Assembly (NCBI RefSeq): GCF_963668385.1
Contig: NZ_OY764327.1
Coordinates: 2,914,001 to 2,978,000 of the forward strand
Source of the DNA: an uncultured Carboxylicivirga sp.
GTDB lineage: Bacteria; Bacteroidota; Bacteroidia; Bacteroidales; Marinilabiliaceae
Reading direction: 5' to 3'
DNA length: 64,000 nucleotides
Shown one piece after another: positions 1 through 64,000 of the stretch. The first letter of the stretch is position 1. The number at the start of each line of letters is the position of its first letter. Below the pieces are notes generated by a model. The model saw only the letters and a program-made list of their open reading frames with translations. It had not been told where the DNA came from and searched no databases. Both the position numbers and the translations under genes were made by a program.

Positions 1-157
1 CATTCTCAATTTTTATATGATATCTTCCTACTTGGTTTACAACGGTTATATATTTGTAGTTGTTTTCCCCATAAATAGTATCCCTTTTAATTGATTGTGA
101 TTTTATCACAATCGGAATTGTCATTATAAGAATTAGTAGAGATATTATTTTATTCAT
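1..157 (-). CDS. Secreted protein, N-terminal part (runs off the left edge)
   Basis: An ATG at 157-155 opens a frame that stays open to the window edge (52 codons). It starts with a signal peptide (MNKIISLLILIMTIPIV, then KSQS) and continues with a DTIYGENNYKYITVVN segment. This matches the N-terminus of the gene at 389-1222 (DTVYGEDGFKFITVLN), so the two neighbouring cassettes carry paralogous exported proteins. The cassette ends at the AAC core at 197-199. Function unknown; the rest lies outside the window. Confidence 0.6.
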   Translation of the reverse strand, partial: MNKIISLLILIMTIPIVIKSQSIKRDTIYGENNYKYITVVNQVGRYHIKIEN

Positions 158-196
158 AAGATGGTATCGATGTATTATTGGGTTTTAATAGGTGCT

Positions 197-380
197 AACG
201 GTGGCTAGATGAAGCGATTGGCGATTTAACGAACCAAACCTTCCAAAACTCCTCTGAGCCAAAACTTTTATTTGTTTTTACCTTTTCATTCTAAAGCCAA
301 ATCAAAGATTTGGCGGTGTTCAATTACCCAACCTAATTTCCAAATCCTCTCGAATGCCAATTGCTTTATACTAGCGTGTT
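197..380 (-). repeat. attC-like palindromic repeat, variant type
   Basis: Runs from the AAC core at 197-199 to the GTT core at 378-380. It is longer (184 bp) than the 124-bp family and mostly unrelated in sequence. The outer arms are still complementary: GGCTAGATGAAGCGATTGGC on the left pairs, with mismatches, with GCCAATTGCTTTATACTAGC on the right, as in the 124-bp family where GGATGAAG faces CTTTAT. Flanking bases GGTGC and GCACC complete the inverted core. Confidence 0.7.
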
Positions 381-388
381 AGCACCTG

Positions 389-1222
389 TTATTCATCCTT
401 AAAAGTATATGATTTTATTTCTTCAACAACCTCTTTTTGCCTTAGTTTTCTCTCATTCTTGATTATAAAGTCAATATTATTTGAGGCTTTTCCTATAGTT
501 AATTTTTCGTGCCACAACTTTTCTAGTCCTAATTGAATTTTCTCATGTAGTCCAAAACACCAGCTTTTGTTAGGACTTATCTTTCTGATGAATTCTGGCT
601 TATTCTTTTCTTTTAGAATTATTTCGATATAAAAAACCTCCGATGCTACTGGAGGATTCATGTATACTGCATTTGGGTACTGCATGTATGGCACACTGTT
701 AAAAGCCATGTGGTCATTTAATAGCTCAATGATTTCATATGCTGTTTGTTTTGTAATTGTGTCTGATAGACAATTGATAATATTACGCTTATTATCGCAT
801 CTGAGGCCATAAATAATTCCCTTAGGTTCTTTCTTAATTACATTGTCAAATATTAAATACCGATAATAATTGATAGTATGCCAACTACTCTGCATTTCAT
901 ATGATTCCTTAATATATAAATATTCAAGTTTCTCTGTATTAATTGTATCTCTGCCTTTATATTCCGGTGTTTCCAAAAAGTTATTAATTACAGTATTCAT
1001 ACTATCTTGTTGAAGTTCCCCTAAATACATCTGATATAACAATTCAGCTTGCATAACTGTGGTATCTCCATTCTCGATTACTTTTTGAAAACTACCTTTA
1101 GAATTTAAAACAGTAATAAATTTAAAGCCATCTTCACCATATACTGTATCTGCCTTAATGATTTGTGATATAGAGTAGTTATAGAAGAATAAGCTGAGAA
1201 AGAACAAAAATAATTTGTGCAT
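389..1222 (-). CDS. Secreted protein of unknown function (cassette gene)
   Basis: 277 residues. A signal peptide (residues 1-20, ending YSISQ, a typical Bacteroidota signal-peptidase context) is followed by a soluble domain with no motif I recognise. The N-terminal region resembles the partial gene at 1-157. The cassette is bounded by TTAGCACC (379-386) and its complement GGTGCTAA (1257-1263). The stop codon lies about 10 bp from the repeat core, as expected for a cassette gene whose 3' end faces its attC. Real gene by length, signal peptide and context; function unknown. Confidence 0.8.
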   Translation of the reverse strand: MHKLFLFFLSLFFYNYSISQIIKADTVYGEDGFKFITVLNSKGSFQKVIENGDTTVMQAELLYQMYLGELQQDSMNTVINNFLETPEYKGRDTINTEKLEYLYIKESYEMQSSWHTINYYRYLIFDNVIKKEPKGIIYGLRCDNKRNIINCLSDTITKQTAYEIIELLNDHMAFNSVPYMQYPNAVYMNPPVASEVFYIEIILKEKNKPEFIRKISPNKSWCFGLHEKIQLGLEKLWHEKLTIGKASNNIDFIIKNERKLRQKEVVEEIKSYTFKDE

Positions 1223-1261
1223 TTAATATATTATAGTTGGTTGTATTTTTTAATAGGTGCT

Positions 1262-1385
1262 AACGTTTGCTGGATGAAGTCGTGGCGCATTAGTCGTGGT
1301 GTCGTGTCACCCGTTAGGGGGACTAAGACGGTAGACTAAGGTGTCAGGACGAGGCGAACGAGCCATGCTTTATTTCCAGCGTGTT
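1262..1385 (-). repeat. attC-like repeat, 124-bp family, copy 1
   Basis: First of sixteen near-identical copies. On the plus strand it reads AACGTTTGCTGG, then an imperfect palindrome (GTGGCGC facing GCGCCAT, TTAGTC facing GACTAA), then CCAGCGTGTT. Read on the minus strand, in the direction of the genes, this is R''-like ...AAC, spacer ACG, L'' CTGG, a long variable stem, L' CCAG, spacer CAAAC, R'-like GTT. That is the layout of an integron attC site with a gene stop just upstream. This copy has the GCGAACGAGCC variant near its right arm. Confidence 0.85.
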
Positions 1386-1718
1386 GCAGCTTGTTGTTTA
1401 TTGCTCCAAGTGTAGCAAAAGTTATTTTTATTATTTTCTAAGTCCTTACTCAAAAGCTATTTGTCCCAATACGATTTGTCAATCAAACTCCTAAAAAAAA
1501 TGCTTGTCAAAGAGTCAAATCTTTTTGCCGGTCACGATAAATGAAAGTCCTGGTTTGAGCGCTTTGTAAATCTTATATTTTGTTCACGTTTGAAAATCAA
1601 TTCCAAAAAGCACACAAGCAAGTCAAATTAATAGTTTCAAGTTCAGTGAATCTTTCAAAACCCAATAGCTAAACATACAAATTAAGCAACACTTCGTTAA
1701 CTCACCGCAATAAGCTGC
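1386..1718. other. Cassette with no convincing gene, family A
   Basis: Cassette bounded by TTGCAGCTTG and its complement AAGCTGCAA. No ORF of useful length. It is clearly homologous along most of its length to the cassette at 58313-58647; both contain GTCCCAATACGATTTGTC and ATTTTGTTCACGTTTGAAAA. Both can encode a 17-codon minus-strand peptide (MFSYWVLK here, MFRYWFLK there), but most differences in it change amino acids, so coding is doubtful. A small RNA or regulatory cassette is equally possible. Confidence 0.55.
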
Positions 1719-1841
1719 AACGTTTGCTGGATGAAGTCGTGGCGCGTTAGTCGTGGTGTCGTGTCACCCGCTAGGGGGACTAAGACGGTAGACTAAAGTG
1801 TCAGGACGAGCAAACCGAGCCATGCTTTATGCCAGCGTGTT
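1719..1841 (-). repeat. attC-like repeat, 124-bp family, copy 2
   Basis: AAC core at 1719-1721, GTT core at 1839-1841. Near-identical to the other copies. The right arm reads CTTTATGCCAG instead of CTTTATTTCCAG, and the stem variant is CAAACCGAGCC. Confidence 0.85.
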
Positions 1842-1854
1842 GTGCTTTCGTGCT

Positions 1855-2001
1855 TTATTTTTTTTCTAATTCCTTTTCTATGTTTTTTAAACGAGTGTCT
1901 ATTGATTGCATTCCACTGATAACTTCATTAAATCCTTTTTTCAATATAATCGCAATTCCTCCGCCGAAAACAATAATTGCTATTAGTATAAATAATTCCA
2001 T
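1855..2001 (-). CDS. Small membrane protein, 48 residues (cassette gene)
   Basis: ATG at 2001-1999, TAA at 1857-1855. One hydrophobic N-terminal segment (MELFILIAIIVFGGGIAIIL) is followed by a charged helix with heptad-like spacing (MQSIDTRLKNIEKELEKK), so a single-pass membrane anchor with a short coiled coil. The stop codon is 14 bp from the attC-like core, the usual place for a cassette gene. It shares the cassette with the gene at 2058-2408. Function unknown; shape alone allows a holin-like, toxin-like or immunity-like role but does not decide. Confidence 0.6.
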   Translation of the reverse strand: MELFILIAIIVFGGGIAIILKKGFNEVISGMQSIDTRLKNIEKELEKK

Positions 2002-2057
2002 AATTTATGTTCTTGTTAGTTTTTAATTAATTCAATGAGTTAATTATAAAAATGGTT

Positions 2058-2408
2058 TTACCATTCAATATGCTCAGTATGTTTATCTTCTATATAATTT
2101 CCAAAGTCGTTTCGCTTTGAAAAATGCAGCGTATCAATATTTAATTCCCATATTGCAGATTTTTCACTCCACGGGTCAGTCAGAATCTCGATGACGTTCT
2201 CCGATTTCAACCTAATGTCATGAATCCATTTTAATTCGTCATGCTCAATTCGTTTTATTTGTTTGTTTTTTCTCTTACTGGCTCGCCAAACTGTTAAATG
2301 TTCGCCTGCTATAATTGCCCAATCATTCTTTTTACTAATCAGTCCGCAATTGGGGTTTCCATAGAAATCGTCAAACATTAGTTCTTTTCCCGATTGCTTC
2401 TCAATCAA
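2058..2408 (-). CDS. Hypothetical protein, probably 5'-truncated or frameshifted
   Basis: About 116 residues if translation begins at the TTG at 2408-2406. There is no ATG upstream in frame before a TAG. A nearby ATG (about 2420) in another frame reaches a stop after three codons, so the true N-terminus may have been lost to a frameshift. The body (GKELMFDDFYGNPNCGLISK, then WAIIAGEHLTVW) looks like a compact soluble domain of the kind seen in immunity proteins, but I cannot assign a family. It lies in the cassette TTGTGCTT...AAGCACAA. Confidence 0.45.
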   Translation of the reverse strand: MIEKQSGKELMFDDFYGNPNCGLISKKNDWAIIAGEHLTVWRASKRKNKQIKRIEHDELKWIHDIRLKSENVIEILTDPWSEKSAIWELNIDTLHFSKRNDFGNYIEDKHTEHIEW

Positions 2409-2500
2409 GTACGCATTTTCGAACTAATGTTCAATTTTCAAACTGTCAGTTTTAAATAATACGGTCATAATTTGCATTGCGGTTTTTCAGCATGAAGCAC

Positions 2501-2624
2501 AACGGTTGCTGGATGAAGTCGTGGCGCATTAGTCGTGGTGTCGTGTCACCCGATAGGGGGACTAAGACGGTAGACTAAGGTGTCAGGACGAGCAAAGCGC
2601 GCCATGCTTTATTTCCAGCGTGTT
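2501..2624 (-). repeat. attC-like repeat, 124-bp family, copy 3
   Basis: AAC at 2501-2503, GTT at 2622-2624. Left arm reads AACGGTTGCTGG rather than AACGTTTGCTGG. Middle haplotype is the GACGGTAGACTAAGGTGTC type. Confidence 0.85.
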
Positions 2625-2689
2625 GCCACCCGTTATTTCTTAATTTTATATAAATATTCAATCTTGTTAATGTCAAGATAATATTTGTC

Positions 2690-3125
2690 AGTTTCAGGTA
2701 TTCTGCTGTCACTGTCAGGTATGTATCTGTCAGTCTCAGGTACGCCACTGTCACTGTCAGGTATGTATCTGTCAGTCTCAGGTATTCTGCTGTCACTGTC
2801 AGGTATGCATCTGTCAGTCTCAGGTACGCCACTGTCACTGTCAGGTATGCATCTGTCAGTCTCAGGTACGCTGCTGTCACTGTCAGGTATGCATCTGCCA
2901 GTCTCAAGTACGCCACTGTCACTGCCAGGTATGCATCTGTCAGTCTCAGGTACGCTGCTGTCACTGTCAGGTATGAATCTGCTAGTCTCAGGTACGCTAC
3001 TGTCACTGTCAGGTATGCATCTGTCAGTTTCAGGTACACTGCTGTCACTGTCAGGTATGTATCTGTCAGTTTCAGGTATGCTGCTGTCACTATCAGGTAT
3101 GCATCTATTAGTCTCAGTTATGCTA
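2690..3125. repeat. 42-bp tandem repeat (minisatellite) filling a cassette
   Basis: About ten copies of a 42-bp unit made of two related 21-bp halves, TCAGGTATGCATCTGTCAGT and TCAGGTACGCTGCTGTCACTG-like. Because 21 is a multiple of three, several frames stay open on both strands (YLRLTDAYLTVTV on minus, LSVSGTLLSLSG on plus). Neither frame has a convincing start: both begin inside the repeat at GTG or TTG, and the minus frame ends inside the flanking attC. I therefore annotate a repeat, not a protein, though a repetitive adhesin-like peptide is not excluded. Cassette flanks are TTGCCACCCG and GGGTGGCAA. Confidence 0.75.
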
Positions 3126-3218
3126 CCGTTACAGTCTGAATTGTATCAGCTTATCAGTAGTTTGTTACGTTTGTTTTATGAAAACAAAATTAGTGTCACA
3201 GATGCTCTAATGGGTGGC

Positions 3219-3342
3219 AACGTTTGCTGGATGAAGTCGTGGCGCGTTAGTCGTGGTGTCGTGTCACCCGCTAGGGGGACTAAGACAGTAGACAAAGGCG
3301 TCAGGACGAGCAACGCGCGCCATGCTTTATTACCAGCGTGTT
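3219..3342 (-). repeat. attC-like repeat, 124-bp family, copy 4
   Basis: AAC at 3219-3221, GTT at 3340-3342. Middle haplotype is the GACAGTAGACAAAGGCGTC type. Right arm reads CTTTATTACCAG. Stem variant CAACGCGCGCC. Confidence 0.85.
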
Positions 3343-3760
3343 ACCGCCTGTTTATTTTGCTTGTATTTAACTTATCGTTAATAATATCAGGTCAATTCCA
3401 AATATTATAGTGTCAGAATTGATAAAAGTCCTATGAATTAATGCACACTTCGTGTCCCTTAGTCCCAAAATAGGTTAGGTTGTTGGTCAGGCTAAATTTA
3501 ACAAAAAAACACACTTTTGAAATTCTATTTTTGATTATGGTCATTAATTTAAAGTCTGTCTAGATTTGATAATGGGAGAGAAGATGTATTAAAAGTCCTG
3601 AAATATAGTTGCTCAAAATGTCATTTATTAAAATTTCAATTTACTTGAAGTCAGAAAATAACGACAGAAGGTTAATCAAGTTGAACTATTCTAAGCGAAG
3701 TCTGAATTGTAAGTTTTTATTGGCGTTATGTTTTTGGTACGTTTTGCCTAAATAGGCGGT

Positions 3761-3884
3761 AACGTTTGCTGGATGAAGTCGTGGCGCGTTAGTCGTGGTG
3801 TCGTGTCACCCGATAGGGGGACTAAGACAGTAGACAAAGGCGTCAGGACGAGCAACGCGCGCCATGCTTTATTTCCAGCGTGTT
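3761..3884 (-). repeat. attC-like repeat, 124-bp family, copy 5
   Basis: AAC at 3761-3763, GTT at 3882-3884. Same middle haplotype as copy 4 (GACAGTAGACAAAGGCGTC) but with the GATAGGGGG loop variant. Confidence 0.85.
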
Positions 3885-4302
3885 ACCGCCTGTTTATTTT
3901 GCTTGTATTTAGCTTATCGTTAATAATATCAGGTCAATTCCAAATATTATAGTGTCAGAATTGATAAAAGTCCTATGAATTAATGCACACTTCGTGTCCC
4001 TTAGTCCCAAAATAGGTTAGGTTGTTGGTCAGGCTAAATTTAACAAAAAAACACACTTTTGAAATTCTATTTTTGATTATGGTCATTAATTTAAAGTCTG
4101 TCTAGATTTGATAATGGGAGAGAAGATGTATTAAAAGTCCTGAAATATAGTTGCTCAAAATGTCATTTATTAAAATTTCAATTTACTTGAAGTCAGAAAG
4201 TAACGACAGAAGGTTAATCAAGTTGAACTATTCTAAGCGAAGTCTGAATTGTAAGTTTTTATTGGCGTTATGTTTTTGGTACGTTTTGCCTAAATAGGCG
4301 GT

Positions 4303-4426
4303 AACGTTTACTGGATGAAGTCGTGGCGCGTTAGTCGTGGTGTCGTGTCACCCGTTAGGGGGACTAAGACGGTAGACTAAGGTGTCAGGACGAGCAAAGC
4401 GCGCCATGCTTTATTTCCAGTGGGTT
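4303..4426 (-). repeat. attC-like repeat, 124-bp family, copy 6
   Basis: AAC at 4303-4305. Left arm reads AACGTTTACTGG and right arm CCAGTGGGTT instead of CCAGCGTGTT, so both arms carry a substitution next to the core. It has the other middle haplotype (GACGGTAGACTAAGGTGTC) although it follows a duplicated cassette. Confidence 0.85.
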
Positions 4427-4428
4427 AG

Positions 4429-4992
4429 CTACCGTTTTTTATTTATTCTATCTGATTTTCCTTTTCTTAGCTCTATTTCATTACCATTCAAGTCATATGT
4501 TTTGATATCAAAAATCATCTGCTTGATACTCGTTAGCGTGTCATGATTAAAAATAAGTCTCCTATTTTCAATAACCTTGGAAAATGTTGTATCTGTCTTA
4601 AACTTTAATAATCTAGTGTAAATATCAATTGAATCAGATTGATATGAAGTTAGAGAAACTGAGTCAAATTGATTTGGACAATCGCATTTCCATTTTTGTT
4701 CAAATTCCTCGATTTTAGTTTGTTGATTTACAGAATCAGATAACCACATAAGTTCTAATGTAGTCTTAAGTTGATTTGAATTATATTCTATTGAATCTAA
4801 ATCTGATATATCAATAGGAAAGGCCTGATTTCTGATTCTAAAATCAATTATTTTTGCTGTAAGTATCTTTTTACATGAGTCTTGCTGCACATATTGAATT
4901 ATTCATGAACTTATGTCTTTAAACAGCGGTTCAAGCAACGCTCCGCAACTTGTCATCATTACAACTAAAAATAAGGTTATAAATACTCTCAT
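4429..4992 (-). pseudogene. Lipoprotein gene interrupted by an in-frame TGA
   Basis: Reading from the ATG at 4992-4990 gives a lipoprotein signal sequence (MRVFITLFLVVMMTSCGALL, lipobox MTSC). Codon 30 is TGA (4905-4903). The same frame then continues without a further stop to 4429, giving 188 codons in all. Downstream, a 153-residue frame could start at GTG 4890. The simplest reading is a lipoprotein gene with one nonsense mutation; a base error in the sequence is possible. The cassette is TTAGCTACC...GGTAGCTAA. Function unknown. Confidence 0.65.
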
Positions 4993-5022
4993 TAATGATT
5001 CTGCATTTTTTGAATGGTAGCT

Positions 5023-5146
5023 AACGTTTGCTGGATGAAGTCGTGGCGCATTAGTCGCGGTGTCGTGTCACCCGATAGGGATGACATGACATAAGACAAA
5101 GGCGTCAGGACGAGCAATGCGCGCCATGCTTTATTTCCAGCGTGTT
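5023..5146 (-). repeat. attC-like repeat, 124-bp family, copy 7 (variant loop)
   Basis: AAC at 5023-5025, GTT at 5144-5146. The loop differs from the consensus: GATAGGGATGACATGACATAAGAC replaces the usual GGGGGACTAAGAC segment, while both arms are conserved. Confidence 0.85.
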
Positions 5147-5645
5147 AGCGGTTGTTATTTATTATCTTTCCTTCTGTATTAATTACAAATTCAAACTGTT
5201 TGGTTTCGGATTTCCATTGAGTATAATCTCCCCAGTCTCTTGATGCTGAATAAATAGAACTTGTAATTTTTCCTTTATTAATAGATGCTTTTCCTGTCTG
5301 AATTCCATGTTCCCATTGTGAGTTAGAGAATAATGGTTTACAGTCAATCACTTTACATTCTTTTATTACATAAAGCATGAGAGAAATACTTTCTCCTTCG
5401 TTCATTATTAAGCAAAGCAATTCTTTGTCTTGATATTTGGAATATGAATGTAAAAATAGTCCGCTTTGATTGTATTGGACAATTTTCTTAATAACTGAGT
5501 CTGCTTCTATTTTATTAAATCCATTCTCAATGATAATTGTGTCTGAATGAGTGAATGGATAATTGTATTCTTCTAAACTACAGTTTTGTGAATAAGCACA
5601 AAAAGGTAAAGTCAGAACTATAAAAAGTAGGAGTTCCTTTCTCAT
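5145..5645 (-). CDS. Secreted protein of unknown function (cassette gene)
   Basis: 166 residues with a signal peptide (MRKELLLFIVLTLPFCAYSQ). The mature part contains several aromatic and charged stretches but no motif I recognise. The TAA stop is formed by the cassette core itself (TTA at 5145-5147 on the plus strand), so gene and recombination site overlap by two bases. Cassette flanks TTAGCGGTTGTTATT and AATAACCGCTAA match well. Function unknown. Confidence 0.75.
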   Translation of the reverse strand: MRKELLLFIVLTLPFCAYSQNCSLEEYNYPFTHSDTIIIENGFNKIEADSVIKKIVQYNQSGLFLHSYSKYQDKELLCLIMNEGESISLMLYVIKECKVIDCKPLFSNSQWEHGIQTGKASINKGKITSSIYSASRDWGDYTQWKSETKQFEFVINTEGKIINNNR

Positions 5646-5669
5646 TTAGTGTTTTTTTTAATAACCGCT

Positions 5670-5794
5670 AACGGTTTGCTGGATGAAGTCGTGGCGAATT
5701 GGTCGTGGTGTCGTGTCACCCGATAGGGTAGACAGGACGCTAGACAAAGGCGTCAGGACGAGGTAAACGAGCCATGCTTTATTTCCAGCGTGTT
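5670..5794 (-). repeat. attC-like repeat, 124-bp family, copy 8 (variant loop)
   Basis: AAC at 5670-5672, GTT at 5792-5794. Loop reads GATAGGGTAGACAGGACGCTAGAC, and the left stem has GTGGCGAATTGG. The arms are unchanged. Confidence 0.85.
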
Positions 5795-5806
5795 AGTAGC
5801 TGTTAT

Positions 5807-6469
5807 TTATCTACGTTTTATAAATCCATATATTATTGAAGCGATAATCGATGTCACTAGTCCTGATACAAAACCAATCAGCCTTTCTGTCCACCTATTT
5901 TGCCTATTCCTTTTCTCTTGGGCGCTAAAAATGGCTTCTACTATTTTTTGATCAGATTTCACAATAGGTAAAAGTTCATCTCTTTTTTGTTCTAAGTCTT
6001 TTATTCTTTCTTCTGTTTGCAATATCGCTTGCTTTTGATAATCCACAAATTTGAGCAAGTCTTTCAAACTAGACTCTACTAATTCCAAATCATTAATTCG
6101 TTTATTCAAATTCTCACTCTCGGATTTTGCTTGTGTTATTTGACGTTCTGATTTATTGCTAAAATATACTAAAGTAGAAATCAATCCGAGAAAGAAAATT
6201 ATTGTAATTGTCAATGTTAATATTTTATTTTTCACATATGACTGAAACCAAAAGTCAATCAGATAATTAGATCCTAAGCTAGTAAACTGGTCAAGTGTAT
6301 CATAAACACTCTCAATTGGTTCTATTTTACAAATCTCAAGTATTAGAGCTTTTGAATCAAGATTATAATAATTCTCTATATTCAATTCTTTAGCTAAATA
6401 TCTTAGCTCTTTTGTAGTAAATATTTGTAATCTATTCTCAAGTTTTAATGTTATAGACTTATCTTTCAT
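5807..6469 (-). CDS. Two-segment membrane protein with coiled coil (cassette gene)
   Basis: 220 residues. N-terminal soluble region (about 1-75) contains a SAP-like helix pair (FTTKELRYLAKELNIENYYN). A membrane segment at about 82-104 (ILTLTITIIFFLGLISTLVYF) is followed by a long charged coiled coil (about 108-185) and a second C-terminal membrane segment (about 196-216). The layout suggests a membrane protein with a coiled-coil stalk. Cassette flanks TTAGTAGC and GCTACTAA. The family is not recognised. Confidence 0.75.
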   Translation of the reverse strand: MKDKSITLKLENRLQIFTTKELRYLAKELNIENYYNLDSKALILEICKIEPIESVYDTLDQFTSLGSNYLIDFWFQSYVKNKILTLTITIIFFLGLISTLVYFSNKSERQITQAKSESENLNKRINDLELVESSLKDLLKFVDYQKQAILQTEERIKDLEQKRDELLPIVKSDQKIVEAIFSAQEKRNRQNRWTERLIGFVSGLVTSIIASIIYGFIKRR

Positions 6470-6492
6470 GTCTGGGGTTTATTATAGCTACT

Positions 6493-6616
6493 AACGTTGG
6501 CTGGATGAAGTCGTGGCGCGTTAGTCGTGGTGTCGTGTCACCCGATTGGGGGACTAAGACGGTAGACTAAGGTGTCAGGACGAGCAAAGCGCGCCATGCT
6601 TTATTTCCAGCGTGTT
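6493..6616 (-). repeat. attC-like repeat, 124-bp family, copy 9
   Basis: AAC at 6493-6495, GTT at 6614-6616. Left arm reads AACGTTGGCTGG; loop GATTGGGGGACTAAGAC; middle haplotype GACGGTAGACTAAGGTGTC. Confidence 0.85.
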
Positions 6617-6624
6617 AGGCGTAG

Positions 6625-7527
6625 TTATTTTTTTATCAATATTTTCGCTATTTCCTGATTCCATTTAGATAATTCACCATCATTTACGTCCATATGTTTA
6701 AGTACTTGAACTGCTTCTAAATGATTATCTTTATTAAGTAATTCATTGACAATTTTATCATATGCTTTTATTTGAGGATGGAAGGAATAACTAATACCTT
6801 CAATTGTAGTCTTATAACCTCTTTTATTAGTAAATTGAAAATCAAATCTTGGAATTCCATCATCTTCAGCTTCCTTCTTTATTAATCCTTCATGAATAGC
6901 ATCAGGAATTAGAATACCAGTTTCATGGTCAAATATTGTTGAAAATATTTCATAAGGTTTACCATTATAATAGCTAACAAAGATTCCCCATTTTTGTGCG
7001 CCTAAATTAATTTTGAATATCTTTCCTTTGAGTGATTTAGGCCTTTCTTTTGCAATGTTTTGGTTTGAAACAATTTTTCCGAGTCTTTTGTAAATTTTTT
7101 CAGATAAATCATCTGCATCTATAAACCAATCTACCGTGTGATTATTCTTTAAAATATTCTTAAAATTCTTTAGACTCAAACTCTTTTCACCAAAATCAAT
7201 GTTACCTGTATTTACTCTACCAGAATTTTCATCTATTAGATAGATCATTATTTCTAATCCTAAATCTTTTGCTTTTTCATATTCTAATTGAGTATATGAT
7301 TTACCAGTAATACTATCAACACTTCCATAGCACATTGAAATAATGCCTATGTATATATCGCTCTTATGAATTTCATCTATACACGTTTGCAAAGGTGTAC
7401 TTTGTCTAGCTCCAAATTCTTCCATGCCTGTAATATCTATATCATAGTTTTGTAAGGCATTCCAGATTCTTTCTCTATGGAGTTTCAAATCACGATATGT
7501 CGAGGATATAAATACAGTTTTTTTCAT
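6625..7527 (-). CDS. DUF4062 domain protein (cassette gene)
   Basis: 300 residues. The N-terminus (KTVFISSTYRDLKLHRERIW, then GARQSTPLQTCIDEI and DIYIGIISMCYGS) matches the DUF4062 pattern FISSTxxDLxxER, a TIR/SLOG-like Rossmann-type domain common in proteins thought to act in conflict or defence. The C-terminal 150 residues form a separate domain I do not recognise. The cassette flanks are the clearest in the array: TTAGGCGTA and TACGCCTAA. A defence effector is a reasonable guess from the domain family, but nothing here shows the partner or trigger. Confidence 0.8.
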   Translation of the reverse strand: MKKTVFISSTYRDLKLHRERIWNALQNYDIDITGMEEFGARQSTPLQTCIDEIHKSDIYIGIISMCYGSVDSITGKSYTQLEYEKAKDLGLEIMIYLIDENSGRVNTGNIDFGEKSLSLKNFKNILKNNHTVDWFIDADDLSEKIYKRLGKIVSNQNIAKERPKSLKGKIFKINLGAQKWGIFVSYYNGKPYEIFSTIFDHETGILIPDAIHEGLIKKEAEDDGIPRFDFQFTNKRGYKTTIEGISYSFHPQIKAYDKIVNELLNKDNHLEAVQVLKHMDVNDGELSKWNQEIAKILIKK

Positions 7528-7570
7528 GTAATTGTAATGTTATCACGGTTAAGGTAGGACAATTACGCCT

Positions 7571-7694
7571 AACGTTTGCTGGATGAAGTCGTGGCGCGTT
7601 AGTCGTGGTGTCGTGTCACCCGATAGGGGGACTAAGACAGTAGACAAAGGCGTCAGGACGAGCAAAGCGCGCCATGCTTTATTTCCAGCGTGTT
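7571..7694 (-). repeat. attC-like repeat, 124-bp family, copy 10
   Basis: AAC at 7571-7573, GTT at 7692-7694. Middle haplotype GACAGTAGACAAAGGCGTC. Last family copy before the 46.8-kb insertion. Confidence 0.85.
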
Positions 7695-7710
7695 GGCAGC
7701 AGTAGTTTAT

Positions 7711-8217
7711 TTAGTCGTAAGTGAATTGTTTAAATTTTCCTTCATGGTAATAGTATGACCAGCTTAAACTTTCTTCAATTAAAGCTAGGCTTATGCCATC
7801 ATTCAGAACTGTAATCTTTTCTGTTATTGATTCCCATTCACCTTTTAATTCAGTCCCTATCAGTATTTGAATCTTTTTGTTGTCTTCATTTGTGAATTTA
7901 TCAATTAGAACAACATTAAACTCATTGTCTTGTCGAATAAATGCATACAGAAACAATTCACCTTTGGAGTCCTTTAATAAAACGGCAAAATCCAATAAAT
8001 TATCTCCATTATAATCACTTGTGCAGAAGTATGGTAATTGACTATTATCGTCTTGGAAACTTTCCCAATCTGTCACGTAGTCTTGACATGAAGGAATAAG
8101 TAATTGCGGTAATTCTTTGTTTATGTAATTTACCAACGAATCAGGTATGTTTCTAGCTCCCGTGTTGCTACTAAACACAAGTCCAACTAACAATAATTTT
8201 AAAAGATGCTTTACCAT
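7711..8217 (-). CDS. Secreted protein of unknown function (cassette gene)
   Basis: 168 residues. Signal peptide (MVKHLLKLLLVGLVFSSNTG). The mature part includes CTSDYNGDNLLDFAVLLKD, a D-x-N-x-D motif like that of FG-GAP/VCBS-type or calcium-binding beta repeats in exported proteins. Cassette flanks TTGGCAGCAG and GCTGCCAA. Its attC on the start-codon side is the variant repeat at 8239 that carries the element. Function unknown. Confidence 0.7.
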   Translation of the reverse strand: MVKHLLKLLLVGLVFSSNTGARNIPDSLVNYINKELPQLLIPSCQDYVTDWESFQDDNSQLPYFCTSDYNGDNLLDFAVLLKDSKGELFLYAFIRQDNEFNVVLIDKFTNEDNKKIQILIGTELKGEWESITEKITVLNDGISLALIEESLSWSYYYHEGKFKQFTYD

Positions 8218-8238
8218 ATGGTCGTTTCTATTGCTGCC

Positions 8239-8360
8239 AACGGTAAATTGTATGAGTAGTGGCAGATTGCGGGCTTCTTTCCTGTCAAACCGCTACGCAG
8301 TTTGAGCGGGTTACAAACTTTGATATTTACCACATCGCCTGCCATTACTTATACAAAATG
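8239..8360. repeat. attC-like repeat, variant type, interrupted at its right core by the element
   Basis: The AAC core is at 8239-8241. Arms TTGTATGAGTAGTGGCAG and CTGCCATTACTTATACAA are complementary except for two G-T pairs. The sequence up to ACAAAATG (8360) is that of an intact right arm, but the expected GTT core does not follow. That core, TGTTAGCGGG, is found 46.8 kb away at 55186-55195. The site has therefore been split by integration of the element. Confidence 0.75.
8343..8360 (+). repeat. attL candidate: left direct repeat of the integrated element
   Basis: Eighteen bases CATTACTTATACAAAATG, matching 55170-55187 (CATTCCTTATACAAAATG) with one mismatch; the last 13 are identical. Position next to the integrase gene and at the end of an attC arm makes it the likely common core of the crossover. 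Confidence 0.7.
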
Positions 8361-8431
8361 ATTGTTGATGTTTTATTTGTTACTATTTACTGCTATATAC
8401 TTCTATAATAGGCTTTTACAAATTTCTCTAT

Positions 8432-8462
8432 TTTGATAAGTTACTGGTTATTCCTATATTTG
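8432..8462 (+). promoter_or_regulatory. Bacteroidota-type promoter for the integrase
   Basis: TTTG at 8432-8435, then exactly 19 bases, then TATATTTG (8455-8462), which fits the Bacteroidota -33 TTTG / -7 TAnnTTTG consensus. The integrase start codon lies 56-101 bp downstream. Confidence 0.65.
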
Positions 8463-8472
8463 TTCTACAAAA

Positions 8473-8493
8473 GTATGGCAAATTGTATGGCAA
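8473..8493 (+). repeat. Paired GTATGGCAA boxes, left end
   Basis: Two GTATGGCAA boxes with starts 12 bp apart. The same arrangement, with one base different between the boxes, is at 55068-55088. Each lies about 100-115 bp inside its end of the element. Candidate arm-type binding sites for the integrase; they also overlap the integrase leader, which would allow autoregulation. Confidence 0.55.
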
Positions 8494-8517
8494 GAAATAA
8501 ATAGTAATATCTAGCAA

Positions 8518-9798
8518 ATGCAGACTGCCACCGATAATATTAATCACTTAAATGGTATTATTATGGCAAATAAAGTAAGCACATCAATTGTCCTGTTTAT
8601 GAAACGTGCAAAGAATAATGGTACGTTTCCTGCAAAATTACGTGTGACATACAACAGGAACCAGAGGTATTTCGGAATCGACACCAAAGAACGGGTTTAT
8701 GAATTTACTCCGAAGGAATTCGAGAAAATAACTGCCCCAAAACCCAGAGGTGAATATAAAGACATTCAACTTGAGTTTTCCATAATTGAGGAGAAAGCAC
8801 GGAAGATTATTGAAAAATTACCCGAATTCTCATTTGACAATTTTAAAATACTGTGGGGGATAAAAGGTGCAAGTAGCAATATTATCACATTCTATGACGA
8901 TTACATAAAGGTTTTGGCAGACAAACAAAAACAGCAAAAATGGAATTATCATAATGCTAAAACCATATTGCTGAAATTCTTCAATAAGGAAAAGTATATA
9001 GATTTCAGAGAAATTACCCCGGCAAAACTTGAGCAGTTTGAAAAATGGATGCTTAAATCAGGACGAAAGCTATCAACAACAGCTGTTTATTTTGGTACTA
9101 TAAGAACTATGTTTAAACAAGCAATTGACAAACAAGTTATTTCTGAAGACTTATATCCGTTCGGCAGGGGGAAATACATAATCCCGCAGGTCACAAGCAA
9201 TAAAAGAGCATTACAAACAAAAGAGATAAAAGCTATCTATGAATACAAAGCTGAACCATTTTCTAAAGCTGATTATGCCAGAGATTTTTGGGTGTTTTCC
9301 TACATAGCAAATGGCATGAACATGGCTGACATTTGTCGCTTGAAATTTAAAGATATAGGTAAAGAAACCTTTTCCTTTATCAGGCATAAAACCAAGGATA
9401 AAAACAAAAATTGCAGAACAATTACAGTCCCTATTACTGATGATATTTCTCAAATAATTAAAAAATGGGGAAACAAGGATACGTCGCCAGAAAATTATGT
9501 ATTTCCATTCTTAACAGCAGGTGCAACTGACAATCAAATACAGACGAGTGTCAGACACAGAGTTGCAAAGTTAAACGAAGGGCTTAAATTTATATGTGAT
9601 GACCTAGAAATCGAAAAGCATCTGACTTCATATTCGGCACGTCACAGTTTTGCCACGACACTGAAACGGAGCCAGATTTCTACAGAATATATCAGCGAAA
9701 GCCTTGGACATGCGAATTTAGATATAACCAAACGCTATCTTGACAGTTTTGAAAATGAACAGAGAAAAGAAATCGCAAAACATCTGACAGCCTTTTAG
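8518..9798 (+). CDS. Tyrosine integrase of the element
   Basis: 426 residues; the real start may be the ATG at 8563 (MANKVSTSIVLFMKR), since N-termini of this form are usual in the family. Layout: arm-DNA-binding beta domain (about 25-75), SAM-like core-binding domain (about 110-215), catalytic domain (about 225-420). Visible catalytic features are ARHSFAT, the LGHANL histidine, and the tyrosine in TKRYLDS. The box that normally carries the first catalytic arginine reads NGMNMADICRL, without it, as known for IntDOT-like Bacteroidota integrases. It presumably catalyses integration at the attC-derived site at 8348-8360. Preceded by a good promoter and paired repeats. Confidence 0.9.
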   Translation: MQTATDNINHLNGIIMANKVSTSIVLFMKRAKNNGTFPAKLRVTYNRNQRYFGIDTKERVYEFTPKEFEKITAPKPRGEYKDIQLEFSIIEEKARKIIEKLPEFSFDNFKILWGIKGASSNIITFYDDYIKVLADKQKQQKWNYHNAKTILLKFFNKEKYIDFREITPAKLEQFEKWMLKSGRKLSTTAVYFGTIRTMFKQAIDKQVISEDLYPFGRGKYIIPQVTSNKRALQTKEIKAIYEYKAEPFSKADYARDFWVFSYIANGMNMADICRLKFKDIGKETFSFIRHKTKDKNKNCRTITVPITDDISQIIKKWGNKDTSPENYVFPFLTAGATDNQIQTSVRHRVAKLNEGLKFICDDLEIEKHLTSYSARHSFATTLKRSQISTEYISESLGHANLDITKRYLDSFENEQRKEIAKHLTAF

Positions 9799-10049
9799 AT
9801 ACTACAGCCTGATTGTTCATAAGCATAACACTAGTGAGTTTTATTTTTAACGAAAGATTAATTTTGCATCCAATGAATCATTACAAATCATTTGCTTATG
9901 ATGAAACTCATACAGGAAAAGAAATATGAGAAAATTAACCAACAAATCAGCATTTATGTGGATGTAAGAAGCTATTAGAGGAATATAATTCTAGTTTCAA
10001 TTGCTCTGGGCTAATCATAGGTAATTAACTATTAGAATTAAAGACACTT
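9799..10049 (+). other. Intergenic region after the integrase, possible small decayed gene
   Basis: A -7-like TAATTTTG lies at 9859-9866 without a matching TTTG upstream. A 26-codon frame (MMKLIQEKKYEKINQQISIY..., 9898-9978) is followed in another frame by KLLEEYNSSFNCSGLIIGN, which suggests a short frameshifted gene, but neither part is recognised. Confidence 0.3.
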
Positions 10050-11033
10050 ATGATGAAGAACGAATTTTGCACAGGAGAATTTGAAAAGGATTGCCTTGCT
10101 GTTTTTGAGAAATTACTGCAAGGCTACAATAGGGCTAAACTGACAAGTGCATGGGAATCAGAGATCAATACTCTGGTTGACAAGCTCACACACCTTCCGA
10201 CATCCCCTTTCCACAGAGAATTGATAGAGCTGTTCGATTACCATTATCTTGTATTATCTGAACCCATTGAAGAAATTATAAAGCAGGCTCTTGAATTAAG
10301 AGAGCAGATGCAGCATACCCAGAGGTATGTGACAATTAAAGAGAAATACTTTTCAATTCCTTTTGTTCCTAAAAACACCCACTTAAAAAGCCTAGAAGTA
10401 TTTAACCATGAAGGAGAATTATGCTACCAGCAGACAGGTGAAATCAAATACAGCTATATACAGTTTCTTAAATGGATTCTCCCCTGGTACAAGTCAGTCC
10501 GTATTCATGACGTGATTTTCTTCAAGCAGCATGTTACCCAGCATAAAGACCTCGAAATATATTATTACTCCCCTCTTGTCGATCTCTCATCGGCAGACCC
10601 TCACGATTACTATCAGTTTTTCTGTGACTACTACGGCAAAACACAATTCCTGAATTATTTCAAGACAAAGGTCCGGGACATCCCAGCCCAGATTACCGGC
10701 CAGTTCTATATGTCCGGCAGAGTCAATACGGTACTCAGCCTTTCCAGTTCCCAGCAGGTGCTGTGGGCATATTTTGTATTCCGCCTGCTCGGTCTGAAAC
10801 TGAGGCTGAATCTGGAAGCATCAATGCTGACCAAATTCCTCCTGCTGATGAACAAAGCCGAAATAAATGACTACAAAAATTCCTATTACTACAAACTGTT
10901 TATGAAAGCCCCGTACATCAAGGAAGGCAAAAACCTGATTGTAGAACTGGAGAAAACAAGGATGCTGTTCAAGGAAGGAAATCTGCCTACCGAGGACATA
11001 GAAGAAGTGATAGCAAAACTGTTAATTGAATAG
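10050..11033 (+). CDS. Hypothetical protein between integrase and excisionase-type gene
   Basis: 327 residues, soluble, rich in aromatic residues in the middle (YYYSPLVDLSSADPHDYYQF). The C-terminal third (SSSQQVLWAYFVFRLLGL and onward) is mainly helical and faintly recalls RteC-type regulators, which occupy this position in Bacteroidota integrative elements. I cannot confirm that relationship by eye. Position between integrase and an HTH gene suggests a role in excision or regulation. GC content is already higher here than in the cassette array. Confidence 0.65.
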   Translation: MMKNEFCTGEFEKDCLAVFEKLLQGYNRAKLTSAWESEINTLVDKLTHLPTSPFHRELIELFDYHYLVLSEPIEEIIKQALELREQMQHTQRYVTIKEKYFSIPFVPKNTHLKSLEVFNHEGELCYQQTGEIKYSYIQFLKWILPWYKSVRIHDVIFFKQHVTQHKDLEIYYYSPLVDLSSADPHDYYQFFCDYYGKTQFLNYFKTKVRDIPAQITGQFYMSGRVNTVLSLSSSQQVLWAYFVFRLLGLKLRLNLEASMLTKFLLLMNKAEINDYKNSYYYKLFMKAPYIKEGKNLIVELEKTRMLFKEGNLPTEDIEEVIAKLLIE

Positions 11034-11173
11034 GATTTATCAGGCAATTACCATTTTGTTTGATTTTCTGCTATTCAGAGTATCCGACAGTTTTCATTAA
11101 AAGTATCCCAATATCCCCAAACTCATTTTGTATAAATCTAATATTCAACTGATTAAAATTTATTTTTAAAATA

Positions 11174-11186
11174 TCGGACAGTCCGA
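11174..11186. promoter_or_regulatory. 13-bp palindrome, possible operator
   Basis: TCGGACAGTCCGA, a perfect inverted repeat around the central A, 69 bp before the excisionase-type gene. A partial copy (ATCCGACAG) occurs at about 11082. Suggests a dimeric repressor site; no protein can be assigned. Confidence 0.35.
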
Positions 11187-11254
11187 CGTTGGAAAAAGGT
11201 GCATTGTCGCTTTAAAATTGCTCCCACAAATCAAAATTCAAAATACGAACAATT

Positions 11255-11557
11255 ATGGATGAGCAACAGGATTTCAATGCGGAAACTTTAAAGAATCTCG
11301 AACAGCTGAATCAGAAAGTGACAGAACTGATTAATGTGCAACGCAAGGCTGTATCGGGATATGACTTCATTAATGCAAATGAGCTGGCCGATCTGCTGGG
11401 AGAAAGCATTAAAACGGTTTACTCACGGGTTCATAACAGGCAAATCCCCTTCTATAAACCGGGAGGCAAAATACTGCTGTTCAAATTGGATGAGATACAG
11501 GACTGGGTGAAATCTGGCCGCCGTTCTTCAATTGACGAAATCAAACAGAATGTGTAA
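11255..11557 (+). CDS. Excisionase-type helix-turn-helix protein
   Basis: 100 residues. Residues 38-90 fit the HTH_17 / MerR-like excisionase family: FINANELADLLGESIKTVYSRVHNRQIPFYKPGGKI, then LFKLDEIQDWVKSGRR. Such proteins bind att DNA and direct integrases towards excision; some act as transcription regulators of the element. The N-terminus (1-35) is a helical, possibly dimerising segment. Confidence 0.8.
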   Translation: MDEQQDFNAETLKNLEQLNQKVTELINVQRKAVSGYDFINANELADLLGESIKTVYSRVHNRQIPFYKPGGKILLFKLDEIQDWVKSGRRSSIDEIKQNV

Positions 11558-11594
11558 TTGGTGATTATTCTTTTCACAATACCATAGAGTTTGA

Positions 11595-11738
11595 ATGAAG
11601 AAAGAGGTCAAGGAGGTAAAAGGCAAAAATAAGCAGGTTGTCAAATTTCATTTTGTAAAGCACCTGCTGAAGAAAAGGGCACAGAAACATGTAATCCCGG
11701 AAAGCCAATTGTGCAATAAGCTGAAATTGAAAAAGTAA
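11595..11738 (+). CDS. Small basic protein, 47 residues
   Basis: ATG 11595, TAA 11736-11738. Very lysine-rich (MKKEVKEVKGKNKQVVKFHF..., ending KLKLKK). It sits between the excisionase-type gene and the DUF4406 gene with only 5 bp to the latter, so probably co-transcribed. Could bind nucleic acid by charge; no family recognised. Confidence 0.5.
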   Translation: MKKEVKEVKGKNKQVVKFHFVKHLLKKRAQKHVIPESQLCNKLKLKK

Positions 11739-11743
11739 ACAGA

Positions 11744-12073
11744 ATGTCAGTAGTATATATCTGCGGAGATGAAGAATCTCAGGAGGAACAATATAAGATT
11801 GTTGAAACAGAAAAGGTAAAAGCCAAGCTGAAGTCAATGAAGTTCTCGGTTATCCATCCGAACGAAATGGCATTTGCCAAGATGAGCTGGTCCGATACGC
11901 TGCAGAGCCGGATCGAACTGCTGAAGAAAAGCCAGGCAATTTATGTCCTGCCTAACTGGAGAGAAAGCATCATGGCACGGATTGAGCTGACTGTAGCTAT
12001 GGATTTACGTCTGCATACCCTGTTCCATCCCATAAGCAACAAAGAGATTAAGCAAATTATAAACCACCCTTGA
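11744..12073 (+). CDS. DUF4406-like protein
   Basis: 109 residues. VVYICGD at the N-terminus, VIHPNEMAF in the middle, and YVLPNWRESIMARIELTVAM towards the end match the DUF4406 fold, related to nucleoside 2-deoxyribosyltransferases. The WRESIMARIE stretch corresponds to the family's W-x-x-S-x-G/A-x-x-E motif. Common as a small accessory gene in Bacteroidota phages. Substrate unknown. Confidence 0.7.
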   Translation: MSVVYICGDEESQEEQYKIVETEKVKAKLKSMKFSVIHPNEMAFAKMSWSDTLQSRIELLKKSQAIYVLPNWRESIMARIELTVAMDLRLHTLFHPISNKEIKQIINHP

Positions 12074-12089
12074 CAATTAGCACGGTTCC

Positions 12090-12120
12090 GGCAGGGCTGT
12101 GCAAGGGCAGCCCTGCTTTT
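12090..12120 (+). terminator. Hairpin terminator or attenuator
   Basis: GCAGGGCT (12091-12098) pairs perfectly with AGCCCTGC (12109-12116), followed by TTTT. It lies after the DUF4406 gene and 24 bp before the antirepressor-domain gene, so it may end one transcript or attenuate the next. Confidence 0.6.
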
Positions 12121-12143
12121 ATGAAAATCAAAAACGAACGATT

Positions 12144-12674
12144 ATGAAAACAAAGACAGTAGCAAAAATCAATGATGTGAACATTGTCCTTTTTGACGGA
12201 GCAGAGAAATATGTTCCGGTAAAGCCGATCTGTGAAGCACTGGGCATAGACCACAAGCGTCAGGTTGATAAGATCAAAAGCGATGAAATTCTGGGTTCAG
12301 TTGGGGGCTTGAAGCCCTCAGTCGGTTCAGACGGAAAACAGTACGATATGTACTGCATACCCTATATGTATATTTTCGGCTGGCTGTTTACCATCAATCC
12401 CAAAAATGTAAAGGAAGATGCCAAAGAAAATGTCGTCAGGTACAAACAGGAATGCTATACCTCCCTATTTAACCATTTCTCGGATCAGAGCGAATTTTTA
12501 GAACAGAAACAGATTGCTCTTGAAAAGCAGATGGAAGAAGTCGAACGGATACGCAACAATTTTGGCAATACTAAAAAAATGCTTGATGATGCCCGAAAGG
12601 CACTGAACAAAGTCAAGGAAATGACTTTTGAAGAATGGCACATCAATAAGCGACAGCTAAAAATTGAATTTTAA
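12144..12674 (+). CDS. Phage antirepressor N-terminal domain protein
   Basis: 176 residues from the ATG at 12144; a longer frame exists upstream but would overlap the hairpin at 12090-12120. The N-terminal half (VNIVLFDGAEKYVPVKPICEALGIDHKRQ, in pieces, then MYCIPYMYIFGWLFTI) matches the P22_AR_N antirepressor domain. The C-terminal half is a charged helix, with no KilA-C or ORF6C domain seen. Such proteins inactivate or compete with phage repressors, which fits a temperate element. Confidence 0.75.
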   Translation: MKTKTVAKINDVNIVLFDGAEKYVPVKPICEALGIDHKRQVDKIKSDEILGSVGGLKPSVGSDGKQYDMYCIPYMYIFGWLFTINPKNVKEDAKENVVRYKQECYTSLFNHFSDQSEFLEQKQIALEKQMEEVERIRNNFGNTKKMLDDARKALNKVKEMTFEEWHINKRQLKIEF

Positions 12675-12706
12675 CCACAATAACCCTTTAGTAAAACTGG
12701 CAGCCA

Positions 12707-15700
12707 ATGGATGCAAAACGAGTAATAGAACACATTAACGATGATATATTTGAAGTTGTCTCCAATTTCATCGAATTAAAGAAGGCTGGCAGTAATTACA
12801 AGGCTTGTTGCCCGTTCCATAACGAGAAAACAGCATCATTGAGCGTAAATCCTGCAAAGGGGATTTTCAAATGTTTCGGCTGTGGCAAAGGCGGAAATGC
12901 TATAGAGTTTATAAAGGAGCATGAAGGTGTCGGTTTCAAAGAAGCTGTTGAAATCGGGTCGAAAAAACTGAACCTCGGTTTTGAATGGAAGAAAAGCACC
13001 AATTGGGATGAAGCAAAATTCAGGCATGAAGAAAGCCTGCGGATAGCATGTGCCGTTATAGAGCGGTATTTTCAGGAACAGATTAACCACAAAGAAGCTC
13101 AGAAATATATAAGCCAGCGCAAACTTGCAATGCCTGAAAACGGCAGTTTCAATATCGGCTATGCCCCCAACGGTAATGCTCTCCTTTCCCATGCACGGGA
13201 CAAAGGCTTGAAAACAGAGATACTTGAAGAAATCGGGGTACTGAAAAGCAATGAGAAAGGCATTTATGATTTCTTCAGAAACCGCCTGATCTTTCCTGTT
13301 TCAAATTCGAGAGGCCAGACAATTGCATTTGCCGGGCGTGACTTGGAGGAAAACCCAAAGGTAAAATATCTCAACACTCCGGAAAGCTCTATCTACATAA
13401 AAAGCAATGAACTGTATGCACTGAACGAAGCACGGTTTACGATCAAGAATGATGACAGGGCGTATGTTGTAGAAGGATATTCCGATGTTTTAAGGATGCA
13501 CTCCATCGGAATACACAACACCGTTGCCACCTGCGGAACTGCCCTTACCCCTGCACAGGTAAAGCTTCTGAGGAAATATACAAACAAGGTAACGCTGATT
13601 TTTGACGGTGATAATGCTGGGCAGAGTGCCACCGACAGGAATGCTGCAATGCTGATTAAAAACCAGTTCCATGTATCAGTAATTCCATTGCCCGAAAAGC
13701 AAGACCCAGACTCTCTTTTCACCACAAAGGAACTGTTCCTGCAATACAATGATAAGCAGACGGACTACATCATTTTTAAGACGACCGTTTATGCTGAGAA
13801 GTTTGCATCCGACCCTGTAAAGAAGTCAGAAGCAATCAAGCGGATTTCCCTGCTTATTTCAAATTACGACAGGACAAAACAGGAAGTCTATATCGACTTT
13901 GTAGCCGAGCTAATAAAGCCGAAAAAGGCGTGGCAGGATGCAATTAAAGAACTGTCCAGGGACGAACCAAAGAAAGCCTCCCGTTACACAATTCCGCAGC
14001 ATGTCAGCCTGAATGATTTCAACCGATGGGGCTTCTATGTTGAGAATAACTGCTATGTGTTCCGGAATAAGAAAGGAGATGATTTTGTACAGCACTCTAA
14101 TTTTGTGATGACACCGCTGTTTCATATCGAGAGTCCGATCAATGCGAAGCGGCTGTATGAAATTAAGAACCGTCACAATCTGGTTAAGATCGTTGAGCTT
14201 CCCCAGCGTGATATGGTAAGCATTACTGCATTCAAATTGCAGATAGAATCATTGGGAAACTTTCTCTGGACGGGAGGCGAAAGCGAGCTGAATAAACTGA
14301 AAGCGTGGCTCTATGAGAAAACAAAGAGCTGCAAAGAGGTTGTCCAGCTGGGCTGGCAGAGAGAGGGCTTCTTTTGCTGGGGGAACGGCATATTTAACGG
14401 AGGTGAATTTATTCAGGCTGACAAATACGGCATTGTCCAGCACTGTAACAGGTATTTCTATATCCCAGCCTGTTCTGAAATCTATGAAGGTGACGATACG
14501 CTGTTTGAGTTTGAACGCCATTTCATCCACAATGAAGGCAACATTACCCTATATGAATATGCAAAGAAGTATGCATCGGTATTTGGCAAAAACGGCATTG
14601 TTACCCTGTCTTTTTTCTTTGCCTGCCTGTACATGGATATTGTAGGGAAACGCTTCGACAAATTCCCGATCCTGAACATGTACGGGCAGAAAGGTTCGGG
14701 AAAGAACACCTGTGCAGAAAGCATACTGTATATGTTTGGCAGAAAAGGCAAAGTGCCGAACCTGCACAACTCAAGCAAGCCTTCTATTGCCGACCATGTA
14801 GCTACAAGCTGCAATGCTGTCTGTGTTCTCGATGAATACCGCAACGACCTTGAAATGGAGAAGCGTGAACTGCTCAAAGGGTTTTGGGACAAGACCGGGC
14901 GGACACGCATGAACATGGATAAGGACAAGAAAAAGGAAACATCGAAAGTTAACCAGGGGATTATTGTCTGCGGCCAGCAGATTGCTACTGCTGATATTGC
15001 TTTGTTCAGCCGGTTCATTGCGTTGGGATTCTCAAAAACAGTATTTTCGTTTGAAGAAAAAAGGCAGTTTGAGGAACTGGAACAGATAAACAAACAGGGA
15101 CTGACCCAGATTACCCACCACCTGCTGAAGCACAGGGAGACATTCGCAAAAAACTACAACAAGACCGTTAATGACGTAAGCGATAGATTCCGTGAGTTGC
15201 TGGGAACAGTTGCAATTGAAACACGGATTTACAATAACTGGCTCACCATAGCCTCTGCTTATGCTACCGTGGCAAATATGGTTGAGCTTCCGTTCGATTA
15301 CGCAGAAATCATACAGCTGTTCGTTGAGATGATGGTACACCAAAATAAGGAAACTGCCCGGAATGATGATCTGGGCATCTTCTGGAAAACAGTTCAGTAC
15401 CTTATCAGTTCCAATATGCTCTTTGAGGATGGGGATTTCAAAGTGGTTTATACCGATAAGATTACCCGAACATTCAAGGAAAACGGGCAATGGCAGAAAA
15501 GCGATATTGTATTTCCTGAGCCGATACAGATTCTCTATCTATCAATCAGCCGTGTATTTGGACTGTATAAAACTCAGGCGTTGCGTGAAGGAGATAAACC
15601 TTTGCCAGACGCTACAGTCGAGTACTACCTGAAAAACAGCCCGTCATATATCTGTGATTCCAAGAAAGTAAGCTTCAAGAAAATTGATGCAAAATCCGGG

Positions 15701-15820
15701 TACCAGGAAACAGATGATAAGGGCAATAAGAAATTCACCAGCACAACCGCTTTTGTATTCTATCTCGATAAGCTTAACCTGAATATTGATAAAGAAGAAT
15801 CTGAAGAAATGCCTTTTTGA
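12707..15820 (+). CDS. Replicative primase-helicase (CHC2 zinc finger, TOPRIM, P-loop ATPase)
   Basis: 1037 residues. CHC2 zinc finger: C35, H38, C56, C59 in CCPFHNEK and FKCFGCGKGG. TOPRIM domain about 250-330: VVEGYSD and FDGDNAGQ supply the acidic metal ligands. C-terminal ATPase: Walker A GQKGSGKNT at about 659, Walker B CVLDEYRND at about 705, with an SFVCGQQ-like region downstream, so a primase fused to a helicase-like motor. It would make primers and unwind DNA for replication of the element. Followed by a terminator and by iteron-like repeats, which together suggest a replication module. Confidence 0.9.
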   Translation: MDAKRVIEHINDDIFEVVSNFIELKKAGSNYKACCPFHNEKTASLSVNPAKGIFKCFGCGKGGNAIEFIKEHEGVGFKEAVEIGSKKLNLGFEWKKSTNWDEAKFRHEESLRIACAVIERYFQEQINHKEAQKYISQRKLAMPENGSFNIGYAPNGNALLSHARDKGLKTEILEEIGVLKSNEKGIYDFFRNRLIFPVSNSRGQTIAFAGRDLEENPKVKYLNTPESSIYIKSNELYALNEARFTIKNDDRAYVVEGYSDVLRMHSIGIHNTVATCGTALTPAQVKLLRKYTNKVTLIFDGDNAGQSATDRNAAMLIKNQFHVSVIPLPEKQDPDSLFTTKELFLQYNDKQTDYIIFKTTVYAEKFASDPVKKSEAIKRISLLISNYDRTKQEVYIDFVAELIKPKKAWQDAIKELSRDEPKKASRYTIPQHVSLNDFNRWGFYVENNCYVFRNKKGDDFVQHSNFVMTPLFHIESPINAKRLYEIKNRHNLVKIVELPQRDMVSITAFKLQIESLGNFLWTGGESELNKLKAWLYEKTKSCKEVVQLGWQREGFFCWGNGIFNGGEFIQADKYGIVQHCNRYFYIPACSEIYEGDDTLFEFERHFIHNEGNITLYEYAKKYASVFGKNGIVTLSFFFACLYMDIVGKRFDKFPILNMYGQKGSGKNTCAESILYMFGRKGKVPNLHNSSKPSIADHVATSCNAVCVLDEYRNDLEMEKRELLKGFWDKTGRTRMNMDKDKKKETSKVNQGIIVCGQQIATADIALFSRFIALGFSKTVFSFEEKRQFEELEQINKQGLTQITHHLLKHRETFAKNYNKTVNDVSDRFRELLGTVAIETRIYNNWLTIASAYATVANMVELPFDYAEIIQLFVEMMVHQNKETARNDDLGIFWKTVQYLISSNMLFEDGDFKVVYTDKITRTFKENGQWQKSDIVFPEPIQILYLSISRVFGLYKTQALREGDKPLPDATVEYYLKNSPSYICDSKKVSFKKIDAKSGYQETDDKGNKKFTSTTAFVFYLDKLNLNIDKEESEEMPF

Positions 15821-15848
15821 CCAGAAATAGATAAAGAAATTGGAGCAA

Positions 15849-15881
15849 CGGAAGTTTTGTGGATGAACTTCTGTTTTTTTT
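15849..15881 (+). terminator. Rho-independent terminator after the primase gene
   Basis: GAAGTT (15851-15856) pairs with AACTTC (15866-15871), followed by a run of T from 15873. Confidence 0.65.
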
Positions 15882-15911
15882 ATTCAAAACATAAAATATT
15901 CTTGCAAAATC

Positions 15912-16137
15912 GGTTACTTGGGTTACTTAGATTACTTAGTGAGATATAAATACTTGAATTATAAGGATATAATACTATTTTTCTATTCCGTACAGGTTAC
16001 TTGGGGTTACTTAGAGTTACTTAGGAATTGGGCATTTTCAAGTGAGGTTACTTAGTTACTTAGTCAATCCTTATTTTACTAAAAACATAAACAATTGATT
16101 TTGTATTACTTAACACGGCTAAGTAACCTAAGTAACC
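15912..16137. repeat. Iteron-like GGTTACTTAG repeats, candidate replication origin
   Basis: Five GGTTACTT copies (15912, 15921, 15995, 16005, 16046) plus variants ATTACTT and AGTTACTT, many spaced 9-10 bp apart, and two inverted AAGTAACC copies (16121, 16130). The whole is in a 450-bp gene-free region directly after the primase gene. Roughly helical-turn spacing next to a replication gene is the usual look of an origin bound by an initiator. It could instead be a regulatory site for the restriction operon that follows. Confidence 0.55.
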
Positions 16138-16234
16138 AAAGTAAGGGGAATGTAGGTGTTGTGAGAAATTTCACAGTAATTGGCATTGTTAATAATTTAC
16201 ATGCATATAAACAAGAGAATCAAGCTATATTCAA

Positions 16235-16242
16235 TATATTTG
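16235..16242 (+). promoter_or_regulatory. -7 element TATATTTG ahead of the HTH/restriction operon
   Basis: Matches TAnnTTTG 29 bp before the HTH gene. The -33 position reads CAAG rather than TTTG, so the promoter is weak or activator-dependent. Confidence 0.35.
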
Positions 16243-16270
16243 ACTAAAGTGTCTAAATAAATACGGTTAG

Positions 16271-16555
16271 ATGAAAAGCTCAAAGTTTGGAAATTATTTA
16301 AAATCAATCAGAGAGTCTAAAGGTTTGCCTCAACGCAAGGTTGCTCATGTTCTTGATATTGATACAAGTACCCTATCAAAGATGGAATTAGGAGAAAGAC
16401 AAATATTAATATCAATGGTAAAACCTCTTGCAGAGATTTTAGAATTAGATTTTAAGGAATTACAGATAAAGTACATCTCAGAAAAAATTATTTCTGAATT
16501 GGGAGGACAACCTTTTTTAAAAGAAGCATTAAATATTGTAGAACAAAAACTTTAG
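16271..16555 (+). CDS. Xre-family HTH regulator of the restriction-modification operon
   Basis: 94 residues. HTH_3 fold at 8-60: YLKSIRESKGLPQRKVAHVL, then DIDTSTLSKMELGERQI, followed by a short C-terminal helix. It ends 11 bp before hsdM. Small Xre proteins in this position act as controller proteins that time methylase and nuclease expression after transfer to a new host. Marks the left edge of the AT-rich island. Confidence 0.8.
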   Translation: MKSSKFGNYLKSIRESKGLPQRKVAHVLDIDTSTLSKMELGERQILISMVKPLAEILELDFKELQIKYISEKIISELGGQPFLKEALNIVEQKL

Positions 16556-16565
16556 AAATATATAT

Positions 16566-18677
16566 ATGACAGCTGAAACGCACCGCCAAATGGCGAACTT
16601 TATTTGGGATATTTGCAACCTCCTAAGAGGACCTTATAAAAGGAACGAATATAGAAAGGTTATTCTTCCACTGACAGTACTTAGAAGATTCGACTGTATT
16701 CTGCAACCTACCAAGCAAGAAGCACTAGAAGAATACTCCAAATTAAAGGGTAAACCTGAAAGCATTATAAAAGCAAGAATGGAGCAAGTTACAAATGCAA
16801 AGTTCTACAACCTTTCGAAACTTGATTTCTTTACTTTGCTTGCTGATGCTAACCAAATAGCACCTAATTTAAACAGTTATATCAATAACTTTTCTGCCAA
16901 TATCAGGGATATTTTCGACCGTTTTGAGTTTGAAGACGAAATACGCAAAATGGCTGAAAAGAATATACTTTATCAAGTCATTAAAAAATTTGCAACAATT
17001 GACCTGTCTCCAACAAAAATTGACAACCTGCAAATGGGTTATATTTTTGAAGAGCTCATAAGGATTGGAGCAGAGCAATCGAACGAGGAAGCAGGAGAGC
17101 ATTTTACGCCCCGTGAGGTTATTAAATTAATGGTTGATATACTGCTCTCGCCCGAAGAAGATTTGGCAGCAGGATTTAAAGTAAAGAAAATATACGATCC
17201 TGCTTGTGGTACTGGTGGGATGCTATCGGAAGCTGAACAGTATTTGAAACAGTTAAACGAAGATTCTCAACCTCATTTATATGGTCAGGACTGGAACGAT
17301 GAAGCATGGGCAATCTGCCGTTCCGATATGTTGATTAAAGGGCACGATGAAGAACGTATAAAACTTGGCGATTCTTTTTCTAAAGATGCTCATTCCAGAG
17401 AGCGATTTGATTACATGTTGGCTAATCCTCCTTTCGGAGTTTCATGGAAGCAACAAGAGAGATTCATTAAAAATGAAGCGAATACACTTGGTTATAATGG
17501 TCGTTTTGGAGCTGGATTACCACGGGTTAACGATGGGGCGTTATTGTTCCTGCAACATATGATTTCTAAGATGGAGCCTGTTGAGGAAGGTGGTAGCCGA
17601 ATTGGAATTGTATTTAATGGTTCCCCTTTATTTACTGGCGATGCAGGTGGCGGTGAATCAGAAATCAGACGTTGGATAATTGAGAATGACTGGTTGGATT
17701 GCATTGTAGCTTTACCTGACCAATTGTTTTATAATACAGGAATTTCCACCTATATCTGGGTTATTACAAACAAAAAAATAAAAGAGCGTAAAGGAAAAAT
17801 ACAACTTATTGATGCCCGTAATTACTGGATTCAAATGAAAAAAAGCCTTGGGAACAAGCGTAAACAGATTGGAGATGGTGAAGAAGGCAGACCAAACCAC
17901 ATTGCCGAGATAACAACTTTATACGGAAATTTTGCAAATGACACATCCCGTACTTTTAAAATTAAAGAGAATGGGAAAGGTGAAGAGAAAGAAAAGGAAT
18001 TAATTGTAAGCAAGATATTTGACAATGAAGATTTTGGTTACAACAAGATTACTGTTGAACGACCATTGCGTTTAAACTTTCAGGCTACAGCCGAGCGCAT
18101 TGCTTTATTAGATGCTATAACTGCTTTTCAGAACATTGCCAGTAGTAAAAAGAAAGATGAAAACGAACGAATTAAGGAAATTGAAGCTGGCGAACAACGT
18201 CAGAAAGGAATTAGGGCATTGCTTCGAGATTTAGGAAAAGCACATAATGAAAAGCTCTATAAGGATAGAAAAGCCTTTTTACGTGATTTAAGGGAAATTG
18301 ACCGTGCCCAAAGTGCAAAATTGAGTGCTACTGAATTAAAAGCAATACTCGAAGCCCTAAGTGAACGTGATGAGACCGCAGAAATATGCAAAGACAAAAA
18401 AGGCACTCCTGAACCTGACCCACTTTTGCGAGATTCTGAAATAGTTCCTTTAAAAGAAAGTATAGAAGAATATTTTAAAAGAGAAGTTTTACCTCATGTT
18501 CCCGATGCGTGGATTGACCAATCAAAAACCAAGATTGGTTATGAAATACCTTTGAATAAACACTTTTATAAATACGAGCCTCCAAGAGAAATTGGAATTA
18601 TAGAAAAGGAACTGAAATTATTAGAAAACGATATTTTAGAATTACTTCAAGATGTAACAAAAAGTAAGGAGAAGTAA
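16566..18677 (+). CDS. hsdM: Type I restriction-modification DNA methyltransferase subunit
   Basis: 703 residues. N-terminal helical HsdM_N domain (about 8-150), SAM-binding motif DPACGTGGM at about 211, catalytic NPPFG at about 287, then a long C-terminal region with a coiled coil (about 520-600) longer than in the shortest HsdM proteins. Transfers methyl from S-adenosylmethionine to N6 of adenine in the sequence chosen by HsdS; two copies combine with HsdS and HsdR. First gene of a tightly spaced operon (3 bp to hsdS). Confidence 0.93.
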   Translation: MTAETHRQMANFIWDICNLLRGPYKRNEYRKVILPLTVLRRFDCILQPTKQEALEEYSKLKGKPESIIKARMEQVTNAKFYNLSKLDFFTLLADANQIAPNLNSYINNFSANIRDIFDRFEFEDEIRKMAEKNILYQVIKKFATIDLSPTKIDNLQMGYIFEELIRIGAEQSNEEAGEHFTPREVIKLMVDILLSPEEDLAAGFKVKKIYDPACGTGGMLSEAEQYLKQLNEDSQPHLYGQDWNDEAWAICRSDMLIKGHDEERIKLGDSFSKDAHSRERFDYMLANPPFGVSWKQQERFIKNEANTLGYNGRFGAGLPRVNDGALLFLQHMISKMEPVEEGGSRIGIVFNGSPLFTGDAGGGESEIRRWIIENDWLDCIVALPDQLFYNTGISTYIWVITNKKIKERKGKIQLIDARNYWIQMKKSLGNKRKQIGDGEEGRPNHIAEITTLYGNFANDTSRTFKIKENGKGEEKEKELIVSKIFDNEDFGYNKITVERPLRLNFQATAERIALLDAITAFQNIASSKKKDENERIKEIEAGEQRQKGIRALLRDLGKAHNEKLYKDRKAFLRDLREIDRAQSAKLSATELKAILEALSERDETAEICKDKKGTPEPDPLLRDSEIVPLKESIEEYFKREVLPHVPDAWIDQSKTKIGYEIPLNKHFYKYEPPREIGIIEKELKLLENDILELLQDVTKSKEK

Positions 18678-18680
18678 AAA

Positions 18681-19970
18681 ATGAAATACGCAAAATATAA
18701 AGACAGCGGTGTCGAATGGCTTGGTCAAATCCCTGAGAACTGGCAACCCAAAAGGCTTAAGTTTATTACATCTAAAATTGTAGATGGTACTCATTTTACA
18801 CCTGATTATATAGAAGAAGGAATACCTTTTTTAAGAGTTACCGATATTACAAAAGGTAGAATCAATTTTGACACTACAAAAAGAATATCAGAAGATGAAC
18901 ATAATGAGTTAACCCTCAGGTGTAAGCCTGAAAAAGGTGATTTGTTATTATCAAAAAACGGCACAATTGGCGTCCCATATATTGTAGATTGGGAGGAACC
19001 ATTCAGCATATTTGTTAGTCTTTGTTTAATTAAACCTAAAAGCATTGTAAATACTAATTTTTTAAAATTTATTTTTCTTAGTAAGGAGATAGAGGAACAG
19101 ATAAGTGCAAGTGGAAAAACAAATACGATAACCAACCTTCACTTGGACAAAATAAAAGAATTTTTTCTAGCACTACCTTCAATTAAAGAACAAGAATCAA
19201 TTGTAAGCTATTTAGAAACAGAAACTACTCGTATTGATGAGCTTATTGTTAAAAAGCAGGCTTTTATTGAAACTCTAAAAGAGAAAAGGATATCTATAAT
19301 CTCTAAAGCTGTTACCAAAGGGCTTGATTCAGATTCAAAACTTAAAGATAGTGGTATTGATTGGTTGGGGAATATTCCAGAGAATTGGAATATGAAACGT
19401 TTAAAATTTGTTGTCCGCTTGATTAACAACAAGATTGAAATAAGTGACAATGTTGATGACGAAAAACTAAAATATATTGGACTTGAAAATATAGTTCCTT
19501 TTAAAGGTAAAATTGAACCAACTGATGAATTTTATGTGCCTGAAGGTATTTCTAATTCATTCAAGACCAACGATGTTCTGTTTGGAAAACTTCGCCCTTA
19601 TTTGGCAAAGGCATTTATTGCCCAATTTAATGGTATCTGTTCTTCTGAATTATTAGTGTTAAGACCTAATAATCTGATAGATAAAGAATTTTTATTGTGT
19701 GTTATGTTATCTGACGGTTTTCTTGAAACTGTTAATTCTTCAACATACGGTTCTAAAATGCCAAGAGCAAGTTGGAATTTTATTGGTAGCATTCCAATTC
19801 CTTTACCTAAAGTTGAGGAGCAAACAAGAATTGTGAATTATCTAAAAACAGAGTTAGATTTTATAGACAAGACTGTAGATAAAACCGAATTAGCAGTTCA
19901 GAAACTTAAGGAATACAAAACAGCCTTAATATCATCCGTAGTAACTGGGAAATTAAAAGTAACAGAATAA
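18681..19970 (+). CDS. hsdS: Type I restriction-modification specificity subunit
   Basis: 429 residues with two target-recognition domains of similar form. Each begins with a KDSG-x-x-WLG-x-IPENW motif (residues 7-21 and about 215-229), and each ends in a conserved helix (EQESIVSYLETETTRIDELI; EEQTRIVNYLKTELDFID). The two domains read the two halves of a split target site, which cannot be predicted by eye. Intact, with no sign of shuffled half-genes nearby. Confidence 0.93.
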   Translation: MKYAKYKDSGVEWLGQIPENWQPKRLKFITSKIVDGTHFTPDYIEEGIPFLRVTDITKGRINFDTTKRISEDEHNELTLRCKPEKGDLLLSKNGTIGVPYIVDWEEPFSIFVSLCLIKPKSIVNTNFLKFIFLSKEIEEQISASGKTNTITNLHLDKIKEFFLALPSIKEQESIVSYLETETTRIDELIVKKQAFIETLKEKRISIISKAVTKGLDSDSKLKDSGIDWLGNIPENWNMKRLKFVVRLINNKIEISDNVDDEKLKYIGLENIVPFKGKIEPTDEFYVPEGISNSFKTNDVLFGKLRPYLAKAFIAQFNGICSSELLVLRPNNLIDKEFLLCVMLSDGFLETVNSSTYGSKMPRASWNFIGSIPIPLPKVEEQTRIVNYLKTELDFIDKTVDKTELAVQKLKEYKTALISSVVTGKLKVTE

Positions 19971-20879
19971 ATGAGTGCGGAATTTAACATATCATCTCTG
20001 GAAGATTTTTTATTGGTCATAAAAGACGAATTAAAAATGAAACGCCCTTATTATCGTGGGCAATCGAAAAGAACTATTGAAGGTTATCCCCTAATGCCGT
20101 CTATAGGTCGTTACAAGCATTTAGAGAAAATGAACCTTAGTGAGTTTTACGATTTTGAATGTAGCACCTTAGATACTTTCGCCAACCACGTAGTTGGGCA
20201 GGTCAGTCATTTACCTCGTAACGATTGGGAATATCTCGCACTCGCACAGCATCATGGATTACCAACCCGTTTTATGGACTGGACTACCAATCCTTTAGTT
20301 GCTTTATACTTTGCTTCACGAAATGCTAAAAAAGATATTGATAGTGCAGTTTATGTATTAACAAAGGAGGTTGCCAAATACAGCGAGATTATTCGTAATG
20401 GAGAAAACAAGCATAAAGAAATAGAACCAGTAGGCGATTTAACCACCGAATTACAAACGGAAGAAGAAGACCCGTACAATGAGTTTTCTATTGATGAAGA
20501 AAATGATGTTAATAACGATAATTCTCTGATAAATGAAGATGAAGAGAACTATATAATCACCCCAAAATCACATACTAATGGTTTATTAAAAGAGGACGTA
20601 AAATCACCATTCGATATAACGCAAAACATTATTTACGACCCAGCCCATGTTTCCCCGCGTATTCGGGCACAAGATGGGGTTCTATTGGCTTGTCACCAAC
20701 CATTAAAACCAATTGATGATACAGAATATATTGAAATCGTTATTAAACACAACAATAATAACCATAAGAAGATATGCCATCAATTAGAACAATATGGGGT
20801 ATTTGACAAACAGTTATTTCCCGATTTAGATGGAATGGCAAAATGGTTAAAGTATAAGGAATTTGAAACAGCAGAATAA
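19971..20879 (+). CDS. FRG domain protein inside the restriction operon
   Basis: 302 residues. FRG domain signature: [20 protein letters not shown] (residues 24-43), [16 protein letters not shown] and [13 protein letters not shown] proteins are frequent passengers of type I systems and of other defence loci; biochemical role unsettled. The middle (about 150-210) is an acidic low-complexity insert ([20 protein letters not shown]). Directly follows the hsdS stop with no gap and is 5 bp from hsdR, so clearly part of the operon. Confidence 0.85.
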
Positions 20880-20884
20880 CAATT

Positions 20885-23800
20885 ATGAAAGCAACTACCG
20901 AAAAGGCATTCGAGACATATATTGAAGATAGCTTATTGATAAAAGGAGGTTGGCAACAGGGAACCAATAAAGAATGGGATAAAAAATATGCCCTTTTCCC
21001 AGAACGGGTAATTTCCTTTATTAAAGATACACAAGAGAAGCTATACAAAAAGATGCAAGAGCTTCACGGTGCAGAATTGGATGAAAACATAATTTCAACC
21101 CTTATAAAGGAAAGAAATTTAAAAGGTACACTCTATATTCTAAGGCATGGCTTTCGCTTTTCCGGAAAAACAATTGGGCTGGCTTATTTTAAGCCAGCCC
21201 ACACCCTTAATGCTGAAATAATTTCATTATACGAAAAGAACCAACTAACTGTAACAAGACAAGTTCTTTGTCATACCACCAATAACGATACGGTTGACTT
21301 AGTATTCTCAATTAATGGTTTGCCTATTGCCACCTGTGAATTAAAGAATCCTGCAACAGGTCAGAATTGGAAAAATGCAGTTGCACAATACCGTAAAGAC
21401 AGGGATTGGCGAATGCCATTATTTAAGTTTAAAACTTCTGCCGTTGTACACTTCGCTGCCGACCCAGACGAAATCCATATGACAACCCATTTACGGGGCG
21501 ATAAAACATTCTTTTTGCCTTTTAATAAAGGAAGTCATCCAGGAGAAATTAAATGCGGTGCAGGTAATCCTCAACATAAATCAGGGCATCGTACAGGGTA
21601 TTTTTGGGAAGAAGTATTACAGCGTGATAGCTTCTTGGAGATCATCGGGCATTTCATGTTTTTGGAAACCAAGGAAGAAACAAAACTGAATGAAAACGGC
21701 GTAAAACAACGATATTCAAAAGAAACGCTTATTTTCCCTCGCTATCATCAATTAGATGCAGTTAAAAAACTAATAGAAACCAGTCGTCAGGAAAGAACAG
21801 GTCATAATTACTTAATACAACATTCAGCAGGTAGTGGTAAAACAAATAGTATAAGTTGGTTATCACACCGTTTAGCAAGTCTTCACACTTCTGACGATGA
21901 GAAAGTGTTTGATTGTGTAGTAGTTATCACAGACCGTAAAGTGCTGGATAAACAATTACAAGATGCAATTTTTCAAATCGAACATGCTCAGGGAGTAGTA
22001 AAAGCAATTGACCAAGACTCAAAGCAATTGGCAGAAGCGTTGGTTGATGGAACAAAAATAGTAATTACAACATTACAGAAATTTCCATTTGTATTAAGAG
22101 GATTACTTCATGTCGCAGGAGCAGACAATTTGGACAAACCCGATGAAGAATCGGTAAAACAGGCAGAAAACTGGAAAGATGAAATTGCTAAACGCAATTA
22201 TGCAATAATTGTTGATGAAGCTCATTCGAGCCAAACAGGAGAAACGGCGAGAGAATTAAAAGAAATACTGGGTTCAGGTTCTGATATAGGTTCAGATGAA
22301 GGTGACGCAGATTGGGAAGACCGTTTAAATCAGGTCATGGAGTCCAGAGGAAAGCAGAAGAATATTAGCTTCTTTGCTTTTACGGCAACTCCCAAGGGCA
22401 AAACACTTCAATTATTTGGTAGAAACGATGAGCCTTTTCATGTGTATTCTATGCGTCAGGCTATTCAAGAAGGCTTTATTCTTAATGTATTAGAGAATTA
22501 CACAACCTACAATACTTTCTATAAATTGGTAAAGGCTGTTGAAGATGACCCAGAATTACCTAAAAAGAAAGCGACCAAAGCATTAGGTAAGTTCATGAGC
22601 TTACACCCTGTAAATGTGGAACAACGTACCGAAATTATGGTAGAGCATTTCAGGAATTTGGTTAAAAAGCGAATTAACGGCAAGGCTAAAGCCATGCTTG
22701 TAACAAGTTCCCGATTACATGCAGTTAAATACATGCTTGCTTTTGAAAGGTATATTGAAAAGAAAGAGTATACTGACATAAGACCATTAGTAGCTTTTAG
22801 CGGTAAAGTATTAGACCCCGATACAGGATTAGAATATACTGAACCATCTATGAATACGGATGTTGTTACGGGCAAACCAATAAGCGAAGCTCAATTATCA
22901 GAAAAATTTGATACTCCCGATTTTCAAATTCTTTTGGTTGCCAATAAATATCAGACAGGTTTCGACCAGCCATTACTTCATACGATGTATGTAGATAAAC
23001 GATTAGATGGTGTTCAGGCGGTACAAACCTTGTCAAGGTTAAATAGAATAAGTCCAGGAAAAGAAACTCCGTTTGTATTGGATTTTGTAAACAGTGCTGA
23101 AGATATTTATTTGGCATTTAAACCTTATTATGACCAAACATCTTTACAGGAAACAACCGACCCGCAATTATTAGAAACCGTTAAGCATGAGCTTAATGCA
23201 ATGCAGGTTTATTTCTGGTCGGAAGTTGAAGCATTTGCACAAGTGTTTTATAAAGATGTAAACAAGCAGAATCCAACCGACCATGCACGAATGCAAAAGC
23301 ATGTGCAACCTTCAGTTGATAGATATAAAACATTAGAAGAGGATAAAGCAAAGTTATTTAGAGATAAGCTAAGCTCTTTTGTCAATGCATATTCGTTCTT
23401 AAGTCAGGTAATTCCTTATAGTGATTCTGATATGGAAATGTTGTATAGTTTCAGTCGTTTCCTACTCCCTCACCTACCTCATGAACGTGATTATGAAATA
23501 GTAAAACCCGAAGATGATGTAAGTCTGCAATATTATAGAATTGAAAAAGTAACATCAGGCAGTATCGTTTTAGAAGACGGTGAGCCTTACGGAGTAAAAG
23601 GTATAACCGAATCAGGTACAGGTAAAGCGAAAGATGAAAAGAAACCATTATCGGAGATTATTGAGGTTTTAAATACAAGATTTGGTACAGAATTTTCAGA
23701 CGAAGACCGTTTATTCTTTGAGCAGATAAAAGAAAAAGCAGTAAAGGATGATAAAATTATTCAAACTGCCGAAGCAAATACATTGGATAAATTCCAATTA

Positions 23801-23959
23801 GGTATAAAGAAAATGGTCGAATCACTAATGATTCAACGTATGGCTGAAAACGATGAAATTGTTTCCAGATATATGGAAGATTTAGACTTTCAGAAAACTG
23901 CTTATGATGTACTTGCAAAAGGTATTTACGAAAAGATATTAAATGATATTGGGCGATAA
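20885..23959 (+). CDS. hsdR: Type I restriction enzyme, endonuclease/translocase subunit
   Basis: 1024 residues, normal for HsdR. N-terminal PD-(D/E)XK nuclease: VDLVFSINGLPIATCELKNP (ELK at about 150). SF2 translocase: Walker A SAGSGKTN at about 314, DEAH at about 442 (IIVDEAHSSQ), TATP motif (FFAFTATPKG), and motif VI QTLSRLNRI. C-terminal helical domain docks to the methylase. Cleaves unmethylated DNA after ATP-driven translocation. Intact. Confidence 0.93.
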   Translation: MKATTEKAFETYIEDSLLIKGGWQQGTNKEWDKKYALFPERVISFIKDTQEKLYKKMQELHGAELDENIISTLIKERNLKGTLYILRHGFRFSGKTIGLAYFKPAHTLNAEIISLYEKNQLTVTRQVLCHTTNNDTVDLVFSINGLPIATCELKNPATGQNWKNAVAQYRKDRDWRMPLFKFKTSAVVHFAADPDEIHMTTHLRGDKTFFLPFNKGSHPGEIKCGAGNPQHKSGHRTGYFWEEVLQRDSFLEIIGHFMFLETKEETKLNENGVKQRYSKETLIFPRYHQLDAVKKLIETSRQERTGHNYLIQHSAGSGKTNSISWLSHRLASLHTSDDEKVFDCVVVITDRKVLDKQLQDAIFQIEHAQGVVKAIDQDSKQLAEALVDGTKIVITTLQKFPFVLRGLLHVAGADNLDKPDEESVKQAENWKDEIAKRNYAIIVDEAHSSQTGETARELKEILGSGSDIGSDEGDADWEDRLNQVMESRGKQKNISFFAFTATPKGKTLQLFGRNDEPFHVYSMRQAIQEGFILNVLENYTTYNTFYKLVKAVEDDPELPKKKATKALGKFMSLHPVNVEQRTEIMVEHFRNLVKKRINGKAKAMLVTSSRLHAVKYMLAFERYIEKKEYTDIRPLVAFSGKVLDPDTGLEYTEPSMNTDVVTGKPISEAQLSEKFDTPDFQILLVANKYQTGFDQPLLHTMYVDKRLDGVQAVQTLSRLNRISPGKETPFVLDFVNSAEDIYLAFKPYYDQTSLQETTDPQLLETVKHELNAMQVYFWSEVEAFAQVFYKDVNKQNPTDHARMQKHVQPSVDRYKTLEEDKAKLFRDKLSSFVNAYSFLSQVIPYSDSDMEMLYSFSRFLLPHLPHERDYEIVKPEDDVSLQYYRIEKVTSGSIVLEDGEPYGVKGITESGTGKAKDEKKPLSEIIEVLNTRFGTEFSDEDRLFFEQIKEKAVKDDKIIQTAEANTLDKFQLGIKKMVESLMIQRMAENDEIVSRYMEDLDFQKTAYDVLAKGIYEKILNDIGR

Positions 23960-23967
23960 CTATTAAT

Positions 23968-24933
23968 ATGAAAAAAGATAAACAACCTGACAATTCAATC
24001 TTATTTGAAAAGTATAAACTCATTGTTAATGCTCGCAATTTTCATTACGGAAATTTCAATAAATGGATGACATACTTTTATGTTGCTACAGGTGCAATTT
24101 TTATTGGTTACACACAGGTATTAGTTGCAAAGAACTTACCGAGTAAAGACGAAATCGAAGTTGTTGTTCTATTGTTAGGTTATATCACAGGTTTATTACT
24201 GTATTGGTCAAGTAAAGGGTATTACTATTGGAATATCAGTTTTATCATGCTAATTAACCATTATGAGAAGCACATTTTAAACTGGAGCAAGGAAGAGAGT
24301 ATATATTCTGTATTTGCTGATAAGAGTGTGCAAAACAAATATTGGAGTCCTATATCAGGAGCTAATTTTAGCACATCAAAGATTGCTATTTTATTTGCTT
24401 ATATAATTTCAATTGCATGGGGAACAGTATTAGCATATAAGCTAAGTTGTTATTGGTTCAACTATAATTGCATGCCCTTATCTTTTGCTACATCACTAGT
24501 ATTAACTTATTTATTAAGTGTCTTGTTAGGGAAAAAAGAAGCGTCAAAAAATCCAGACATTCAAAATTCATTAAACCCAAAGAAGCAGCATTTTTTGTGG
24601 AGTAATACAGTGCCACTTGATGATCTCAAACTTCAACAGGATAAACCAAGAGGAACTAATACCAAAATCCAAATGGGGAATGATGAGTTTATACTTTACA
24701 TTAGAAAGAAATATCCTAATTGTAATTTGAAAAATGATTTTATTGGAAAACAGATTTGGATTTGGTTGAAAAATAATGATGCCGTCAAAATTGAGAAAAA
24801 TAAACCCTGTGTATGGGGTGAAGAGGCTCAGAACATAAACGAAGAGATGCTTCCAAAAACAGCAACTCAATTTGAATTTAGAAGAAGTATTCTACCCGAA
24901 TTGTACATTTATATTGATGATTTAGTGAAATAA
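23968..24933 (+). CDS. Membrane protein with soluble C-terminal domain, paralogue of the next gene
   Basis: 321 residues. Four hydrophobic segments (about 30-50, 62-82, 128-150, 160-180) and a soluble C-terminal domain (about 200-321). Shares a pattern with the next gene: a helix then MTYFYVATGAIFIGYTQVL here, ATYFWAFTAATFTGYILVL there. Both then have an EKHI motif. It starts 9 bp after hsdR, so belongs to the same operon. Possibly a membrane-associated sensor or effector; no named family recognised. Confidence 0.75.
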   Translation: MKKDKQPDNSILFEKYKLIVNARNFHYGNFNKWMTYFYVATGAIFIGYTQVLVAKNLPSKDEIEVVVLLLGYITGLLLYWSSKGYYYWNISFIMLINHYEKHILNWSKEESIYSVFADKSVQNKYWSPISGANFSTSKIAILFAYIISIAWGTVLAYKLSCYWFNYNCMPLSFATSLVLTYLLSVLLGKKEASKNPDIQNSLNPKKQHFLWSNTVPLDDLKLQQDKPRGTNTKIQMGNDEFILYIRKKYPNCNLKNDFIGKQIWIWLKNNDAVKIEKNKPCVWGEEAQNINEEMLPKTATQFEFRRSILPELYIYIDDLVK

Positions 24934-24939
24934 CAATAT

Positions 24940-25614
24940 ATGATACTTAAAACACATGAAGATTACTTGAGATTATTTAATACAGATTCAACTCAAGGGG
25001 ACAATGAAGAAATATCTGATTTGTCAATGCAAGAAAAAGCACTTGATCGTGCATGGAAGAACCGAGATTTTGAGATAGAGATGTATTGGAAAAGAGCTAC
25101 ATATTTTTGGGCATTTACAGCAGCTACATTTACTGGTTATATTTTGGTTCTTCGATTTCATCAAAACATAAGTGTACCTAATATTGAATTACTAATTGCA
25201 GCAATGGGTTTACTATTTTCAATTTCATGGTATTTAGTTAATAGGGGGAGTAAAAAATGGCAAGAGAACTGGGAAAAACATATTGATTTACTTGAAGATC
25301 AGATTACAGGCCCTATTTATAAAACTGTATTGAGAAGAAAAGCTCCTTCTGTATCAAGAGTAAATATGAAAGTAAGTCTGTTTGTAACTTTCGTGTGGGG
25401 ATATCTTGTTTTAAACCATATATTCCCTGATAGTGAAACAGTTTTTTCGTTGAATATTGATTTTAGAAAATCATTAATCATACTTCTCTTGTTGTATTTT
25501 ATTTTAGATGTCACCGGTGTAATAAAATTCATTAAAGAAAAGCTATTGGGAAAAGACAATGGTGTGATCTTCGACAAAAGAGAAATTAATTACAACCCAA
25601 ATAACGTGGAATGA
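24940..25614 (+). CDS. Membrane protein, paralogue of the preceding gene
   Basis: 224 residues. Segments at about 48-68, 76-96, 145-163 and 170-192. It lacks the C-terminal soluble domain of its partner and has a helical N-terminus (MQEKALDRAWKNRDFEIEMY). Six bp after the previous gene. The pair may form a hetero-oligomer, which is inference from similarity and adjacency. Confidence 0.75.
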   Translation: MILKTHEDYLRLFNTDSTQGDNEEISDLSMQEKALDRAWKNRDFEIEMYWKRATYFWAFTAATFTGYILVLRFHQNISVPNIELLIAAMGLLFSISWYLVNRGSKKWQENWEKHIDLLEDQITGPIYKTVLRRKAPSVSRVNMKVSLFVTFVWGYLVLNHIFPDSETVFSLNIDFRKSLIILLLLYFILDVTGVIKFIKEKLLGKDNGVIFDKREINYNPNNVE

Positions 25615-25615
25615 T

Positions 25616-26533
25616 ATGACAATGTATTCGTTAGGAAATGGAACTATTGCTCAAATAAAGGAGAAGCCATTTAAGCTTGAAAAAGATATACAAAATCTCT
25701 TTGAAGCTAACTTAAATACCATAATGGGATTGGAATTGGTTAAATCTGAATTTTCAATAAAAAATAAACGTATAGATAGTCTAGCATTCGACCCACAAAG
25801 CAAGGCATTTATTATCATCGAATATAAAAGGGAAAAGAACATAAGTGTTGTAGATCAGGGATTTACTTATCTGAGCTTAATGTTTGAAAATAAAGCTGAT
25901 TTTATTGTTGAATATAACGAATCATTAAAGAAACAGTTAAAACGTGATGACATTGATTGGTCGCAGACTCGTGTTGTTTTCGTTTCAACTAGCTTCACAG
26001 AGAATCAGAGACTTGCTACAAACTTTAAAGATATTGCAATTGAGCTTTGGGAAGTTAAACGATACGAAAATGATACAGTATCAATCTCTCCAATAAAGAA
26101 GTCAAGATCAGCAGAAAGCATAAAGCCAATAACACAACAGAACAAAGAGTTAAAAGCAGTTCAAGATGAAATAAAGGTTTACACCGAAGACGATCATTTA
26201 AGTAAGCCAATAGAGGAAATAAAGGAACTCTATGAAAATGTAAGAGATAAAATGCTTGCGTTAGCAGATAATTTGGAAATACAACCACAGAAACTTTATA
26301 TCGCAATTAAGAGCGATAAAAGAAATTTAGTCTATCTCCATGTTCAGAAAAAGAATCTGAAAATATGGATCAATGCGAAGTGGGGAGATATAAATGAACC
26401 CAAAGGAATCGCTAGAAATGTTTCCAATACAGGTCATTATGGATATGGTGATTATGAAATTGACATGAAAGACGACAGTCAATTGGAATATATCTTGAGT
26501 TTGGTCAAGGAGCTTTCATTAAAACAAAATTAG
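25616..26533 (+). CDS. PD-(D/E)XK nuclease-like protein, DUF5655-type
   Basis: 305 residues. N-terminal region shows RIDSLAFDPQSKAFIIIEYK (residues 52-71), an acidic residue followed by E-x-K as in PD-(D/E)XK nucleases of the DUF91/NucS kind. The C-terminal region (about 190-305: KIWINAKWGDINEPKGIARN) resembles DUF5655. Such proteins are common beside type I restriction genes. Likely DNA-binding or nuclease accessory. One base separates it from the previous gene. Confidence 0.7.
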   Translation: MTMYSLGNGTIAQIKEKPFKLEKDIQNLFEANLNTIMGLELVKSEFSIKNKRIDSLAFDPQSKAFIIIEYKREKNISVVDQGFTYLSLMFENKADFIVEYNESLKKQLKRDDIDWSQTRVVFVSTSFTENQRLATNFKDIAIELWEVKRYENDTVSISPIKKSRSAESIKPITQQNKELKAVQDEIKVYTEDDHLSKPIEEIKELYENVRDKMLALADNLEIQPQKLYIAIKSDKRNLVYLHVQKKNLKIWINAKWGDINEPKGIARNVSNTGHYGYGDYEIDMKDDSQLEYILSLVKELSLKQN

Positions 26534-26541
26534 AAAGAATT

Positions 26542-28497
26542 ATGAGTCAGATGCTAACCGACATTAGTCGAATTGTAAATGAGGACATAAGTAATCGTAT
26601 AAGTCAATATGATGTTCTCTATGAAGCAATAATAAATTCTATTCATGCAAATTCTACTGAGATTGTTTGTGAATTAGGTTCTTTTGATAATCCACAAAAG
26701 GAGGATGGAAAAGACTTATTGACCAAAAAACTTGATACAATAAAAATAACTGATAATGGTGATGGTCTGAATGAAGAGAATTACAAATCATTTTGTGAAT
26801 ATAGAACTGGCTTAAAAAAGAATTTAGGATGCAAAGGAGTTGGTCGATTTGTATTTCTCAAGGTTTATAAAAATGTCAAATACCAGAGCCTTTTGAAAGG
26901 CACAAACGAAAAAAAAACGTTCTCATTCAATTTTGATTTTGATACCGAAAATATTCAAATAGACGAAGATAAAGTCGTGTCTAACGAAACAACTGTAGAG
27001 TTGTCTGTTCTTAATAGTAGCTATTTAAATATTGAAAGACATATAGATAGGCGTATTCCGTTAAAGTTGAGTGTAATTAAAGATAAGGTTTTAACAAATT
27101 TGATTCCTACATTATTCTTTTACCAAAAAAAAGGAGTTGATATAAAAATTGTCTTTAAGGATGGCGAAAAAGAGTTAGCTATATCAAAAGAAGATATTCC
27201 AAACTTTTCAGAAAAGACATTTGATGTAAAAAATTATGACGGTACAAAAAACAAATTTTCTCTCCATTATCAGATAGAAAAAGAAAAAGGGAAATTTAAA
27301 GCCTATCATTGTGCTGCTAATAGGACAGTCTGCGAGTTTTCAGATAAAGACTTTAAAATGACTTTACCCTATGGTTATTCAGGCTTTTTTTTGTTAGAAT
27401 CAAAATACTTTGATAGCCATGTAAATAATGAACGTAATGATTTTGATATTTTCCCTGTAAAAACTGACATGTTCTCAACTATATCTTGGGAAATGATTAA
27501 TTGTCAACTTCAAGACGAGATAACTAAATTGGTGAAAGAGGGCATTCCGGAAACTAAGAAGCTCAATTCTGCCAAAATTCAAGAGATTCAAGAGGAACGT
27601 CCATACTTAGTAAATTATATCAATGAAACTGATATTGAAATGGCTGGTTTTATTGATAAAAAGCAAATAATCGAAAAAGCAAAAAAGCGATTTGACTCCG
27701 CAAAAGAGAATGTCCTCTCTAATTCAGGGAAAGAGACATATTCTGATTATGAGTTACATGAAGCAATACAGCTTACACAAAATGAACTTGTTTCATACAT
27801 ATATGATAGAGTTCAAGTAATTGAACGGCTAAAAACAATGGTTAGAAATAAGGAGCAAGTTGAATCGGTAATTCATAATTTGTTTATGCAACAGCACACT
27901 GATGACGATTACTATTGTATTGGAAAAAACAACCTATGGCTTTTGGATGATAGGTTTACAAGTTATAGTTATGCTGCAAGTGATAAGAGGATTAAGGATA
28001 TTGTGTCAACGTTAGAGTTAGACGGTGATGAGATTGACAATGAAGCTGATAAACCAGATTTAGCTTTGTTTTTTTCTCAGAACCCCAATAATTCAGACAG
28101 TTTGAAATCTGTTCTAGTTGAGATTAAACCATTCTCTGATAAGAATAAATCTGACAGAAAAAAGTTTCACGGGATTCAGCAATTGGTTGATTATGTTGAA
28201 GCGTTCAAAGTAAAAGAGAGAATAGATGAAATATGGGCTTTTCTAATCACCGATGTTGATGATAAATTAGCAAATAGATTGAAAAAGGACGATTACACTC
28301 CTTTATTTTCAACAAAAGCACCAATTTATCATCGTTTCTATAAAGAGTTGGGTATGTCAATATATGTTATCGGTGCTGAAACGTTAATCTCGGATGCAGA
28401 GTCAAAAAATAAGGTTTTCCTCGACATTATTAGAAAGCAAAGCAAATTGACAAAGATTTTAGATAATGCAAATGCAGAGATAGCTATGAAATCATAA
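26542..28497 (+). CDS. GHKL ATPase fused to a nuclease-like C-terminal domain
   Basis: 651 residues. Histidine-kinase-like ATPase fold: N box LYEAIINSIHANS (about 27-39), G1 box KITDNGDGLNE (about 69-79), G2 box GCKGVGRF (about 95-102). C-terminal region: DKPDLALFF (about 503) then VLVEIKPF (about 524), a plausible PD-(D/E)XK core (D...E-x-K). This ATPase-switch plus nuclease design occurs in defence genes such as MORC-like proteins. It closes the run of tightly spaced genes that begins with hsdM. Confidence 0.75.
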   Translation: MSQMLTDISRIVNEDISNRISQYDVLYEAIINSIHANSTEIVCELGSFDNPQKEDGKDLLTKKLDTIKITDNGDGLNEENYKSFCEYRTGLKKNLGCKGVGRFVFLKVYKNVKYQSLLKGTNEKKTFSFNFDFDTENIQIDEDKVVSNETTVELSVLNSSYLNIERHIDRRIPLKLSVIKDKVLTNLIPTLFFYQKKGVDIKIVFKDGEKELAISKEDIPNFSEKTFDVKNYDGTKNKFSLHYQIEKEKGKFKAYHCAANRTVCEFSDKDFKMTLPYGYSGFFLLESKYFDSHVNNERNDFDIFPVKTDMFSTISWEMINCQLQDEITKLVKEGIPETKKLNSAKIQEIQEERPYLVNYINETDIEMAGFIDKKQIIEKAKKRFDSAKENVLSNSGKETYSDYELHEAIQLTQNELVSYIYDRVQVIERLKTMVRNKEQVESVIHNLFMQQHTDDDYYCIGKNNLWLLDDRFTSYSYAASDKRIKDIVSTLELDGDEIDNEADKPDLALFFSQNPNNSDSLKSVLVEIKPFSDKNKSDRKKFHGIQQLVDYVEAFKVKERIDEIWAFLITDVDDKLANRLKKDDYTPLFSTKAPIYHRFYKELGMSIYVIGAETLISDAESKNKVFLDIIRKQSKLTKILDNANAEIAMKS

Positions 28498-28586
28498 CCA
28501 AGTGAATTCGAGAAAGGTCGGAATGGTGCATTATTAGGGAGAAACATAATAAGTTTGATCCCAAAAATTTTATTTGAGGTATTAAT

Positions 28587-29303
28587 ATGAAAACACACAT
28601 TTTCATTACTATTATAATTTTTGAATTCTCATCTATCTTGGCACAACAACCCTGTTCTCCTAGTGAAAGTTCAGGTCAAGTATATCATTATAAAGAATTC
28701 TCATTATCCTATGATGAAGATAATGAACAGCCTGAATGGGTTTCTTACGTGTTAACAGCTGAAGAATTAAATATTCCTCACAATCGATGCAACTGTTTTG
28801 AAGAAGATAAAACAATTATTACAGGCAGTGCAACACTTGAAGATTATAAAGGTTCAGGATTCGATAGAGGTCATCTTTCCCCTTCCGCCGATAACCGAGA
28901 TAGTGAATCAAATCGAGAATCATATCTCTTATCAAATATGAGTCCTATGTTGAATCATTTCAATTCAGGAATTTGGAATATGCTTGAAGATAAAGCTAGA
29001 GAGCAAGCTAGAGTTCATGGTGAAATATATATAACGACTGGATCTCTTATTAAATGTAATCTTGGGAAGATAGGGGAAAATCAAGTAAGCATTCCAGATT
29101 ATTTTTGGAAATGTCTTATGTATGAGGAAAGTGGGAAATTTTATTCCATAGCCTTCTTAATCCCACACATTGGAGCAGATTCAGAACTTAAAAATTATGC
29201 TATACCTGTTAACGTCATTGAAAGTCTAACAGGATTAAATATCTTCCCCTGCAGCAATGAAAAGCAAGAACATCAGTTTAGTTTGAAAAGATGGGGAATG
29301 TAA
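28587..29303 (+). CDS. Secreted DNA/RNA non-specific endonuclease (NUC1 family)
   Basis: 238 residues. Signal peptide (MKTHIFITIIIFEFSSILAQ) and the catalytic DRGH motif at 93-96 (FDRGHLSPSADN). The metal-binding asparagine region is NMSPMLNHFNSGIWNMLE. Cuts DNA and RNA without sequence preference; the signal peptide puts it in the periplasm or outside, where it could degrade incoming DNA or recycle nucleotides. Ninety bp separate it from the GHKL gene, so it may be transcribed separately. Confidence 0.88.
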   Translation: MKTHIFITIIIFEFSSILAQQPCSPSESSGQVYHYKEFSLSYDEDNEQPEWVSYVLTAEELNIPHNRCNCFEEDKTIITGSATLEDYKGSGFDRGHLSPSADNRDSESNRESYLLSNMSPMLNHFNSGIWNMLEDKAREQARVHGEIYITTGSLIKCNLGKIGENQVSIPDYFWKCLMYEESGKFYSIAFLIPHIGADSELKNYAIPVNVIESLTGLNIFPCSNEKQEHQFSLKRWGM

Positions 29304-29655
29304 CTTGCTTTTTCTAATATTACAAAATAAGCTATCTTTACTCTGCTAATTGTCAAGGGTATAATCACTTAATTATGCCCAGAATACTACAATACATCTT
29401 CCTAATAAGCCCATCTTGTTGGCTTATTGCTAGTCATTTTAGCCGACTTACTGTTTTATTCTCCCAAAGCAGTCTCCAAAATTTACAATTTTCGAAAAAG
29501 CACCTCATTTATTGTCTTGAAGTAGTCAAAAGCTGTTTCAATATTCAAAAAAGTACTCAAAAGCATGAAAAAGCACTCGTTAAGCACTGTCGAAGTCTTG
29601 TTTATTCAATATTGCAGGGGCTTTTCTCTTCTTTTTCATCTTTAAATTTTTCACT
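29304..29655. other. 350-bp gap with a hairpin, no supported gene
   Basis: An inverted repeat AATAAGCC (29404-29411) / GGCTTATT (29421-29428) could end the nuclease transcript, but there is no T run. A 94-codon plus-strand frame covers most of the gap; its composition (MPRILQYIFLISPSCWLIAS) looks non-coding and I leave it out. Confidence 0.4.
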
Positions 29656-29889
29656 ATGACGATCCGCAGAACTATTTTGAAGCAGGATTTGGTGAAAAAA
29701 CTGTACCCCAATAGTATCTCAATCAAATCGGCAATGCAACAGCTTAGAAATGAAATTCAAATGAGCTCAGAATTGAAGGAACATATTGAGATGGCAGGAA
29801 ATACAAGACGGCACTATTACACTAAGCAACAACTGCTTGTGATTTTAGAGCATTTTTGTATAACTCTTGAAGAATTTGAACAACTATGA
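29656..29889 (+). CDS. DUF4248-like small protein
   Basis: 77 residues. The pattern KLYPNSISIKSAMQQLRNEI, then L..HIEMAGNTRRHYYTKQQL and a final helix, fits DUF4248, a family of small helical proteins found mainly in Bacteroidota. Function unknown; often seen in mobile or phage-related regions. Overlaps the next gene by 4 bp (ATGA). Confidence 0.6.
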   Translation: MTIRRTILKQDLVKKLYPNSISIKSAMQQLRNEIQMSSELKEHIEMAGNTRRHYYTKQQLLVILEHFCITLEEFEQL

Positions 29890-30149
29890 ATTATTCCAAT
29901 GGCATAACTGATTTAGAACAAGCCAAACTACACTATCGAAAATTAGCAAAGCAACTACATCCCGACAAAGGCGGAACTGCCGTTGAGTTTCAGAAAATGC
30001 AGGATGAATATAAAACAGTACTCCAACAGTTCCAGAGACAACAAAAGGTTGTTACTTCCTCCTCAAAATCAACTTCAGCGGAAAATAAATTAATTAGCGA
30101 GCTGGGTAAATTGGCAAAAGAGCTTATCAAAAAGCAAGTGCCTCAGTGA
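29886..30149 (+). CDS. Small J-domain protein
   Basis: 87 residues. DLEQAKLHYRKLAKQLHPDKGG is a J-domain helix II and HPD loop; the domain is short and stands almost alone, followed by a charged tail. J proteins stimulate DnaK ATPase. Mini-J proteins encoded by mobile DNA may recruit host chaperone to a replication or partition protein. Starts within the stop of the DUF4248-like gene, so co-translated. Confidence 0.75.
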   Translation: MNYSNGITDLEQAKLHYRKLAKQLHPDKGGTAVEFQKMQDEYKTVLQQFQRQQKVVTSSSKSTSAENKLISELGKLAKELIKKQVPQ

Positions 30150-30350
30150 ATATGCACAGACCTACTTACGGCAAAAAATGCAAACAACTGAATCACCCCT
30201 AAAGAAAGGTCTGTTTAATGATATTGTAGATTTTTTTGGACGGTCTGTAAATTGAAGTATTGGAAAAATGATACAGTTCTGAAATGTTATGACTAAAGAA
30301 ATTTCTATTTATATTGATTCGAACCCTTGTTGTTATTCTAAGATAATATA

Positions 30351-32906
30351 ATGATTGAATCAATAGAAAAAGGTAGGAAAGAAGATGGAAACCGTTCCAT
30401 TGCTGACAAAATATTAAAACGATTACATGATTTAGAGAAAACCGTCGAAACAAATCATGGCCGTTGGGCATGGGAACTTTTGCAGAATGCAAAGGATAGT
30501 GTAGCAACTGAAAATGAAAGAAAGGTTTCTGTCCAAATCAAGCTTTATAACGGCAAAATAATATTCAAGCATAACGGTAAACGGTTTTCAGAGAAAGATG
30601 TAAGAGGTATTATTAATCAAATATCTTCCAAAGAAATTGAAGAAGGTGAGGAAACCAAACAAACGGGAAGATTCGGTACAGGCTTTTTAACTACACATAT
30701 TCTTTCAAAGGTTATTACAATAAGAGGAATATTGGAAACAGAAAATGGGGATTTGTATAAATTTAAGTTCCCACTGGACAGAGAAGGTAAAACAACAACT
30801 CAATTAATTCCTGAAATTGAAAAAGCTTGGAGTAGTTTTCATGAATCTGCAACTTTAATCACTAAAGATTACGACAAAGATGACTTCAATACAAGTTATA
30901 CTTATGTGTTGGATTCAGAACTTCAACAAGAAATTGCAGAAAAGGGTATAGAAGAATTTTCTCAATTAATTCCTTATGTTCTCACTTTTATTCCAGCAAT
31001 AAAAGATGTTACCATTATTGATAAGGTGGAGGAAACTGAAATTACCTATTGTACTAAATCGCACTCTGATTTTCTTGAACAAGTAACCTATATAGAAAGA
31101 ACAAAAAATAATGAAACAGAGAATATTTACATATTATACTCTTCAAATGATAAGGTTGCTATTGCAGCGGAGCTATTGAAGGACGATGATGGATATAAGT
31201 TCAAGAATATTTCTAAAATACCAAAGTTATTTTGTGACTTCCCTTTAATTGGAACTGAAAACTTTCATTTTCCGATGGTTGTAAATAGTTTTTACTTTAA
31301 TCCACTAACAGAAAGGGATGGAATCTGGTTAAAGGGTGACACAGATAAAGAAGTCCAAGAGAACAAACAGCTCCTTTTAAGTGCGGTTGATTTATATAAG
31401 TCACTTATCGAGGAAATTGCAGAGCAGAATTACTTTCATTTTTATAATGTAGTTAATACAAAACTACCATTGATTAGTGAAAAATATCTTGACGCAGATT
31501 GGTACTTAAATAACATTCAAAAAACTCTTAGAAGTTTTATCATCCAACAGAAAATAGTTGAATTAGAGGATAGAAAAGAGAAAGGGAAAATTAATGATAT
31601 TTGGTTTCCTTCAAAAAATTACACAAAAGCAATACAGCAAAATATATGGCAATTTAATTATGACCTTTATCCGGATTCTGTATGTTGTAAAAAGCATTCT
31701 TATAAATGGAGTTCTCAATCCCATTCAAATTGGAACGAACTTACATATTCAGAATTAGTATCGGACTTGTCAAAAATAGGCAGTATTTCCAAATTATCTG
31801 AAACTCTAAAAAAAGATGAATATGAAACTTATAAATGGTATAATAGGCTGTGTGAGTTCCTTTATGAAGATGATTCAAATGTTGCGCTTTTTGCAAGGAA
31901 CGCAATAACGCCAAACCAAAATGGCGATTTCAAGAAGAAAGGAGAATTGTTCATTGATAAAATTGATAGTAAAGAATTAATTGAAATATTACAATTATTA
32001 GGAGACGATTGGAAAGATTTATTGTTGATACCCGGGGTAGGTAAAGGCGAATACTATGTAAAAAAACGTAGTGATATTGCAGCTCAAATAACTCAACATC
32101 TGAATAACTCACGTCAAAAAGATGAAGATGCAGTTAAAGCAATCAGTTTACTTTCAGAATGGTTTGAAAATAATGCGAAAGAATCTAAAGAGATATTTGC
32201 TGATTTATATAGAAAAAGAGCAGAACTCTTTATGAATACAATTACTGATAAAGAAAGTTTATATAAAGTGATGAGAAGCAAAACTGCATTATCAAAGCTT
32301 TCAGAGATTGCAGAAACCCTTGAAACGAATCCTGCATTAATCACTGAGTTAAAGAAAAGTGAGGAACTTGATATTTTACTTTCAGACTTTAATGTAGATT
32401 CAGTATCAGAGATTCGAGACTTATTAGCAAATTCAAGAGGTAGTGACAGAGTACAAGTTGAAATCACACCTGATATATTGGTAAACTTAGCAATTACTAC
32501 TCCTGAGGAATTAGAAGAACTTTTTGAAGATAAATACATGTCTGCTGCCTTTAAACACACTTCAACACCTAATGCAGAAATGTTTGTAAAGGCTCAAAGG
32601 CTTATCTCAAGAGCAAAAGCTAATGTAAAAAAACACCTAAAAACACTCCCTCAAAAGTATGATTGTTCAGAAATGGAGGATATAGCTACCACGGTAATAG
32701 GTGGAATCAAAAAAGAAGGGTTGGAAATACAAGTGGTTGTTCGCCCATCAGACAATGGAGAAGTTATCGTGTATTATTCTTCCGAAAAAGATACACTTGA
32801 TTTAGCCAACACTGAGCTATGGATTGACAATGGAGTTGGTAAACCAAAGCATTTAACATTAGGTCATATTCTCAAAAAAACAGGCATCAATAAAATACCC
32901 GTATAA
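30351..32906 (+). CDS. Sacsin-like GHKL ATPase, large defence-type protein
   Basis: 851 residues. ATPase signatures: RWAWELLQNAKDSVA (about 39-53, N box), then GTGFL in QTGRFGTGFLTTHIL (about 102-116). The pattern is that of the sacsin/HSP90-like ATPase at the head of many large bacterial conflict proteins. The rest is long, helical and unassigned, with a basic C-terminus. Followed after 2 bp by the AlbA_2/HEPN gene. Inferred role: ATP-dependent sensor or regulator of the two effectors downstream. Confidence 0.75.
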   Translation: MIESIEKGRKEDGNRSIADKILKRLHDLEKTVETNHGRWAWELLQNAKDSVATENERKVSVQIKLYNGKIIFKHNGKRFSEKDVRGIINQISSKEIEEGEETKQTGRFGTGFLTTHILSKVITIRGILETENGDLYKFKFPLDREGKTTTQLIPEIEKAWSSFHESATLITKDYDKDDFNTSYTYVLDSELQQEIAEKGIEEFSQLIPYVLTFIPAIKDVTIIDKVEETEITYCTKSHSDFLEQVTYIERTKNNETENIYILYSSNDKVAIAAELLKDDDGYKFKNISKIPKLFCDFPLIGTENFHFPMVVNSFYFNPLTERDGIWLKGDTDKEVQENKQLLLSAVDLYKSLIEEIAEQNYFHFYNVVNTKLPLISEKYLDADWYLNNIQKTLRSFIIQQKIVELEDRKEKGKINDIWFPSKNYTKAIQQNIWQFNYDLYPDSVCCKKHSYKWSSQSHSNWNELTYSELVSDLSKIGSISKLSETLKKDEYETYKWYNRLCEFLYEDDSNVALFARNAITPNQNGDFKKKGELFIDKIDSKELIEILQLLGDDWKDLLLIPGVGKGEYYVKKRSDIAAQITQHLNNSRQKDEDAVKAISLLSEWFENNAKESKEIFADLYRKRAELFMNTITDKESLYKVMRSKTALSKLSEIAETLETNPALITELKKSEELDILLSDFNVDSVSEIRDLLANSRGSDRVQVEITPDILVNLAITTPEELEELFEDKYMSAAFKHTSTPNAEMFVKAQRLISRAKANVKKHLKTLPQKYDCSEMEDIATTVIGGIKKEGLEIQVVVRPSDNGEVIVYYSSEKDTLDLANTELWIDNGVGKPKHLTLGHILKKTGINKIPV

Positions 32907-32908
32907 AC

Positions 32909-33979
32909 ATGGATATTACAAGCGAAATAGAAAATATTATTGGAAATAATGAAAGTGAAAAACTTGCTTACAAAGCTGTTTTGTTAGTATCTAAAAGCCT
33001 GGCAAGACTTGTGTGCTCTTTTGCAAATACTTCCGGGGGTCATATCATTTTGGGCGTTTCAGAAAATAAAGAAGTTAATGGTTTAAGCGAAGATTTTAGA
33101 GCAAATTCGATAACTCACAAAGCATTAGACATATTATCCCCTGTTCCTGATGTGCATTACCAATATGTAACATATCAAGGAAAAAGGTTATATGTAATAA
33201 AAATTAAAAAATCTGAGAGTGAGATACTATTTGAAGGGAATGCATATATAAGAATTGGAGATAAGACACAATTAAAAACACAACCACATCTTTTATTCAG
33301 TCCAAATGTCTATGAGAAAATTCCAGAAATTAATACCCTCATTGTGGGCTATTCTCAAACAGGTACAAACTCAAAGCAAAGAGTTAGTGAACATTTTCAA
33401 AGTATTTTAAAGTTGATTGATGATTTAGCTTCAATTCTATATCCTAATGGTGCAAATGTTCCAACCGATAACCAGGAAGGCAAGATTTTATCTCGGATAT
33501 TGTTTTCTTCGTATGTTGATAGCTTTGAAGCGTATTTATCTGATTTATTGTATGAGATTTTTCTTGCAAATCCAGCATCCTTAAAGTCCCAGCAAAATGT
33601 CACTATTGAGGAAGTCTTAAACTGTTCAGACATGCAAGAATTTATTGAGTATTGGAGTAAACTGAAGATAAGTAAATTACAAAAAGGTAGCGTTAAGGGA
33701 TTTATTAAAGAAAATAAGCAAATAAAAGACTTAAATGTAATTGATGAAACAGAGATGTCAGAAATAGAAAGGATATTACAAATACGTCATTTATATGCTC
33801 ACAGAAATGGTATTGTTGATGAGAAGTTCTTGCAGTTTTTTTCAGGGCAATATGCTCTAAATTCTGAACACCGAATTAGTATCCAAGAGTTCTGTGTTAA
33901 ACTTTTGTACTTAATAGAAATTATTGAAAAAATTGATAATTCAGCAAAGAACAAATATAATCTTGCTACGATAAGCTAA
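32909..33979 (+). CDS. AlbA_2 (Schlafen-like) domain fused to HEPN-like domain
   Basis: 356 residues. N-terminal AlbA_2 nucleic-acid-binding domain: E..KLAYKAVLL, then ARLVCSFANTSGGHIILGVSENKEV and GNAYIRIGDKT. C-terminal half: SSYVDSFEAYLSDLLYEIF and RHLYAHRNGIVDEKFLQF (about 292), the R-x(4-6)-H form of HEPN RNases. So a DNA/RNA-recognition module tied to a probable RNase or to an inactive HEPN dimerisation domain. Part of the three-gene cluster 30351-34819. Confidence 0.78.
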   Translation: MDITSEIENIIGNNESEKLAYKAVLLVSKSLARLVCSFANTSGGHIILGVSENKEVNGLSEDFRANSITHKALDILSPVPDVHYQYVTYQGKRLYVIKIKKSESEILFEGNAYIRIGDKTQLKTQPHLLFSPNVYEKIPEINTLIVGYSQTGTNSKQRVSEHFQSILKLIDDLASILYPNGANVPTDNQEGKILSRILFSSYVDSFEAYLSDLLYEIFLANPASLKSQQNVTIEEVLNCSDMQEFIEYWSKLKISKLQKGSVKGFIKENKQIKDLNVIDETEMSEIERILQIRHLYAHRNGIVDEKFLQFFSGQYALNSEHRISIQEFCVKLLYLIEIIEKIDNSAKNKYNLATIS

Positions 33980-34036
33980 TTTAACAATATCGTTCTTAAA
34001 TTAAGTTAATTTAAATGCATTTCAAATAAAGTAAAT

Positions 34037-34819
34037 ATGCTATCAGCTTTAGATTTAATGGTACAGCAATCAATTGAATTACTTGTTGTAAAAGGAGAAA
34101 ATCTCGAACCGATTAGTTGTGGGACTGGATGTATTGTAAAGTACAGAGATAAATTTTTTATTTTAACAGTAGCACATGTAACTGACTACGATGAAACTTC
34201 TACTTGTATCGTTTTAAATAGAAAACCTGAAAAAGGTATGACACCATTATATTGTGTTGGAACAATGAATTGTTTCGATGAGTACTCTTTAAAAGAAGAA
34301 AAACTATCACAAATAAGAAGTTTAGATGACCTTTTAAGCGACTTTAATGAAACAATTGATGTTAGCTTCTGTGAATTAAAAGAGTTTTTTGAGATAATAC
34401 AGCCAGAGATAGATTTTGGAATACATAAAGTAAATAAGAGCTATAAAATGTTTATTGATTTGGAAAAGGATACAGCTAATACTTACAATGAAAAATTTTA
34501 TGGTTTCTGTGGAAATATTAGGCATGATCCTACGCCAAATAGGTTAACAAGAAAAATTACCTTAAAACATGACATAAAGTATCACAGAACAAATGGACGT
34601 TTTCACATGTTTTTAGCACCACAAGTAATTAGTGATTCTGACGACTATAGAGGTTGTAGTGGAGCTCCTATTCTGGATAACAATGGTAAATTTGTAGGTT
34701 TAGCTGCTTCAGTAAAAAGAAACACTAAAATTATTTTAGGTGTAACATTTGAAGAAATTAAAAGATTATTAGATTATCATATTAATATAGAACAAATCTC
34801 AAGCACAATAGAAAAGTAA
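34037..34819 (+). CDS. Trypsin-like serine protease
   Basis: 260 residues, no signal peptide, so cytoplasmic. Catalytic triad visible: His47 in FILTVAHVTD, Asp at about 108 in ETIDVSFCEL, Ser at about 209 in RGCSGAPILDNNG. Proteases of this kind are known effectors of several bacterial defence systems, activated by partner ATPases. It is 57 bp downstream of the AlbA_2/HEPN gene and just before a terminator, so it closes the cluster. Confidence 0.82.
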   Translation: MLSALDLMVQQSIELLVVKGENLEPISCGTGCIVKYRDKFFILTVAHVTDYDETSTCIVLNRKPEKGMTPLYCVGTMNCFDEYSLKEEKLSQIRSLDDLLSDFNETIDVSFCELKEFFEIIQPEIDFGIHKVNKSYKMFIDLEKDTANTYNEKFYGFCGNIRHDPTPNRLTRKITLKHDIKYHRTNGRFHMFLAPQVISDSDDYRGCSGAPILDNNGKFVGLAASVKRNTKIILGVTFEEIKRLLDYHINIEQISSTIEK

Positions 34820-34831
34820 AGAATAATCCAA

Positions 34832-34857
34832 AGTCGGCTCACTACCGACTTTTTTTA
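34832..34857 (+). terminator. Rho-independent terminator ending the defence island
   Basis: AGTCGG / CCGACT stem with loop CTCACTA, followed by seven T. Just past it base composition rises sharply in GC and the virus-like module begins. Confidence 0.75.
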
Positions 34858-34959
34858 TACCCCTTTGCCAAATAATAACCAACGCAACCCAATTCTGCAA
34901 AAAAGTAACCAAACACACCCAATACCCCACCTAAAGCCTATTATATGTTTGTTTCCATT
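34858..34959 (+). other. Island boundary with an iteron-like motif
   Basis: Contains AATAACC, AACGCAACCC and AAGTAACC (34903-34910), the last identical to the inverted iteron copies at 16121 and 16130. Same repeat on both sides of the AT-rich block; may mark where the island was inserted. Confidence 0.35.
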
Positions 34960-37320
34960 ATGGAAGCAAGCACAAAGAAAATATTAGGCACAGTAGCCGC
35001 TGTCGCAGCCGTTGGCGGCGGTTTTTACCTCATTAAGAAAGGCAAAAAGCTATTGGCTGGGGCAAAGATGAACTTCGCCCTGCTGGGTTTCCGCATCCAC
35101 AAGATGAACATGCAGGAAGTTCAGTTTGCCGTTAAGCTCCGCTGTTACAACCCATCAAAAGCACCCATCACCCTTGCCATAAATCAGGTAGTTGCCAATT
35201 ACAAAGATTCGGCAGTTGCTTATTCCACACCCGACATTAAGGGGCTTACCATTCCGGCTGGCGGTTCAAAAGAACCTGAAATAAAGTTTGATGTCCCGTA
35301 CCTGAACCTTCTGGGCAAAGGCTTGAACCTTTCGGCACTTTCCGATACTGCACAGCTGAAAAAGGACATGACTTTCACGCTTACCATTACGGTCAATGGT
35401 GAAACTCTCACAATTACGCAATCATTAACAGATGAAGATATGAACGGACTAGCACTGGGCGGATTAGGCATTGTCTCTGGCCCTAGAGATACCCAAAACG
35501 GAAAGAAGTTCAACCACCTTATCAGACGGGCTGACGGAAATGAAGTGTCTGTCAAAAACGGCAATGTCATTGAAACAGTTGAGAACTGCATTGATATTAT
35601 CGCTTCACACTACAGGGAAGTCGAAGGGCTTGCCAAGATGTTGCAGGGCGGTTCTTTGAAAGAAACATGCCGCAATATCTTCAATTTCTCATACACATAT
35701 CTGCAATACCAGAAAGACAGGGACGGAACTGAACAGCTCCGCACACCGGCACGGTCATGGCTTGACGGGCAGATCAAATACAAACAGAATGGAAACTCAG
35801 ATGCAGGGATTGACTGTGATGATTATAGCATTTTCGTAGGGTCGATTCTGAAATGCCTCGGCATTCCCTTCAAGCTCCGCATTACCAAATATGACGGCAG
35901 AAAGAATTTTCAGCATATCTATGTGTTTGTCCCTGCTGTCGGTGACAGTGAGGACGAGATCATAATTGACCCTGTGCTTTCAAAATTCGATTATCAGAAA
36001 CCGTACTCGTTTGAAAAGTCAGATTTTGACATGTCTCCGCTGCAGGTGGCAGCAGGCATACGTGGGATTAACGGCTTAACTGGTGAAACAAGCCTCGGTC
36101 TGCCGATTTCGATACTTTCCGGAATTGATTTAGCTGGCGGAGTTCAGGCTCAGGCAGGCCATGAAGAACTTATCGCAATCGTTTCGGGCGTTGATTTTGA
36201 CGATGCGGTAAACGGTCTGGGCGACTCCGAAGATGCCACATTGAAATATCTGATCCGCACCCGTGATTTCCTGCTGAAAAATAAGGACAACAAGGACAAG
36301 ATGGCTCATGTCCAGAACCCCGAACAATTTATCTCGATGCTGGACCAGGCAATCAAGTTCTGGAATACGCCCCAGCGCAACAGTGTATTGGACAAGCTTG
36401 CTGATATTGAAGAGAAACTGGCAGAAAACGGGCTGATAAAATATGATTCGGTTGCCATTGAAGGTCTGGCAGAATTGGATGAGCTGGACGAAATGGACGG
36501 CTTGGGAAGAAGAAAGCGAAAGAAAGGACGGTTCTTCAAAGCAGTTAAAAAGGTCGGCAAAAAAGTCGGCAGTGCTGCAAAGAAGGTAGTGAAAGCAATT
36601 GTACGGTTCAACCCTCTGTCCATTGCAATCAGGGGCGGGCTGCTTGCTGCACTCCGTTTGAATATGTTCAAAATTTCTAAAAAGCTGCAGTATGCCTATC
36701 TGCCCGATAATCTTGCCAGCAAATATAATCTTGATCCAGCCCAGCATGCAAAGCTCAAAAAGGTGCACGGCAAGGTCAAAAAGCTATTTAAGGGTCTTCA
36801 GGGCAAAGAAGAAAACCTGCGAAAGGCGATTCTGAAAGGGGCTAAACAGAACAGCTCTGATTTTTCACTTAAAGGCATTGAAGGGATTATAGGGGAACTG
36901 GGTGAACCTGCCACTGCTGCCTCAGTGACGGCAGCAAGCGGTGTCCTAGCGACTATCGGTGCATGGCTGAAACCGATAAAGAACATTTTTTCATCAGCAT
37001 CAAGCATCAAAAGTTCGGCGAGCAGTATGCTTCCTAAGAAAAGCTCAGGTTCATCTTCATCAGCAAGTTCAGGCTCTGCATTTCCTTCTGCAATGCAAAG
37101 AAGTGATACAGGCAAGAACCAGAATTCTGGCGGTCTGCCAAATAAAAAGAAACTGGGCAAAGGTGCAAAAATCGGCATCGGCATCGGGGTCGCTGCCCTG
37201 ATCGGCACGGGGGCTTATCTTCTGTTCCGGAAGAAAGATGACAAGCCCAAGGGCAAATCAGGAACCTCAAAAGACACTGCTCCCGGAAAGAAAGAACTTG
37301 GAAGCATTTCGCTTCAATAA
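34960..37320 (+). CDS. Large membrane protein with LEA14-like and transglutaminase-like domains
   Basis: About 786 residues from the ATG at 34960 (a start at 34945 is possible). Order: N-terminal membrane segment (ILGTVAAVAAVGGGFYLI), LEA14/LEA_2-like beta domain (to about 155), transglutaminase-like domain with C/H/D triad (DCDDY at about 286, QHIYVF at about 319, IIDPVL at about 336), a basic amphipathic stretch (GRRKRKKGRFFKAVKKVGKK), and a C-terminal membrane segment (KIGIGIGVAALIGTGAYLLF). Probable virion membrane or processing protein; first gene of the structural block. Repeated GLG/GELG-type linkers separate the domains. Confidence 0.7.
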   Translation: MEASTKKILGTVAAVAAVGGGFYLIKKGKKLLAGAKMNFALLGFRIHKMNMQEVQFAVKLRCYNPSKAPITLAINQVVANYKDSAVAYSTPDIKGLTIPAGGSKEPEIKFDVPYLNLLGKGLNLSALSDTAQLKKDMTFTLTITVNGETLTITQSLTDEDMNGLALGGLGIVSGPRDTQNGKKFNHLIRRADGNEVSVKNGNVIETVENCIDIIASHYREVEGLAKMLQGGSLKETCRNIFNFSYTYLQYQKDRDGTEQLRTPARSWLDGQIKYKQNGNSDAGIDCDDYSIFVGSILKCLGIPFKLRITKYDGRKNFQHIYVFVPAVGDSEDEIIIDPVLSKFDYQKPYSFEKSDFDMSPLQVAAGIRGINGLTGETSLGLPISILSGIDLAGGVQAQAGHEELIAIVSGVDFDDAVNGLGDSEDATLKYLIRTRDFLLKNKDNKDKMAHVQNPEQFISMLDQAIKFWNTPQRNSVLDKLADIEEKLAENGLIKYDSVAIEGLAELDELDEMDGLGRRKRKKGRFFKAVKKVGKKVGSAAKKVVKAIVRFNPLSIAIRGGLLAALRLNMFKISKKLQYAYLPDNLASKYNLDPAQHAKLKKVHGKVKKLFKGLQGKEENLRKAILKGAKQNSSDFSLKGIEGIIGELGEPATAASVTAASGVLATIGAWLKPIKNIFSSASSIKSSASSMLPKKSSGSSSSASSGSAFPSAMQRSDTGKNQNSGGLPNKKKLGKGAKIGIGIGVAALIGTGAYLLFRKKDDKPKGKSGTSKDTAPGKKELGSISLQ

Positions 37321-37342
37321 TCAATAATTAAAATTTAAAAAC

Positions 37343-38002
37343 ATGGCAGTTAGAAAGAATTCGTCAAGTACCCCACGGAGAAGCTCCGCAGGTACAAAGG
37401 TTGACTTTATGAAAGCTACCAGCAACATTGGCAAGCCCGTTGCTGCCGTAGCAGGGTTTGCAGTTGGTAAGTATGCACTCAAAAAACTACAGAAGAGCGA
37501 AACGGTCAGCGGTCTGCTAGGCTCTGAAATGTCGGGGTATCTGGTTCCTGCAGCCGTCACTATGGGCGGACTTATCGGCACTCAGCTGACCAAAAACCAA
37601 TTTGTGCAGCTGGGATTGGTCGGTGCAGCCGGAGCAGGTGTTGAAGCCATTGTCAAGAAGGCTACAGGCAAAACTATTCTTCAGGGCTTGGAGGGCATCA
37701 TCGGTGATGATGATTACACCGATTTTGAAGAAGTGGGTGCATTGCGTGCCCTCAATCCGGTAACCCAGGCTCTTCCGGCGGCTGATATTGACATCGAGCG
37801 TGAAATTCAGGCTTCCGTATCAGGTGCAGCCGGAGACTACAGCATGAGCGATGAACCCATTGGCAGTACAGCAAGCGATTATGCAATGAGCGATGAGCCT
37901 GTCGGCAGTTCAGGGTATGACGATGAAGTCGGCTCAATTAAACAGATCGACCCGGACAGCATGGACTACGATATTTTCTCGGGAGATATGATGGAATCCT
38001 GA
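37343..38002 (+). CDS. Glycine-rich membrane protein, probable virion component
   Basis: 219 residues. Two weakly hydrophobic, glycine/alanine-rich segments (NIGKPVAAVAGFAVGKYAL, about 25-45; LVPAAVTMGGLIGTQL and VQLGLVGAAGAGVEAIV, about 65-110) and an acidic C-terminus with repeats (YSMSDEPIGS, YAMSDEPVGS). Contains LEGIIGDDD, a motif shared with the preceding protein. Twenty-two bp after it. No family recognised; role in the virion is inferred from context. Confidence 0.6.
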   Translation: MAVRKNSSSTPRRSSAGTKVDFMKATSNIGKPVAAVAGFAVGKYALKKLQKSETVSGLLGSEMSGYLVPAAVTMGGLIGTQLTKNQFVQLGLVGAAGAGVEAIVKKATGKTILQGLEGIIGDDDYTDFEEVGALRALNPVTQALPAADIDIEREIQASVSGAAGDYSMSDEPIGSTASDYAMSDEPVGSSGYDDEVGSIKQIDPDSMDYDIFSGDMMES

Positions 38003-38065
38003 TTTTCAGTAAGCAACAGTATATCTATTTAATAATAAGGCTATTGAGCCTAAAAACAAATTATC

Positions 38066-38911
38066 ATGGCAGAAATAAATGAGCAGAAAGATTTGTACCC
38101 TTCGATGGACGACATAGAGGGTTTGGAAGAAGCGATCCTTGACAAAGAGGAAGATTCATTAGAAAAAGAAGAAGACCAGGACGATGCCGTTGAAGGTATC
38201 GGAGAGCTTGGGCGGAGCAGACGCAGAGGAAGACGCAGGAATCGCCGAAACCTGAGAAAAAGCAATAGAAAACGTGCAGTCCGCAGGTCTTTCAATGCAG
38301 GTGCTAAAAGTACCGCTGTAAAAACAGGGCTTACAAAAGACCTTACCTCTAAAGGGCAGTTTGAACTCCGCAGGCAGCAGCTGCCTCCTGAGATTCAGAA
38401 AGCACTGAAAGATGCACGTATGCAGACCGTTGACACGGCAATCTATACCATAAAATCGGTCAAGGACAAGTCGGACATCGACCTGATGGAAGCATCGGAT
38501 GACAAGAAATCAGGGATAACCAACCTGAACCGTGCCCAGCTGGATTCGGGCAAGTATTTCCTGCTCACCGATGTGGTTCTTGAATATGCCCACGGAGCTG
38601 CGGCAGATGATACCGATCCTGCAGATTTCTCATTCGGTCAGTTTGCACTGCCTCCGCAAATCCTGAACGGTACGTTCGAAATGACGTTAGGCACAAAGGT
38701 CATTATCCCGGAAATCTCATGTGCGGTATTTGACGATTCGGACACAACCAAACGGAAGTTCCTCTACAAGCTGGCAAACCCGAAATGGCTGAAGCCTTCG
38801 ATGGACATAACACCGAAGCTGAATATGCCGAAAGCGATCAACAACAGCGACAAGGTATTCAACCCTGCTGTAAAGATCACGCTCTTGGGAACTATCACCG
38901 AAAAAGCATAG
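38066..38911 (+). CDS. Candidate major capsid protein
   Basis: 281 residues. Acidic N-terminal tail (5-45), then a very arginine-rich patch (GRSRRRGRRRNRRNLRKSNR, about 50-69), then a beta-rich domain (about 110-281) with strands such as YFLLTDVVLEYAHG, TFEMTLGTKVIIPEI and AVKITLLGTITEKA, consistent with a jelly-roll shell protein. The arginine patch could bind genomic DNA or be removed on maturation. It is followed by a strong terminator, as for an abundantly made protein. Capsid role is inference; no sequence family recognised. Confidence 0.5.
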   Translation: MAEINEQKDLYPSMDDIEGLEEAILDKEEDSLEKEEDQDDAVEGIGELGRSRRRGRRRNRRNLRKSNRKRAVRRSFNAGAKSTAVKTGLTKDLTSKGQFELRRQQLPPEIQKALKDARMQTVDTAIYTIKSVKDKSDIDLMEASDDKKSGITNLNRAQLDSGKYFLLTDVVLEYAHGAAADDTDPADFSFGQFALPPQILNGTFEMTLGTKVIIPEISCAVFDDSDTTKRKFLYKLANPKWLKPSMDITPKLNMPKAINNSDKVFNPAVKITLLGTITEKA

Positions 38912-38934
38912 GTATCTGTAACGTCATAATCGTT

Positions 38935-38972
38935 CGGGGGGCGGCTAGCGGTATGTGAACCGTCCCCTTTTT
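38935..38972 (+). terminator. Strong terminator after the capsid candidate
   Basis: GGGGGCGG (38937-38944) pairs with CCGTCCCC (38960-38967), followed by TTTTT. Partial termination here would give excess transcript of the upstream gene. Confidence 0.7.
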
Positions 38973-38986
38973 CAATTCTGGAAAGC

Positions 38987-39373
38987 ATGGAAAAACAAGA
39001 AAACATAAAGAAGCTGCAGGTGGTGAAGTTCGAGGTCAAGAAAGGCCAGACCTTCGAGTTCAACGGCAATACAAAAACCGAACACGACCGCATCAAGGGG
39101 ATATTTCTCCGGCTGTCAAATCCGCAGGCACTGCCGGGGGCAACACTGAGAGTCTGGGTTGATGATACCGAGATAATCCCCGATGATACGGAAGTGGCTC
39201 TGCTCCATCACAACGATGATATGAGCATTAAGGATGTTGCTTTCCCGATGGATGAAAAAGCCAAGAACAGCCCTGTACGGATCATCTACAAGGATGACAG
39301 CGAGAACCTTGCAGTCAGCGACAGCTACAACGTGAGAGTGTATTTATTGGCAGAGGTTGAAAAGAAGAAATAG
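38987..39373 (+). CDS. Small beta-rich protein, probable virion component
   Basis: 128 residues. Alternating polar and hydrophobic stretches (KGQTFEFNGNTKTEHDRIKG, ATLRVWVDDTEIIP, SYNVRVYLLAEV) predict a compact beta sandwich. The likely start is the ATG at 38987, preceded by the terminator. Could be a second jelly-roll shell or penton protein. No homologue recognised. Confidence 0.55.
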   Translation: MEKQENIKKLQVVKFEVKKGQTFEFNGNTKTEHDRIKGIFLRLSNPQALPGATLRVWVDDTEIIPDDTEVALLHHNDDMSIKDVAFPMDEKAKNSPVRIIYKDDSENLAVSDSYNVRVYLLAEVEKKK

Positions 39374-39391
39374 CACCAATATCTCCTGAAA

Positions 39392-40180
39392 ATGAAAAGA
39401 TATTTTGTAATAACGAAGCATTCGGCAGACAACAGCCATTTTAATGAACAGGACTTGCTGCCTGCATCCTGCAAGCTGATAACGGGAATTGCGGTAAATG
39501 TTACGGTTAAGCAGGAATCTGAGCTTGATGATGATTCGCAGGATCTGATTTTCCCTCAGAACCTGATTTCCGACTTATTGCTGAGTGAAGGGATAACCAG
39601 CCTGTTTTACTCTTATCTGCGGACCAGGGCAACAATGGCTGAGAGCAAGGATTTCTTTGAATCGGACATACTGCCTGAGATTGTAACTATACTGAGCCAG
39701 AACCTCAAGTACACCTGTCTTTCAGAAGCTGAACAGGCATCGCTGAATGGCAGCATTGCGGAACTGTTCAATACCCAGTTTGCGGATTATCTCTACAACG
39801 AATCTGATATTTATGAGAAAGGAAAGTCCCTTTCAAATCTTGAATTCGCAGACCTGATAGCACAAAGGACAATGATGTTTGCATACCTGCATAAATCAGA
39901 TGTTTTCATCCGCCCTTTAAAGGTGTATAAGCGTCCGGAGCCCTACGAATGCGGAAACATCAGCTTATTGGTAAACGGCAACAGCTTTCTGCTCAGGGAT
40001 TATATGGTAACAGCAAACCGCAAGGTTCGCAACATGAGCAAGGAGATCATCCCGTTCCATGAACCGCTGGAAGTGAACAGCAATCTCCATGCGGTTTTCA
40101 AGAGCAATAAAAACAGCGGGGACAATACACTGACCATCAGAATCTATATTGAATATGAACACGAGCGAGTTACTGCATAG
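39392..40180 (+). CDS. Beta-rich structural protein candidate
   Basis: 262 residues. Helical middle (about 55-160) and a beta-rich C-terminal domain (GNISLLVNGNSFLLRDY, EIIPFHEPLEVNSNLHAVFK, TLTIRIYIEYEHERVT), similar in feel to the ends of the two preceding proteins. Overlaps the next gene by 26 bp, implying translational coupling. Capsid or vertex protein by context only. Confidence 0.5.
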   Translation: MKRYFVITKHSADNSHFNEQDLLPASCKLITGIAVNVTVKQESELDDDSQDLIFPQNLISDLLLSEGITSLFYSYLRTRATMAESKDFFESDILPEIVTILSQNLKYTCLSEAEQASLNGSIAELFNTQFADYLYNESDIYEKGKSLSNLEFADLIAQRTMMFAYLHKSDVFIRPLKVYKRPEPYECGNISLLVNGNSFLLRDYMVTANRKVRNMSKEIIPFHEPLEVNSNLHAVFKSNKNSGDNTLTIRIYIEYEHERVTA

Positions 40181-40517
40181 CATAGCGAAAGACCGTGTTG
40201 CTGGAATGCGGACTATCGACAGCTACCAGCTGAAGCCTGTGGTTGTAAATATTACAGGTGCAGATGTTTCGCTGGACCTGAAGAACGATATGTGGATTCT
40301 CAACACTAAAGGAATCCCTGCAAGCATTGAGGAACTGGAAATGGTAAGCAGCGACAACATATTTACAGCAACACCAGAAGAATACGATTTTATGGATGAA
40401 TACCGCTATCAGGTGTTCACAGACTATATCGACATCAAAACCCAGTCGGCAGATTTTAAGCCGTACAGGCTGGAATTTGTAAAGATCATTCCCCACAGGC
40501 TGCCAAGCAGCAGTTAA
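40155..40517 (+). CDS. Hypothetical protein, structural block
   Basis: 120 residues from the ATG at 40155, which overlaps the end of the previous gene. Predicted beta strands (YQLKPVVVNITGADVSLDL, FTDYIDIKTQSADFKPYRL). No family recognised; position suggests a minor virion or assembly protein. Confidence 0.5.
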   Translation: MNTSELLHSIAKDRVAGMRTIDSYQLKPVVVNITGADVSLDLKNDMWILNTKGIPASIEELEMVSSDNIFTATPEEYDFMDEYRYQVFTDYIDIKTQSADFKPYRLEFVKIIPHRLPSSS

Positions 40518-40616
40518 GTAAAGGGAAATAGCAGAAAGAAAAGCACCAAAGACTAAAAAAACGCAGTTGTCAAAACAGAGATTCAAGCCTAGCACCAAAT
40601 CAAAAACAATAATGTG

Positions 40617-41729
40617 ATGTTGGATTACAGAGAACAGGTACAGAGCATATACGAATTTATCAAGCGTTCCGAAGACGAACAGAAATATCCGTATGCTTAC
40701 GAGATACACCTTGTATCAGGGGTCGATGAGACTGCCCTGACATCAAGGACTGCCGGAACTGAAAAGTTTAACCGTGATATTGAAAGTGCCATTGAAAAGG
40801 CAAAGCAGGCACACGGAATTTTAAGGGTTGATGTTTTCGGCGGCAAAAGCCCGAATGCCAGAAGCCTGAACAGCTACACAATTAATGTGAGCAAGCTTCT
40901 GAATCCGCCCAAAGAGCCAATGGAGAGAGCCGAGATACAGACAATTATCCAGGAGGAAATGAAACAGCACCAGATACAGAACAGCACAAACGGATTAGGG
41001 GAACTCGATACGCTTGTGGGATTATTTTCAGGCGAGAACGAGCAGGCAAAATCAAAACTTGAAGGTCTGTTCGGGGTGTTCAATGCCCTTTCCGGCAACA
41101 ATAAAGAAGTTGAGCGGATAAGCTACCAGAAACAGCTTGACGATTTCAAATTCGAGACACGGTACGGTACGCTTGAAGAGAAGTACGAACGCCTGCGCAA
41201 TGAAAATGCAGAACTCCGTGCCGAAAAAGACCGCTATTACAGTGAAAACAGGGAACTGAAAAGTGACAAGGCTGAACTGGAAAACCGCCTTGCAGGGTAT
41301 GCACCAAATGAATTGATGAAGCGTGTCGCAGTCGGTGTCATTTCAGGCATCGGGGGGCGTTTGCTGAGCAACAGCCCGAAGACGGCAGAACTGCTTGGGC
41401 TTTCTCCCGATGAGCTGAAAGGTGCATTGGGGATTGTGGATGATGAACCGCAGGATACAGCCCTTATTCCGCAGACAAATGTGGAAATTACTGAAATGGG
41501 GACACCTCAGTCTCCGGAGGATAAACAGAAGGCTGCAATAATCAAAAACCTTTCGGAAGCCCTTTCAACATGGGAACTGCAGGATGTAGCCAAAATTGCC
41601 AATATCGTAGGTCTGTGCCTTGACAAGGCAGAACTCATTAATAAAACGCTGATGTTCCTGAATCAGTCCATTCAAGGTGTAGTGGAAGCCGAAAGTAACA
41701 ACCTTGAAATTGAAGATTTAGAGGATTAA
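40617..41729 (+). CDS. Coiled-coil protein, structural block
   Basis: 370 residues. An N-terminal domain (1-100), then a linker NGLGELDTLVGLFSGEN, a long coiled coil (about 165-225: EEKYERLRNENAELRAEKDR), a glycine-containing hydrophobic helix (VAVGVISGIGGRLL), and a C-terminal helical domain. A scaffold, assembly factor or internal protein is plausible. Start taken at the ATG at 40617 rather than the GTG before it. Confidence 0.55.
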   Translation: MLDYREQVQSIYEFIKRSEDEQKYPYAYEIHLVSGVDETALTSRTAGTEKFNRDIESAIEKAKQAHGILRVDVFGGKSPNARSLNSYTINVSKLLNPPKEPMERAEIQTIIQEEMKQHQIQNSTNGLGELDTLVGLFSGENEQAKSKLEGLFGVFNALSGNNKEVERISYQKQLDDFKFETRYGTLEEKYERLRNENAELRAEKDRYYSENRELKSDKAELENRLAGYAPNELMKRVAVGVISGIGGRLLSNSPKTAELLGLSPDELKGALGIVDDEPQDTALIPQTNVEITEMGTPQSPEDKQKAAIIKNLSEALSTWELQDVAKIANIVGLCLDKAELINKTLMFLNQSIQGVVEAESNNLEIEDLED

Positions 41730-41786
41730 TCAATACAAATTAACAGCAGTCTTGGTTCTTGAATCTTGGCTCTAAAATCTATTATC

Positions 41787-41963
41787 ATGAAAAAATTCAA
41801 AGTAGGGATTACCATCGAAGCAGATACCGCAGACACCGTTCAGCAGGTAGGAAACCTTTTGCAGAATGCGGTGAACAAGGTTGAACAGCAGGATATGATC
41901 AAGCTGCTGACCAAGGTGGTCAAGAACCCCAAAATTGTAAAAACAGCATTGAGATACATCTAA
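41787..41963 (+). CDS. Small helical protein, 58 residues
   Basis: MKKFKVGITIEADTADTVQQ start; helical with a basic C-terminus. Short gene inside the structural operon; no family recognised. Confidence 0.5.
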   Translation: MKKFKVGITIEADTADTVQQVGNLLQNAVNKVEQQDMIKLLTKVVKNPKIVKTALRYI

Positions 41964-41987
41964 CCCTTCTATCCAAAAACTGATACC

Positions 41988-42464
41988 GTGCAACAGCTAC
42001 CGCCAGTAAATAAAGCCTCCTTGATAATTAATGGAATCAAATACGGTCTTCCCGTTCTGGGCGTAGGCATTGGTGTATATGCTATCAAGAAGCTGCTTTT
42101 CAAAAGGAATCCTGACGGCACTTCCTCAAAAGAAGCACCGTCAATGAAAGATACTGTCATTGACAGGCAGAACCTTACAATCAGCGTGTCTGATGCGGCT
42201 CTGTATGCCAATACGCTGTACGGTGCGATGCTTGATTTTGGAACAGATGAGAAGACCATATTCAGCATCATTGATAAAATCCAGTCCAAAGACGATATGC
42301 TCCTGGTGATAAAAGCATTCGGCATGAAGCAGTACCTATGGGGGACGAGAGCCTCATTCTTAGGGCAGGACTACAACCTTATCGGATGGTTCAGGGCTGA
42401 ATTAGGCGATGATGATATCAATAAAATCAAACCCAAGTTTGACAGCTGGGGAATCCCTTTATAA
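41988..42464 (+). CDS. Single-pass membrane protein, structural block
   Basis: 158 residues from a GTG start (no ATG in reach). N-terminal membrane segment (YGLPVLGVGIGVYAIKKLLF, about 16-35). The soluble C-terminal domain (about 60-158) contains AALYANTLYGAMLDFGTDE and FSIIDKIQSKDDMLLVIKAF, reminiscent of annexin-like or peptidoglycan-binding helices. One of at least four small membrane-anchored proteins here, as in viruses with an internal membrane. Confidence 0.55.
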   Translation: MQQLPPVNKASLIINGIKYGLPVLGVGIGVYAIKKLLFKRNPDGTSSKEAPSMKDTVIDRQNLTISVSDAALYANTLYGAMLDFGTDEKTIFSIIDKIQSKDDMLLVIKAFGMKQYLWGTRASFLGQDYNLIGWFRAELGDDDINKIKPKFDSWGIPL

Positions 42465-42479
42465 ATAGACACCGCAGGC

Positions 42480-43076
42480 ATGGACAAGAAAAAGAAAATA
42501 CTATTTGTTTCGGGAGGGGTGCTTACCGCAGGCTTATTGGCAGGCTCATTTTTTCTGATACGCAGAAGGAACAGAAAGAAAGGAGGTTCAAATTATCTGA
42601 CCACCAACAGCAATGAGCTTCCGTCCAATTTTCAAAACTGGAACGGGGGGAATACTTACCTGACCGATGCTCCGAGGGGAATCCGGAACAACAATCCGGG
42701 AAACCTGATCTATACCAGCATCAAGTGGAACGGCAAGCTGCCAAAGGAACAGAATAAGGACAGGCGTTTTGAAATGTTTATTTCCCCTGTTTACGGTGTC
42801 CGTGCCATGATTAAAGACCTGAAAAATGATATTGAGAAAGGCAAAAGCACCGTACCGCAGCTGATTGAGGAATATGCCCCACGGTTTGAGAATAATACGG
42901 ACAGCTATATCAGTACGGTATGTGCCGACCTGAAAGTCAGCAGGACGGCAAAGCTCCTGCCTACAAAGAATACGCTCCGCCTGCTGGTTTTCTCCATTTC
43001 CAAGGTTGAGAACGGTGCTAATTATATCAGCAATGAACTGTTTGAACAGGCATATTCAATGGCTTACCCTCAATGA
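42480..43076 (+). CDS. Membrane-anchored muramidase-like virion protein
   Basis: 198 residues. N-terminal membrane segment (KILFVSGGVLTAGLLAGSFFLI), basic patch, then a lysozyme-like domain beginning PRGIRNNNPGNLIYTSIKWNG, with FEMFISPVYGVRAMIKDL and YISTVCADL. The RGIRNNNPGN motif marks a family of virion-associated murein hydrolases (structural protein P5-like). It would open the cell wall locally during entry. Distinct from the free endolysin at 54018. Confidence 0.75.
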   Translation: MDKKKKILFVSGGVLTAGLLAGSFFLIRRRNRKKGGSNYLTTNSNELPSNFQNWNGGNTYLTDAPRGIRNNNPGNLIYTSIKWNGKLPKEQNKDRRFEMFISPVYGVRAMIKDLKNDIEKGKSTVPQLIEEYAPRFENNTDSYISTVCADLKVSRTAKLLPTKNTLRLLVFSISKVENGANYISNELFEQAYSMAYPQ

Positions 43077-43118
43077 GGGCGATAATAAAAAACACAACGA
43101 ACTAAAAATATTTTTGCA

Positions 43119-45365
43119 ATGGGTACAATAAAGATGTTCCGGGGGAATACTCCGCCGTTATTGAAGAAAGGAGAATGGGCCAGTGACGGCCATTACGCTT
43201 ATCTGGGGATGGAACACGGGGAATACAAAGTGTTTCAGGGGGTGTTTGACCTGAGTGACGACCAGTTTATTTCGGGGTTTAAGTACGACCTGCACCTGAA
43301 AGCAATACTTATCCCTTCTGGCACTCCGTTCTCAAAATTGCAGATGCTGTTTGACACGCTCCCAAAGGCTCTGAAATATACGTCCGATTCAAAAGCAAGC
43401 ATTGATATTATGTTTGAGGACGGGACGTATATCAACGATTTGGGAACGTTCCTGGTACTCCGTGACTTTTCTTATCAGATAAACATCAAGTCCCTGAGCA
43501 ATACTACAGAAGGTGAAGTCGGGACGTATGTGAAACCTGTGGTATTCCAGAGCGACAGGGCTATTGAGATTTATAACAGTGCCGTGAACTTCGAGGACAT
43601 CCGCTTTGAATACAGCGATGAAAGCACGGGGGCAATAGCCTTCCTGAACAGCACAACTTACATAAACGACTGCTGCTTTGATGCAAAAGTTCCGCAGGCT
43701 TGCGTATCTGACAGGGGCTACAACAATATTGTCTTTTCCGAGGCATACTTCAAGCTGAACAGGGATATTGAAGATACTATTCTGGATAAGGGTTCTGTCG
43801 GTTCTTTCATCAACATTGCCCGTTCAAAATCAGCACCCGATTTCCGACCGAAATCTATCGTCAAGTCGCTGAGCGGTGCATTGATAATTGCAGGAAATGT
43901 TGAAGACCTCCATATTGCTGAGAAAAGCCCGATTTACCTGCCAAACGGAGGCATAGAGGTTCACGGAGGCTTTATCGCAGATGCTGACGGGGGAATGGGG
44001 ATTGCCGTGCCGACAAAGATTTCTCAGCTCGAAAATGACCTGCATTTCACTTCAGATTATCAGGAGCTTGAAAATACACCAGCGACAATTACACCCGAAC
44101 AGGCTACGGCAATTGAAAACAACAACCTTAAAAACACCTATCCGCAGGCTGATTCTGAGAAGCTTGCTGGTATTGAAGAGGGTGCAACTGCCGGAGCTGA
44201 CTGGAATACCAATGTGGCAAATAAGCCTGTGACCATAACTGCTGAACAGGCAACAGCCATTGAAGCAAATTCGTTAAAGAACAGCTATCCCCAAGTAGAT
44301 GCAGAAAAGCTGGCAGGTATCGAGGAAGGTGCGACAGCTGGTGCCGATTGGAACACAAACGTTGCAAACAAGCCAGTTACCATCTCGACACAGCAGGCAA
44401 ATGATATTCAGGCGAACAACCAGAAACAGAGCTATCCGCAGGAAGATGCTGATAAGCTTGCTAATATTGAAGAAGGTGCAACTGTCGGGGCTGACTGGGA
44501 AACGAACGTGCAGAACAGACCGGTAACAATCACTGCAGAGCAGTCGGCAGCCATTGAGGCGAATACGCAAAAGGTCAGCTATCCGCAGGCTGATTCTGAC
44601 AAACTTGCAAGCATTGAGGACGGTGCAACTGCCGGAGCAGATTGGGAGACAAATGTGCAGAACAAGCCCCTAACTATAACCCCGGAACAGGCATTGGCAA
44701 TTGAGGCAAATACTGCAAAAAACAGCTATCCCCAAGTTGATGCAGACAAGCTTGCTGGTATGGAAGACGGGGCAACTGCTGGGGGCGACTGGGAAACCAA
44801 TATCCAAAACAGACCTGTAACTATTACCGCAGAACAGTCACTCGCAATTGAGGCGAACACCCAAAAGGTGAGCTACCCACAGGCAGATGCAGACAAGCTT
44901 GCAGGTATTGAGAACGGTGCGACAGCTGGTGCAGACTGGAACACAAATATCCAGAATAAGCCCGTGACTATTTCTTCGGAACAGGCAACGGCAATTGAAA
45001 CGAACAGCCAGAAGAACAGCTATCCGCAGGCTGATTCAGACAAGCTTGCAGGGATTGAAGATGGTGCAACTGTAGGTGCAGATTGGGAGACAAACGTGCA
45101 GAACAAGCCCCTAACTATAACCCCAGAGCAGGCATTGGCTATCGAGGCAAACACTGCAAAGCGGAGCTACCCCGAAGAGGACGAAGCTTTTGTACAGGCT
45201 ATGAAAGATGGCGGAGGATCAGCCGGAGCAGATTGGAATACGAATTTGCAGAATATACCGCAGATACTTGTTGAATTTATCACGGTACTGACTAATTCAG
45301 GCATTACACATTTTGATATTACAGCGGACGGCACAGTTCTAAGAATCGGGCAGGCAAACATTTAG
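43119..45365 (+). CDS. Fibre protein with eight 49-residue repeats
   Basis: 748 residues. The N-terminal region (1-300) is beta-rich, with a possible beta-helix, and begins MGTIKMFRGNTPPLLKKGEW. Residues about 315-700 are eight copies of a 49-residue (147-bp) unit built on TITxEQAxAIEAN...SYPQxDADKLAGIExGAT.GADWxTN. The KLAGIExGAT core is widespread in phage tail and receptor fibres. In a tailless virus this would be a vertex spike. The repeats could expand or contract by recombination and change fibre length. Confidence 0.8.
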   Translation: MGTIKMFRGNTPPLLKKGEWASDGHYAYLGMEHGEYKVFQGVFDLSDDQFISGFKYDLHLKAILIPSGTPFSKLQMLFDTLPKALKYTSDSKASIDIMFEDGTYINDLGTFLVLRDFSYQINIKSLSNTTEGEVGTYVKPVVFQSDRAIEIYNSAVNFEDIRFEYSDESTGAIAFLNSTTYINDCCFDAKVPQACVSDRGYNNIVFSEAYFKLNRDIEDTILDKGSVGSFINIARSKSAPDFRPKSIVKSLSGALIIAGNVEDLHIAEKSPIYLPNGGIEVHGGFIADADGGMGIAVPTKISQLENDLHFTSDYQELENTPATITPEQATAIENNNLKNTYPQADSEKLAGIEEGATAGADWNTNVANKPVTITAEQATAIEANSLKNSYPQVDAEKLAGIEEGATAGADWNTNVANKPVTISTQQANDIQANNQKQSYPQEDADKLANIEEGATVGADWETNVQNRPVTITAEQSAAIEANTQKVSYPQADSDKLASIEDGATAGADWETNVQNKPLTITPEQALAIEANTAKNSYPQVDADKLAGMEDGATAGGDWETNIQNRPVTITAEQSLAIEANTQKVSYPQADADKLAGIENGATAGADWNTNIQNKPVTISSEQATAIETNSQKNSYPQADSDKLAGIEDGATVGADWETNVQNKPLTITPEQALAIEANTAKRSYPEEDEAFVQAMKDGGGSAGADWNTNLQNIPQILVEFITVLTNSGITHFDITADGTVLRIGQANI

Positions 45366-45370
45366 AGAGT

Positions 45371-45871
45371 ATGAAAATAATCGTAACAGTATCACTATTA
45401 GTCGGGTTTATTGCTCTGTGCCTGTACCTTCAAGTAATTGTCTCTGAATTTGGAATCCGCAAGTCGATTTCAGACAGCAATTATTTCCTGAAAAAGCCAT
45501 TCAAGCTGATGTTTGAGCTGGTTATGTGGATTTGCGGTCTTTCAATAATTACCACAGGGATATTTCTAAAGGATACTCCGCAATGGTGGATAATCGGCGG
45601 AGGAATCGGCATCTTCGGTGTCGGTATATTTTCAGATTTCAAGCGGAATCTCTTTTTAAGAATCTCGCATTACACCTCTGCAATTAGCGGATTTGCAATG
45701 CTTGGATTAAGCTTCTGGCTCAACCTGAACAGTTTCCGATACTCTGCAATTATTGCGGTGTCTGCACTGCTTGCTGGCCTGCTTGGCAGAAAGCGTATCT
45801 GGTGCCTTGAGCTTACCATGTCAATCGAAGTATTTATTGGGCTGTTCTATTTTGCCCTGACATTGCAATAG
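45371..45871 (+). CDS. Multi-pass membrane protein
   Basis: 166 residues with five or so hydrophobic segments covering most of its length and little soluble sequence. Starts 5 bp after the fibre gene. No family recognised; could be a virion membrane or host-interaction protein. Confidence 0.6.
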   Translation: MKIIVTVSLLVGFIALCLYLQVIVSEFGIRKSISDSNYFLKKPFKLMFELVMWICGLSIITTGIFLKDTPQWWIIGGGIGIFGVGIFSDFKRNLFLRISHYTSAISGFAMLGLSFWLNLNSFRYSAIIAVSALLAGLLGRKRIWCLELTMSIEVFIGLFYFALTLQ

Positions 45872-45881
45872 CAACCGAGGC

Positions 45882-46973
45882 ATGAATAAGAAGGGGTACA
45901 TATCAAGAATACGTGAGGATTTACGCAATGGCAATAAGCACTCAAAAACAACTATTGAAAGTGTTGCGGAAGGCTTTGGCATTACCAATAAAAATCTGGT
46001 CAAGGAATTTACTGAACTGGCAATAGTACTGAATGCCCGTAAAATTGCAGATGACAGATCACTTACAGCACACCAGAAGTATCTTGAAATTGTAGCTCTG
46101 TACCAGTCACAGGTAAACCTGTCGATGCGGACCAGCATGAGCGTACTCATGCAGCAGTATTCTACGCCAGCACCTATTTCGTTTCTGGCTTCGAGCTACA
46201 TAAAAGGCGATCATGGTTTAGCTGGTCAGTCAAAATTTGAGTATAAAACCAAAGCAGATACAAAGCAGAAAATTATTGATTCAAAACATGGACAGTCGAA
46301 TTTCCCTCTGTATTTAGAACCATCGGCAGGCAACGGGCTTTTAACAATCGCATTACCGTACCATTTCACCTATGTAAATGAACTTGATGATATACGACTT
46401 GCCAATCTGAAGATGCAGCCATTTGCAAAGGTTAGCAGCTGGGATGCTCTTAAACCTCCTTATGCACTCAAAAAGAAATTTGACGGTATTGTGACCAATC
46501 CTCCATTTGGGAGATTGTCGCAACCTGAGGTGTTCGGGAAGTTTAAAATTACCCGGTTAGAACACGCTATGAGCCTAAAGGCACTGCAATGCATGAAAGA
46601 TAATGGCCGCGCTGCAATTGTCATTGGAGGGCATACCACTTGGGACGAACACGGTCGGGTAACGGCTGGCACCAACCGTATTTTTCTGAACTATCTCTAT
46701 CACTTTTACAATGTTGAAGATATAATCCCTATCAACGGGAAAAAGCTTTACTCAAGGCAAGGTACTTCAATCAATACACGGTTAATCCTGATTGACGGGG
46801 CAAAGGCAGTTCCCGATGGAGCGGCTCCGCTGAAGAATAAGCTTCACAGCACTGTGGTGAACAGCCATGATGAGCTTTGGGAGCGTGTCGGACTGGAATA
46901 TCCAAGTTTAAGGAGCAAACAGCTTTTGAAGCTAAAAGTTCAGGCAATTCTAATCAAACAAAAGCAGATATGA
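45882..46973 (+). CDS. N6-adenine-type DNA methyltransferase next to strawberry-notch gene
   Basis: 363 residues. SAM motif LEPSAGNGLL at about 145 and catalytic NPPFG at about 206 (TNPPFGRLSQ). The form is that of phage methylases encoded beside strawberry-notch-type helicases. Probably modifies viral DNA, perhaps against host restriction including the element's own type I system. Overlaps the next gene by ATGA. Confidence 0.8.
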   Translation: MNKKGYISRIREDLRNGNKHSKTTIESVAEGFGITNKNLVKEFTELAIVLNARKIADDRSLTAHQKYLEIVALYQSQVNLSMRTSMSVLMQQYSTPAPISFLASSYIKGDHGLAGQSKFEYKTKADTKQKIIDSKHGQSNFPLYLEPSAGNGLLTIALPYHFTYVNELDDIRLANLKMQPFAKVSSWDALKPPYALKKKFDGIVTNPPFGRLSQPEVFGKFKITRLEHAMSLKALQCMKDNGRAAIVIGGHTTWDEHGRVTAGTNRIFLNYLYHFYNVEDIIPINGKKLYSRQGTSINTRLILIDGAKAVPDGAAPLKNKLHSTVVNSHDELWERVGLEYPSLRSKQLLKLKVQAILIKQKQI

Positions 46974-47695
46974 GGGTTCTCAACTTATATAGCGGTCTTG
47001 GCGGAAACAGGAAATTATGGAAAGGTGCAGATGTAACGGCAGTAGAATTGAATCGGTATGCAGCCTCGATTTACAGACAGATGTATTCCCGTGATAAAAT
47101 TATTGTCGGAGATGCCCATGAATATCTGCTTAGGAACCATGAACGGTTCGACTTTGTATGGAGCAGCCCTCCCTGCCAGAGCCACAGCAAGATGGTAAAG
47201 GCGACACGGCACGATATCCGCAAATTTCCCGACATGAAGCTGTACGAGGAAATTATCTGGCTCCAGCATTTTTTCAAAGGTAAATGGGTGGTCGAGAATG
47301 TGAAACCATACTATAAACCGCTGGTTGAACCTACTGCTGTACTAGGCAGGCACTGTTTCTGGTCGAATTTCAGTATCGGCAATTATGAGCCGCCGGCAAT
47401 GGGCAATTTCATTCAGGCCCACGAAGATGATATTAAGAAATGGCTCGGGCTAGAGTTTTCGGCAGAACGGAAACGTGCAGAAGGCTTCCGCCTTGACCAG
47501 GCAATACGGAACTGTGTCCACCCTGAGCTGGGAAGGCATGTTTACAGTGAGATGAAAAAAGCAGTATCGTTTGGAGGCATGAATGGCACTTCTGCAAAAG
47601 ATAGAACTGCTATGAAAGCGAAAGCAATACGGTTAAAACAGAAACAGCATGAAACTGGCACGGCCAGAGCGAATTATCAGAACTCTAATTTCTAG
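46970..47695 (+). CDS. C5-cytosine-type DNA methyltransferase
   Basis: 241 residues from the ATG that overlaps the previous stop. NLYSGLGGNRKLW is the SAM-binding motif. SSPPCQSHS at about 65-73 holds the catalytic cysteine. VVENVKPYY gives the ENV motif. Shorter than typical C5 methylases, with a small target-recognition region, as usual for phage versions. Pairs with the preceding adenine methylase, so this virus may carry two kinds of modification. Confidence 0.82.
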   Translation: MRVLNLYSGLGGNRKLWKGADVTAVELNRYAASIYRQMYSRDKIIVGDAHEYLLRNHERFDFVWSSPPCQSHSKMVKATRHDIRKFPDMKLYEEIIWLQHFFKGKWVVENVKPYYKPLVEPTAVLGRHCFWSNFSIGNYEPPAMGNFIQAHEDDIKKWLGLEFSAERKRAEGFRLDQAIRNCVHPELGRHVYSEMKKAVSFGGMNGTSAKDRTAMKAKAIRLKQKQHETGTARANYQNSNF

Positions 47696-47719
47696 GTATT
47701 GGAGCAAAAACGATTTCTC

Positions 47720-50700
47720 ATGAAACAGACAATAAAATTTAGCAAGAACAGCATTTCAATACAATTTCCTTCTCAGCCTCCAAAGCATAAATCGGCAAGG
47801 CTGATTGAGCTGGGATTCAAGACAGCAGACAGTAAAAGCTTTGTCCGTACTCAAAAGCTGGCTCAGAACGAACATGAATACCTGCAAGGGATGTTCGGAC
47901 ATAAAGGTCTGGGCATGGCATATATTCCTGCTGCCGAAAAAGGTTTTATCCTGGATACGACCGTGCCTGAATCAATGGGGCATGAAATGCACATCGCTAT
48001 CCGGAAAGTTAAGAAAAGTATCGGGATGCCACTGTTTGACTATGTTGCGGAGAAACTCGATTACAGCAATGATGAGCTTGTAAAATCGCTTTCATGCGAA
48101 CAGATTGATGCTGTATCTCTGGCAATTTACAATATCGAGAAGCGTCGGCAGGGAATCATTGTCGGCGACCAGACGGGTATCGGCAAAGGACGAACCGCAG
48201 CCGCACTGATACGCTACGGGGTGAAAAGCGGATTGCAGCCGGTGTTCTTGTCAGAGAAACCGAACCTGTTTACCGACCTCTACCGTGATTTGTCAGATAT
48301 TGGAAGCTCCGCACTGGTTCCGTTTATCGTAAATTCCAAGGAAAGCAAGACAAACATAAAGGACAAGAACGGAGAGATAGTTTATACAGCCCCTGAAAAA
48401 CCGACACAGGAACGGATTATCAAAAGCAGGGAAATACCCAGCAGTTACAATTTCGTCTGTGCCACCTATTCGCAGTTCAACCAGCCGAAGAAGCCTGCAA
48501 AGCAGGTGTTCTTGAGTTCTGCATCCAATGGCAATATCATAATCATGGACGAAGCCCATAACGCTTCGGGAAGCTCAAACACTGGCGAGTTCATGCAGGG
48601 AGTCCTGCGCCAGACAAAGGGCGTATGCTTTCTTTCGGCAACTTTTGCAAAACGCCCTGACAATATGCCGATTTACGCTCAGAAAACATCAATGAGCGAT
48701 GCCAATATGAGCAAGGAGGATTTGGTTGAAGCAATTACGAAAGGCGGTGTTGCATTGCAGGAAGTTTTGGCGGCACAGCTGGTGTCTGAGGGGCAGATGA
48801 TACGGCGTGAGCGTTCATTTGAAGGTGTCGAAGTAAACTATATCGAGCTGAAAGAAAAAGCAAAAGAGCAGGCTGATATTGCCGATAAGATAACCGCCAT
48901 AATCCGTGACATTATCGGATTTCAGGAGAAGCACATTAACAAACAGGTTGAACAGCTGGACAAGATTGCGGCTGGGGAAAGCAAGGAGGTTGAAACCCGA
49001 AAAGGAACAGAGAAAGCAGGGGTTGACAATATCCCTTACTTTTCCAAGGTCTTCAATGTCATAAACCAACTGCTGTTCAGCCTGAATGCTTCTGATGTTG
49101 CCGACCATGCGATAAACAGGCTGAAAGAGGGAAAGAAACCGATTATCGCCTTTGCCTCTACAATGGGGAGCTTTTTAGAGGGAATGGCAAAACCCGATGA
49201 TGTGATAAACGGTGATTTCTCAACGGTATTGGAAAAGGGGCTTGATTCAGTCCTCCGCTATACGGAAAAGGATATTGACGGGGAATCGCAGGGCAAGCAG
49301 TTTAATATTGCTGATCTGTCAGAGGAAGCCCAGCTCGCATACCGTGATATTCTGCGAAGAATAGAACAGGCTTCCACAGGCATTACAATCAGCCCGCTTG
49401 ATCTGATAATTCAGAAGATAAAGGATGCTGGCTACTCTTGCGGCGAAGTTACGGGGAGAAAGCTCTGTGTTCAGTATAAGTCAACCAGCTCCAAGAATAC
49501 CGCGGCACTGGTGATGAGCCGTAAAAAGGAAAATACTGCTGACCTGTTCCGCCAGTTCAATGACAACGAAATTGACTGTCTGCTGATTAACCAGAGCGGT
49601 TCAACAGGTGCATCGGCACATGCGGTTGTCACTGATAAGGTGCCAGCTGAAAAGGTAAAGCAGAGAGTGATGGTTATACTGCAGCCTGAACTTAACATCA
49701 ACACCGAAATTCAGAAGCGTGGGCGTATCAATAGGACTGGCCAGATAATGAAACCGATTTACGACTACATTATCTCATCCATCCCTGCACAGAAGCGGTT
49801 TATGATGATGCTCAAAAAGAAGCTGAAATCACTGGATGCAAATACCACTTCCAACCAGAAGAACAGCAAGAGCCAGCTTGAATCGGATGACTTCCTGAAT
49901 AAGTACGGAGACAAGGTTGTCCGCCAGTATATGCTTGAAAATCCTGAGCTGAACAAATTACTGGACAACCCTCTCAAATTTGAAGGGAAAGACAGTGATG
50001 AAACAGCATCGGAAGGCGATGCTTCAAAAGTGACAGGACGGGTTGCTGTGCTTTCGGTCAAGGAACAGGAAAAGTTCTATTCTGAAGTTATTGAGCGGTA
50101 CAATGACTATGTGGAATACCTGAAGCAGGCAGATGAGTACGATCTTGAAGTCGAGATTCTGGATTTGAAAGCAGAATCGCTTGATAAGCGTGTCGTGATT
50201 GCTGGCAAAGGAGGGCGTTCGGTGTTCGGCAACGATACCTATTTGGAAAAATGCGAATGCAACGTACTCAAAAAACCGTATGGCAAAAGCGAATTATTAA
50301 AACTCGTAGAAAAATCCCTTGATAAAAAACAGCCTGAATCCATTTCTGAAGAAATTATCTCAGCTCACGAAAAGTATGTGCAGGACAAGCTTTCAGCCGA
50401 TTTAAAAACATTGGAGGTGAAATATAAGGAGCTTCTGGACGGAATCACCGATGAAAAGGGCTATCAGAAAATACCTGTTTACGACAAGGCTGGGCAGAAA
50501 GACTATGTTGCTGAACGCACAGAAGAAATTCAGGAAGCAAAAACAGCGGATATTGCAAAGACCAGGACGCAGAGCGAAAACAGGAAAAACTATCTGAACG
50601 GTTTCTTCAAATTCTTCAAGATCGGTCACGGATATTTCTATCCTGCACTGAGCTTTGAAACTGACAGTTCCAGCAATTCATACTGCATCTTCTTGGGATT

Positions 50701-51637
50701 CGACATAAACCCGAAACGGAGAAACCCTTATGCGCCATCGGCTGTGAAGCTCCGCTTTGCAATAGCTGACAGCAGAAAATACATTGTCCTTCCAGCTTCG
50801 GGAGATACGGCAAAGGAAATTGAACGCATTCAGGCACGGAGCTTTCAGCTTACAGCATCACAGAAAGAGAGCCTGATTGACCGCTGGGATGAAGCGATAA
50901 AGGATTTCACTCTTGACAGGCAGGTTCGCTATATAGTTACAGGGAATATCTTGCAGGGATCGGCTGATTTCCCCGGTAAGCTGGTGAGCTTCACAACCAA
51001 GGGCAAAGGAGTCAAGAAAGGTATCTTGATGAGCGAGGCATGGTCGCCTGATAGCAGTGGCAATAAGGCTGATAATTATGTCGTTGCCCCGATTGCAAAA
51101 CTGCAAAAACATATTATGAGCCTGCGTTCTGGTTCCTCCATTGCCACAGAAAACGGAATCAGCATCGGCCGCCATTTTGATGATACGTTCCGTGTCATCA
51201 TGCCAAAGAAGAAACAGCATATCCCCATATATACCGATAAGGACGTGATTTCCCTCTGCATGAACAGCCGTGACGGGTTTGAAATGGTTTCGGGCAACAT
51301 GAGGGCTTCTGTTGCTGAAACGAAAATGCCGAAGGTCATCCAGCTGCTTGGCGACCGATTCAGCCTGTCGGTGAAAATTCCTCGGAACTATTTCAATGAA
51401 TATGTTGAGAAAGGGACGGACAGAAGTTCATCTGCCGACAGCCTTACTCAGGAAGCTATGAAAATGTTTGAGGCTGATAAACGTGATTTTCCGAAACGTC
51501 TGGCACAGCAGAAGCAGTCCGTTCCCAAAGGCAAAGCGGTAAATCTTGACAAGGCAAAGCATCTGAAACTTGTGAAGCTCCGTGCAAAGGCAATCCTCAT
51601 TAAGCAGAAACAGCTCAAAGCAGTAGCAGGGTTGTAA
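47720..51637 (+). CDS. Strawberry-notch-type SF2 helicase
   Basis: 1305 residues; the ATG at 47720 is preferred to the TTG at 47699. Walker A is in GDQTGIGKGRTAAALI (about 150), DEAH box in IIMDEAHNASGSS (about 276), SAT motif in CFLSATFAK, and motif VI in IQKRGRINRTGQ (about 675). The GIGKGR and NRTGQ signatures mark the strawberry-notch family, in phages almost always next to methylases as here. Role likely in chromatin-like access, replication or methylation. The C-terminal 500 residues are unassigned. Confidence 0.88.
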   Translation: MKQTIKFSKNSISIQFPSQPPKHKSARLIELGFKTADSKSFVRTQKLAQNEHEYLQGMFGHKGLGMAYIPAAEKGFILDTTVPESMGHEMHIAIRKVKKSIGMPLFDYVAEKLDYSNDELVKSLSCEQIDAVSLAIYNIEKRRQGIIVGDQTGIGKGRTAAALIRYGVKSGLQPVFLSEKPNLFTDLYRDLSDIGSSALVPFIVNSKESKTNIKDKNGEIVYTAPEKPTQERIIKSREIPSSYNFVCATYSQFNQPKKPAKQVFLSSASNGNIIIMDEAHNASGSSNTGEFMQGVLRQTKGVCFLSATFAKRPDNMPIYAQKTSMSDANMSKEDLVEAITKGGVALQEVLAAQLVSEGQMIRRERSFEGVEVNYIELKEKAKEQADIADKITAIIRDIIGFQEKHINKQVEQLDKIAAGESKEVETRKGTEKAGVDNIPYFSKVFNVINQLLFSLNASDVADHAINRLKEGKKPIIAFASTMGSFLEGMAKPDDVINGDFSTVLEKGLDSVLRYTEKDIDGESQGKQFNIADLSEEAQLAYRDILRRIEQASTGITISPLDLIIQKIKDAGYSCGEVTGRKLCVQYKSTSSKNTAALVMSRKKENTADLFRQFNDNEIDCLLINQSGSTGASAHAVVTDKVPAEKVKQRVMVILQPELNINTEIQKRGRINRTGQIMKPIYDYIISSIPAQKRFMMMLKKKLKSLDANTTSNQKNSKSQLESDDFLNKYGDKVVRQYMLENPELNKLLDNPLKFEGKDSDETASEGDASKVTGRVAVLSVKEQEKFYSEVIERYNDYVEYLKQADEYDLEVEILDLKAESLDKRVVIAGKGGRSVFGNDTYLEKCECNVLKKPYGKSELLKLVEKSLDKKQPESISEEIISAHEKYVQDKLSADLKTLEVKYKELLDGITDEKGYQKIPVYDKAGQKDYVAERTEEIQEAKTADIAKTRTQSENRKNYLNGFFKFFKIGHGYFYPALSFETDSSSNSYCIFLGFDINPKRRNPYAPSAVKLRFAIADSRKYIVLPASGDTAKEIERIQARSFQLTASQKESLIDRWDEAIKDFTLDRQVRYIVTGNILQGSADFPGKLVSFTTKGKGVKKGILMSEAWSPDSSGNKADNYVVAPIAKLQKHIMSLRSGSSIATENGISIGRHFDDTFRVIMPKKKQHIPIYTDKDVISLCMNSRDGFEMVSGNMRASVAETKMPKVIQLLGDRFSLSVKIPRNYFNEYVEKGTDRSSSADSLTQEAMKMFEADKRDFPKRLAQQKQSVPKGKAVNLDKAKHLKLVKLRAKAILIKQKQLKAVAGL

Positions 51638-51664
51638 TTCCAACTGATAACTATAAAATACAAT

Positions 51665-52591
51665 ATGATGAAACTGACAGTAAAAAACTACAGGGAGGCA
51701 ACGAAGGATATTGATTTCAAGGAACTGCCCGATGCAGCGCAGGAAGCTCACAAGGAATTTGATTCATTTGCCGATTTCTATAACGAAGACAAGGATATAA
51801 AGGAGATGCTTGATAACCATTTCAAGATTGTCGAGCCATATCTCAATTCAAAGCGTTTCCCCGAACTGCCGGACAGGCATCCGCTGAATATTCTGGATAA
51901 GGAATCGGGCCAGTACAAAGCTGCATTGAAAGAATACCGGGAGAGCAAAAAGCAGAAAGAAAAGCCCTCTGCCAAGTCAAAACAAGCTCCGAAAAAGAAG
52001 CCAGAACCAGCTAAAGCATCTGCTAAAACACCAGCAAAGAAAACGGCAAAACGAAAGCCCCATGAAGTTGACCTTATGCCGTTAGAAATTAAGATTATTA
52101 AACGCTATCTCAATTTTCATGGCAAGAAAGTTTCAGAGCGTCAAGTGTCGCTTCTGTATAAGGTTATCCAGAAAGCTGCAACGGAAAAGACCATCCGAAA
52201 AACGAGCAGATATGCAGGTGAAATCAAAACCATCAGCAATGACCTGATAAAAACCTACAGGGAAATGAATGGCACTTGCACATTTGAAGTGCCTGATTCG
52301 ACATTCAGCAAATTGAAAGAAATTGTTGACAGCTACGGGGTTACACCAGCTGTGGGATTGATTAAGCGTTTCATAAATCTGTACGGGAATATTACAAAAA
52401 CCAAAGCACAGAGGCTCTTGACAAGCATTACCAATTCCTTGAAAAACGGAAAGGTGGTAGCATCGGATAAGGAATATGAACAGGTCAAGAACGTTCAGAA
52501 ACATCTGAATGATTATCTGGAAAGCGATAAGCTGCTTGTTACCAATGTCCAGTTAAAGGGGCTGCAAGGCATTACAGGACTGGGAAAGTAA
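51665..52591 (+). CDS. Helical protein with internal repeat, co-encoded with the helicase
   Basis: 308 residues. N-terminal domain, lysine/proline/alanine-rich linker (about 95-130), then two related helical units: IKIIKRYLNFHGKKVSERQ and GLIKRFINLYGNITKTKAQ. Ends with LKGLQGITGLGK, close to the GLG-type motif of the structural proteins. Follows the helicase by 27 bp. Function unknown; DNA-binding partner is a guess from its basic linker. Confidence 0.6.
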   Translation: MMKLTVKNYREATKDIDFKELPDAAQEAHKEFDSFADFYNEDKDIKEMLDNHFKIVEPYLNSKRFPELPDRHPLNILDKESGQYKAALKEYRESKKQKEKPSAKSKQAPKKKPEPAKASAKTPAKKTAKRKPHEVDLMPLEIKIIKRYLNFHGKKVSERQVSLLYKVIQKAATEKTIRKTSRYAGEIKTISNDLIKTYREMNGTCTFEVPDSTFSKLKEIVDSYGVTPAVGLIKRFINLYGNITKTKAQRLLTSITNSLKNGKVVASDKEYEQVKNVQKHLNDYLESDKLLVTNVQLKGLQGITGLGK

Positions 52592-52629
52592 ATGCCGCTG
52601 CTCAAAAGCCCATTAGCAGTGGCTCTGAT

Positions 52630-53235
52630 ATGAGGGCTAGAAATTCAATAATGACAAAAACAGCAACGGTTGACCCGAACCAGGTTGTGTCTGCAAATGA
52701 ACTGGCGAAGATGAAATTTTCTACGCTTACTCTGCGTGGTAAATTCGCAAAGCTGCTCGGCAAACCATATATCCCTTTTTACCTGATGATCTACGGTCAG
52801 CGGTTTCACGGTAAGAGTTCTGTGGCAATGCTGCTTGCTGACCTTCTGGTAAAATGCGGTCTGAAAGTGCTGTATGTATCCAATGAAGAAGGTATAAAAG
52901 GTTCGCTTCAGGAAAAGCTATTGCGGTTGCAGATAAATAGCCCAATTGACTTTGTGGAAAACTATGACCCTGCACAGTTTAAGGGTTATAATGCAGTGTT
53001 TCTGGACAGCACGCAGACTGTTGGCATGAAACCAGAAGAGTTTAAAGTTCTCAAAAGACAGTTTCCCGACACATCTTTCATTCTCGTCTTCAAGGCAAAC
53101 CGTGACGGGACATCGAAAGGCGGAACGGACTGGGAACATGATGTCGATGCTATCATGCATATCGAGAACAGGTGTGCGACAATGGAAAAAAACCGCTTTC
53201 CGGGAGGAAGCTCAGAAACGGTTAAAATTTTCTAA
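52630..53235 (+). CDS. RecA/RadA-like P-loop ATPase
   Basis: 201 residues; the start may be the ATG at 52651. Walker A GQRFHGKSS (about 57), VLYVSNEEG after it, Walker B AVFLDSTQT, and KANRDGTSKGGTDWEHDVDA, which mirrors the RadA KExG/LEHxVD region. It lacks the zinc finger and Lon domains of RadA. In a virus without a terminase this compact motor is one of the few candidates for genome packaging, although recombination is the simpler prediction from its family. Confidence 0.7.
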   Translation: MRARNSIMTKTATVDPNQVVSANELAKMKFSTLTLRGKFAKLLGKPYIPFYLMIYGQRFHGKSSVAMLLADLLVKCGLKVLYVSNEEGIKGSLQEKLLRLQINSPIDFVENYDPAQFKGYNAVFLDSTQTVGMKPEEFKVLKRQFPDTSFILVFKANRDGTSKGGTDWEHDVDAIMHIENRCATMEKNRFPGGSSETVKIF

Positions 53236-53258
53236 CGGACTAAATGTATTAATTGAAC

Positions 53259-53597
53259 ATGGAAGAGACGATGTTAAAATTATTCTGGATCGCAGTAGGC
53301 TCAACCGGATCGCTGGCAGTTGGGATTCTGCTCGTTATCATCCGAAACGCTATTTCTAAAAATGCTACGAAGGAAACAGTTGATGCAAAAACCGACCTGC
53401 TTGAAAAGGACATTCAGCATCTGACTAAGGAGCTGGATTCATGTGAGAATAAATTCGCAGTTCTGCACAAACGGATTTCCGATTTACGGGACAGCTCCAA
53501 AGAGATATATGTGAGCAAGGAACTGTTCCACCAGACCATAAAACAGCTCAATGAAAAGCTTGATACGATATTGAAATTTGTAACAGGTAATGCCTGA
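53259..53597 (+). CDS. Membrane-anchored coiled-coil protein of the lysis region
   Basis: 112 residues. N-terminal membrane segment (LFWIAVGSTGSLAVGILLVI) then a coiled coil (DLLEKDIQHLTKELDSCENK). The layout resembles inner-membrane spanins and phage holin-associated proteins. Just upstream of the holin and endolysin genes. Confidence 0.6.
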   Translation: MEETMLKLFWIAVGSTGSLAVGILLVIIRNAISKNATKETVDAKTDLLEKDIQHLTKELDSCENKFAVLHKRISDLRDSSKEIYVSKELFHQTIKQLNEKLDTILKFVTGNA

Positions 53598-53614
53598 GAT
53601 AACGATAAAATACG

Positions 53615-54034
53615 ATGAGAATATTTAAGAAATTATTCAATGCAGGTTCAGCCGAAACTCTGAAAGAAGGGACAAAGCTCATTGATGAAATATTCACTAC
53701 ACAGGAAGAAAAGCTCCAGGGGAAAATGGAGCTTTTCAAAATGGCTGTTGCGGACAGAGGTTCTGCACGGGAAATGTATCAGCAGGACAGCTGGCTGCAA
53801 AAAACATTTGCCATGTTCTTTTTGGTTGCGTGGTGCGGATTGACATACATAATGCTGAACTATTTCATTTTCGAGAAGATTCAGCTTGAAGACTGGCAGA
53901 TTGCATTTGTGAGCAGTATCAATGGCGGCATATCCACCAAACTAAGCACAATCATAGACTTCCTTTTTGGCGGTGCAATTTCAGGGGTAAACAGTGTAAA
54001 TCTAAAACGAAAGAAAAATGCAAAAGACATTTGA
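53615..54034 (+). CDS. Holin-like protein
   Basis: 139 residues. Amphipathic N-terminus (residues 1-60), then two membrane segments (FAMFFLVAWCGLTYIMLNYF; SSINGGISTKLSTIIDFLF and on) and a basic tail (NLKRKKNAKD). Matches the form of the 3TM holins of gene-transfer and prophage type. Would make lesions that release the endolysin. Overlaps the endolysin gene by 17 bp. Confidence 0.65.
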   Translation: MRIFKKLFNAGSAETLKEGTKLIDEIFTTQEEKLQGKMELFKMAVADRGSAREMYQQDSWLQKTFAMFFLVAWCGLTYIMLNYFIFEKIQLEDWQIAFVSSINGGISTKLSTIIDFLFGGAISGVNSVNLKRKKNAKDI

Positions 54035-54584
54035 TGAATTATTTGAAGGAGTGATAAAGCATGAAGGTTTTTATGCCAATGTTGAAGGAGACAGGGGAGG
54101 CGAAATGTATATGGGTGTAGCCAGAAACCTGCATCCAACATGGAGAGGATGGAAAATTATAGATGCTTACAAAGCTGAACATGGCAAAATACGCCATAAC
54201 CAAAACTTGAACATTGTAGAATTATATGAGCTGGTCAAAGTCTTTTACAGACATACATTTTACCATACGAACCGCATAGAATCCATAAGCCACGGGGCGT
54301 TGCAGGAAATTATATTTGACTGGTGCGTAAACAGCGGTCGGTATGGAAGCAAACGAGTTCAAAGAGTGCTAAATCAATTCTATAGTGCAGGTTTAATAAC
54401 GGACGGTATTATTGGCTATAAAACCCTGTCTGCAATTAATTCATGTGAACCTGAAGAACTATTTGATGAGATTAAGAATGCAAGAATCCGCTATTACCAT
54501 CAAATTGCCAAGAAGGGGAAGAACTATTTGTTTTTGGAAGGGTGGCTGAAAAGGATTGGGGAGATAGTATTTGAAGATATGTAG
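54018..54584 (+). CDS. Endolysin, GH108 muramidase
   Basis: 188 residues. Glycoside hydrolase 108 signature: FEGVIKHEGFYANVEGDRGG with catalytic Glu16, then MGVARNLHPTWRGW and the FDWCVNSGRYGSKRVQRVLN region; the C-terminal half is the peptidoglycan-binding PG_binding_3-type helical domain. Cleaves the glycan strands at lysis. The gene order coiled-coil protein, holin, endolysin is a normal lysis cassette, so the element is built to release particles. Confidence 0.88.
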   Translation: MQKTFDELFEGVIKHEGFYANVEGDRGGEMYMGVARNLHPTWRGWKIIDAYKAEHGKIRHNQNLNIVELYELVKVFYRHTFYHTNRIESISHGALQEIIFDWCVNSGRYGSKRVQRVLNQFYSAGLITDGIIGYKTLSAINSCEPEELFDEIKNARIRYYHQIAKKGKNYLFLEGWLKRIGEIVFEDM

Positions 54585-54654
54585 TGTCGCTTGCATCGTA
54601 AGTAAACAGCCTTAATTTGTTATATTGCATATAAAATAACTCAAACAAATAAAC

Positions 54655-54927
54655 ATGAATAAATCAGAATTAGTAAGTGCAATTGCATCCGAAAGTGGAT
54701 TATCTAAAACAGATTCAGAAAAAGCATTGCAAGCAACAACAGAAGCTATTAAAAATGCTTTAGCGAAAGGTGAAAGTATTCAATTGATCGGATTCGGAAC
54801 TTTTTCTATAAGCGAACGTGCAGCTCGTACAGGTCGAAATCCTCAAACAGGAAAAGAGATTCAAATTGCAGCAAAGAAAGTTGCCAAATTTAAACCGGGC
54901 AAAGCTTTGGACGAAGCAATTAACTAA
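54655..54927 (+). CDS. HU-family DNA-binding protein
   Basis: 90 residues, the normal HU length: MNKSELVSAIASESGLSKTD, GFGTFSISERAARTGRNPQTGKEIQI and the C-terminal KFKPGKALDEAIN. Bends and compacts DNA; at the edge of an integrative element it may assist the integrase (HU/IHF role) or condense viral DNA. Followed by a terminator. Confidence 0.92.
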   Translation: MNKSELVSAIASESGLSKTDSEKALQATTEAIKNALAKGESIQLIGFGTFSISERAARTGRNPQTGKEIQIAAKKVAKFKPGKALDEAIN

Positions 54928-54939
54928 AAGAATATGGGA

Positions 54940-54962
54940 GGAGGTTTGTGCCTCCTTTTTTA
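54940..54962 (+). terminator. Terminator after the HU gene
   Basis: GGAGG (54940-54944) pairs with CCTCC (54951-54955), followed by a run of T. Confidence 0.65.
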
Positions 54963-55067
54963 TTGCCTGTAAATTTGATGTGTTAAAATCAAATAAAAAG
55001 AATGAGCGAATTGAAAAAGTTTGCTTTTATTTTTTACCTGTTTAGTATATGTATTTTGCCTGTAAAT

Positions 55068-55088
55068 GTATGGCAATTTGTATGGCAA
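55068..55088 (+). repeat. Paired GTATGGCAA boxes, right end
   Basis: Second copy of the box pair at 8473-8493, same orientation, 99 bp inside the right direct repeat. Candidate integrase arm sites. Confidence 0.55.
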
Positions 55089-55169
55089 ATAAATATTTAC
55101 ACCTTCTTAAATTTAGCTTTATTTAGCTTATTATCAGTTAAATAAAGCATAAATAGAAATCTTTAGTTA

Positions 55170-55187
55170 CATTCCTTATACAAAATG
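55170..55187 (+). repeat. attR candidate: right direct repeat of the element
   Basis: CATTCCTTATACAAAATG, matching 8343-8360 with one mismatch. It is followed at once by TTAGCGGG, the left end of the next cassette, whose complement CCCGCTAA is at 56287-56294. The cassette is complete, so the element ends precisely at the attC core. Confidence 0.7.
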
Positions 55188-55212
55188 TTAGCGGGTCGTT
55201 TTTTATTATTTT

Positions 55213-55243
55213 TTTGTTCTTTAATCTGCAATAGTTATATTTG
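55213..55243 (+). promoter_or_regulatory. Bacteroidota-type promoter inside a cassette
   Basis: TTTG (55213-55216), 19 bases, TATATTTG (55236-55243), perfect match. Lies 38 bp before the MarR gene and shows that a cassette can bring its own promoter. Confidence 0.65.
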
Positions 55244-55280
55244 TAACCATTATTTATATAACTAAATTCCTGCAATATTA

Positions 55281-55718
55281 ATGAATAAAAATATATCAAC
55301 GGAAATAAATAGTCTAAATTTAATAAAGTATGCACTCTATAAAGACTATTATATTCCAGAAGAATTATCTTATTTAAATCTAACACAAGAACGAATTTTA
55401 ATAACTGTAAAAAACTCAACAAATTCTACAATGGTTTCGATTGCGAGGGAGATTGGATTAGAAAAAGGACCTTTCTCTCAAACTATCGACAAGCTTGAAA
55501 AAATAGAACTTATTGAAAGAATTCGCTCTCCTGAAGACAAACGAAATATCAAGCTGAAATTAACAAAAAAAGGTGATGATATTTCCAGTAAAATTCTCTT
55601 TGCAATGGAAGACCATTTTAAATCAATAGTAGGGAACTTGTCAGAAAAAGAATTAAATGATTTGTTCAAAGCTTTTAATATAATTAAATCAATAGCAAAT
55701 AAATTATTACAAAAATGA
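55281..55718 (+). CDS. MarR-family transcription regulator (cassette gene)
   Basis: 145 residues. Winged-helix layout: TMVSIAREIGLEKGPFSQTID (recognition helix region), then LIERIRSPEDKRNIKLKLTKKG (the wing with the typical DxR). Probably represses its own operon with the overlapping membrane protein gene, and responds to a small ligand. One of the few plus-strand genes of the array. Confidence 0.88.
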   Translation: MNKNISTEINSLNLIKYALYKDYYIPEELSYLNLTQERILITVKNSTNSTMVSIAREIGLEKGPFSQTIDKLEKIELIERIRSPEDKRNIKLKLTKKGDDISSKILFAMEDHFKSIVGNLSEKELNDLFKAFNIIKSIANKLLQK

Positions 55719-56191
55719 AAATGCCAATAAACAGAAAAGAACAACTTGTGTATACCTTTTTAATGGTCATATTTATGGTTATAACTATGACACTTTATAA
55801 TAATTTTTTAAATAATGGTTTCTCAATAAATAGTATTAAAAATTCCTGGCTTTCCTTTCCATTTACTTTCATAGTTGCTTTCATATGTGAATGGTTTGTT
55901 GTTTCAAGAATTGGCATGTCATTGCTTTTCAAGATACTTAAGGACAATGATTCGAATATGAAGAAAATGTTAATCACGCCACTTATTATAGTCTTTGGTA
56001 TGGCAACATTAATGTCCCTTTATGGTACGATACTTTCCGTCGGATTTACAAATCAAATTCCGATAATTTGGTTGCGAAACTTTTCTATCAACTTCATTTT
56101 TGCATATCCACTACAAATATTAATTGCACGTCCATTAATAACATTTGTTTTTAGAAAAGTTTTTCCAGTCGGAACTATTATTGCCAAATAA
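55715..56191 (+). CDS. DUF2798-like membrane protein (cassette gene)
   Basis: 158 residues, four membrane segments in two similar halves: TFLMVIFMVITMTLYNNFLN with WLSFPFTFIVAFICEWFVV, and LIIVFGMATLMSLYGTILSV with WLRNFSINFIFAYPLQILI. This duplicated pattern is that of DUF2798. ATGA overlap with marR means a two-gene cassette. Transport or stress role regulated by MarR is likely but unspecified. Confidence 0.75.
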   Translation: MKMPINRKEQLVYTFLMVIFMVITMTLYNNFLNNGFSINSIKNSWLSFPFTFIVAFICEWFVVSRIGMSLLFKILKDNDSNMKKMLITPLIIVFGMATLMSLYGTILSVGFTNQIPIIWLRNFSINFIFAYPLQILIARPLITFVFRKVFPVGTIIAK

Positions 56192-56292
56192 ATCAGACTT
56201 TTGAATACCAAATAATCATCCCATTCATTTTTGTTTGGGATGTTTTTTTGAATTATTATCAATACGGCTTGATGTTGCTTTAAATGCCCGCT

Positions 56293-56414
56293 AACGGTTC
56301 GCATAAGAATAGTAGCCGACTGCGTGGTAATTTCCTGTCAAATTACAAGAAAGCTCAAACGGGCTGCAAGCCTTAAAATTACTGGTAATTCGGCTATTAT
56401 TTTTATGCATTGTT
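56293..56414 (+). repeat. attC-like repeat, variant type (TTCGCATAAG)
   Basis: AAC at 56293-56295, GTT at 56412-56414. Arms CGCATAAGAATAGTAGCCGA and TCGGCTATTATTTTTATGC pair imperfectly. Unrelated in sequence to the 124-bp family but with the same architecture. Confidence 0.7.
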
Positions 56415-56425
56415 GTGTGCAGTTA

Positions 56426-57703
56426 TTAATATATCTTTTCTACTTTCTTACCTAACCATTCAAATAAAGTCATCTTTCCATTCAAATATTCTTCAATTTC
56501 AGGTCTTCCGATAAGTACAATGTGATAATTCTCTCTACCTATTCGCTTTAAATGATTTATTGCTTCTCTTGTAAATCCATTAATTGAGACAAAAAAACCA
56601 AGGTGAGTAACATTGTTATGATTCCTTAGTTTTGTTTCAAAATCTCTCATTTCTTTCGAACCAATTTTCTTATTCCAATTTTTACATTCAACGAAAAACA
56701 TAGAACCAAATGCTGTCCAAAAGGCAGTTGTCATATTATTTACAATAACTAAATCAATTTCTTCATCCCCTGTTTTCACTCTACTACTTGAAACTTTAAG
56801 ACTCTTATTAGAAGTAAATATTAACTCTGTAAGAGTTTCAAGCATCTGCACTTTTGTGTATGAATTCTTTTCTACTAAGCATGCATTAAATAATTCTAAT
56901 CCTCGAGACTTAATATACTTCTCCTTAAGGAAATCTTCTTTCGTTATTAGCGGATTAAAGAACTTATTATACAAATTGATTTTATCAACCAACCTAGTTG
57001 CTAATTCCGAATGTAACTCTTTTACTTCTTGTTCTTCATCAACAATATCATTTAAGTCTAATCTTAAAATGGCTTCTTTAGGCATAGATTCAAGAAACAA
57101 TCTAAAATAAAACATTGATAGGATCTCAAAGAACTCACGTAACATCTCCCAATCTAGCAATTCACAAATAATAAGAGTCCATGGCGAATATTCTAATTCC
57201 TTCCCAATCACCCCCATATGTATCTCTTCAAAATCGATTATAAAATGCTTAGAGTCAATTTTTCCGTGAGTAGAGTCTAATATACTTGGTAGATTTTTGC
57301 AAAAATCTCTTAATTCTTCCTCTCTTGATAGTTTTGGAAATGTGTCTAAATGTAGTTGCAGTTTTCTCTCTAGCTCTTTTTCTGACATTGTTCTATCTGC
57401 AGAAGATATTACTTCAATCAACCGCTCTTTAACAACTTGATAAAATTCACTATAAAAGAAACCGTATACATCTACAATTTTATCGAAATCATAACCATAG
57501 TTATCTAATATTTCTATTGACTGTTTTACAGAGCATTTATATCCTATTTCCTCAAAAACAACGTTGTCGTCATCTTCACCTTCACTGTCTTGGATTTCTT
57601 TATAAAACATATTCTCTTTGAAGAAAAATGAAAGAAAAGAAGGAATATCATATTTCCAAGAAAAATAGTATTTGTCTAGATATAGTTGAGTGTAACGCCC
57701 CAT
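56426..57703 (-). CDS. Restriction-endonuclease-like protein, Mrr type (cassette gene)
   Basis: 425 residues. The C-terminal 140 residues form a PD-(D/E)XK domain: TGDEEIDLVIVN (acidic ligand) and MFFVECKNWNKKIG (E-x-K), then REAINHLKRIG, as in Mrr-like type IV enzymes that cut modified DNA. The N-terminal 280 residues are helical and unassigned, possibly the sensor. Cassette flanks TTGTGTGCA and TGCACACAA. Likely defence cargo. Confidence 0.8.
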   Translation of the reverse strand: MGRYTQLYLDKYYFSWKYDIPSFLSFFFKENMFYKEIQDSEGEDDDNVVFEEIGYKCSVKQSIEILDNYGYDFDKIVDVYGFFYSEFYQVVKERLIEVISSADRTMSEKELERKLQLHLDTFPKLSREEELRDFCKNLPSILDSTHGKIDSKHFIIDFEEIHMGVIGKELEYSPWTLIICELLDWEMLREFFEILSMFYFRLFLESMPKEAILRLDLNDIVDEEQEVKELHSELATRLVDKINLYNKFFNPLITKEDFLKEKYIKSRGLELFNACLVEKNSYTKVQMLETLTELIFTSNKSLKVSSSRVKTGDEEIDLVIVNNMTTAFWTAFGSMFFVECKNWNKKIGSKEMRDFETKLRNHNNVTHLGFFVSINGFTREAINHLKRIGRENYHIVLIGRPEIEEYLNGKMTLFEWLGKKVEKIY

Positions 57704-57735
57704 TTATTATTCTGTTAGTTTTTTTAATTGCACAC

Positions 57736-57819
57736 AACTTCTAACTAGGCGCTGAAATGGAAACTGCTATTATATGTGAATATAATAGCCGGTTTCTGTT
57801 TTTGCGTTTAGTGAGTGTT
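57736..57819 (-). repeat. attC-like repeat, short variant type
   Basis: AAC at 57736-57738, GTT at 57817-57819. Arms TAGGCGCTGAAATGGAAACT and GGTTTCTGTTTTTGCGTTTA face each other around an inner TGCTATTAT / ATAATAGC stem. Confidence 0.65.
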
Positions 57820-58189
57820 ATGGGCTGTTATTAAAAAAAAATAACAGCGAACCCGTTGTCGGTATTGTCCTTTGCTAGGCTATTTATCCCGTTTTTTGGT
57901 TTCACCCTGTTTCGGCTACACGTATTCTCTATTATATTTTATATGGAGTGTCCGTGTGCCAGGTCTAAAAGTAGTCATTCTTAAAAGGTCCGTTTTGTTT
58001 GAGAAGGTTTAAATCAAACTTGACTTTTTGATTTAAATCGAATAACTTCTCTAACAGTAAATGCTTGATAACCTAAATTGCCTAAATAATTAAGCTTGCG
58101 CGATGGCCGTGGGCTGCGCAAATTCATCTTTCGCCCGACTTTCGTAAAAAATCCTCCCAATAGTCATTGTTGTTCGTCGGTTAGCGCAT
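57820..58189. other. Cassette-sized segment without a supported gene
   Basis: Starts with a perfect hairpin GCTGTTATT / AATAACAGC (57824-57848) around seven A, which could be a terminator or a minimal empty cassette followed by AACCC. The remainder has no ORF I can support. Flanks TTATGGGC and GCGCATAA match with one mismatch. Confidence 0.4.
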
Positions 58190-58312
58190 AACGTTTGCTG
58201 GATGAAGTCGTGGCGCGTTAGTCGTGGTGTCGTGTCACCCGATAGGGGGACAAAGACGGTAGACTAAGGTGTCAGGACGAGCAAAGCGCGCCATGCTTTA
58301 TTCCAGCGTGTT
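58190..58312 (-). repeat. attC-like repeat, 124-bp family, copy 11
   Basis: AAC at 58190-58192, GTT at 58310-58312. One base shorter in the right arm (TTTATTCCAG). Confidence 0.85.
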
Positions 58313-58647
58313 ATAATTTGTTGTTTATTGCTCCAAATGAAGCAAATGTGTTTTTTATATTATCTCTTAAAGAAATCTCAAGAGTTATTTGTCCCAATAC
58401 GATTTGTCAATCAAACTCCTAATAAAAAATGCTTGTCGGAGTTTCAAATCTATTTGTCGGTCAGAATAAGTGAAAGTCTCGATTTGAGCGCCTTGTAAAT
58501 CCTATATTTTGTTCACGTTTGAAAATCAATTCTAAAAGGTACACAAGCTGATCAAGTTAAAAGTTTCAAGTTCCGTGGACTTTTCAAAAACCAATATCTA
58601 AACATCCAAATTAAGCTAATCTTCGTAAACCCGCCACAATAAATTAT
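58313..58647. other. Cassette with no convincing gene, family A (second copy)
   Basis: Homologous to 1386-1718 although 57 kb away. Flanks TTATAATTTG and AAATTATAA differ from the first copy's, so this is a sister cassette with a different core, not a copy of the same site. Confidence 0.55.
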
Positions 58648-58771
58648 AACGTTGGCTGGATGAAGTCGTGGCGCATTAGTCGTGGTGTCGTGTCACCCGT
58701 TAGGGGGACTAAGACAGTAGACAAAGGCGTCAGGACGAGCAAAGCGCGCCATGCTTTATTTCCAGCGTGTT
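58648..58771 (-). repeat. attC-like repeat, 124-bp family, copy 12
   Basis: AAC at 58648-58650, GTT at 58769-58771. Left arm AACGTTGGCTGG; middle haplotype GACAGTAGACAAAGGCGTC. Confidence 0.85.
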
Positions 58772-58785
58772 GTAACACGTTTTTT

Positions 58786-59250
58786 TTAATTCTCTATAAC
58801 AATTGTATTGTCATAGGTTTCCATACTCAAAAGATCTATTGTCCCACAATTTGGTTTATGATATTTTTTAGTATCGGGGATTCCTCGATTGTCTCTTTCC
58901 AAACTCTCATTAAATTTGAATTTTAGCGTATCCAATTTATTGTCTAGAACTTTTGATTGGTGATTTACAATTTCCCAATCGTAATTGTCGTTTTTCCAAC
59001 AAATACTGATTTCATCGCCAATTGGATCTATTCCACTTATGTCAAGTTTTACGTAATTTGTTTTTGGAATGGAATTATGTTGTCCATTAATAATGTACCT
59101 CGTTTCTCCGTGCGTTATAATTGTCACGCATTGCTTTCTGTCAACAGAGTAAATTCGAAAATTTGATCTATTTGGAAAGTCACAAGAAGAAGTCAGAATA
59201 ATTAAAATTCCAAGGATAAAAAAACTAATGTGTCTATTATTAAATCTCAA
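58786..59250 (-). CDS. Lipoprotein of unknown function (cassette gene)
   Basis: 154 residues if it starts at the TTG at 59250-59248; the only ATG upstream in frame lies inside the next attC and would add a meaningless tail. The TTG start gives LRFNNRHISFFILGILIILT, then SSC, a clean lipoprotein signal with lipobox TSSC. The rest has no recognisable motif. Cassette flanks TTGTAACACG and TGTGTTACAA. Confidence 0.6.
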   Translation of the reverse strand: MRFNNRHISFFILGILIILTSSCDFPNRSNFRIYSVDRKQCVTIITHGETRYIINGQHNSIPKTNYVKLDISGIDPIGDEISICWKNDNYDWEIVNHQSKVLDNKLDTLKFKFNESLERDNRGIPDTKKYHKPNCGTIDLLSMETYDNTIVIEN

Positions 59251-59277
59251 TTTTCGTAAGCTTGTTAAATGTGTTAC

Positions 59278-59400
59278 AACGTTTGCTGGATGAAGTCGTG
59301 GCGCATTAGTCGTGGTGTCGTGTAACCCGTTAGGGGGACTAAGACAGTAGACAAAGGCGTCAGGACGAGCAAATCTAGCCATGCTTTATTCCAGCGTGTT
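59278..59400 (-). repeat. attC-like repeat, 124-bp family, copy 13
   Basis: AAC at 59278-59280, GTT at 59398-59400. Has TGTAACCCG where others have TGTCACCCG, and CAAATCTAGCC in the right arm. The IS91-type element begins just after it. Confidence 0.85.
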
Positions 59401-59616
59401 GCACTAAACCTAAAGGTAGCTAAAGTCCGTTGCCCTTGCTACCTTTATATGTGTTAATAAAATATTGTACCATGAAAAAAAAGCTTTACCAGAATCGATG
59501 AAGCTCGTTCTTCATTATCCAAATTTAACGAATTATACGTTAAACTGGAAAGACATATTGCTATTACCGGCAAAAGCCTGAGTACCCTGCATAATTATGG
59601 CCGTTGTCTGGCTACC

Positions 59617-60381
59617 ATGGCTTTGCATTTCAACTGTTGTCCCACCCAACTGGAAGAAGACCAGGTTCTGGATTATCTTCATTTCCTACAACAACAGAGT
59701 CGAAAACCATCCTCCTCTTATTTGAAACATACCGTTTACGGTCTTCGTTTGGCGTACAAGGTAACCGGTGTTCCTTCTAAACAAGTCTTTTTACCAAAAA
59801 TGAAGTTACCCAAAAAACTTCCGGTTGTATTAAGTCAAACAGAGGTGAGACGTTTGATCAAAGCCGCTCCATTACTAAAACATCAGTTGATTATCGGACT
59901 TATTTATGGCTGCGGACTGCGACGTTTCGAATTAATCAACCTACAGATAAAAGATGCCGATCTGGATCGTTGTATGCTCTACATTCGTGAAGGAAAAGGG
60001 CGCAAAGACCGTTATGTCCCCCTTGGATGGCTATTGGTTAAAGGACTGAAAAAATACCTTGCTGCAGAAAAACCCTATCGCTGGCTTTTCAACGGAAGAG
60101 GACCCGACGGAAACCTACAACAGTATTCACCCACCGGTGTACAATGGGCCATTCGTCAAGCAGCTAAAAAAGCCGGTATTCAAAAACAAGTTACCTCCCA
60201 TGTTTTACGCCATACCTACGCCACTCATCTGCTGGAAATGGGGTTGGATATTATGACGCTGAAAGATCTGCTGGGGCATGTCGATATTAAAACAACCTTA
60301 GTTTACCTGCACGTGGCGCAACTGAATAAAGAACGAGCCTTTTCGCCTTTGGATTGGCTATATAAGAAACCTCGATTATGA
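59617..60381 (+). CDS. Tyrosine recombinase of the IS91-type element, N-terminus frameshifted
   Basis: Annotated from the first in-frame ATG (254 residues). Catalytic residues: Arg in YGCGLRRFEL, HVLRHTYATHLL, LGHVDIK, and Tyr in TTLVYLHVAQ. The same frame is open further upstream (RIDEARSSLSKFNELYVKLE, then HIAITGKSLSTLHNYGRCLA, a SAM-like domain). An ATG at 59472 would reach it if the run of eight A (59475-59482) had seven. A frameshift in a homopolymer has either inactivated the full-length protein or is bridged by slippage. Confidence 0.85.
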   Translation: MALHFNCCPTQLEEDQVLDYLHFLQQQSRKPSSSYLKHTVYGLRLAYKVTGVPSKQVFLPKMKLPKKLPVVLSQTEVRRLIKAAPLLKHQLIIGLIYGCGLRRFELINLQIKDADLDRCMLYIREGKGRKDRYVPLGWLLVKGLKKYLAAEKPYRWLFNGRGPDGNLQQYSPTGVQWAIRQAAKKAGIQKQVTSHVLRHTYATHLLEMGLDIMTLKDLLGHVDIKTTLVYLHVAQLNKERAFSPLDWLYKKPRL

Positions 60382-61490
60382 AGCCCCGGTATGAAGTGGC
60401 CGATGTGCTTCAGTTGCAACACGACCTCATTGACAGCCTGTGTTTCAACAGCTGGCAGGCACGTACTTTATATGCTTTGTCGGTTTGTCGAACCGCTCAA
60501 TTAGGTGGTCATATCGATCGTTGTGACCATCCCGATTGTCATGCCCTTCATTTAAGTTACAATAGTTGTCGTAATCGTCATTGCCCCAAATGCCAGGGAC
60601 ACAAACGGGAACAATGGATTCGTAAGCGTGAAGCTGACCTGTTAAATACCACTTACTTTCATCTGGTGTTTACCTTGCCTGATACACTGAATCAATTGGC
60701 ACTATACCAACCTGCTTTGCTCTACGGACAACTTTTTAGGGTGGTCTGGAGTGTGATTCAGACCTTTGCTTCCGATCGTAAATGGATGGGTGCCAAAACC
60801 GGTATGGTGGCCATCCTGCATACCTGGGGACAAAACCTGAGCCTGCATCCTCATCTGCATTGCATTGTGCCGGGTGGAGGAATCTCTAACCAACAAAAAT
60901 GGAAATCGGTACAACGAACCAATAAGTTTCTGTTCCCGGTTAAAGCCTTAAGCAAAGTATTCAGAGCTCGTATGATGAAGGCCTTACGGCAAAAAACAAA
61001 GCTAAATCAACAAGAAGCTAAGCTGTTGATGAGTCAGCCTTGGGTGGTGTATTGCAAACAACCTTTCTTTGGTCCCTCACAGGTAATCGAATACCTTGGT
61101 CGTTACACCCATAAAACGGCTATCAGTAATCATCGAATCAAGACGATTGATGAAAATACCATCACTTTTTCTGCTAAAGATTATCGAAAAGGTGGTAAGC
61201 AATATCCGCTTACCCTTACTCATGCTGAATTTATCCGTCGTTTTGCCCTGCATATCCTACCCAAAGCTTTTGTGCGGATACGACATTATGGAATACTGGC
61301 TTCATCCATTAAGCAAAAAGTGCGCGAAGCTGTTGAACAGCAAATTGGAAAAGCTCTTATCCCTGTTCGTCCTCCTGTGAAACACCGACTTTGCTATACC
61401 TGTGGTAAGGGACAACTGATTACCATCTTAACCTTCGATGCTCGTGGGCCTCCACCTATCGAAATCCTTCAACACCTCACACAAAACTAA
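60378..61490 (+). CDS. IS91-family transposase
   Basis: 370 residues. N-terminal zinc-binding cysteines (CDHPDCHALHLSYNSCRNRHCPKCQGHKR, in pieces C-x4-C and C-x4-C-x2-C). HUH motif in LHPHLHCIVPGGG. The catalytic tyrosine region is VIEYLGRYTHKTAISNHRI. A C-terminal zinc motif (CYTCGKG) is present. Rolling-circle transposase; intact. Its ATG overlaps the recombinase stop. Confidence 0.9.
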   Translation: MKPRYEVADVLQLQHDLIDSLCFNSWQARTLYALSVCRTAQLGGHIDRCDHPDCHALHLSYNSCRNRHCPKCQGHKREQWIRKREADLLNTTYFHLVFTLPDTLNQLALYQPALLYGQLFRVVWSVIQTFASDRKWMGAKTGMVAILHTWGQNLSLHPHLHCIVPGGGISNQQKWKSVQRTNKFLFPVKALSKVFRARMMKALRQKTKLNQQEAKLLMSQPWVVYCKQPFFGPSQVIEYLGRYTHKTAISNHRIKTIDENTITFSAKDYRKGGKQYPLTLTHAEFIRRFALHILPKAFVRIRHYGILASSIKQKVREAVEQQIGKALIPVRPPVKHRLCYTCGKGQLITILTFDARGPPPIEILQHLTQN

Positions 61491-61692
61491 CACCGGAAGG
61501 TGAATGAGATTGCTATGCTTGAATCAAATGTGAGTAACCAAAACTTGACTTAAAAAGTAAGAATGTGAATTTAAAAACTTGAATTTAATGGCTTAATAAC
61601 TCTAAAATAGCGAAGCAACTTCTTTTTATCACCTGATCCATTATCTATCAATCCCCATAACACCTATTAGCGATTTCTATCCGGTTGTCGGC

Positions 61693-61743
61693 AACACACG
61701 CGCTCAGCCTTTGGTTTGCAACCAGGCAGAACGCTTAGTTATT
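61693..61743 (-). repeat. Short attC-like repeat (51 bp)
   Basis: AAC at 61693-61695. ACGCGCTCAGCCTTTGG faces CCAGGCAGAACGCTTAG in a short imperfect stem around TTTGCAA. The core before the next cassette is ATTGTGCCC rather than GTTGTGCCC. Shortest site of the array, close to the size of classical attC sites. Confidence 0.5.
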
Positions 61744-61754
61744 GTGCCCTGTGC

Positions 61755-62330
61755 TTATTCATTTATTATCAATCTATCACCCAATCTAACTAACAAAAAA
61801 TCAATCAGTTTTTTACGCTCAATGTCATCTGAAATATCATATTCAATATTATCATTCTTTGTCGTAATTACTAATCTATTTTCATCGAACATTACTTCTT
61901 TAATCTTTTTATATTGAACCTCAGGATTAAATCCAAAGTTCCTGTATTTTAAATATTTATCGCGTAAAAGAATTTCATAATTTTCATTTATTGTCAATCC
62001 CATTGCAATAAACAAGAGTCCAAGATATGAAGTGCCATTAATCCCCCAATATGCAAATTCATTGTAATTCAAACGAAATCCAAGCACAAAGAAAACAAGT
62101 CCTCCCACTACTCCAAGAACCTTACTCCATTTTGCAGAATTATTAGTTCCTAATTTTATAGCTCTCCCATTATTAAGCTTAATCCTTAACAAAAAGAAAT
62201 CATATACAAACATTGATATTATTATTAAGGTAGTTAAAGGAATCATTATATAACTATCAAATCGCCTATATACGATATAAACTAAGAAATAGAGTATAAA
62301 TAAAATAGAGAGTCTAACTATTGTCTTCAT
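61755..62330 (-). CDS. Membrane protein with cytoplasmic C-terminal domain (cassette gene)
   Basis: 191 residues. Two N-terminal membrane segments (MKTIVRLSILFILYFLVYIV; FDSYIMIPLTTLIIISMFVY) and two further ones (VLGVVGGLVFFVLGF; YLGLLFIAMGLTI), then a soluble domain with beta strands (IKEVMFDENRLVITTKNDNI) like a PH-type domain. Cassette flanks TTGTGCCC and GGGCACAA. Function unknown. Confidence 0.7.
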   Translation of the reverse strand: MKTIVRLSILFILYFLVYIVYRRFDSYIMIPLTTLIIISMFVYDFFLLRIKLNNGRAIKLGTNNSAKWSKVLGVVGGLVFFVLGFRLNYNEFAYWGINGTSYLGLLFIAMGLTINENYEILLRDKYLKYRNFGFNPEVQYKKIKEVMFDENRLVITTKNDNIEYDISDDIERKKLIDFLLVRLGDRLIINE

Positions 62331-62410
62331 TTATTATGGTTTTAGTCAATGCAAGGTTTTTTCATTCCGTTTAAATTTATATGTACTATCTCTGTCATGG
62401 CATTGGGCAC

Positions 62411-62534
62411 AACGTTTGCTGGATGAAGTCGTGGCGCATTAGTCGTGGTGTCGTGTCACCCGTTAGGGGGACTAAGACAGTAGACTAAGGTGTCAGGACG
62501 AGCAAAGCGCGCCATGCTTTATTTCCAGCGTGTT
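62411..62534 (-). repeat. attC-like repeat, 124-bp family, copy 14
   Basis: AAC at 62411-62413, GTT at 62532-62534. The middle is a hybrid: GACAGTAGAC from one haplotype, then TAAGGTGTC from the other. Confidence 0.85.
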
Positions 62535-62884
62535 AGCGGCTGGCCATTTATATTTATTAATGTCTTATAGTTCAAAGTTCAAGAACAGTTATAATTATTA
62601 AAAGTCAGGAAATCTTTCAAGTCATATTGATAATTAATAGTCATGAAGTTTGATGTTTATTTAGTCACAATTAAAAATCGGATAAGTTGTCTGTAACTTT
62701 AATCTTATAGTATAAGTGTCAAAAAAATTCTTTTAAGATATTTTGTCTTGATGAAATGAAAATTCCTCCTTGATAGAAAAAAATTTCTCCTTGATGAAAA
62801 AATATTTTCTTCTTGATGGAAATCTCACCGCGTCTAAATGTTAAAAGCAATGCTTAGTTTTCGATTGCTCAACGGCTTGCCGCT
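62535..62884. other. 350-bp cassette without a supported gene
   Basis: Flanks TTAGCGGC and GCCGCTAA. Contains three short imperfect repeats (TCCTTGATAGAAAAAAAT, TCCTTGATGAAAAAATAT, TTCTTGATGG) at 62765-62820. Only frames of about 20 codons. Possibly an RNA or regulatory cassette. Confidence 0.4.
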
Positions 62885-63007
62885 AACGGTGGCTGGATGA
62901 AGTCGTGGCGCATTAGTCGTGGTGTCGTGTCACCCGTTAGGGGGACTAAGACAGTAGACAAAGGCGTCAGGACGAGCAAAGCGCGCCATGCTTTATGCCA
63001 GCGTGTT
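62885..63007 (-). repeat. attC-like repeat, 124-bp family, copy 15
   Basis: AAC at 62885-62887, GTT at 63005-63007. Left arm AACGGTGGCTGG, right arm CTTTATGCCAG. Its right arm is translated as the tail of the next gene. Confidence 0.85.
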
Positions 63008-63524
63008 GGGTAGCGTACATTTTACTATTAATTTCACTTATTATCCTTTTGGCTTGGTCTGTGTTGATTTGTTTTCCAATCATTCTTTTCTTTTTTCTTA
63101 GGTTCACAACAACTTTTATAGTTGATAAACCAAAAAAATCAAGTCCAATTGATCCAAATCCTTTAGATGAATCACCAATTCCAATATTAATTATTTCTTT
63201 TTTTAGATACTTTTTTGATTGTCTAAATAGCCAAACGACTTTTGTGTGTTTTATATAATTTGAATGTATTTCAATATTTTCAGTCCCAATGAGGAGATAA
63301 AAAATGTTGAAAAAATTATAATACGTAGCCCAAAGGAAAATTGCTATTATTGTCAATAAAATAGGATTGACTTCTGCATAAATCAATTCGAATCCTATTC
63401 TAGAAATGATATAAACAAATCCTAAAAATAAAAAAGAAACAAAAGCAACAAGTCCTATTATAACCTTGTCCCTTTTAATATTAATAGTGGTGAATTCTGT
63501 ATTCTTTTTTATTTCGAAATTCAT
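62967..63524 (-). CDS. Membrane protein with PH-like domain, C-terminus encoded by attC (cassette gene)
   Basis: 185 residues. Two membrane segments (VIIGLVAFVSFLFLGFVYII; ILLTIIAIFLWATYYNFFNI) and a beta-rich soluble domain (TENIEIHSNYIKHTKVVWLF, DFFGLSTIKVVVNL). The stop lies about 40 bp inside the attC-like repeat, so the last dozen or so residues (QHAGIKHGALCSS) come from the recombination site and would change if the cassette moved beside another repeat type. Cassette flanks TTGGGTAGC and GCTACCCAA. Confidence 0.7.
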   Translation of the reverse strand: MNFEIKKNTEFTTINIKRDKVIIGLVAFVSFLFLGFVYIISRIGFELIYAEVNPILLTIIAIFLWATYYNFFNIFYLLIGTENIEIHSNYIKHTKVVWLFRQSKKYLKKEIINIGIGDSSKGFGSIGLDFFGLSTIKVVVNLRKKKRMIGKQINTDQAKRIISEINSKMYATQHAGIKHGALCSS

Positions 63525-63564
63525 GTTTTTTACTAGATGTTCTTGTTAGGAAGGTATGCTACCC

Positions 63565-63687
63565 AACGTTTGCTGGATGAAGTCGTGGCGCGTTAGTCGT
63601 GGTGTCGTGTCACCCGATAGGGGGACAAAGACAGTAGACAAAGGCGTCAGGACGAGGCGAACGAGCCATGCTTTATTCCAGTGTGTT
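63565..63687 (-). repeat. attC-like repeat, 124-bp family, copy 16
   Basis: AAC at 63565-63567, GTT at 63685-63687. Right arm CTTTATTCCAGTGTGTT; loop GGGGGACAAAGAC. Confidence 0.85.
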
Positions 63688-63841
63688 ACGCCCTGTTGGT
63701 TTTTTGTTTCAAGTTAGTTTAATTTCCCAATTGGACATAATTCTCCCACTTAGGTTCCTTGTAATTATTCGATCAAATTATTGTCCGAATATACAAGTTA
63801 GTCCGTGTTTATTGAGCTGGTCTCGCTCTTATATATCAAAT

Positions 63842-64000
63842 CTATTTTATTCGTTTTGCTCTACGATCTAAATTTTGTTTTTCAGAACGTTTTTGTCTGA
63901 AGTCCTCTAATTTGATTTTCGAACAAAGCTTATTAAACTGGATTTCTTTGTCTAATTCAGTCTGTATTATTTTTCGAGTTTTTTCGAGTCCTGCTGGTTG
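63842..64000 (-). CDS. C-terminal part of a basic hypothetical protein (runs off the right edge)
   Basis: A frame open from the window edge to a TAG at 63844-63842 (52 codons): charged and helical (QTELDKEIQFNKLCSKIKLE, ending LDRRAKRIK). It is on the same strand as most cassette genes, but its stop is about 155 bp from the attC core, further than usual. Cassette begins TTACGCCC. No family recognised. Confidence 0.45.
   Translation of the reverse strand, partial: QPAGLEKTRKIIQTELDKEIQFNKLCSKIKLEDFRQKRSEKQNLDRRAKRIK

Follow-up and report, generated by a model that had tools for sequence, protein, structure and literature searches.

The closest described system to the element analyzed here is SSIP-1, a salt lake phage that is listed as an unclassified dsDNA phage and is characterized, in passages of four papers (PMC6356626; PMC6260650; PMC4958249; PMC5332951), as a tailless, icosahedral, membrane-containing phage of ~100 nm. 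Passages of PMC6356626 credit it with two types of major capsid protein and with a genome that "hardly shares any similarity" with GenBank sequences, and, in the table of a 2018 review, the entry for its capsid fold reads "single jelly roll?" (PMC6260650). Its gp40 is a predicted packaging ATPase, a class of enzymes whose precise roles are treated as open in part of a review on archaeal virus ATPases (PMC4124505). We found no description of SSIP-1-type proviruses in the portion of the open-licence literature covered by our searches, which is no proof of absence. From an evolutionary perspective, a section of PMC8812541 places the virus SPV1 at the base of the branch that has two capsid proteins and proposes that a portoglobovirus-like ancestor existed before the helvetiaviruses, which have two such proteins.

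Here, we analyzed a window of 64,000 nucleotides, which corresponds to positions 2914001-2978000 of the single-contig 6.27 Mb genome of an uncultured marine Carboxylicivirga sp. (NZ_OY764327.1), and which apparently harbors a temperate provirus of roughly 46 kb (table 1; coordinates are those of the window unless stated otherwise). The original prediction had delimited a prophage at 34960..54927, but the late block of 34945 onward proved to be no more than the right-hand half of an element extending from ~8.47 to 55.1 kb, whose putative ends carry a motif, GTATGGCAA, that is paired (12 bp apart) at 8473/8485 and 55068/55080 only and occurs singly elsewhere in the window. The temperate nature then proposed is borne out by the tyrosine integrase and the antirepressor of the left arm. 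The late block itself (34945-54584) consists of tightly packed genes on a single strand, with a GC content of 0.451 vs 0.35 in both outer flanks, and is far from a chance arrangement, since its genes recur together in related genomes, mostly at 60-90% identity, and since its g3 gene, when the window copy is compared with five other copies, displays a pN of 0.07-0.12 for a pS of 0.64-0.81.

Table 1. Features of the candidate provirus in the analyzed window
Feature	Position	Strand	Basis
Whole provirus, ~46.6 kb	8473..55100 (ends approximate)	.	Paired end motif; left arm/late block linkage in other copies
Left att-like imperfect repeat (putative)	8473..8506	+	Motif
Tyrosine integrase	8518..9798	+	Pfam Phage_integrase 8e-19; PHROG integrase 1e-35
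Conserved gene without assigned role	10050..11033	+	Adjoins integrase also in own-genome copy 1, 54% identical
P22-type antirepressor	12099..12674	+	Pfam P22_AR_N 1e-28
DnaG-type primase with further C-terminal region	12707..15820	+	Pfam; PHROG DNA primase 2e-106
Low-GC cargo island	16566..34819	+	GC 0.332; Pfam, PADLOC
Type I restriction-modification genes	16566, 18681, 20885	+	In cargo island
PDC-S15	19971	+	PADLOC match, cargo island
PDC-S18	25616	+	PADLOC match, cargo island
J-domain protein	29886	+	Cargo island
TmtA-like	30351	+	PADLOC match, cargo island
LmuA-like, weak	34037	+	Cargo island
g1, WHy/LEA-like and transglutaminase-like domains, two membrane-like segments	34945..37320	+	SSIP-1 gp34 homologue
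g2, glycine-rich protein	37343..38002	+	SSIP-1 gp44 homologue by family profile
g3, major capsid protein candidate, single jelly roll (residues ~118-281)	38066..38911	+	Structure model
g4, second capsid protein candidate	38987..39373	+	Downstream of g3 in 51/54 loci
g5, g4 paralogue with helical-looking insertion	39392..40180	+	hhalign P 98.6 vs g4
g6, small conserved protein	40170..40517	+	Conservation
g7, conserved coiled-coil protein	40614..41729	+	Domain scan, conservation
g9, conserved membrane-segment protein	41988..42464	+	Hydropathy, conservation
g10, membrane-anchored virion muramidase	42480..43076	+	PHROG head/packaging "endolysin" 3e-34; hydropathy
g11, repetitive fibre	43119..45365	+	Sequence
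g13, N6-type methylase	45882-46973	+	Pfam/PHROG
g14, C5 methylase	46877-47695	+	Pfam/PHROG
g15, strawberry-notch helicase	47699-51637	+	Pfam/PHROG
g16 and g17, RecA-like ATPase	51665..53235	+	g17, SSIP-1 gp40 homologue
g18, g19, g20, lysis cassette	53253..54584	+	Pfam, PHROG
g19, holin-like	53615-54034	+	PHROG holin 1e-4
g20, GH108 endolysin with PG_binding_3	54018-54584	+	Pfam 3e-15 and 9e-15; SSIP-1 gp31 homologue
HU-type DNA-binding protein, low GC	54655..54927	+	PHROG 1e-36
Right att-like imperfect repeat (putative)	55068..55100	+	Motif

Kinship with SSIP-1 and the predicted capsid fold

A tblastn search with g17 retrieved nine phage records, two of which are SSIP-1 (25% identity, E 6e-6), and the profile comparison of g17 with gp40 is stronger (HMM 5e-21, P 98), the phrog_6891 family matched by g17 also matching gp40 along its whole length. 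Profiles likewise link g1 to gp34 (HMM 5e-12, P 97; hhalign P 99.6 with the gp34 family), with the DCD and QHIYV motifs of the former aligning with DCD and DHVYV in the latter, g20 to gp31 (HMM 3e-19, P 99), and the integrase to that of SSIP-1 (2e-5). In the profile comparison, g2 and g3 matched no single SSIP-1 protein. For these two, SSIP-1-side families were built from the loci of gp45 homologues, which were detected in 11 of 296 genomes of the phylum and form two families: g2 then matched the gp44 family (P 91, E 1e-6) and g3 the gp45/46 family (P 56, E 1e-4, 125 columns), when g3 scored P < 2 with seven other families and when column shuffles reached the g2-gp44 and g3-gp45/46 scores in 0 of 60 and 0 of 100 cases, respectively. 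Six other families of the structural block gave no match. In gp45-type loci (e.g., L194), a gene matching both g2 and gp44 directly precedes the capsid gene, and the g2-g3 order is that of gp44-gp45. The SSIP-1 annotation gives gp34, gp40, gp44, gp45, and gp46 as structural proteins, and homologues of its virion genes in the same order, our test for SSIP-1-like membership, are thereby found in the window.

Judging from these homologies, the element is a provirus related to SSIP-1, mostly detectable by profiles alone, when its sequences had originally been regarded as without a described match. The two share the ATPase, a transglutaminase-like protein, a GH108 endolysin, and an integrase gene, and SSIP-1 is of similar size (~44 kb). 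They differ in that the element described here is integrated and carries a defence island, in that its capsid gene has no twin and is followed by g4/g5 where SSIP-1 has gp47/48, in that it encodes a strawberry-notch helicase and separate small methylases rather than the 2319-residue gp43 of SSIP-1, and in that its antirepressor is of P22 type instead of Bro-N. If the kind is thus known through SSIP-1, its integrated and apparently temperate form, its defence island, its wide occurrence in Bacteroidota, and a predicted single jelly roll nearest to that of SPV1 appear to be new.

For the gene at 38066, whose product the original prediction proposed to compare with jelly-roll capsids, a jelly-roll capsid fold is indeed predicted. 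The model displays one barrel, not two, and is nearest to the SPV1 type, which makes g3 a candidate single jelly-roll major capsid protein. Of the two major capsid protein types credited to SSIP-1, g3 would be one, and g4 and g5, paralogues of each other, are probably further capsid or vertex proteins. SPV1 (Portogloboviridae) shares this single jelly-roll type, but is an archaeal virus when the host here is a bacterium, so that the archaeal host that, along with a shared gene set, would mark a relative of SPV1 is lacking, and it is presented in part of PMC8812541 as devoid of a packaging ATPase, unlike the present element with its RecA-like candidate. The helvetiaviruses (SH1, HHIV-2, HCIV-1, and P23-77) have two jelly-roll capsid types, against the one modelled here, and an FtsK-type packaging ATPase, of which no Pfam or PHROG match was found among the products scanned. 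As for sphaerolipoviruses, their genomes are linear and of 28-31 kbp.

Gene content, conservation, and alternative readings

All 21 late-block genes were scanned against PHROGs, and 20 of them against Pfam, with E-values up to 1 (0.01 for the HU gene), and nine left-arm or cargo products brought the PHROG total to 30; several cargo genes were covered by Pfam or PADLOC only, and the scans as a whole bear on the listed ORFs other than that of 28587. As originally reported, no terminase, portal, or HK97 capsid/protease was matched among the 21 late genes (PHROGs; 20 also in Pfam), nor was any terminase, portal, or HK97 capsid among the nine other products (PHROGs), and the tail or head names that surfaced in the late block reflect the muramidase domain or coiled coils matched weakly. 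Such hallmarks are within reach of the method, as, in Bacteroides phage BS-TP4, the same PHROG library recognized a portal (8e-109), a terminase (9e-11), and a major head protein (1e-7); the set of terminase, portal, and HK97-fold capsid that typifies Caudoviricetes is accordingly missing from the products scanned.

The other genes initially pointed out (holin, endolysin, muramidase, repetitive fibre, two methylases, and helicase) were all recovered. Where at least five small or medium proteins with membrane segments, some glycine-rich, had been announced, hydropathy delineates membrane-like segments in six products (two in g1, four in g12, and others in g9, g10, g18, and g19), as well as a stretch of hydrophobic residues in g17, an ATPase of soluble type, and glycine amounts to 10% of g1 and 12% of g2. 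Residues 57-181 of g10 are 43% identical to Vibrio phage 1.249.A, and the counterparts of g16 and g17 in distant relatives are fused into a single protein. A C-terminal tail motif is common to both methylases and the helicase, and the setting of these genes may be that of the multidomain "polyvalent" proteins described, in the abstract of PMC5512222, as deployed in conflicts by viruses and plasmids. The HU-type gene was not found in the other copies of the same genome.

Counting the own genome each time, g1 is present in 28 of 100 relatives, which represent 13 of 61 genera, and, at class level, 36 of 395 genomes match a g3 profile. At the level of the phylum, a sample of 395 genomes yielded 10 with a match to a broader g3-core profile, of which two reached only E ~2e-4 to 4e-4. 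A single-protein scan of named genomes yielded 27 loci, including in Carboxylicivirga, Plebeiobacterium, Saccharicrinis, Marinilabilia, and Gaoshiqia. Carboxylicivirga sediminis JR1, a cultured strain, has two g3 loci. In a set of 54 g3 loci, taken as long stretches of which some come from the same genome, g1 precedes g3 in 53, g2 does so immediately in 40, and g9 follows it in 47. The excess of pS over pN in g3, together with a dN/dS of 0.03-0.06 in the three comparisons with finite dS, indicates selection for protein function. In own-genome copies 1 and 2, as in G007, G012, and the IMG/VR records G491 and G492, one contig carries both the late block and the primase (81-84% identical); two other members have only a distant upstream primase (26-29%). 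In genome coordinates, copy 1 has an integrase, a 10050-type gene, and a primase (2783278-2790301) before its late block (2808005-2828824), and copy 2 a primase (2849103) ahead of its own late block (2869037-2889825), which is followed by an integrase (2892091).

These data also bear on what the element might otherwise be. An unlikely reading is that of a decayed or domesticated relative (a satellite, a gene-transfer agent, or a chromosomal defence carrier) that yields no infectious virus. Own-genome copy 4 (5.25-5.27 Mb) does look decayed, as it retains g1-g11 while no methylase, helicase, ATPase, or endolysin was seen in the stretch read; L131, a compact relative, encodes g1-g9 and lysis genes with no helicase match in the stretch read, and the window copy is loaded with ~18 kb of cargo between its early and late arms. 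Against this, 21 of 21 late genes are open in the window copy, and selection on g3 is strong. Copies 1-2 and relatives have, moreover, retained the same set, and neither the integrase nor the lysis genes are missing.

It is far less probable still that the element is a provirus with a double jelly-roll capsid akin to PRD1, PM2, or FLiP, the general kind to which it was originally assigned and whose genomes measure ~15, 10, and 9 kb in Table 1 of PMC6260650: this likeness was dropped because these viruses have double jelly rolls, two in one capsid chain, when the g3 model has a single barrel, and homology points to SSIP-1. Slightly less credible again is a tailed phage whose hallmark genes diverged beyond recognition; if muramidases are common to many tailed phages and if a related methylase-helicase protein exists in the portal-bearing BS-TP4, none of the 30 PHROG-scanned products matches a terminase, portal, or HK97 protein although the control works, and the jelly roll is among the most conserved structural genes.

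A proposed life cycle and its meaning for SSIP-1-like phages

Taken together, the genes and the g3 model very probably describe a tailless, membrane-containing temperate virus. The initial proposal of a tailless membrane virus accordingly keeps its footing in the missing hallmarks, the predicted jelly roll, the membrane-like segments, and the SSIP-1 homologues, when the membrane, the particles, their infectivity, and the functional steps are what we infer from them. On this basis, the integrase would insert and excise the genome at the two att-like sites, the antirepressor would open the lytic programme upon induction, and the primase would copy the viral DNA. The shell, with g3 as its main component and g4 and g5 as probable further ones, would enclose an internal membrane, in which g1, g9, and g10 may sit. 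For DNA packaging, the strongest candidate is the RecA-like ATPase g16/g17, and g1, as a transglutaminase-like virion protein, possibly acts as a maturation protease. The g11 fibre could bind the host, the anchored muramidase g10 could open the wall at entry, and g18-g20 could lyse the host at exit, when the methylases and the helicase may protect or act on incoming DNA. In turn, the lysogen would gain a defence island.

Our observations suggest that Bacteroidota genomes conceal many relatives of SSIP-1, until now an orphan phage, and this formerly one-of-a-kind isolate thereby gains a family of sequences, a capsid model of good confidence, and provirus-bearing bacterial hosts. More tentatively, and at somewhat less than even chances, these relatives could form an extensive lineage, as yet unnamed, of tailless temperate phages of ~45 kb with a membrane and a single jelly roll, integrated across Bacteroidota from marine Marinilabiliaceae to other classes. 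This lineage would join SSIP-1 to the portoglobovirus-helvetiavirus branch by way of a capsid fold nearest to that of SPV1 and would be equipped with a RecA- rather than FtsK-type motor, a transglutaminase-like maturation protease, and exchangeable defence islands between its arms. The ancestor proposal, as worded in the cited section of PMC8812541, can be tested on a bacterial group whose capsid fold resembles that of SPV1, and a RecA-like ATPase in a bacterial relative would be relevant to the same scheme. Finally, the g1 and g3 counts suggest that temperate phages without tails are frequent among Bacteroidota, where they may escape methods that rest on tailed-phage hallmarks.

Copies of the late block and a compact relative

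The late block is found four times in the Carboxylicivirga genome; three of these four copies are clustered within ~190 kb and mutually diverged, and the fourth looks decayed. In copies 1 and 2, a J-domain gene lies immediately 5' of g1; in the window, ~4.7 kb with two genes, one TmtA-like and one trypsin-like, separates it from g1, suggestive of a cargo insertion at this point. A compact relative of less than 10 kb, located beside a chromosomal dehydratase gene, carries g1, g3, g4, g7, g9, and a GH108 endolysin, with no match to a helicase or ATPase.

Coordinates of the features discussed
Feature	Sequence	Position
Stretch with late block, copy 1	G000:C1	2783278-2828824
Stretch with late block, copy 2	G000:C1	2849103-2889825
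Whole provirus with late block, window copy	G000:C1	2922473-2969100
Stretch with late block, copy 4	G000:C1	5250001-5270000
Tandem repeat	window	2575-3410
Flanking repeats	window	6500-7700; 58189-59400
J-domain gene	window	29886-30149
Candidate cargo	window	30351-34819
g1, g2, g3, g7	window	34945-41729
g13, g14, g15	window	45882-51637
g16	window	51665-52591
Compact relative	L131	3700-13500

Repeats outside the provirus

On either side of the provirus lie long direct repeats that are nearly identical, with exact matches of up to 72 bp; they look like a dispersed host repeat and do not look like att sites. Further upstream, we recognized a tandem repeat, because the open frames of both strands consist of short repeated peptides.

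Motifs shared among late products

Short GxG motifs (e.g., EGIGELG, GIIGELG, and GLGELD) are repeatedly present in the transglutaminase-like g1, the glycine-rich g2, the major capsid candidate g3, the coiled-coil g7, and g16 of the RecA-like ATPase g16/g17, and lie close to basic stretches in g1 and g3; they resemble possible maturation cleavage sites. In addition, the two methylases (g13 and g14) and the helicase (g15) end in a near-identical basic C-terminal tail (K/RAKAI.IKQKQ-like), absent from every other product tested, which could be a shared signal for targeting or packaging.
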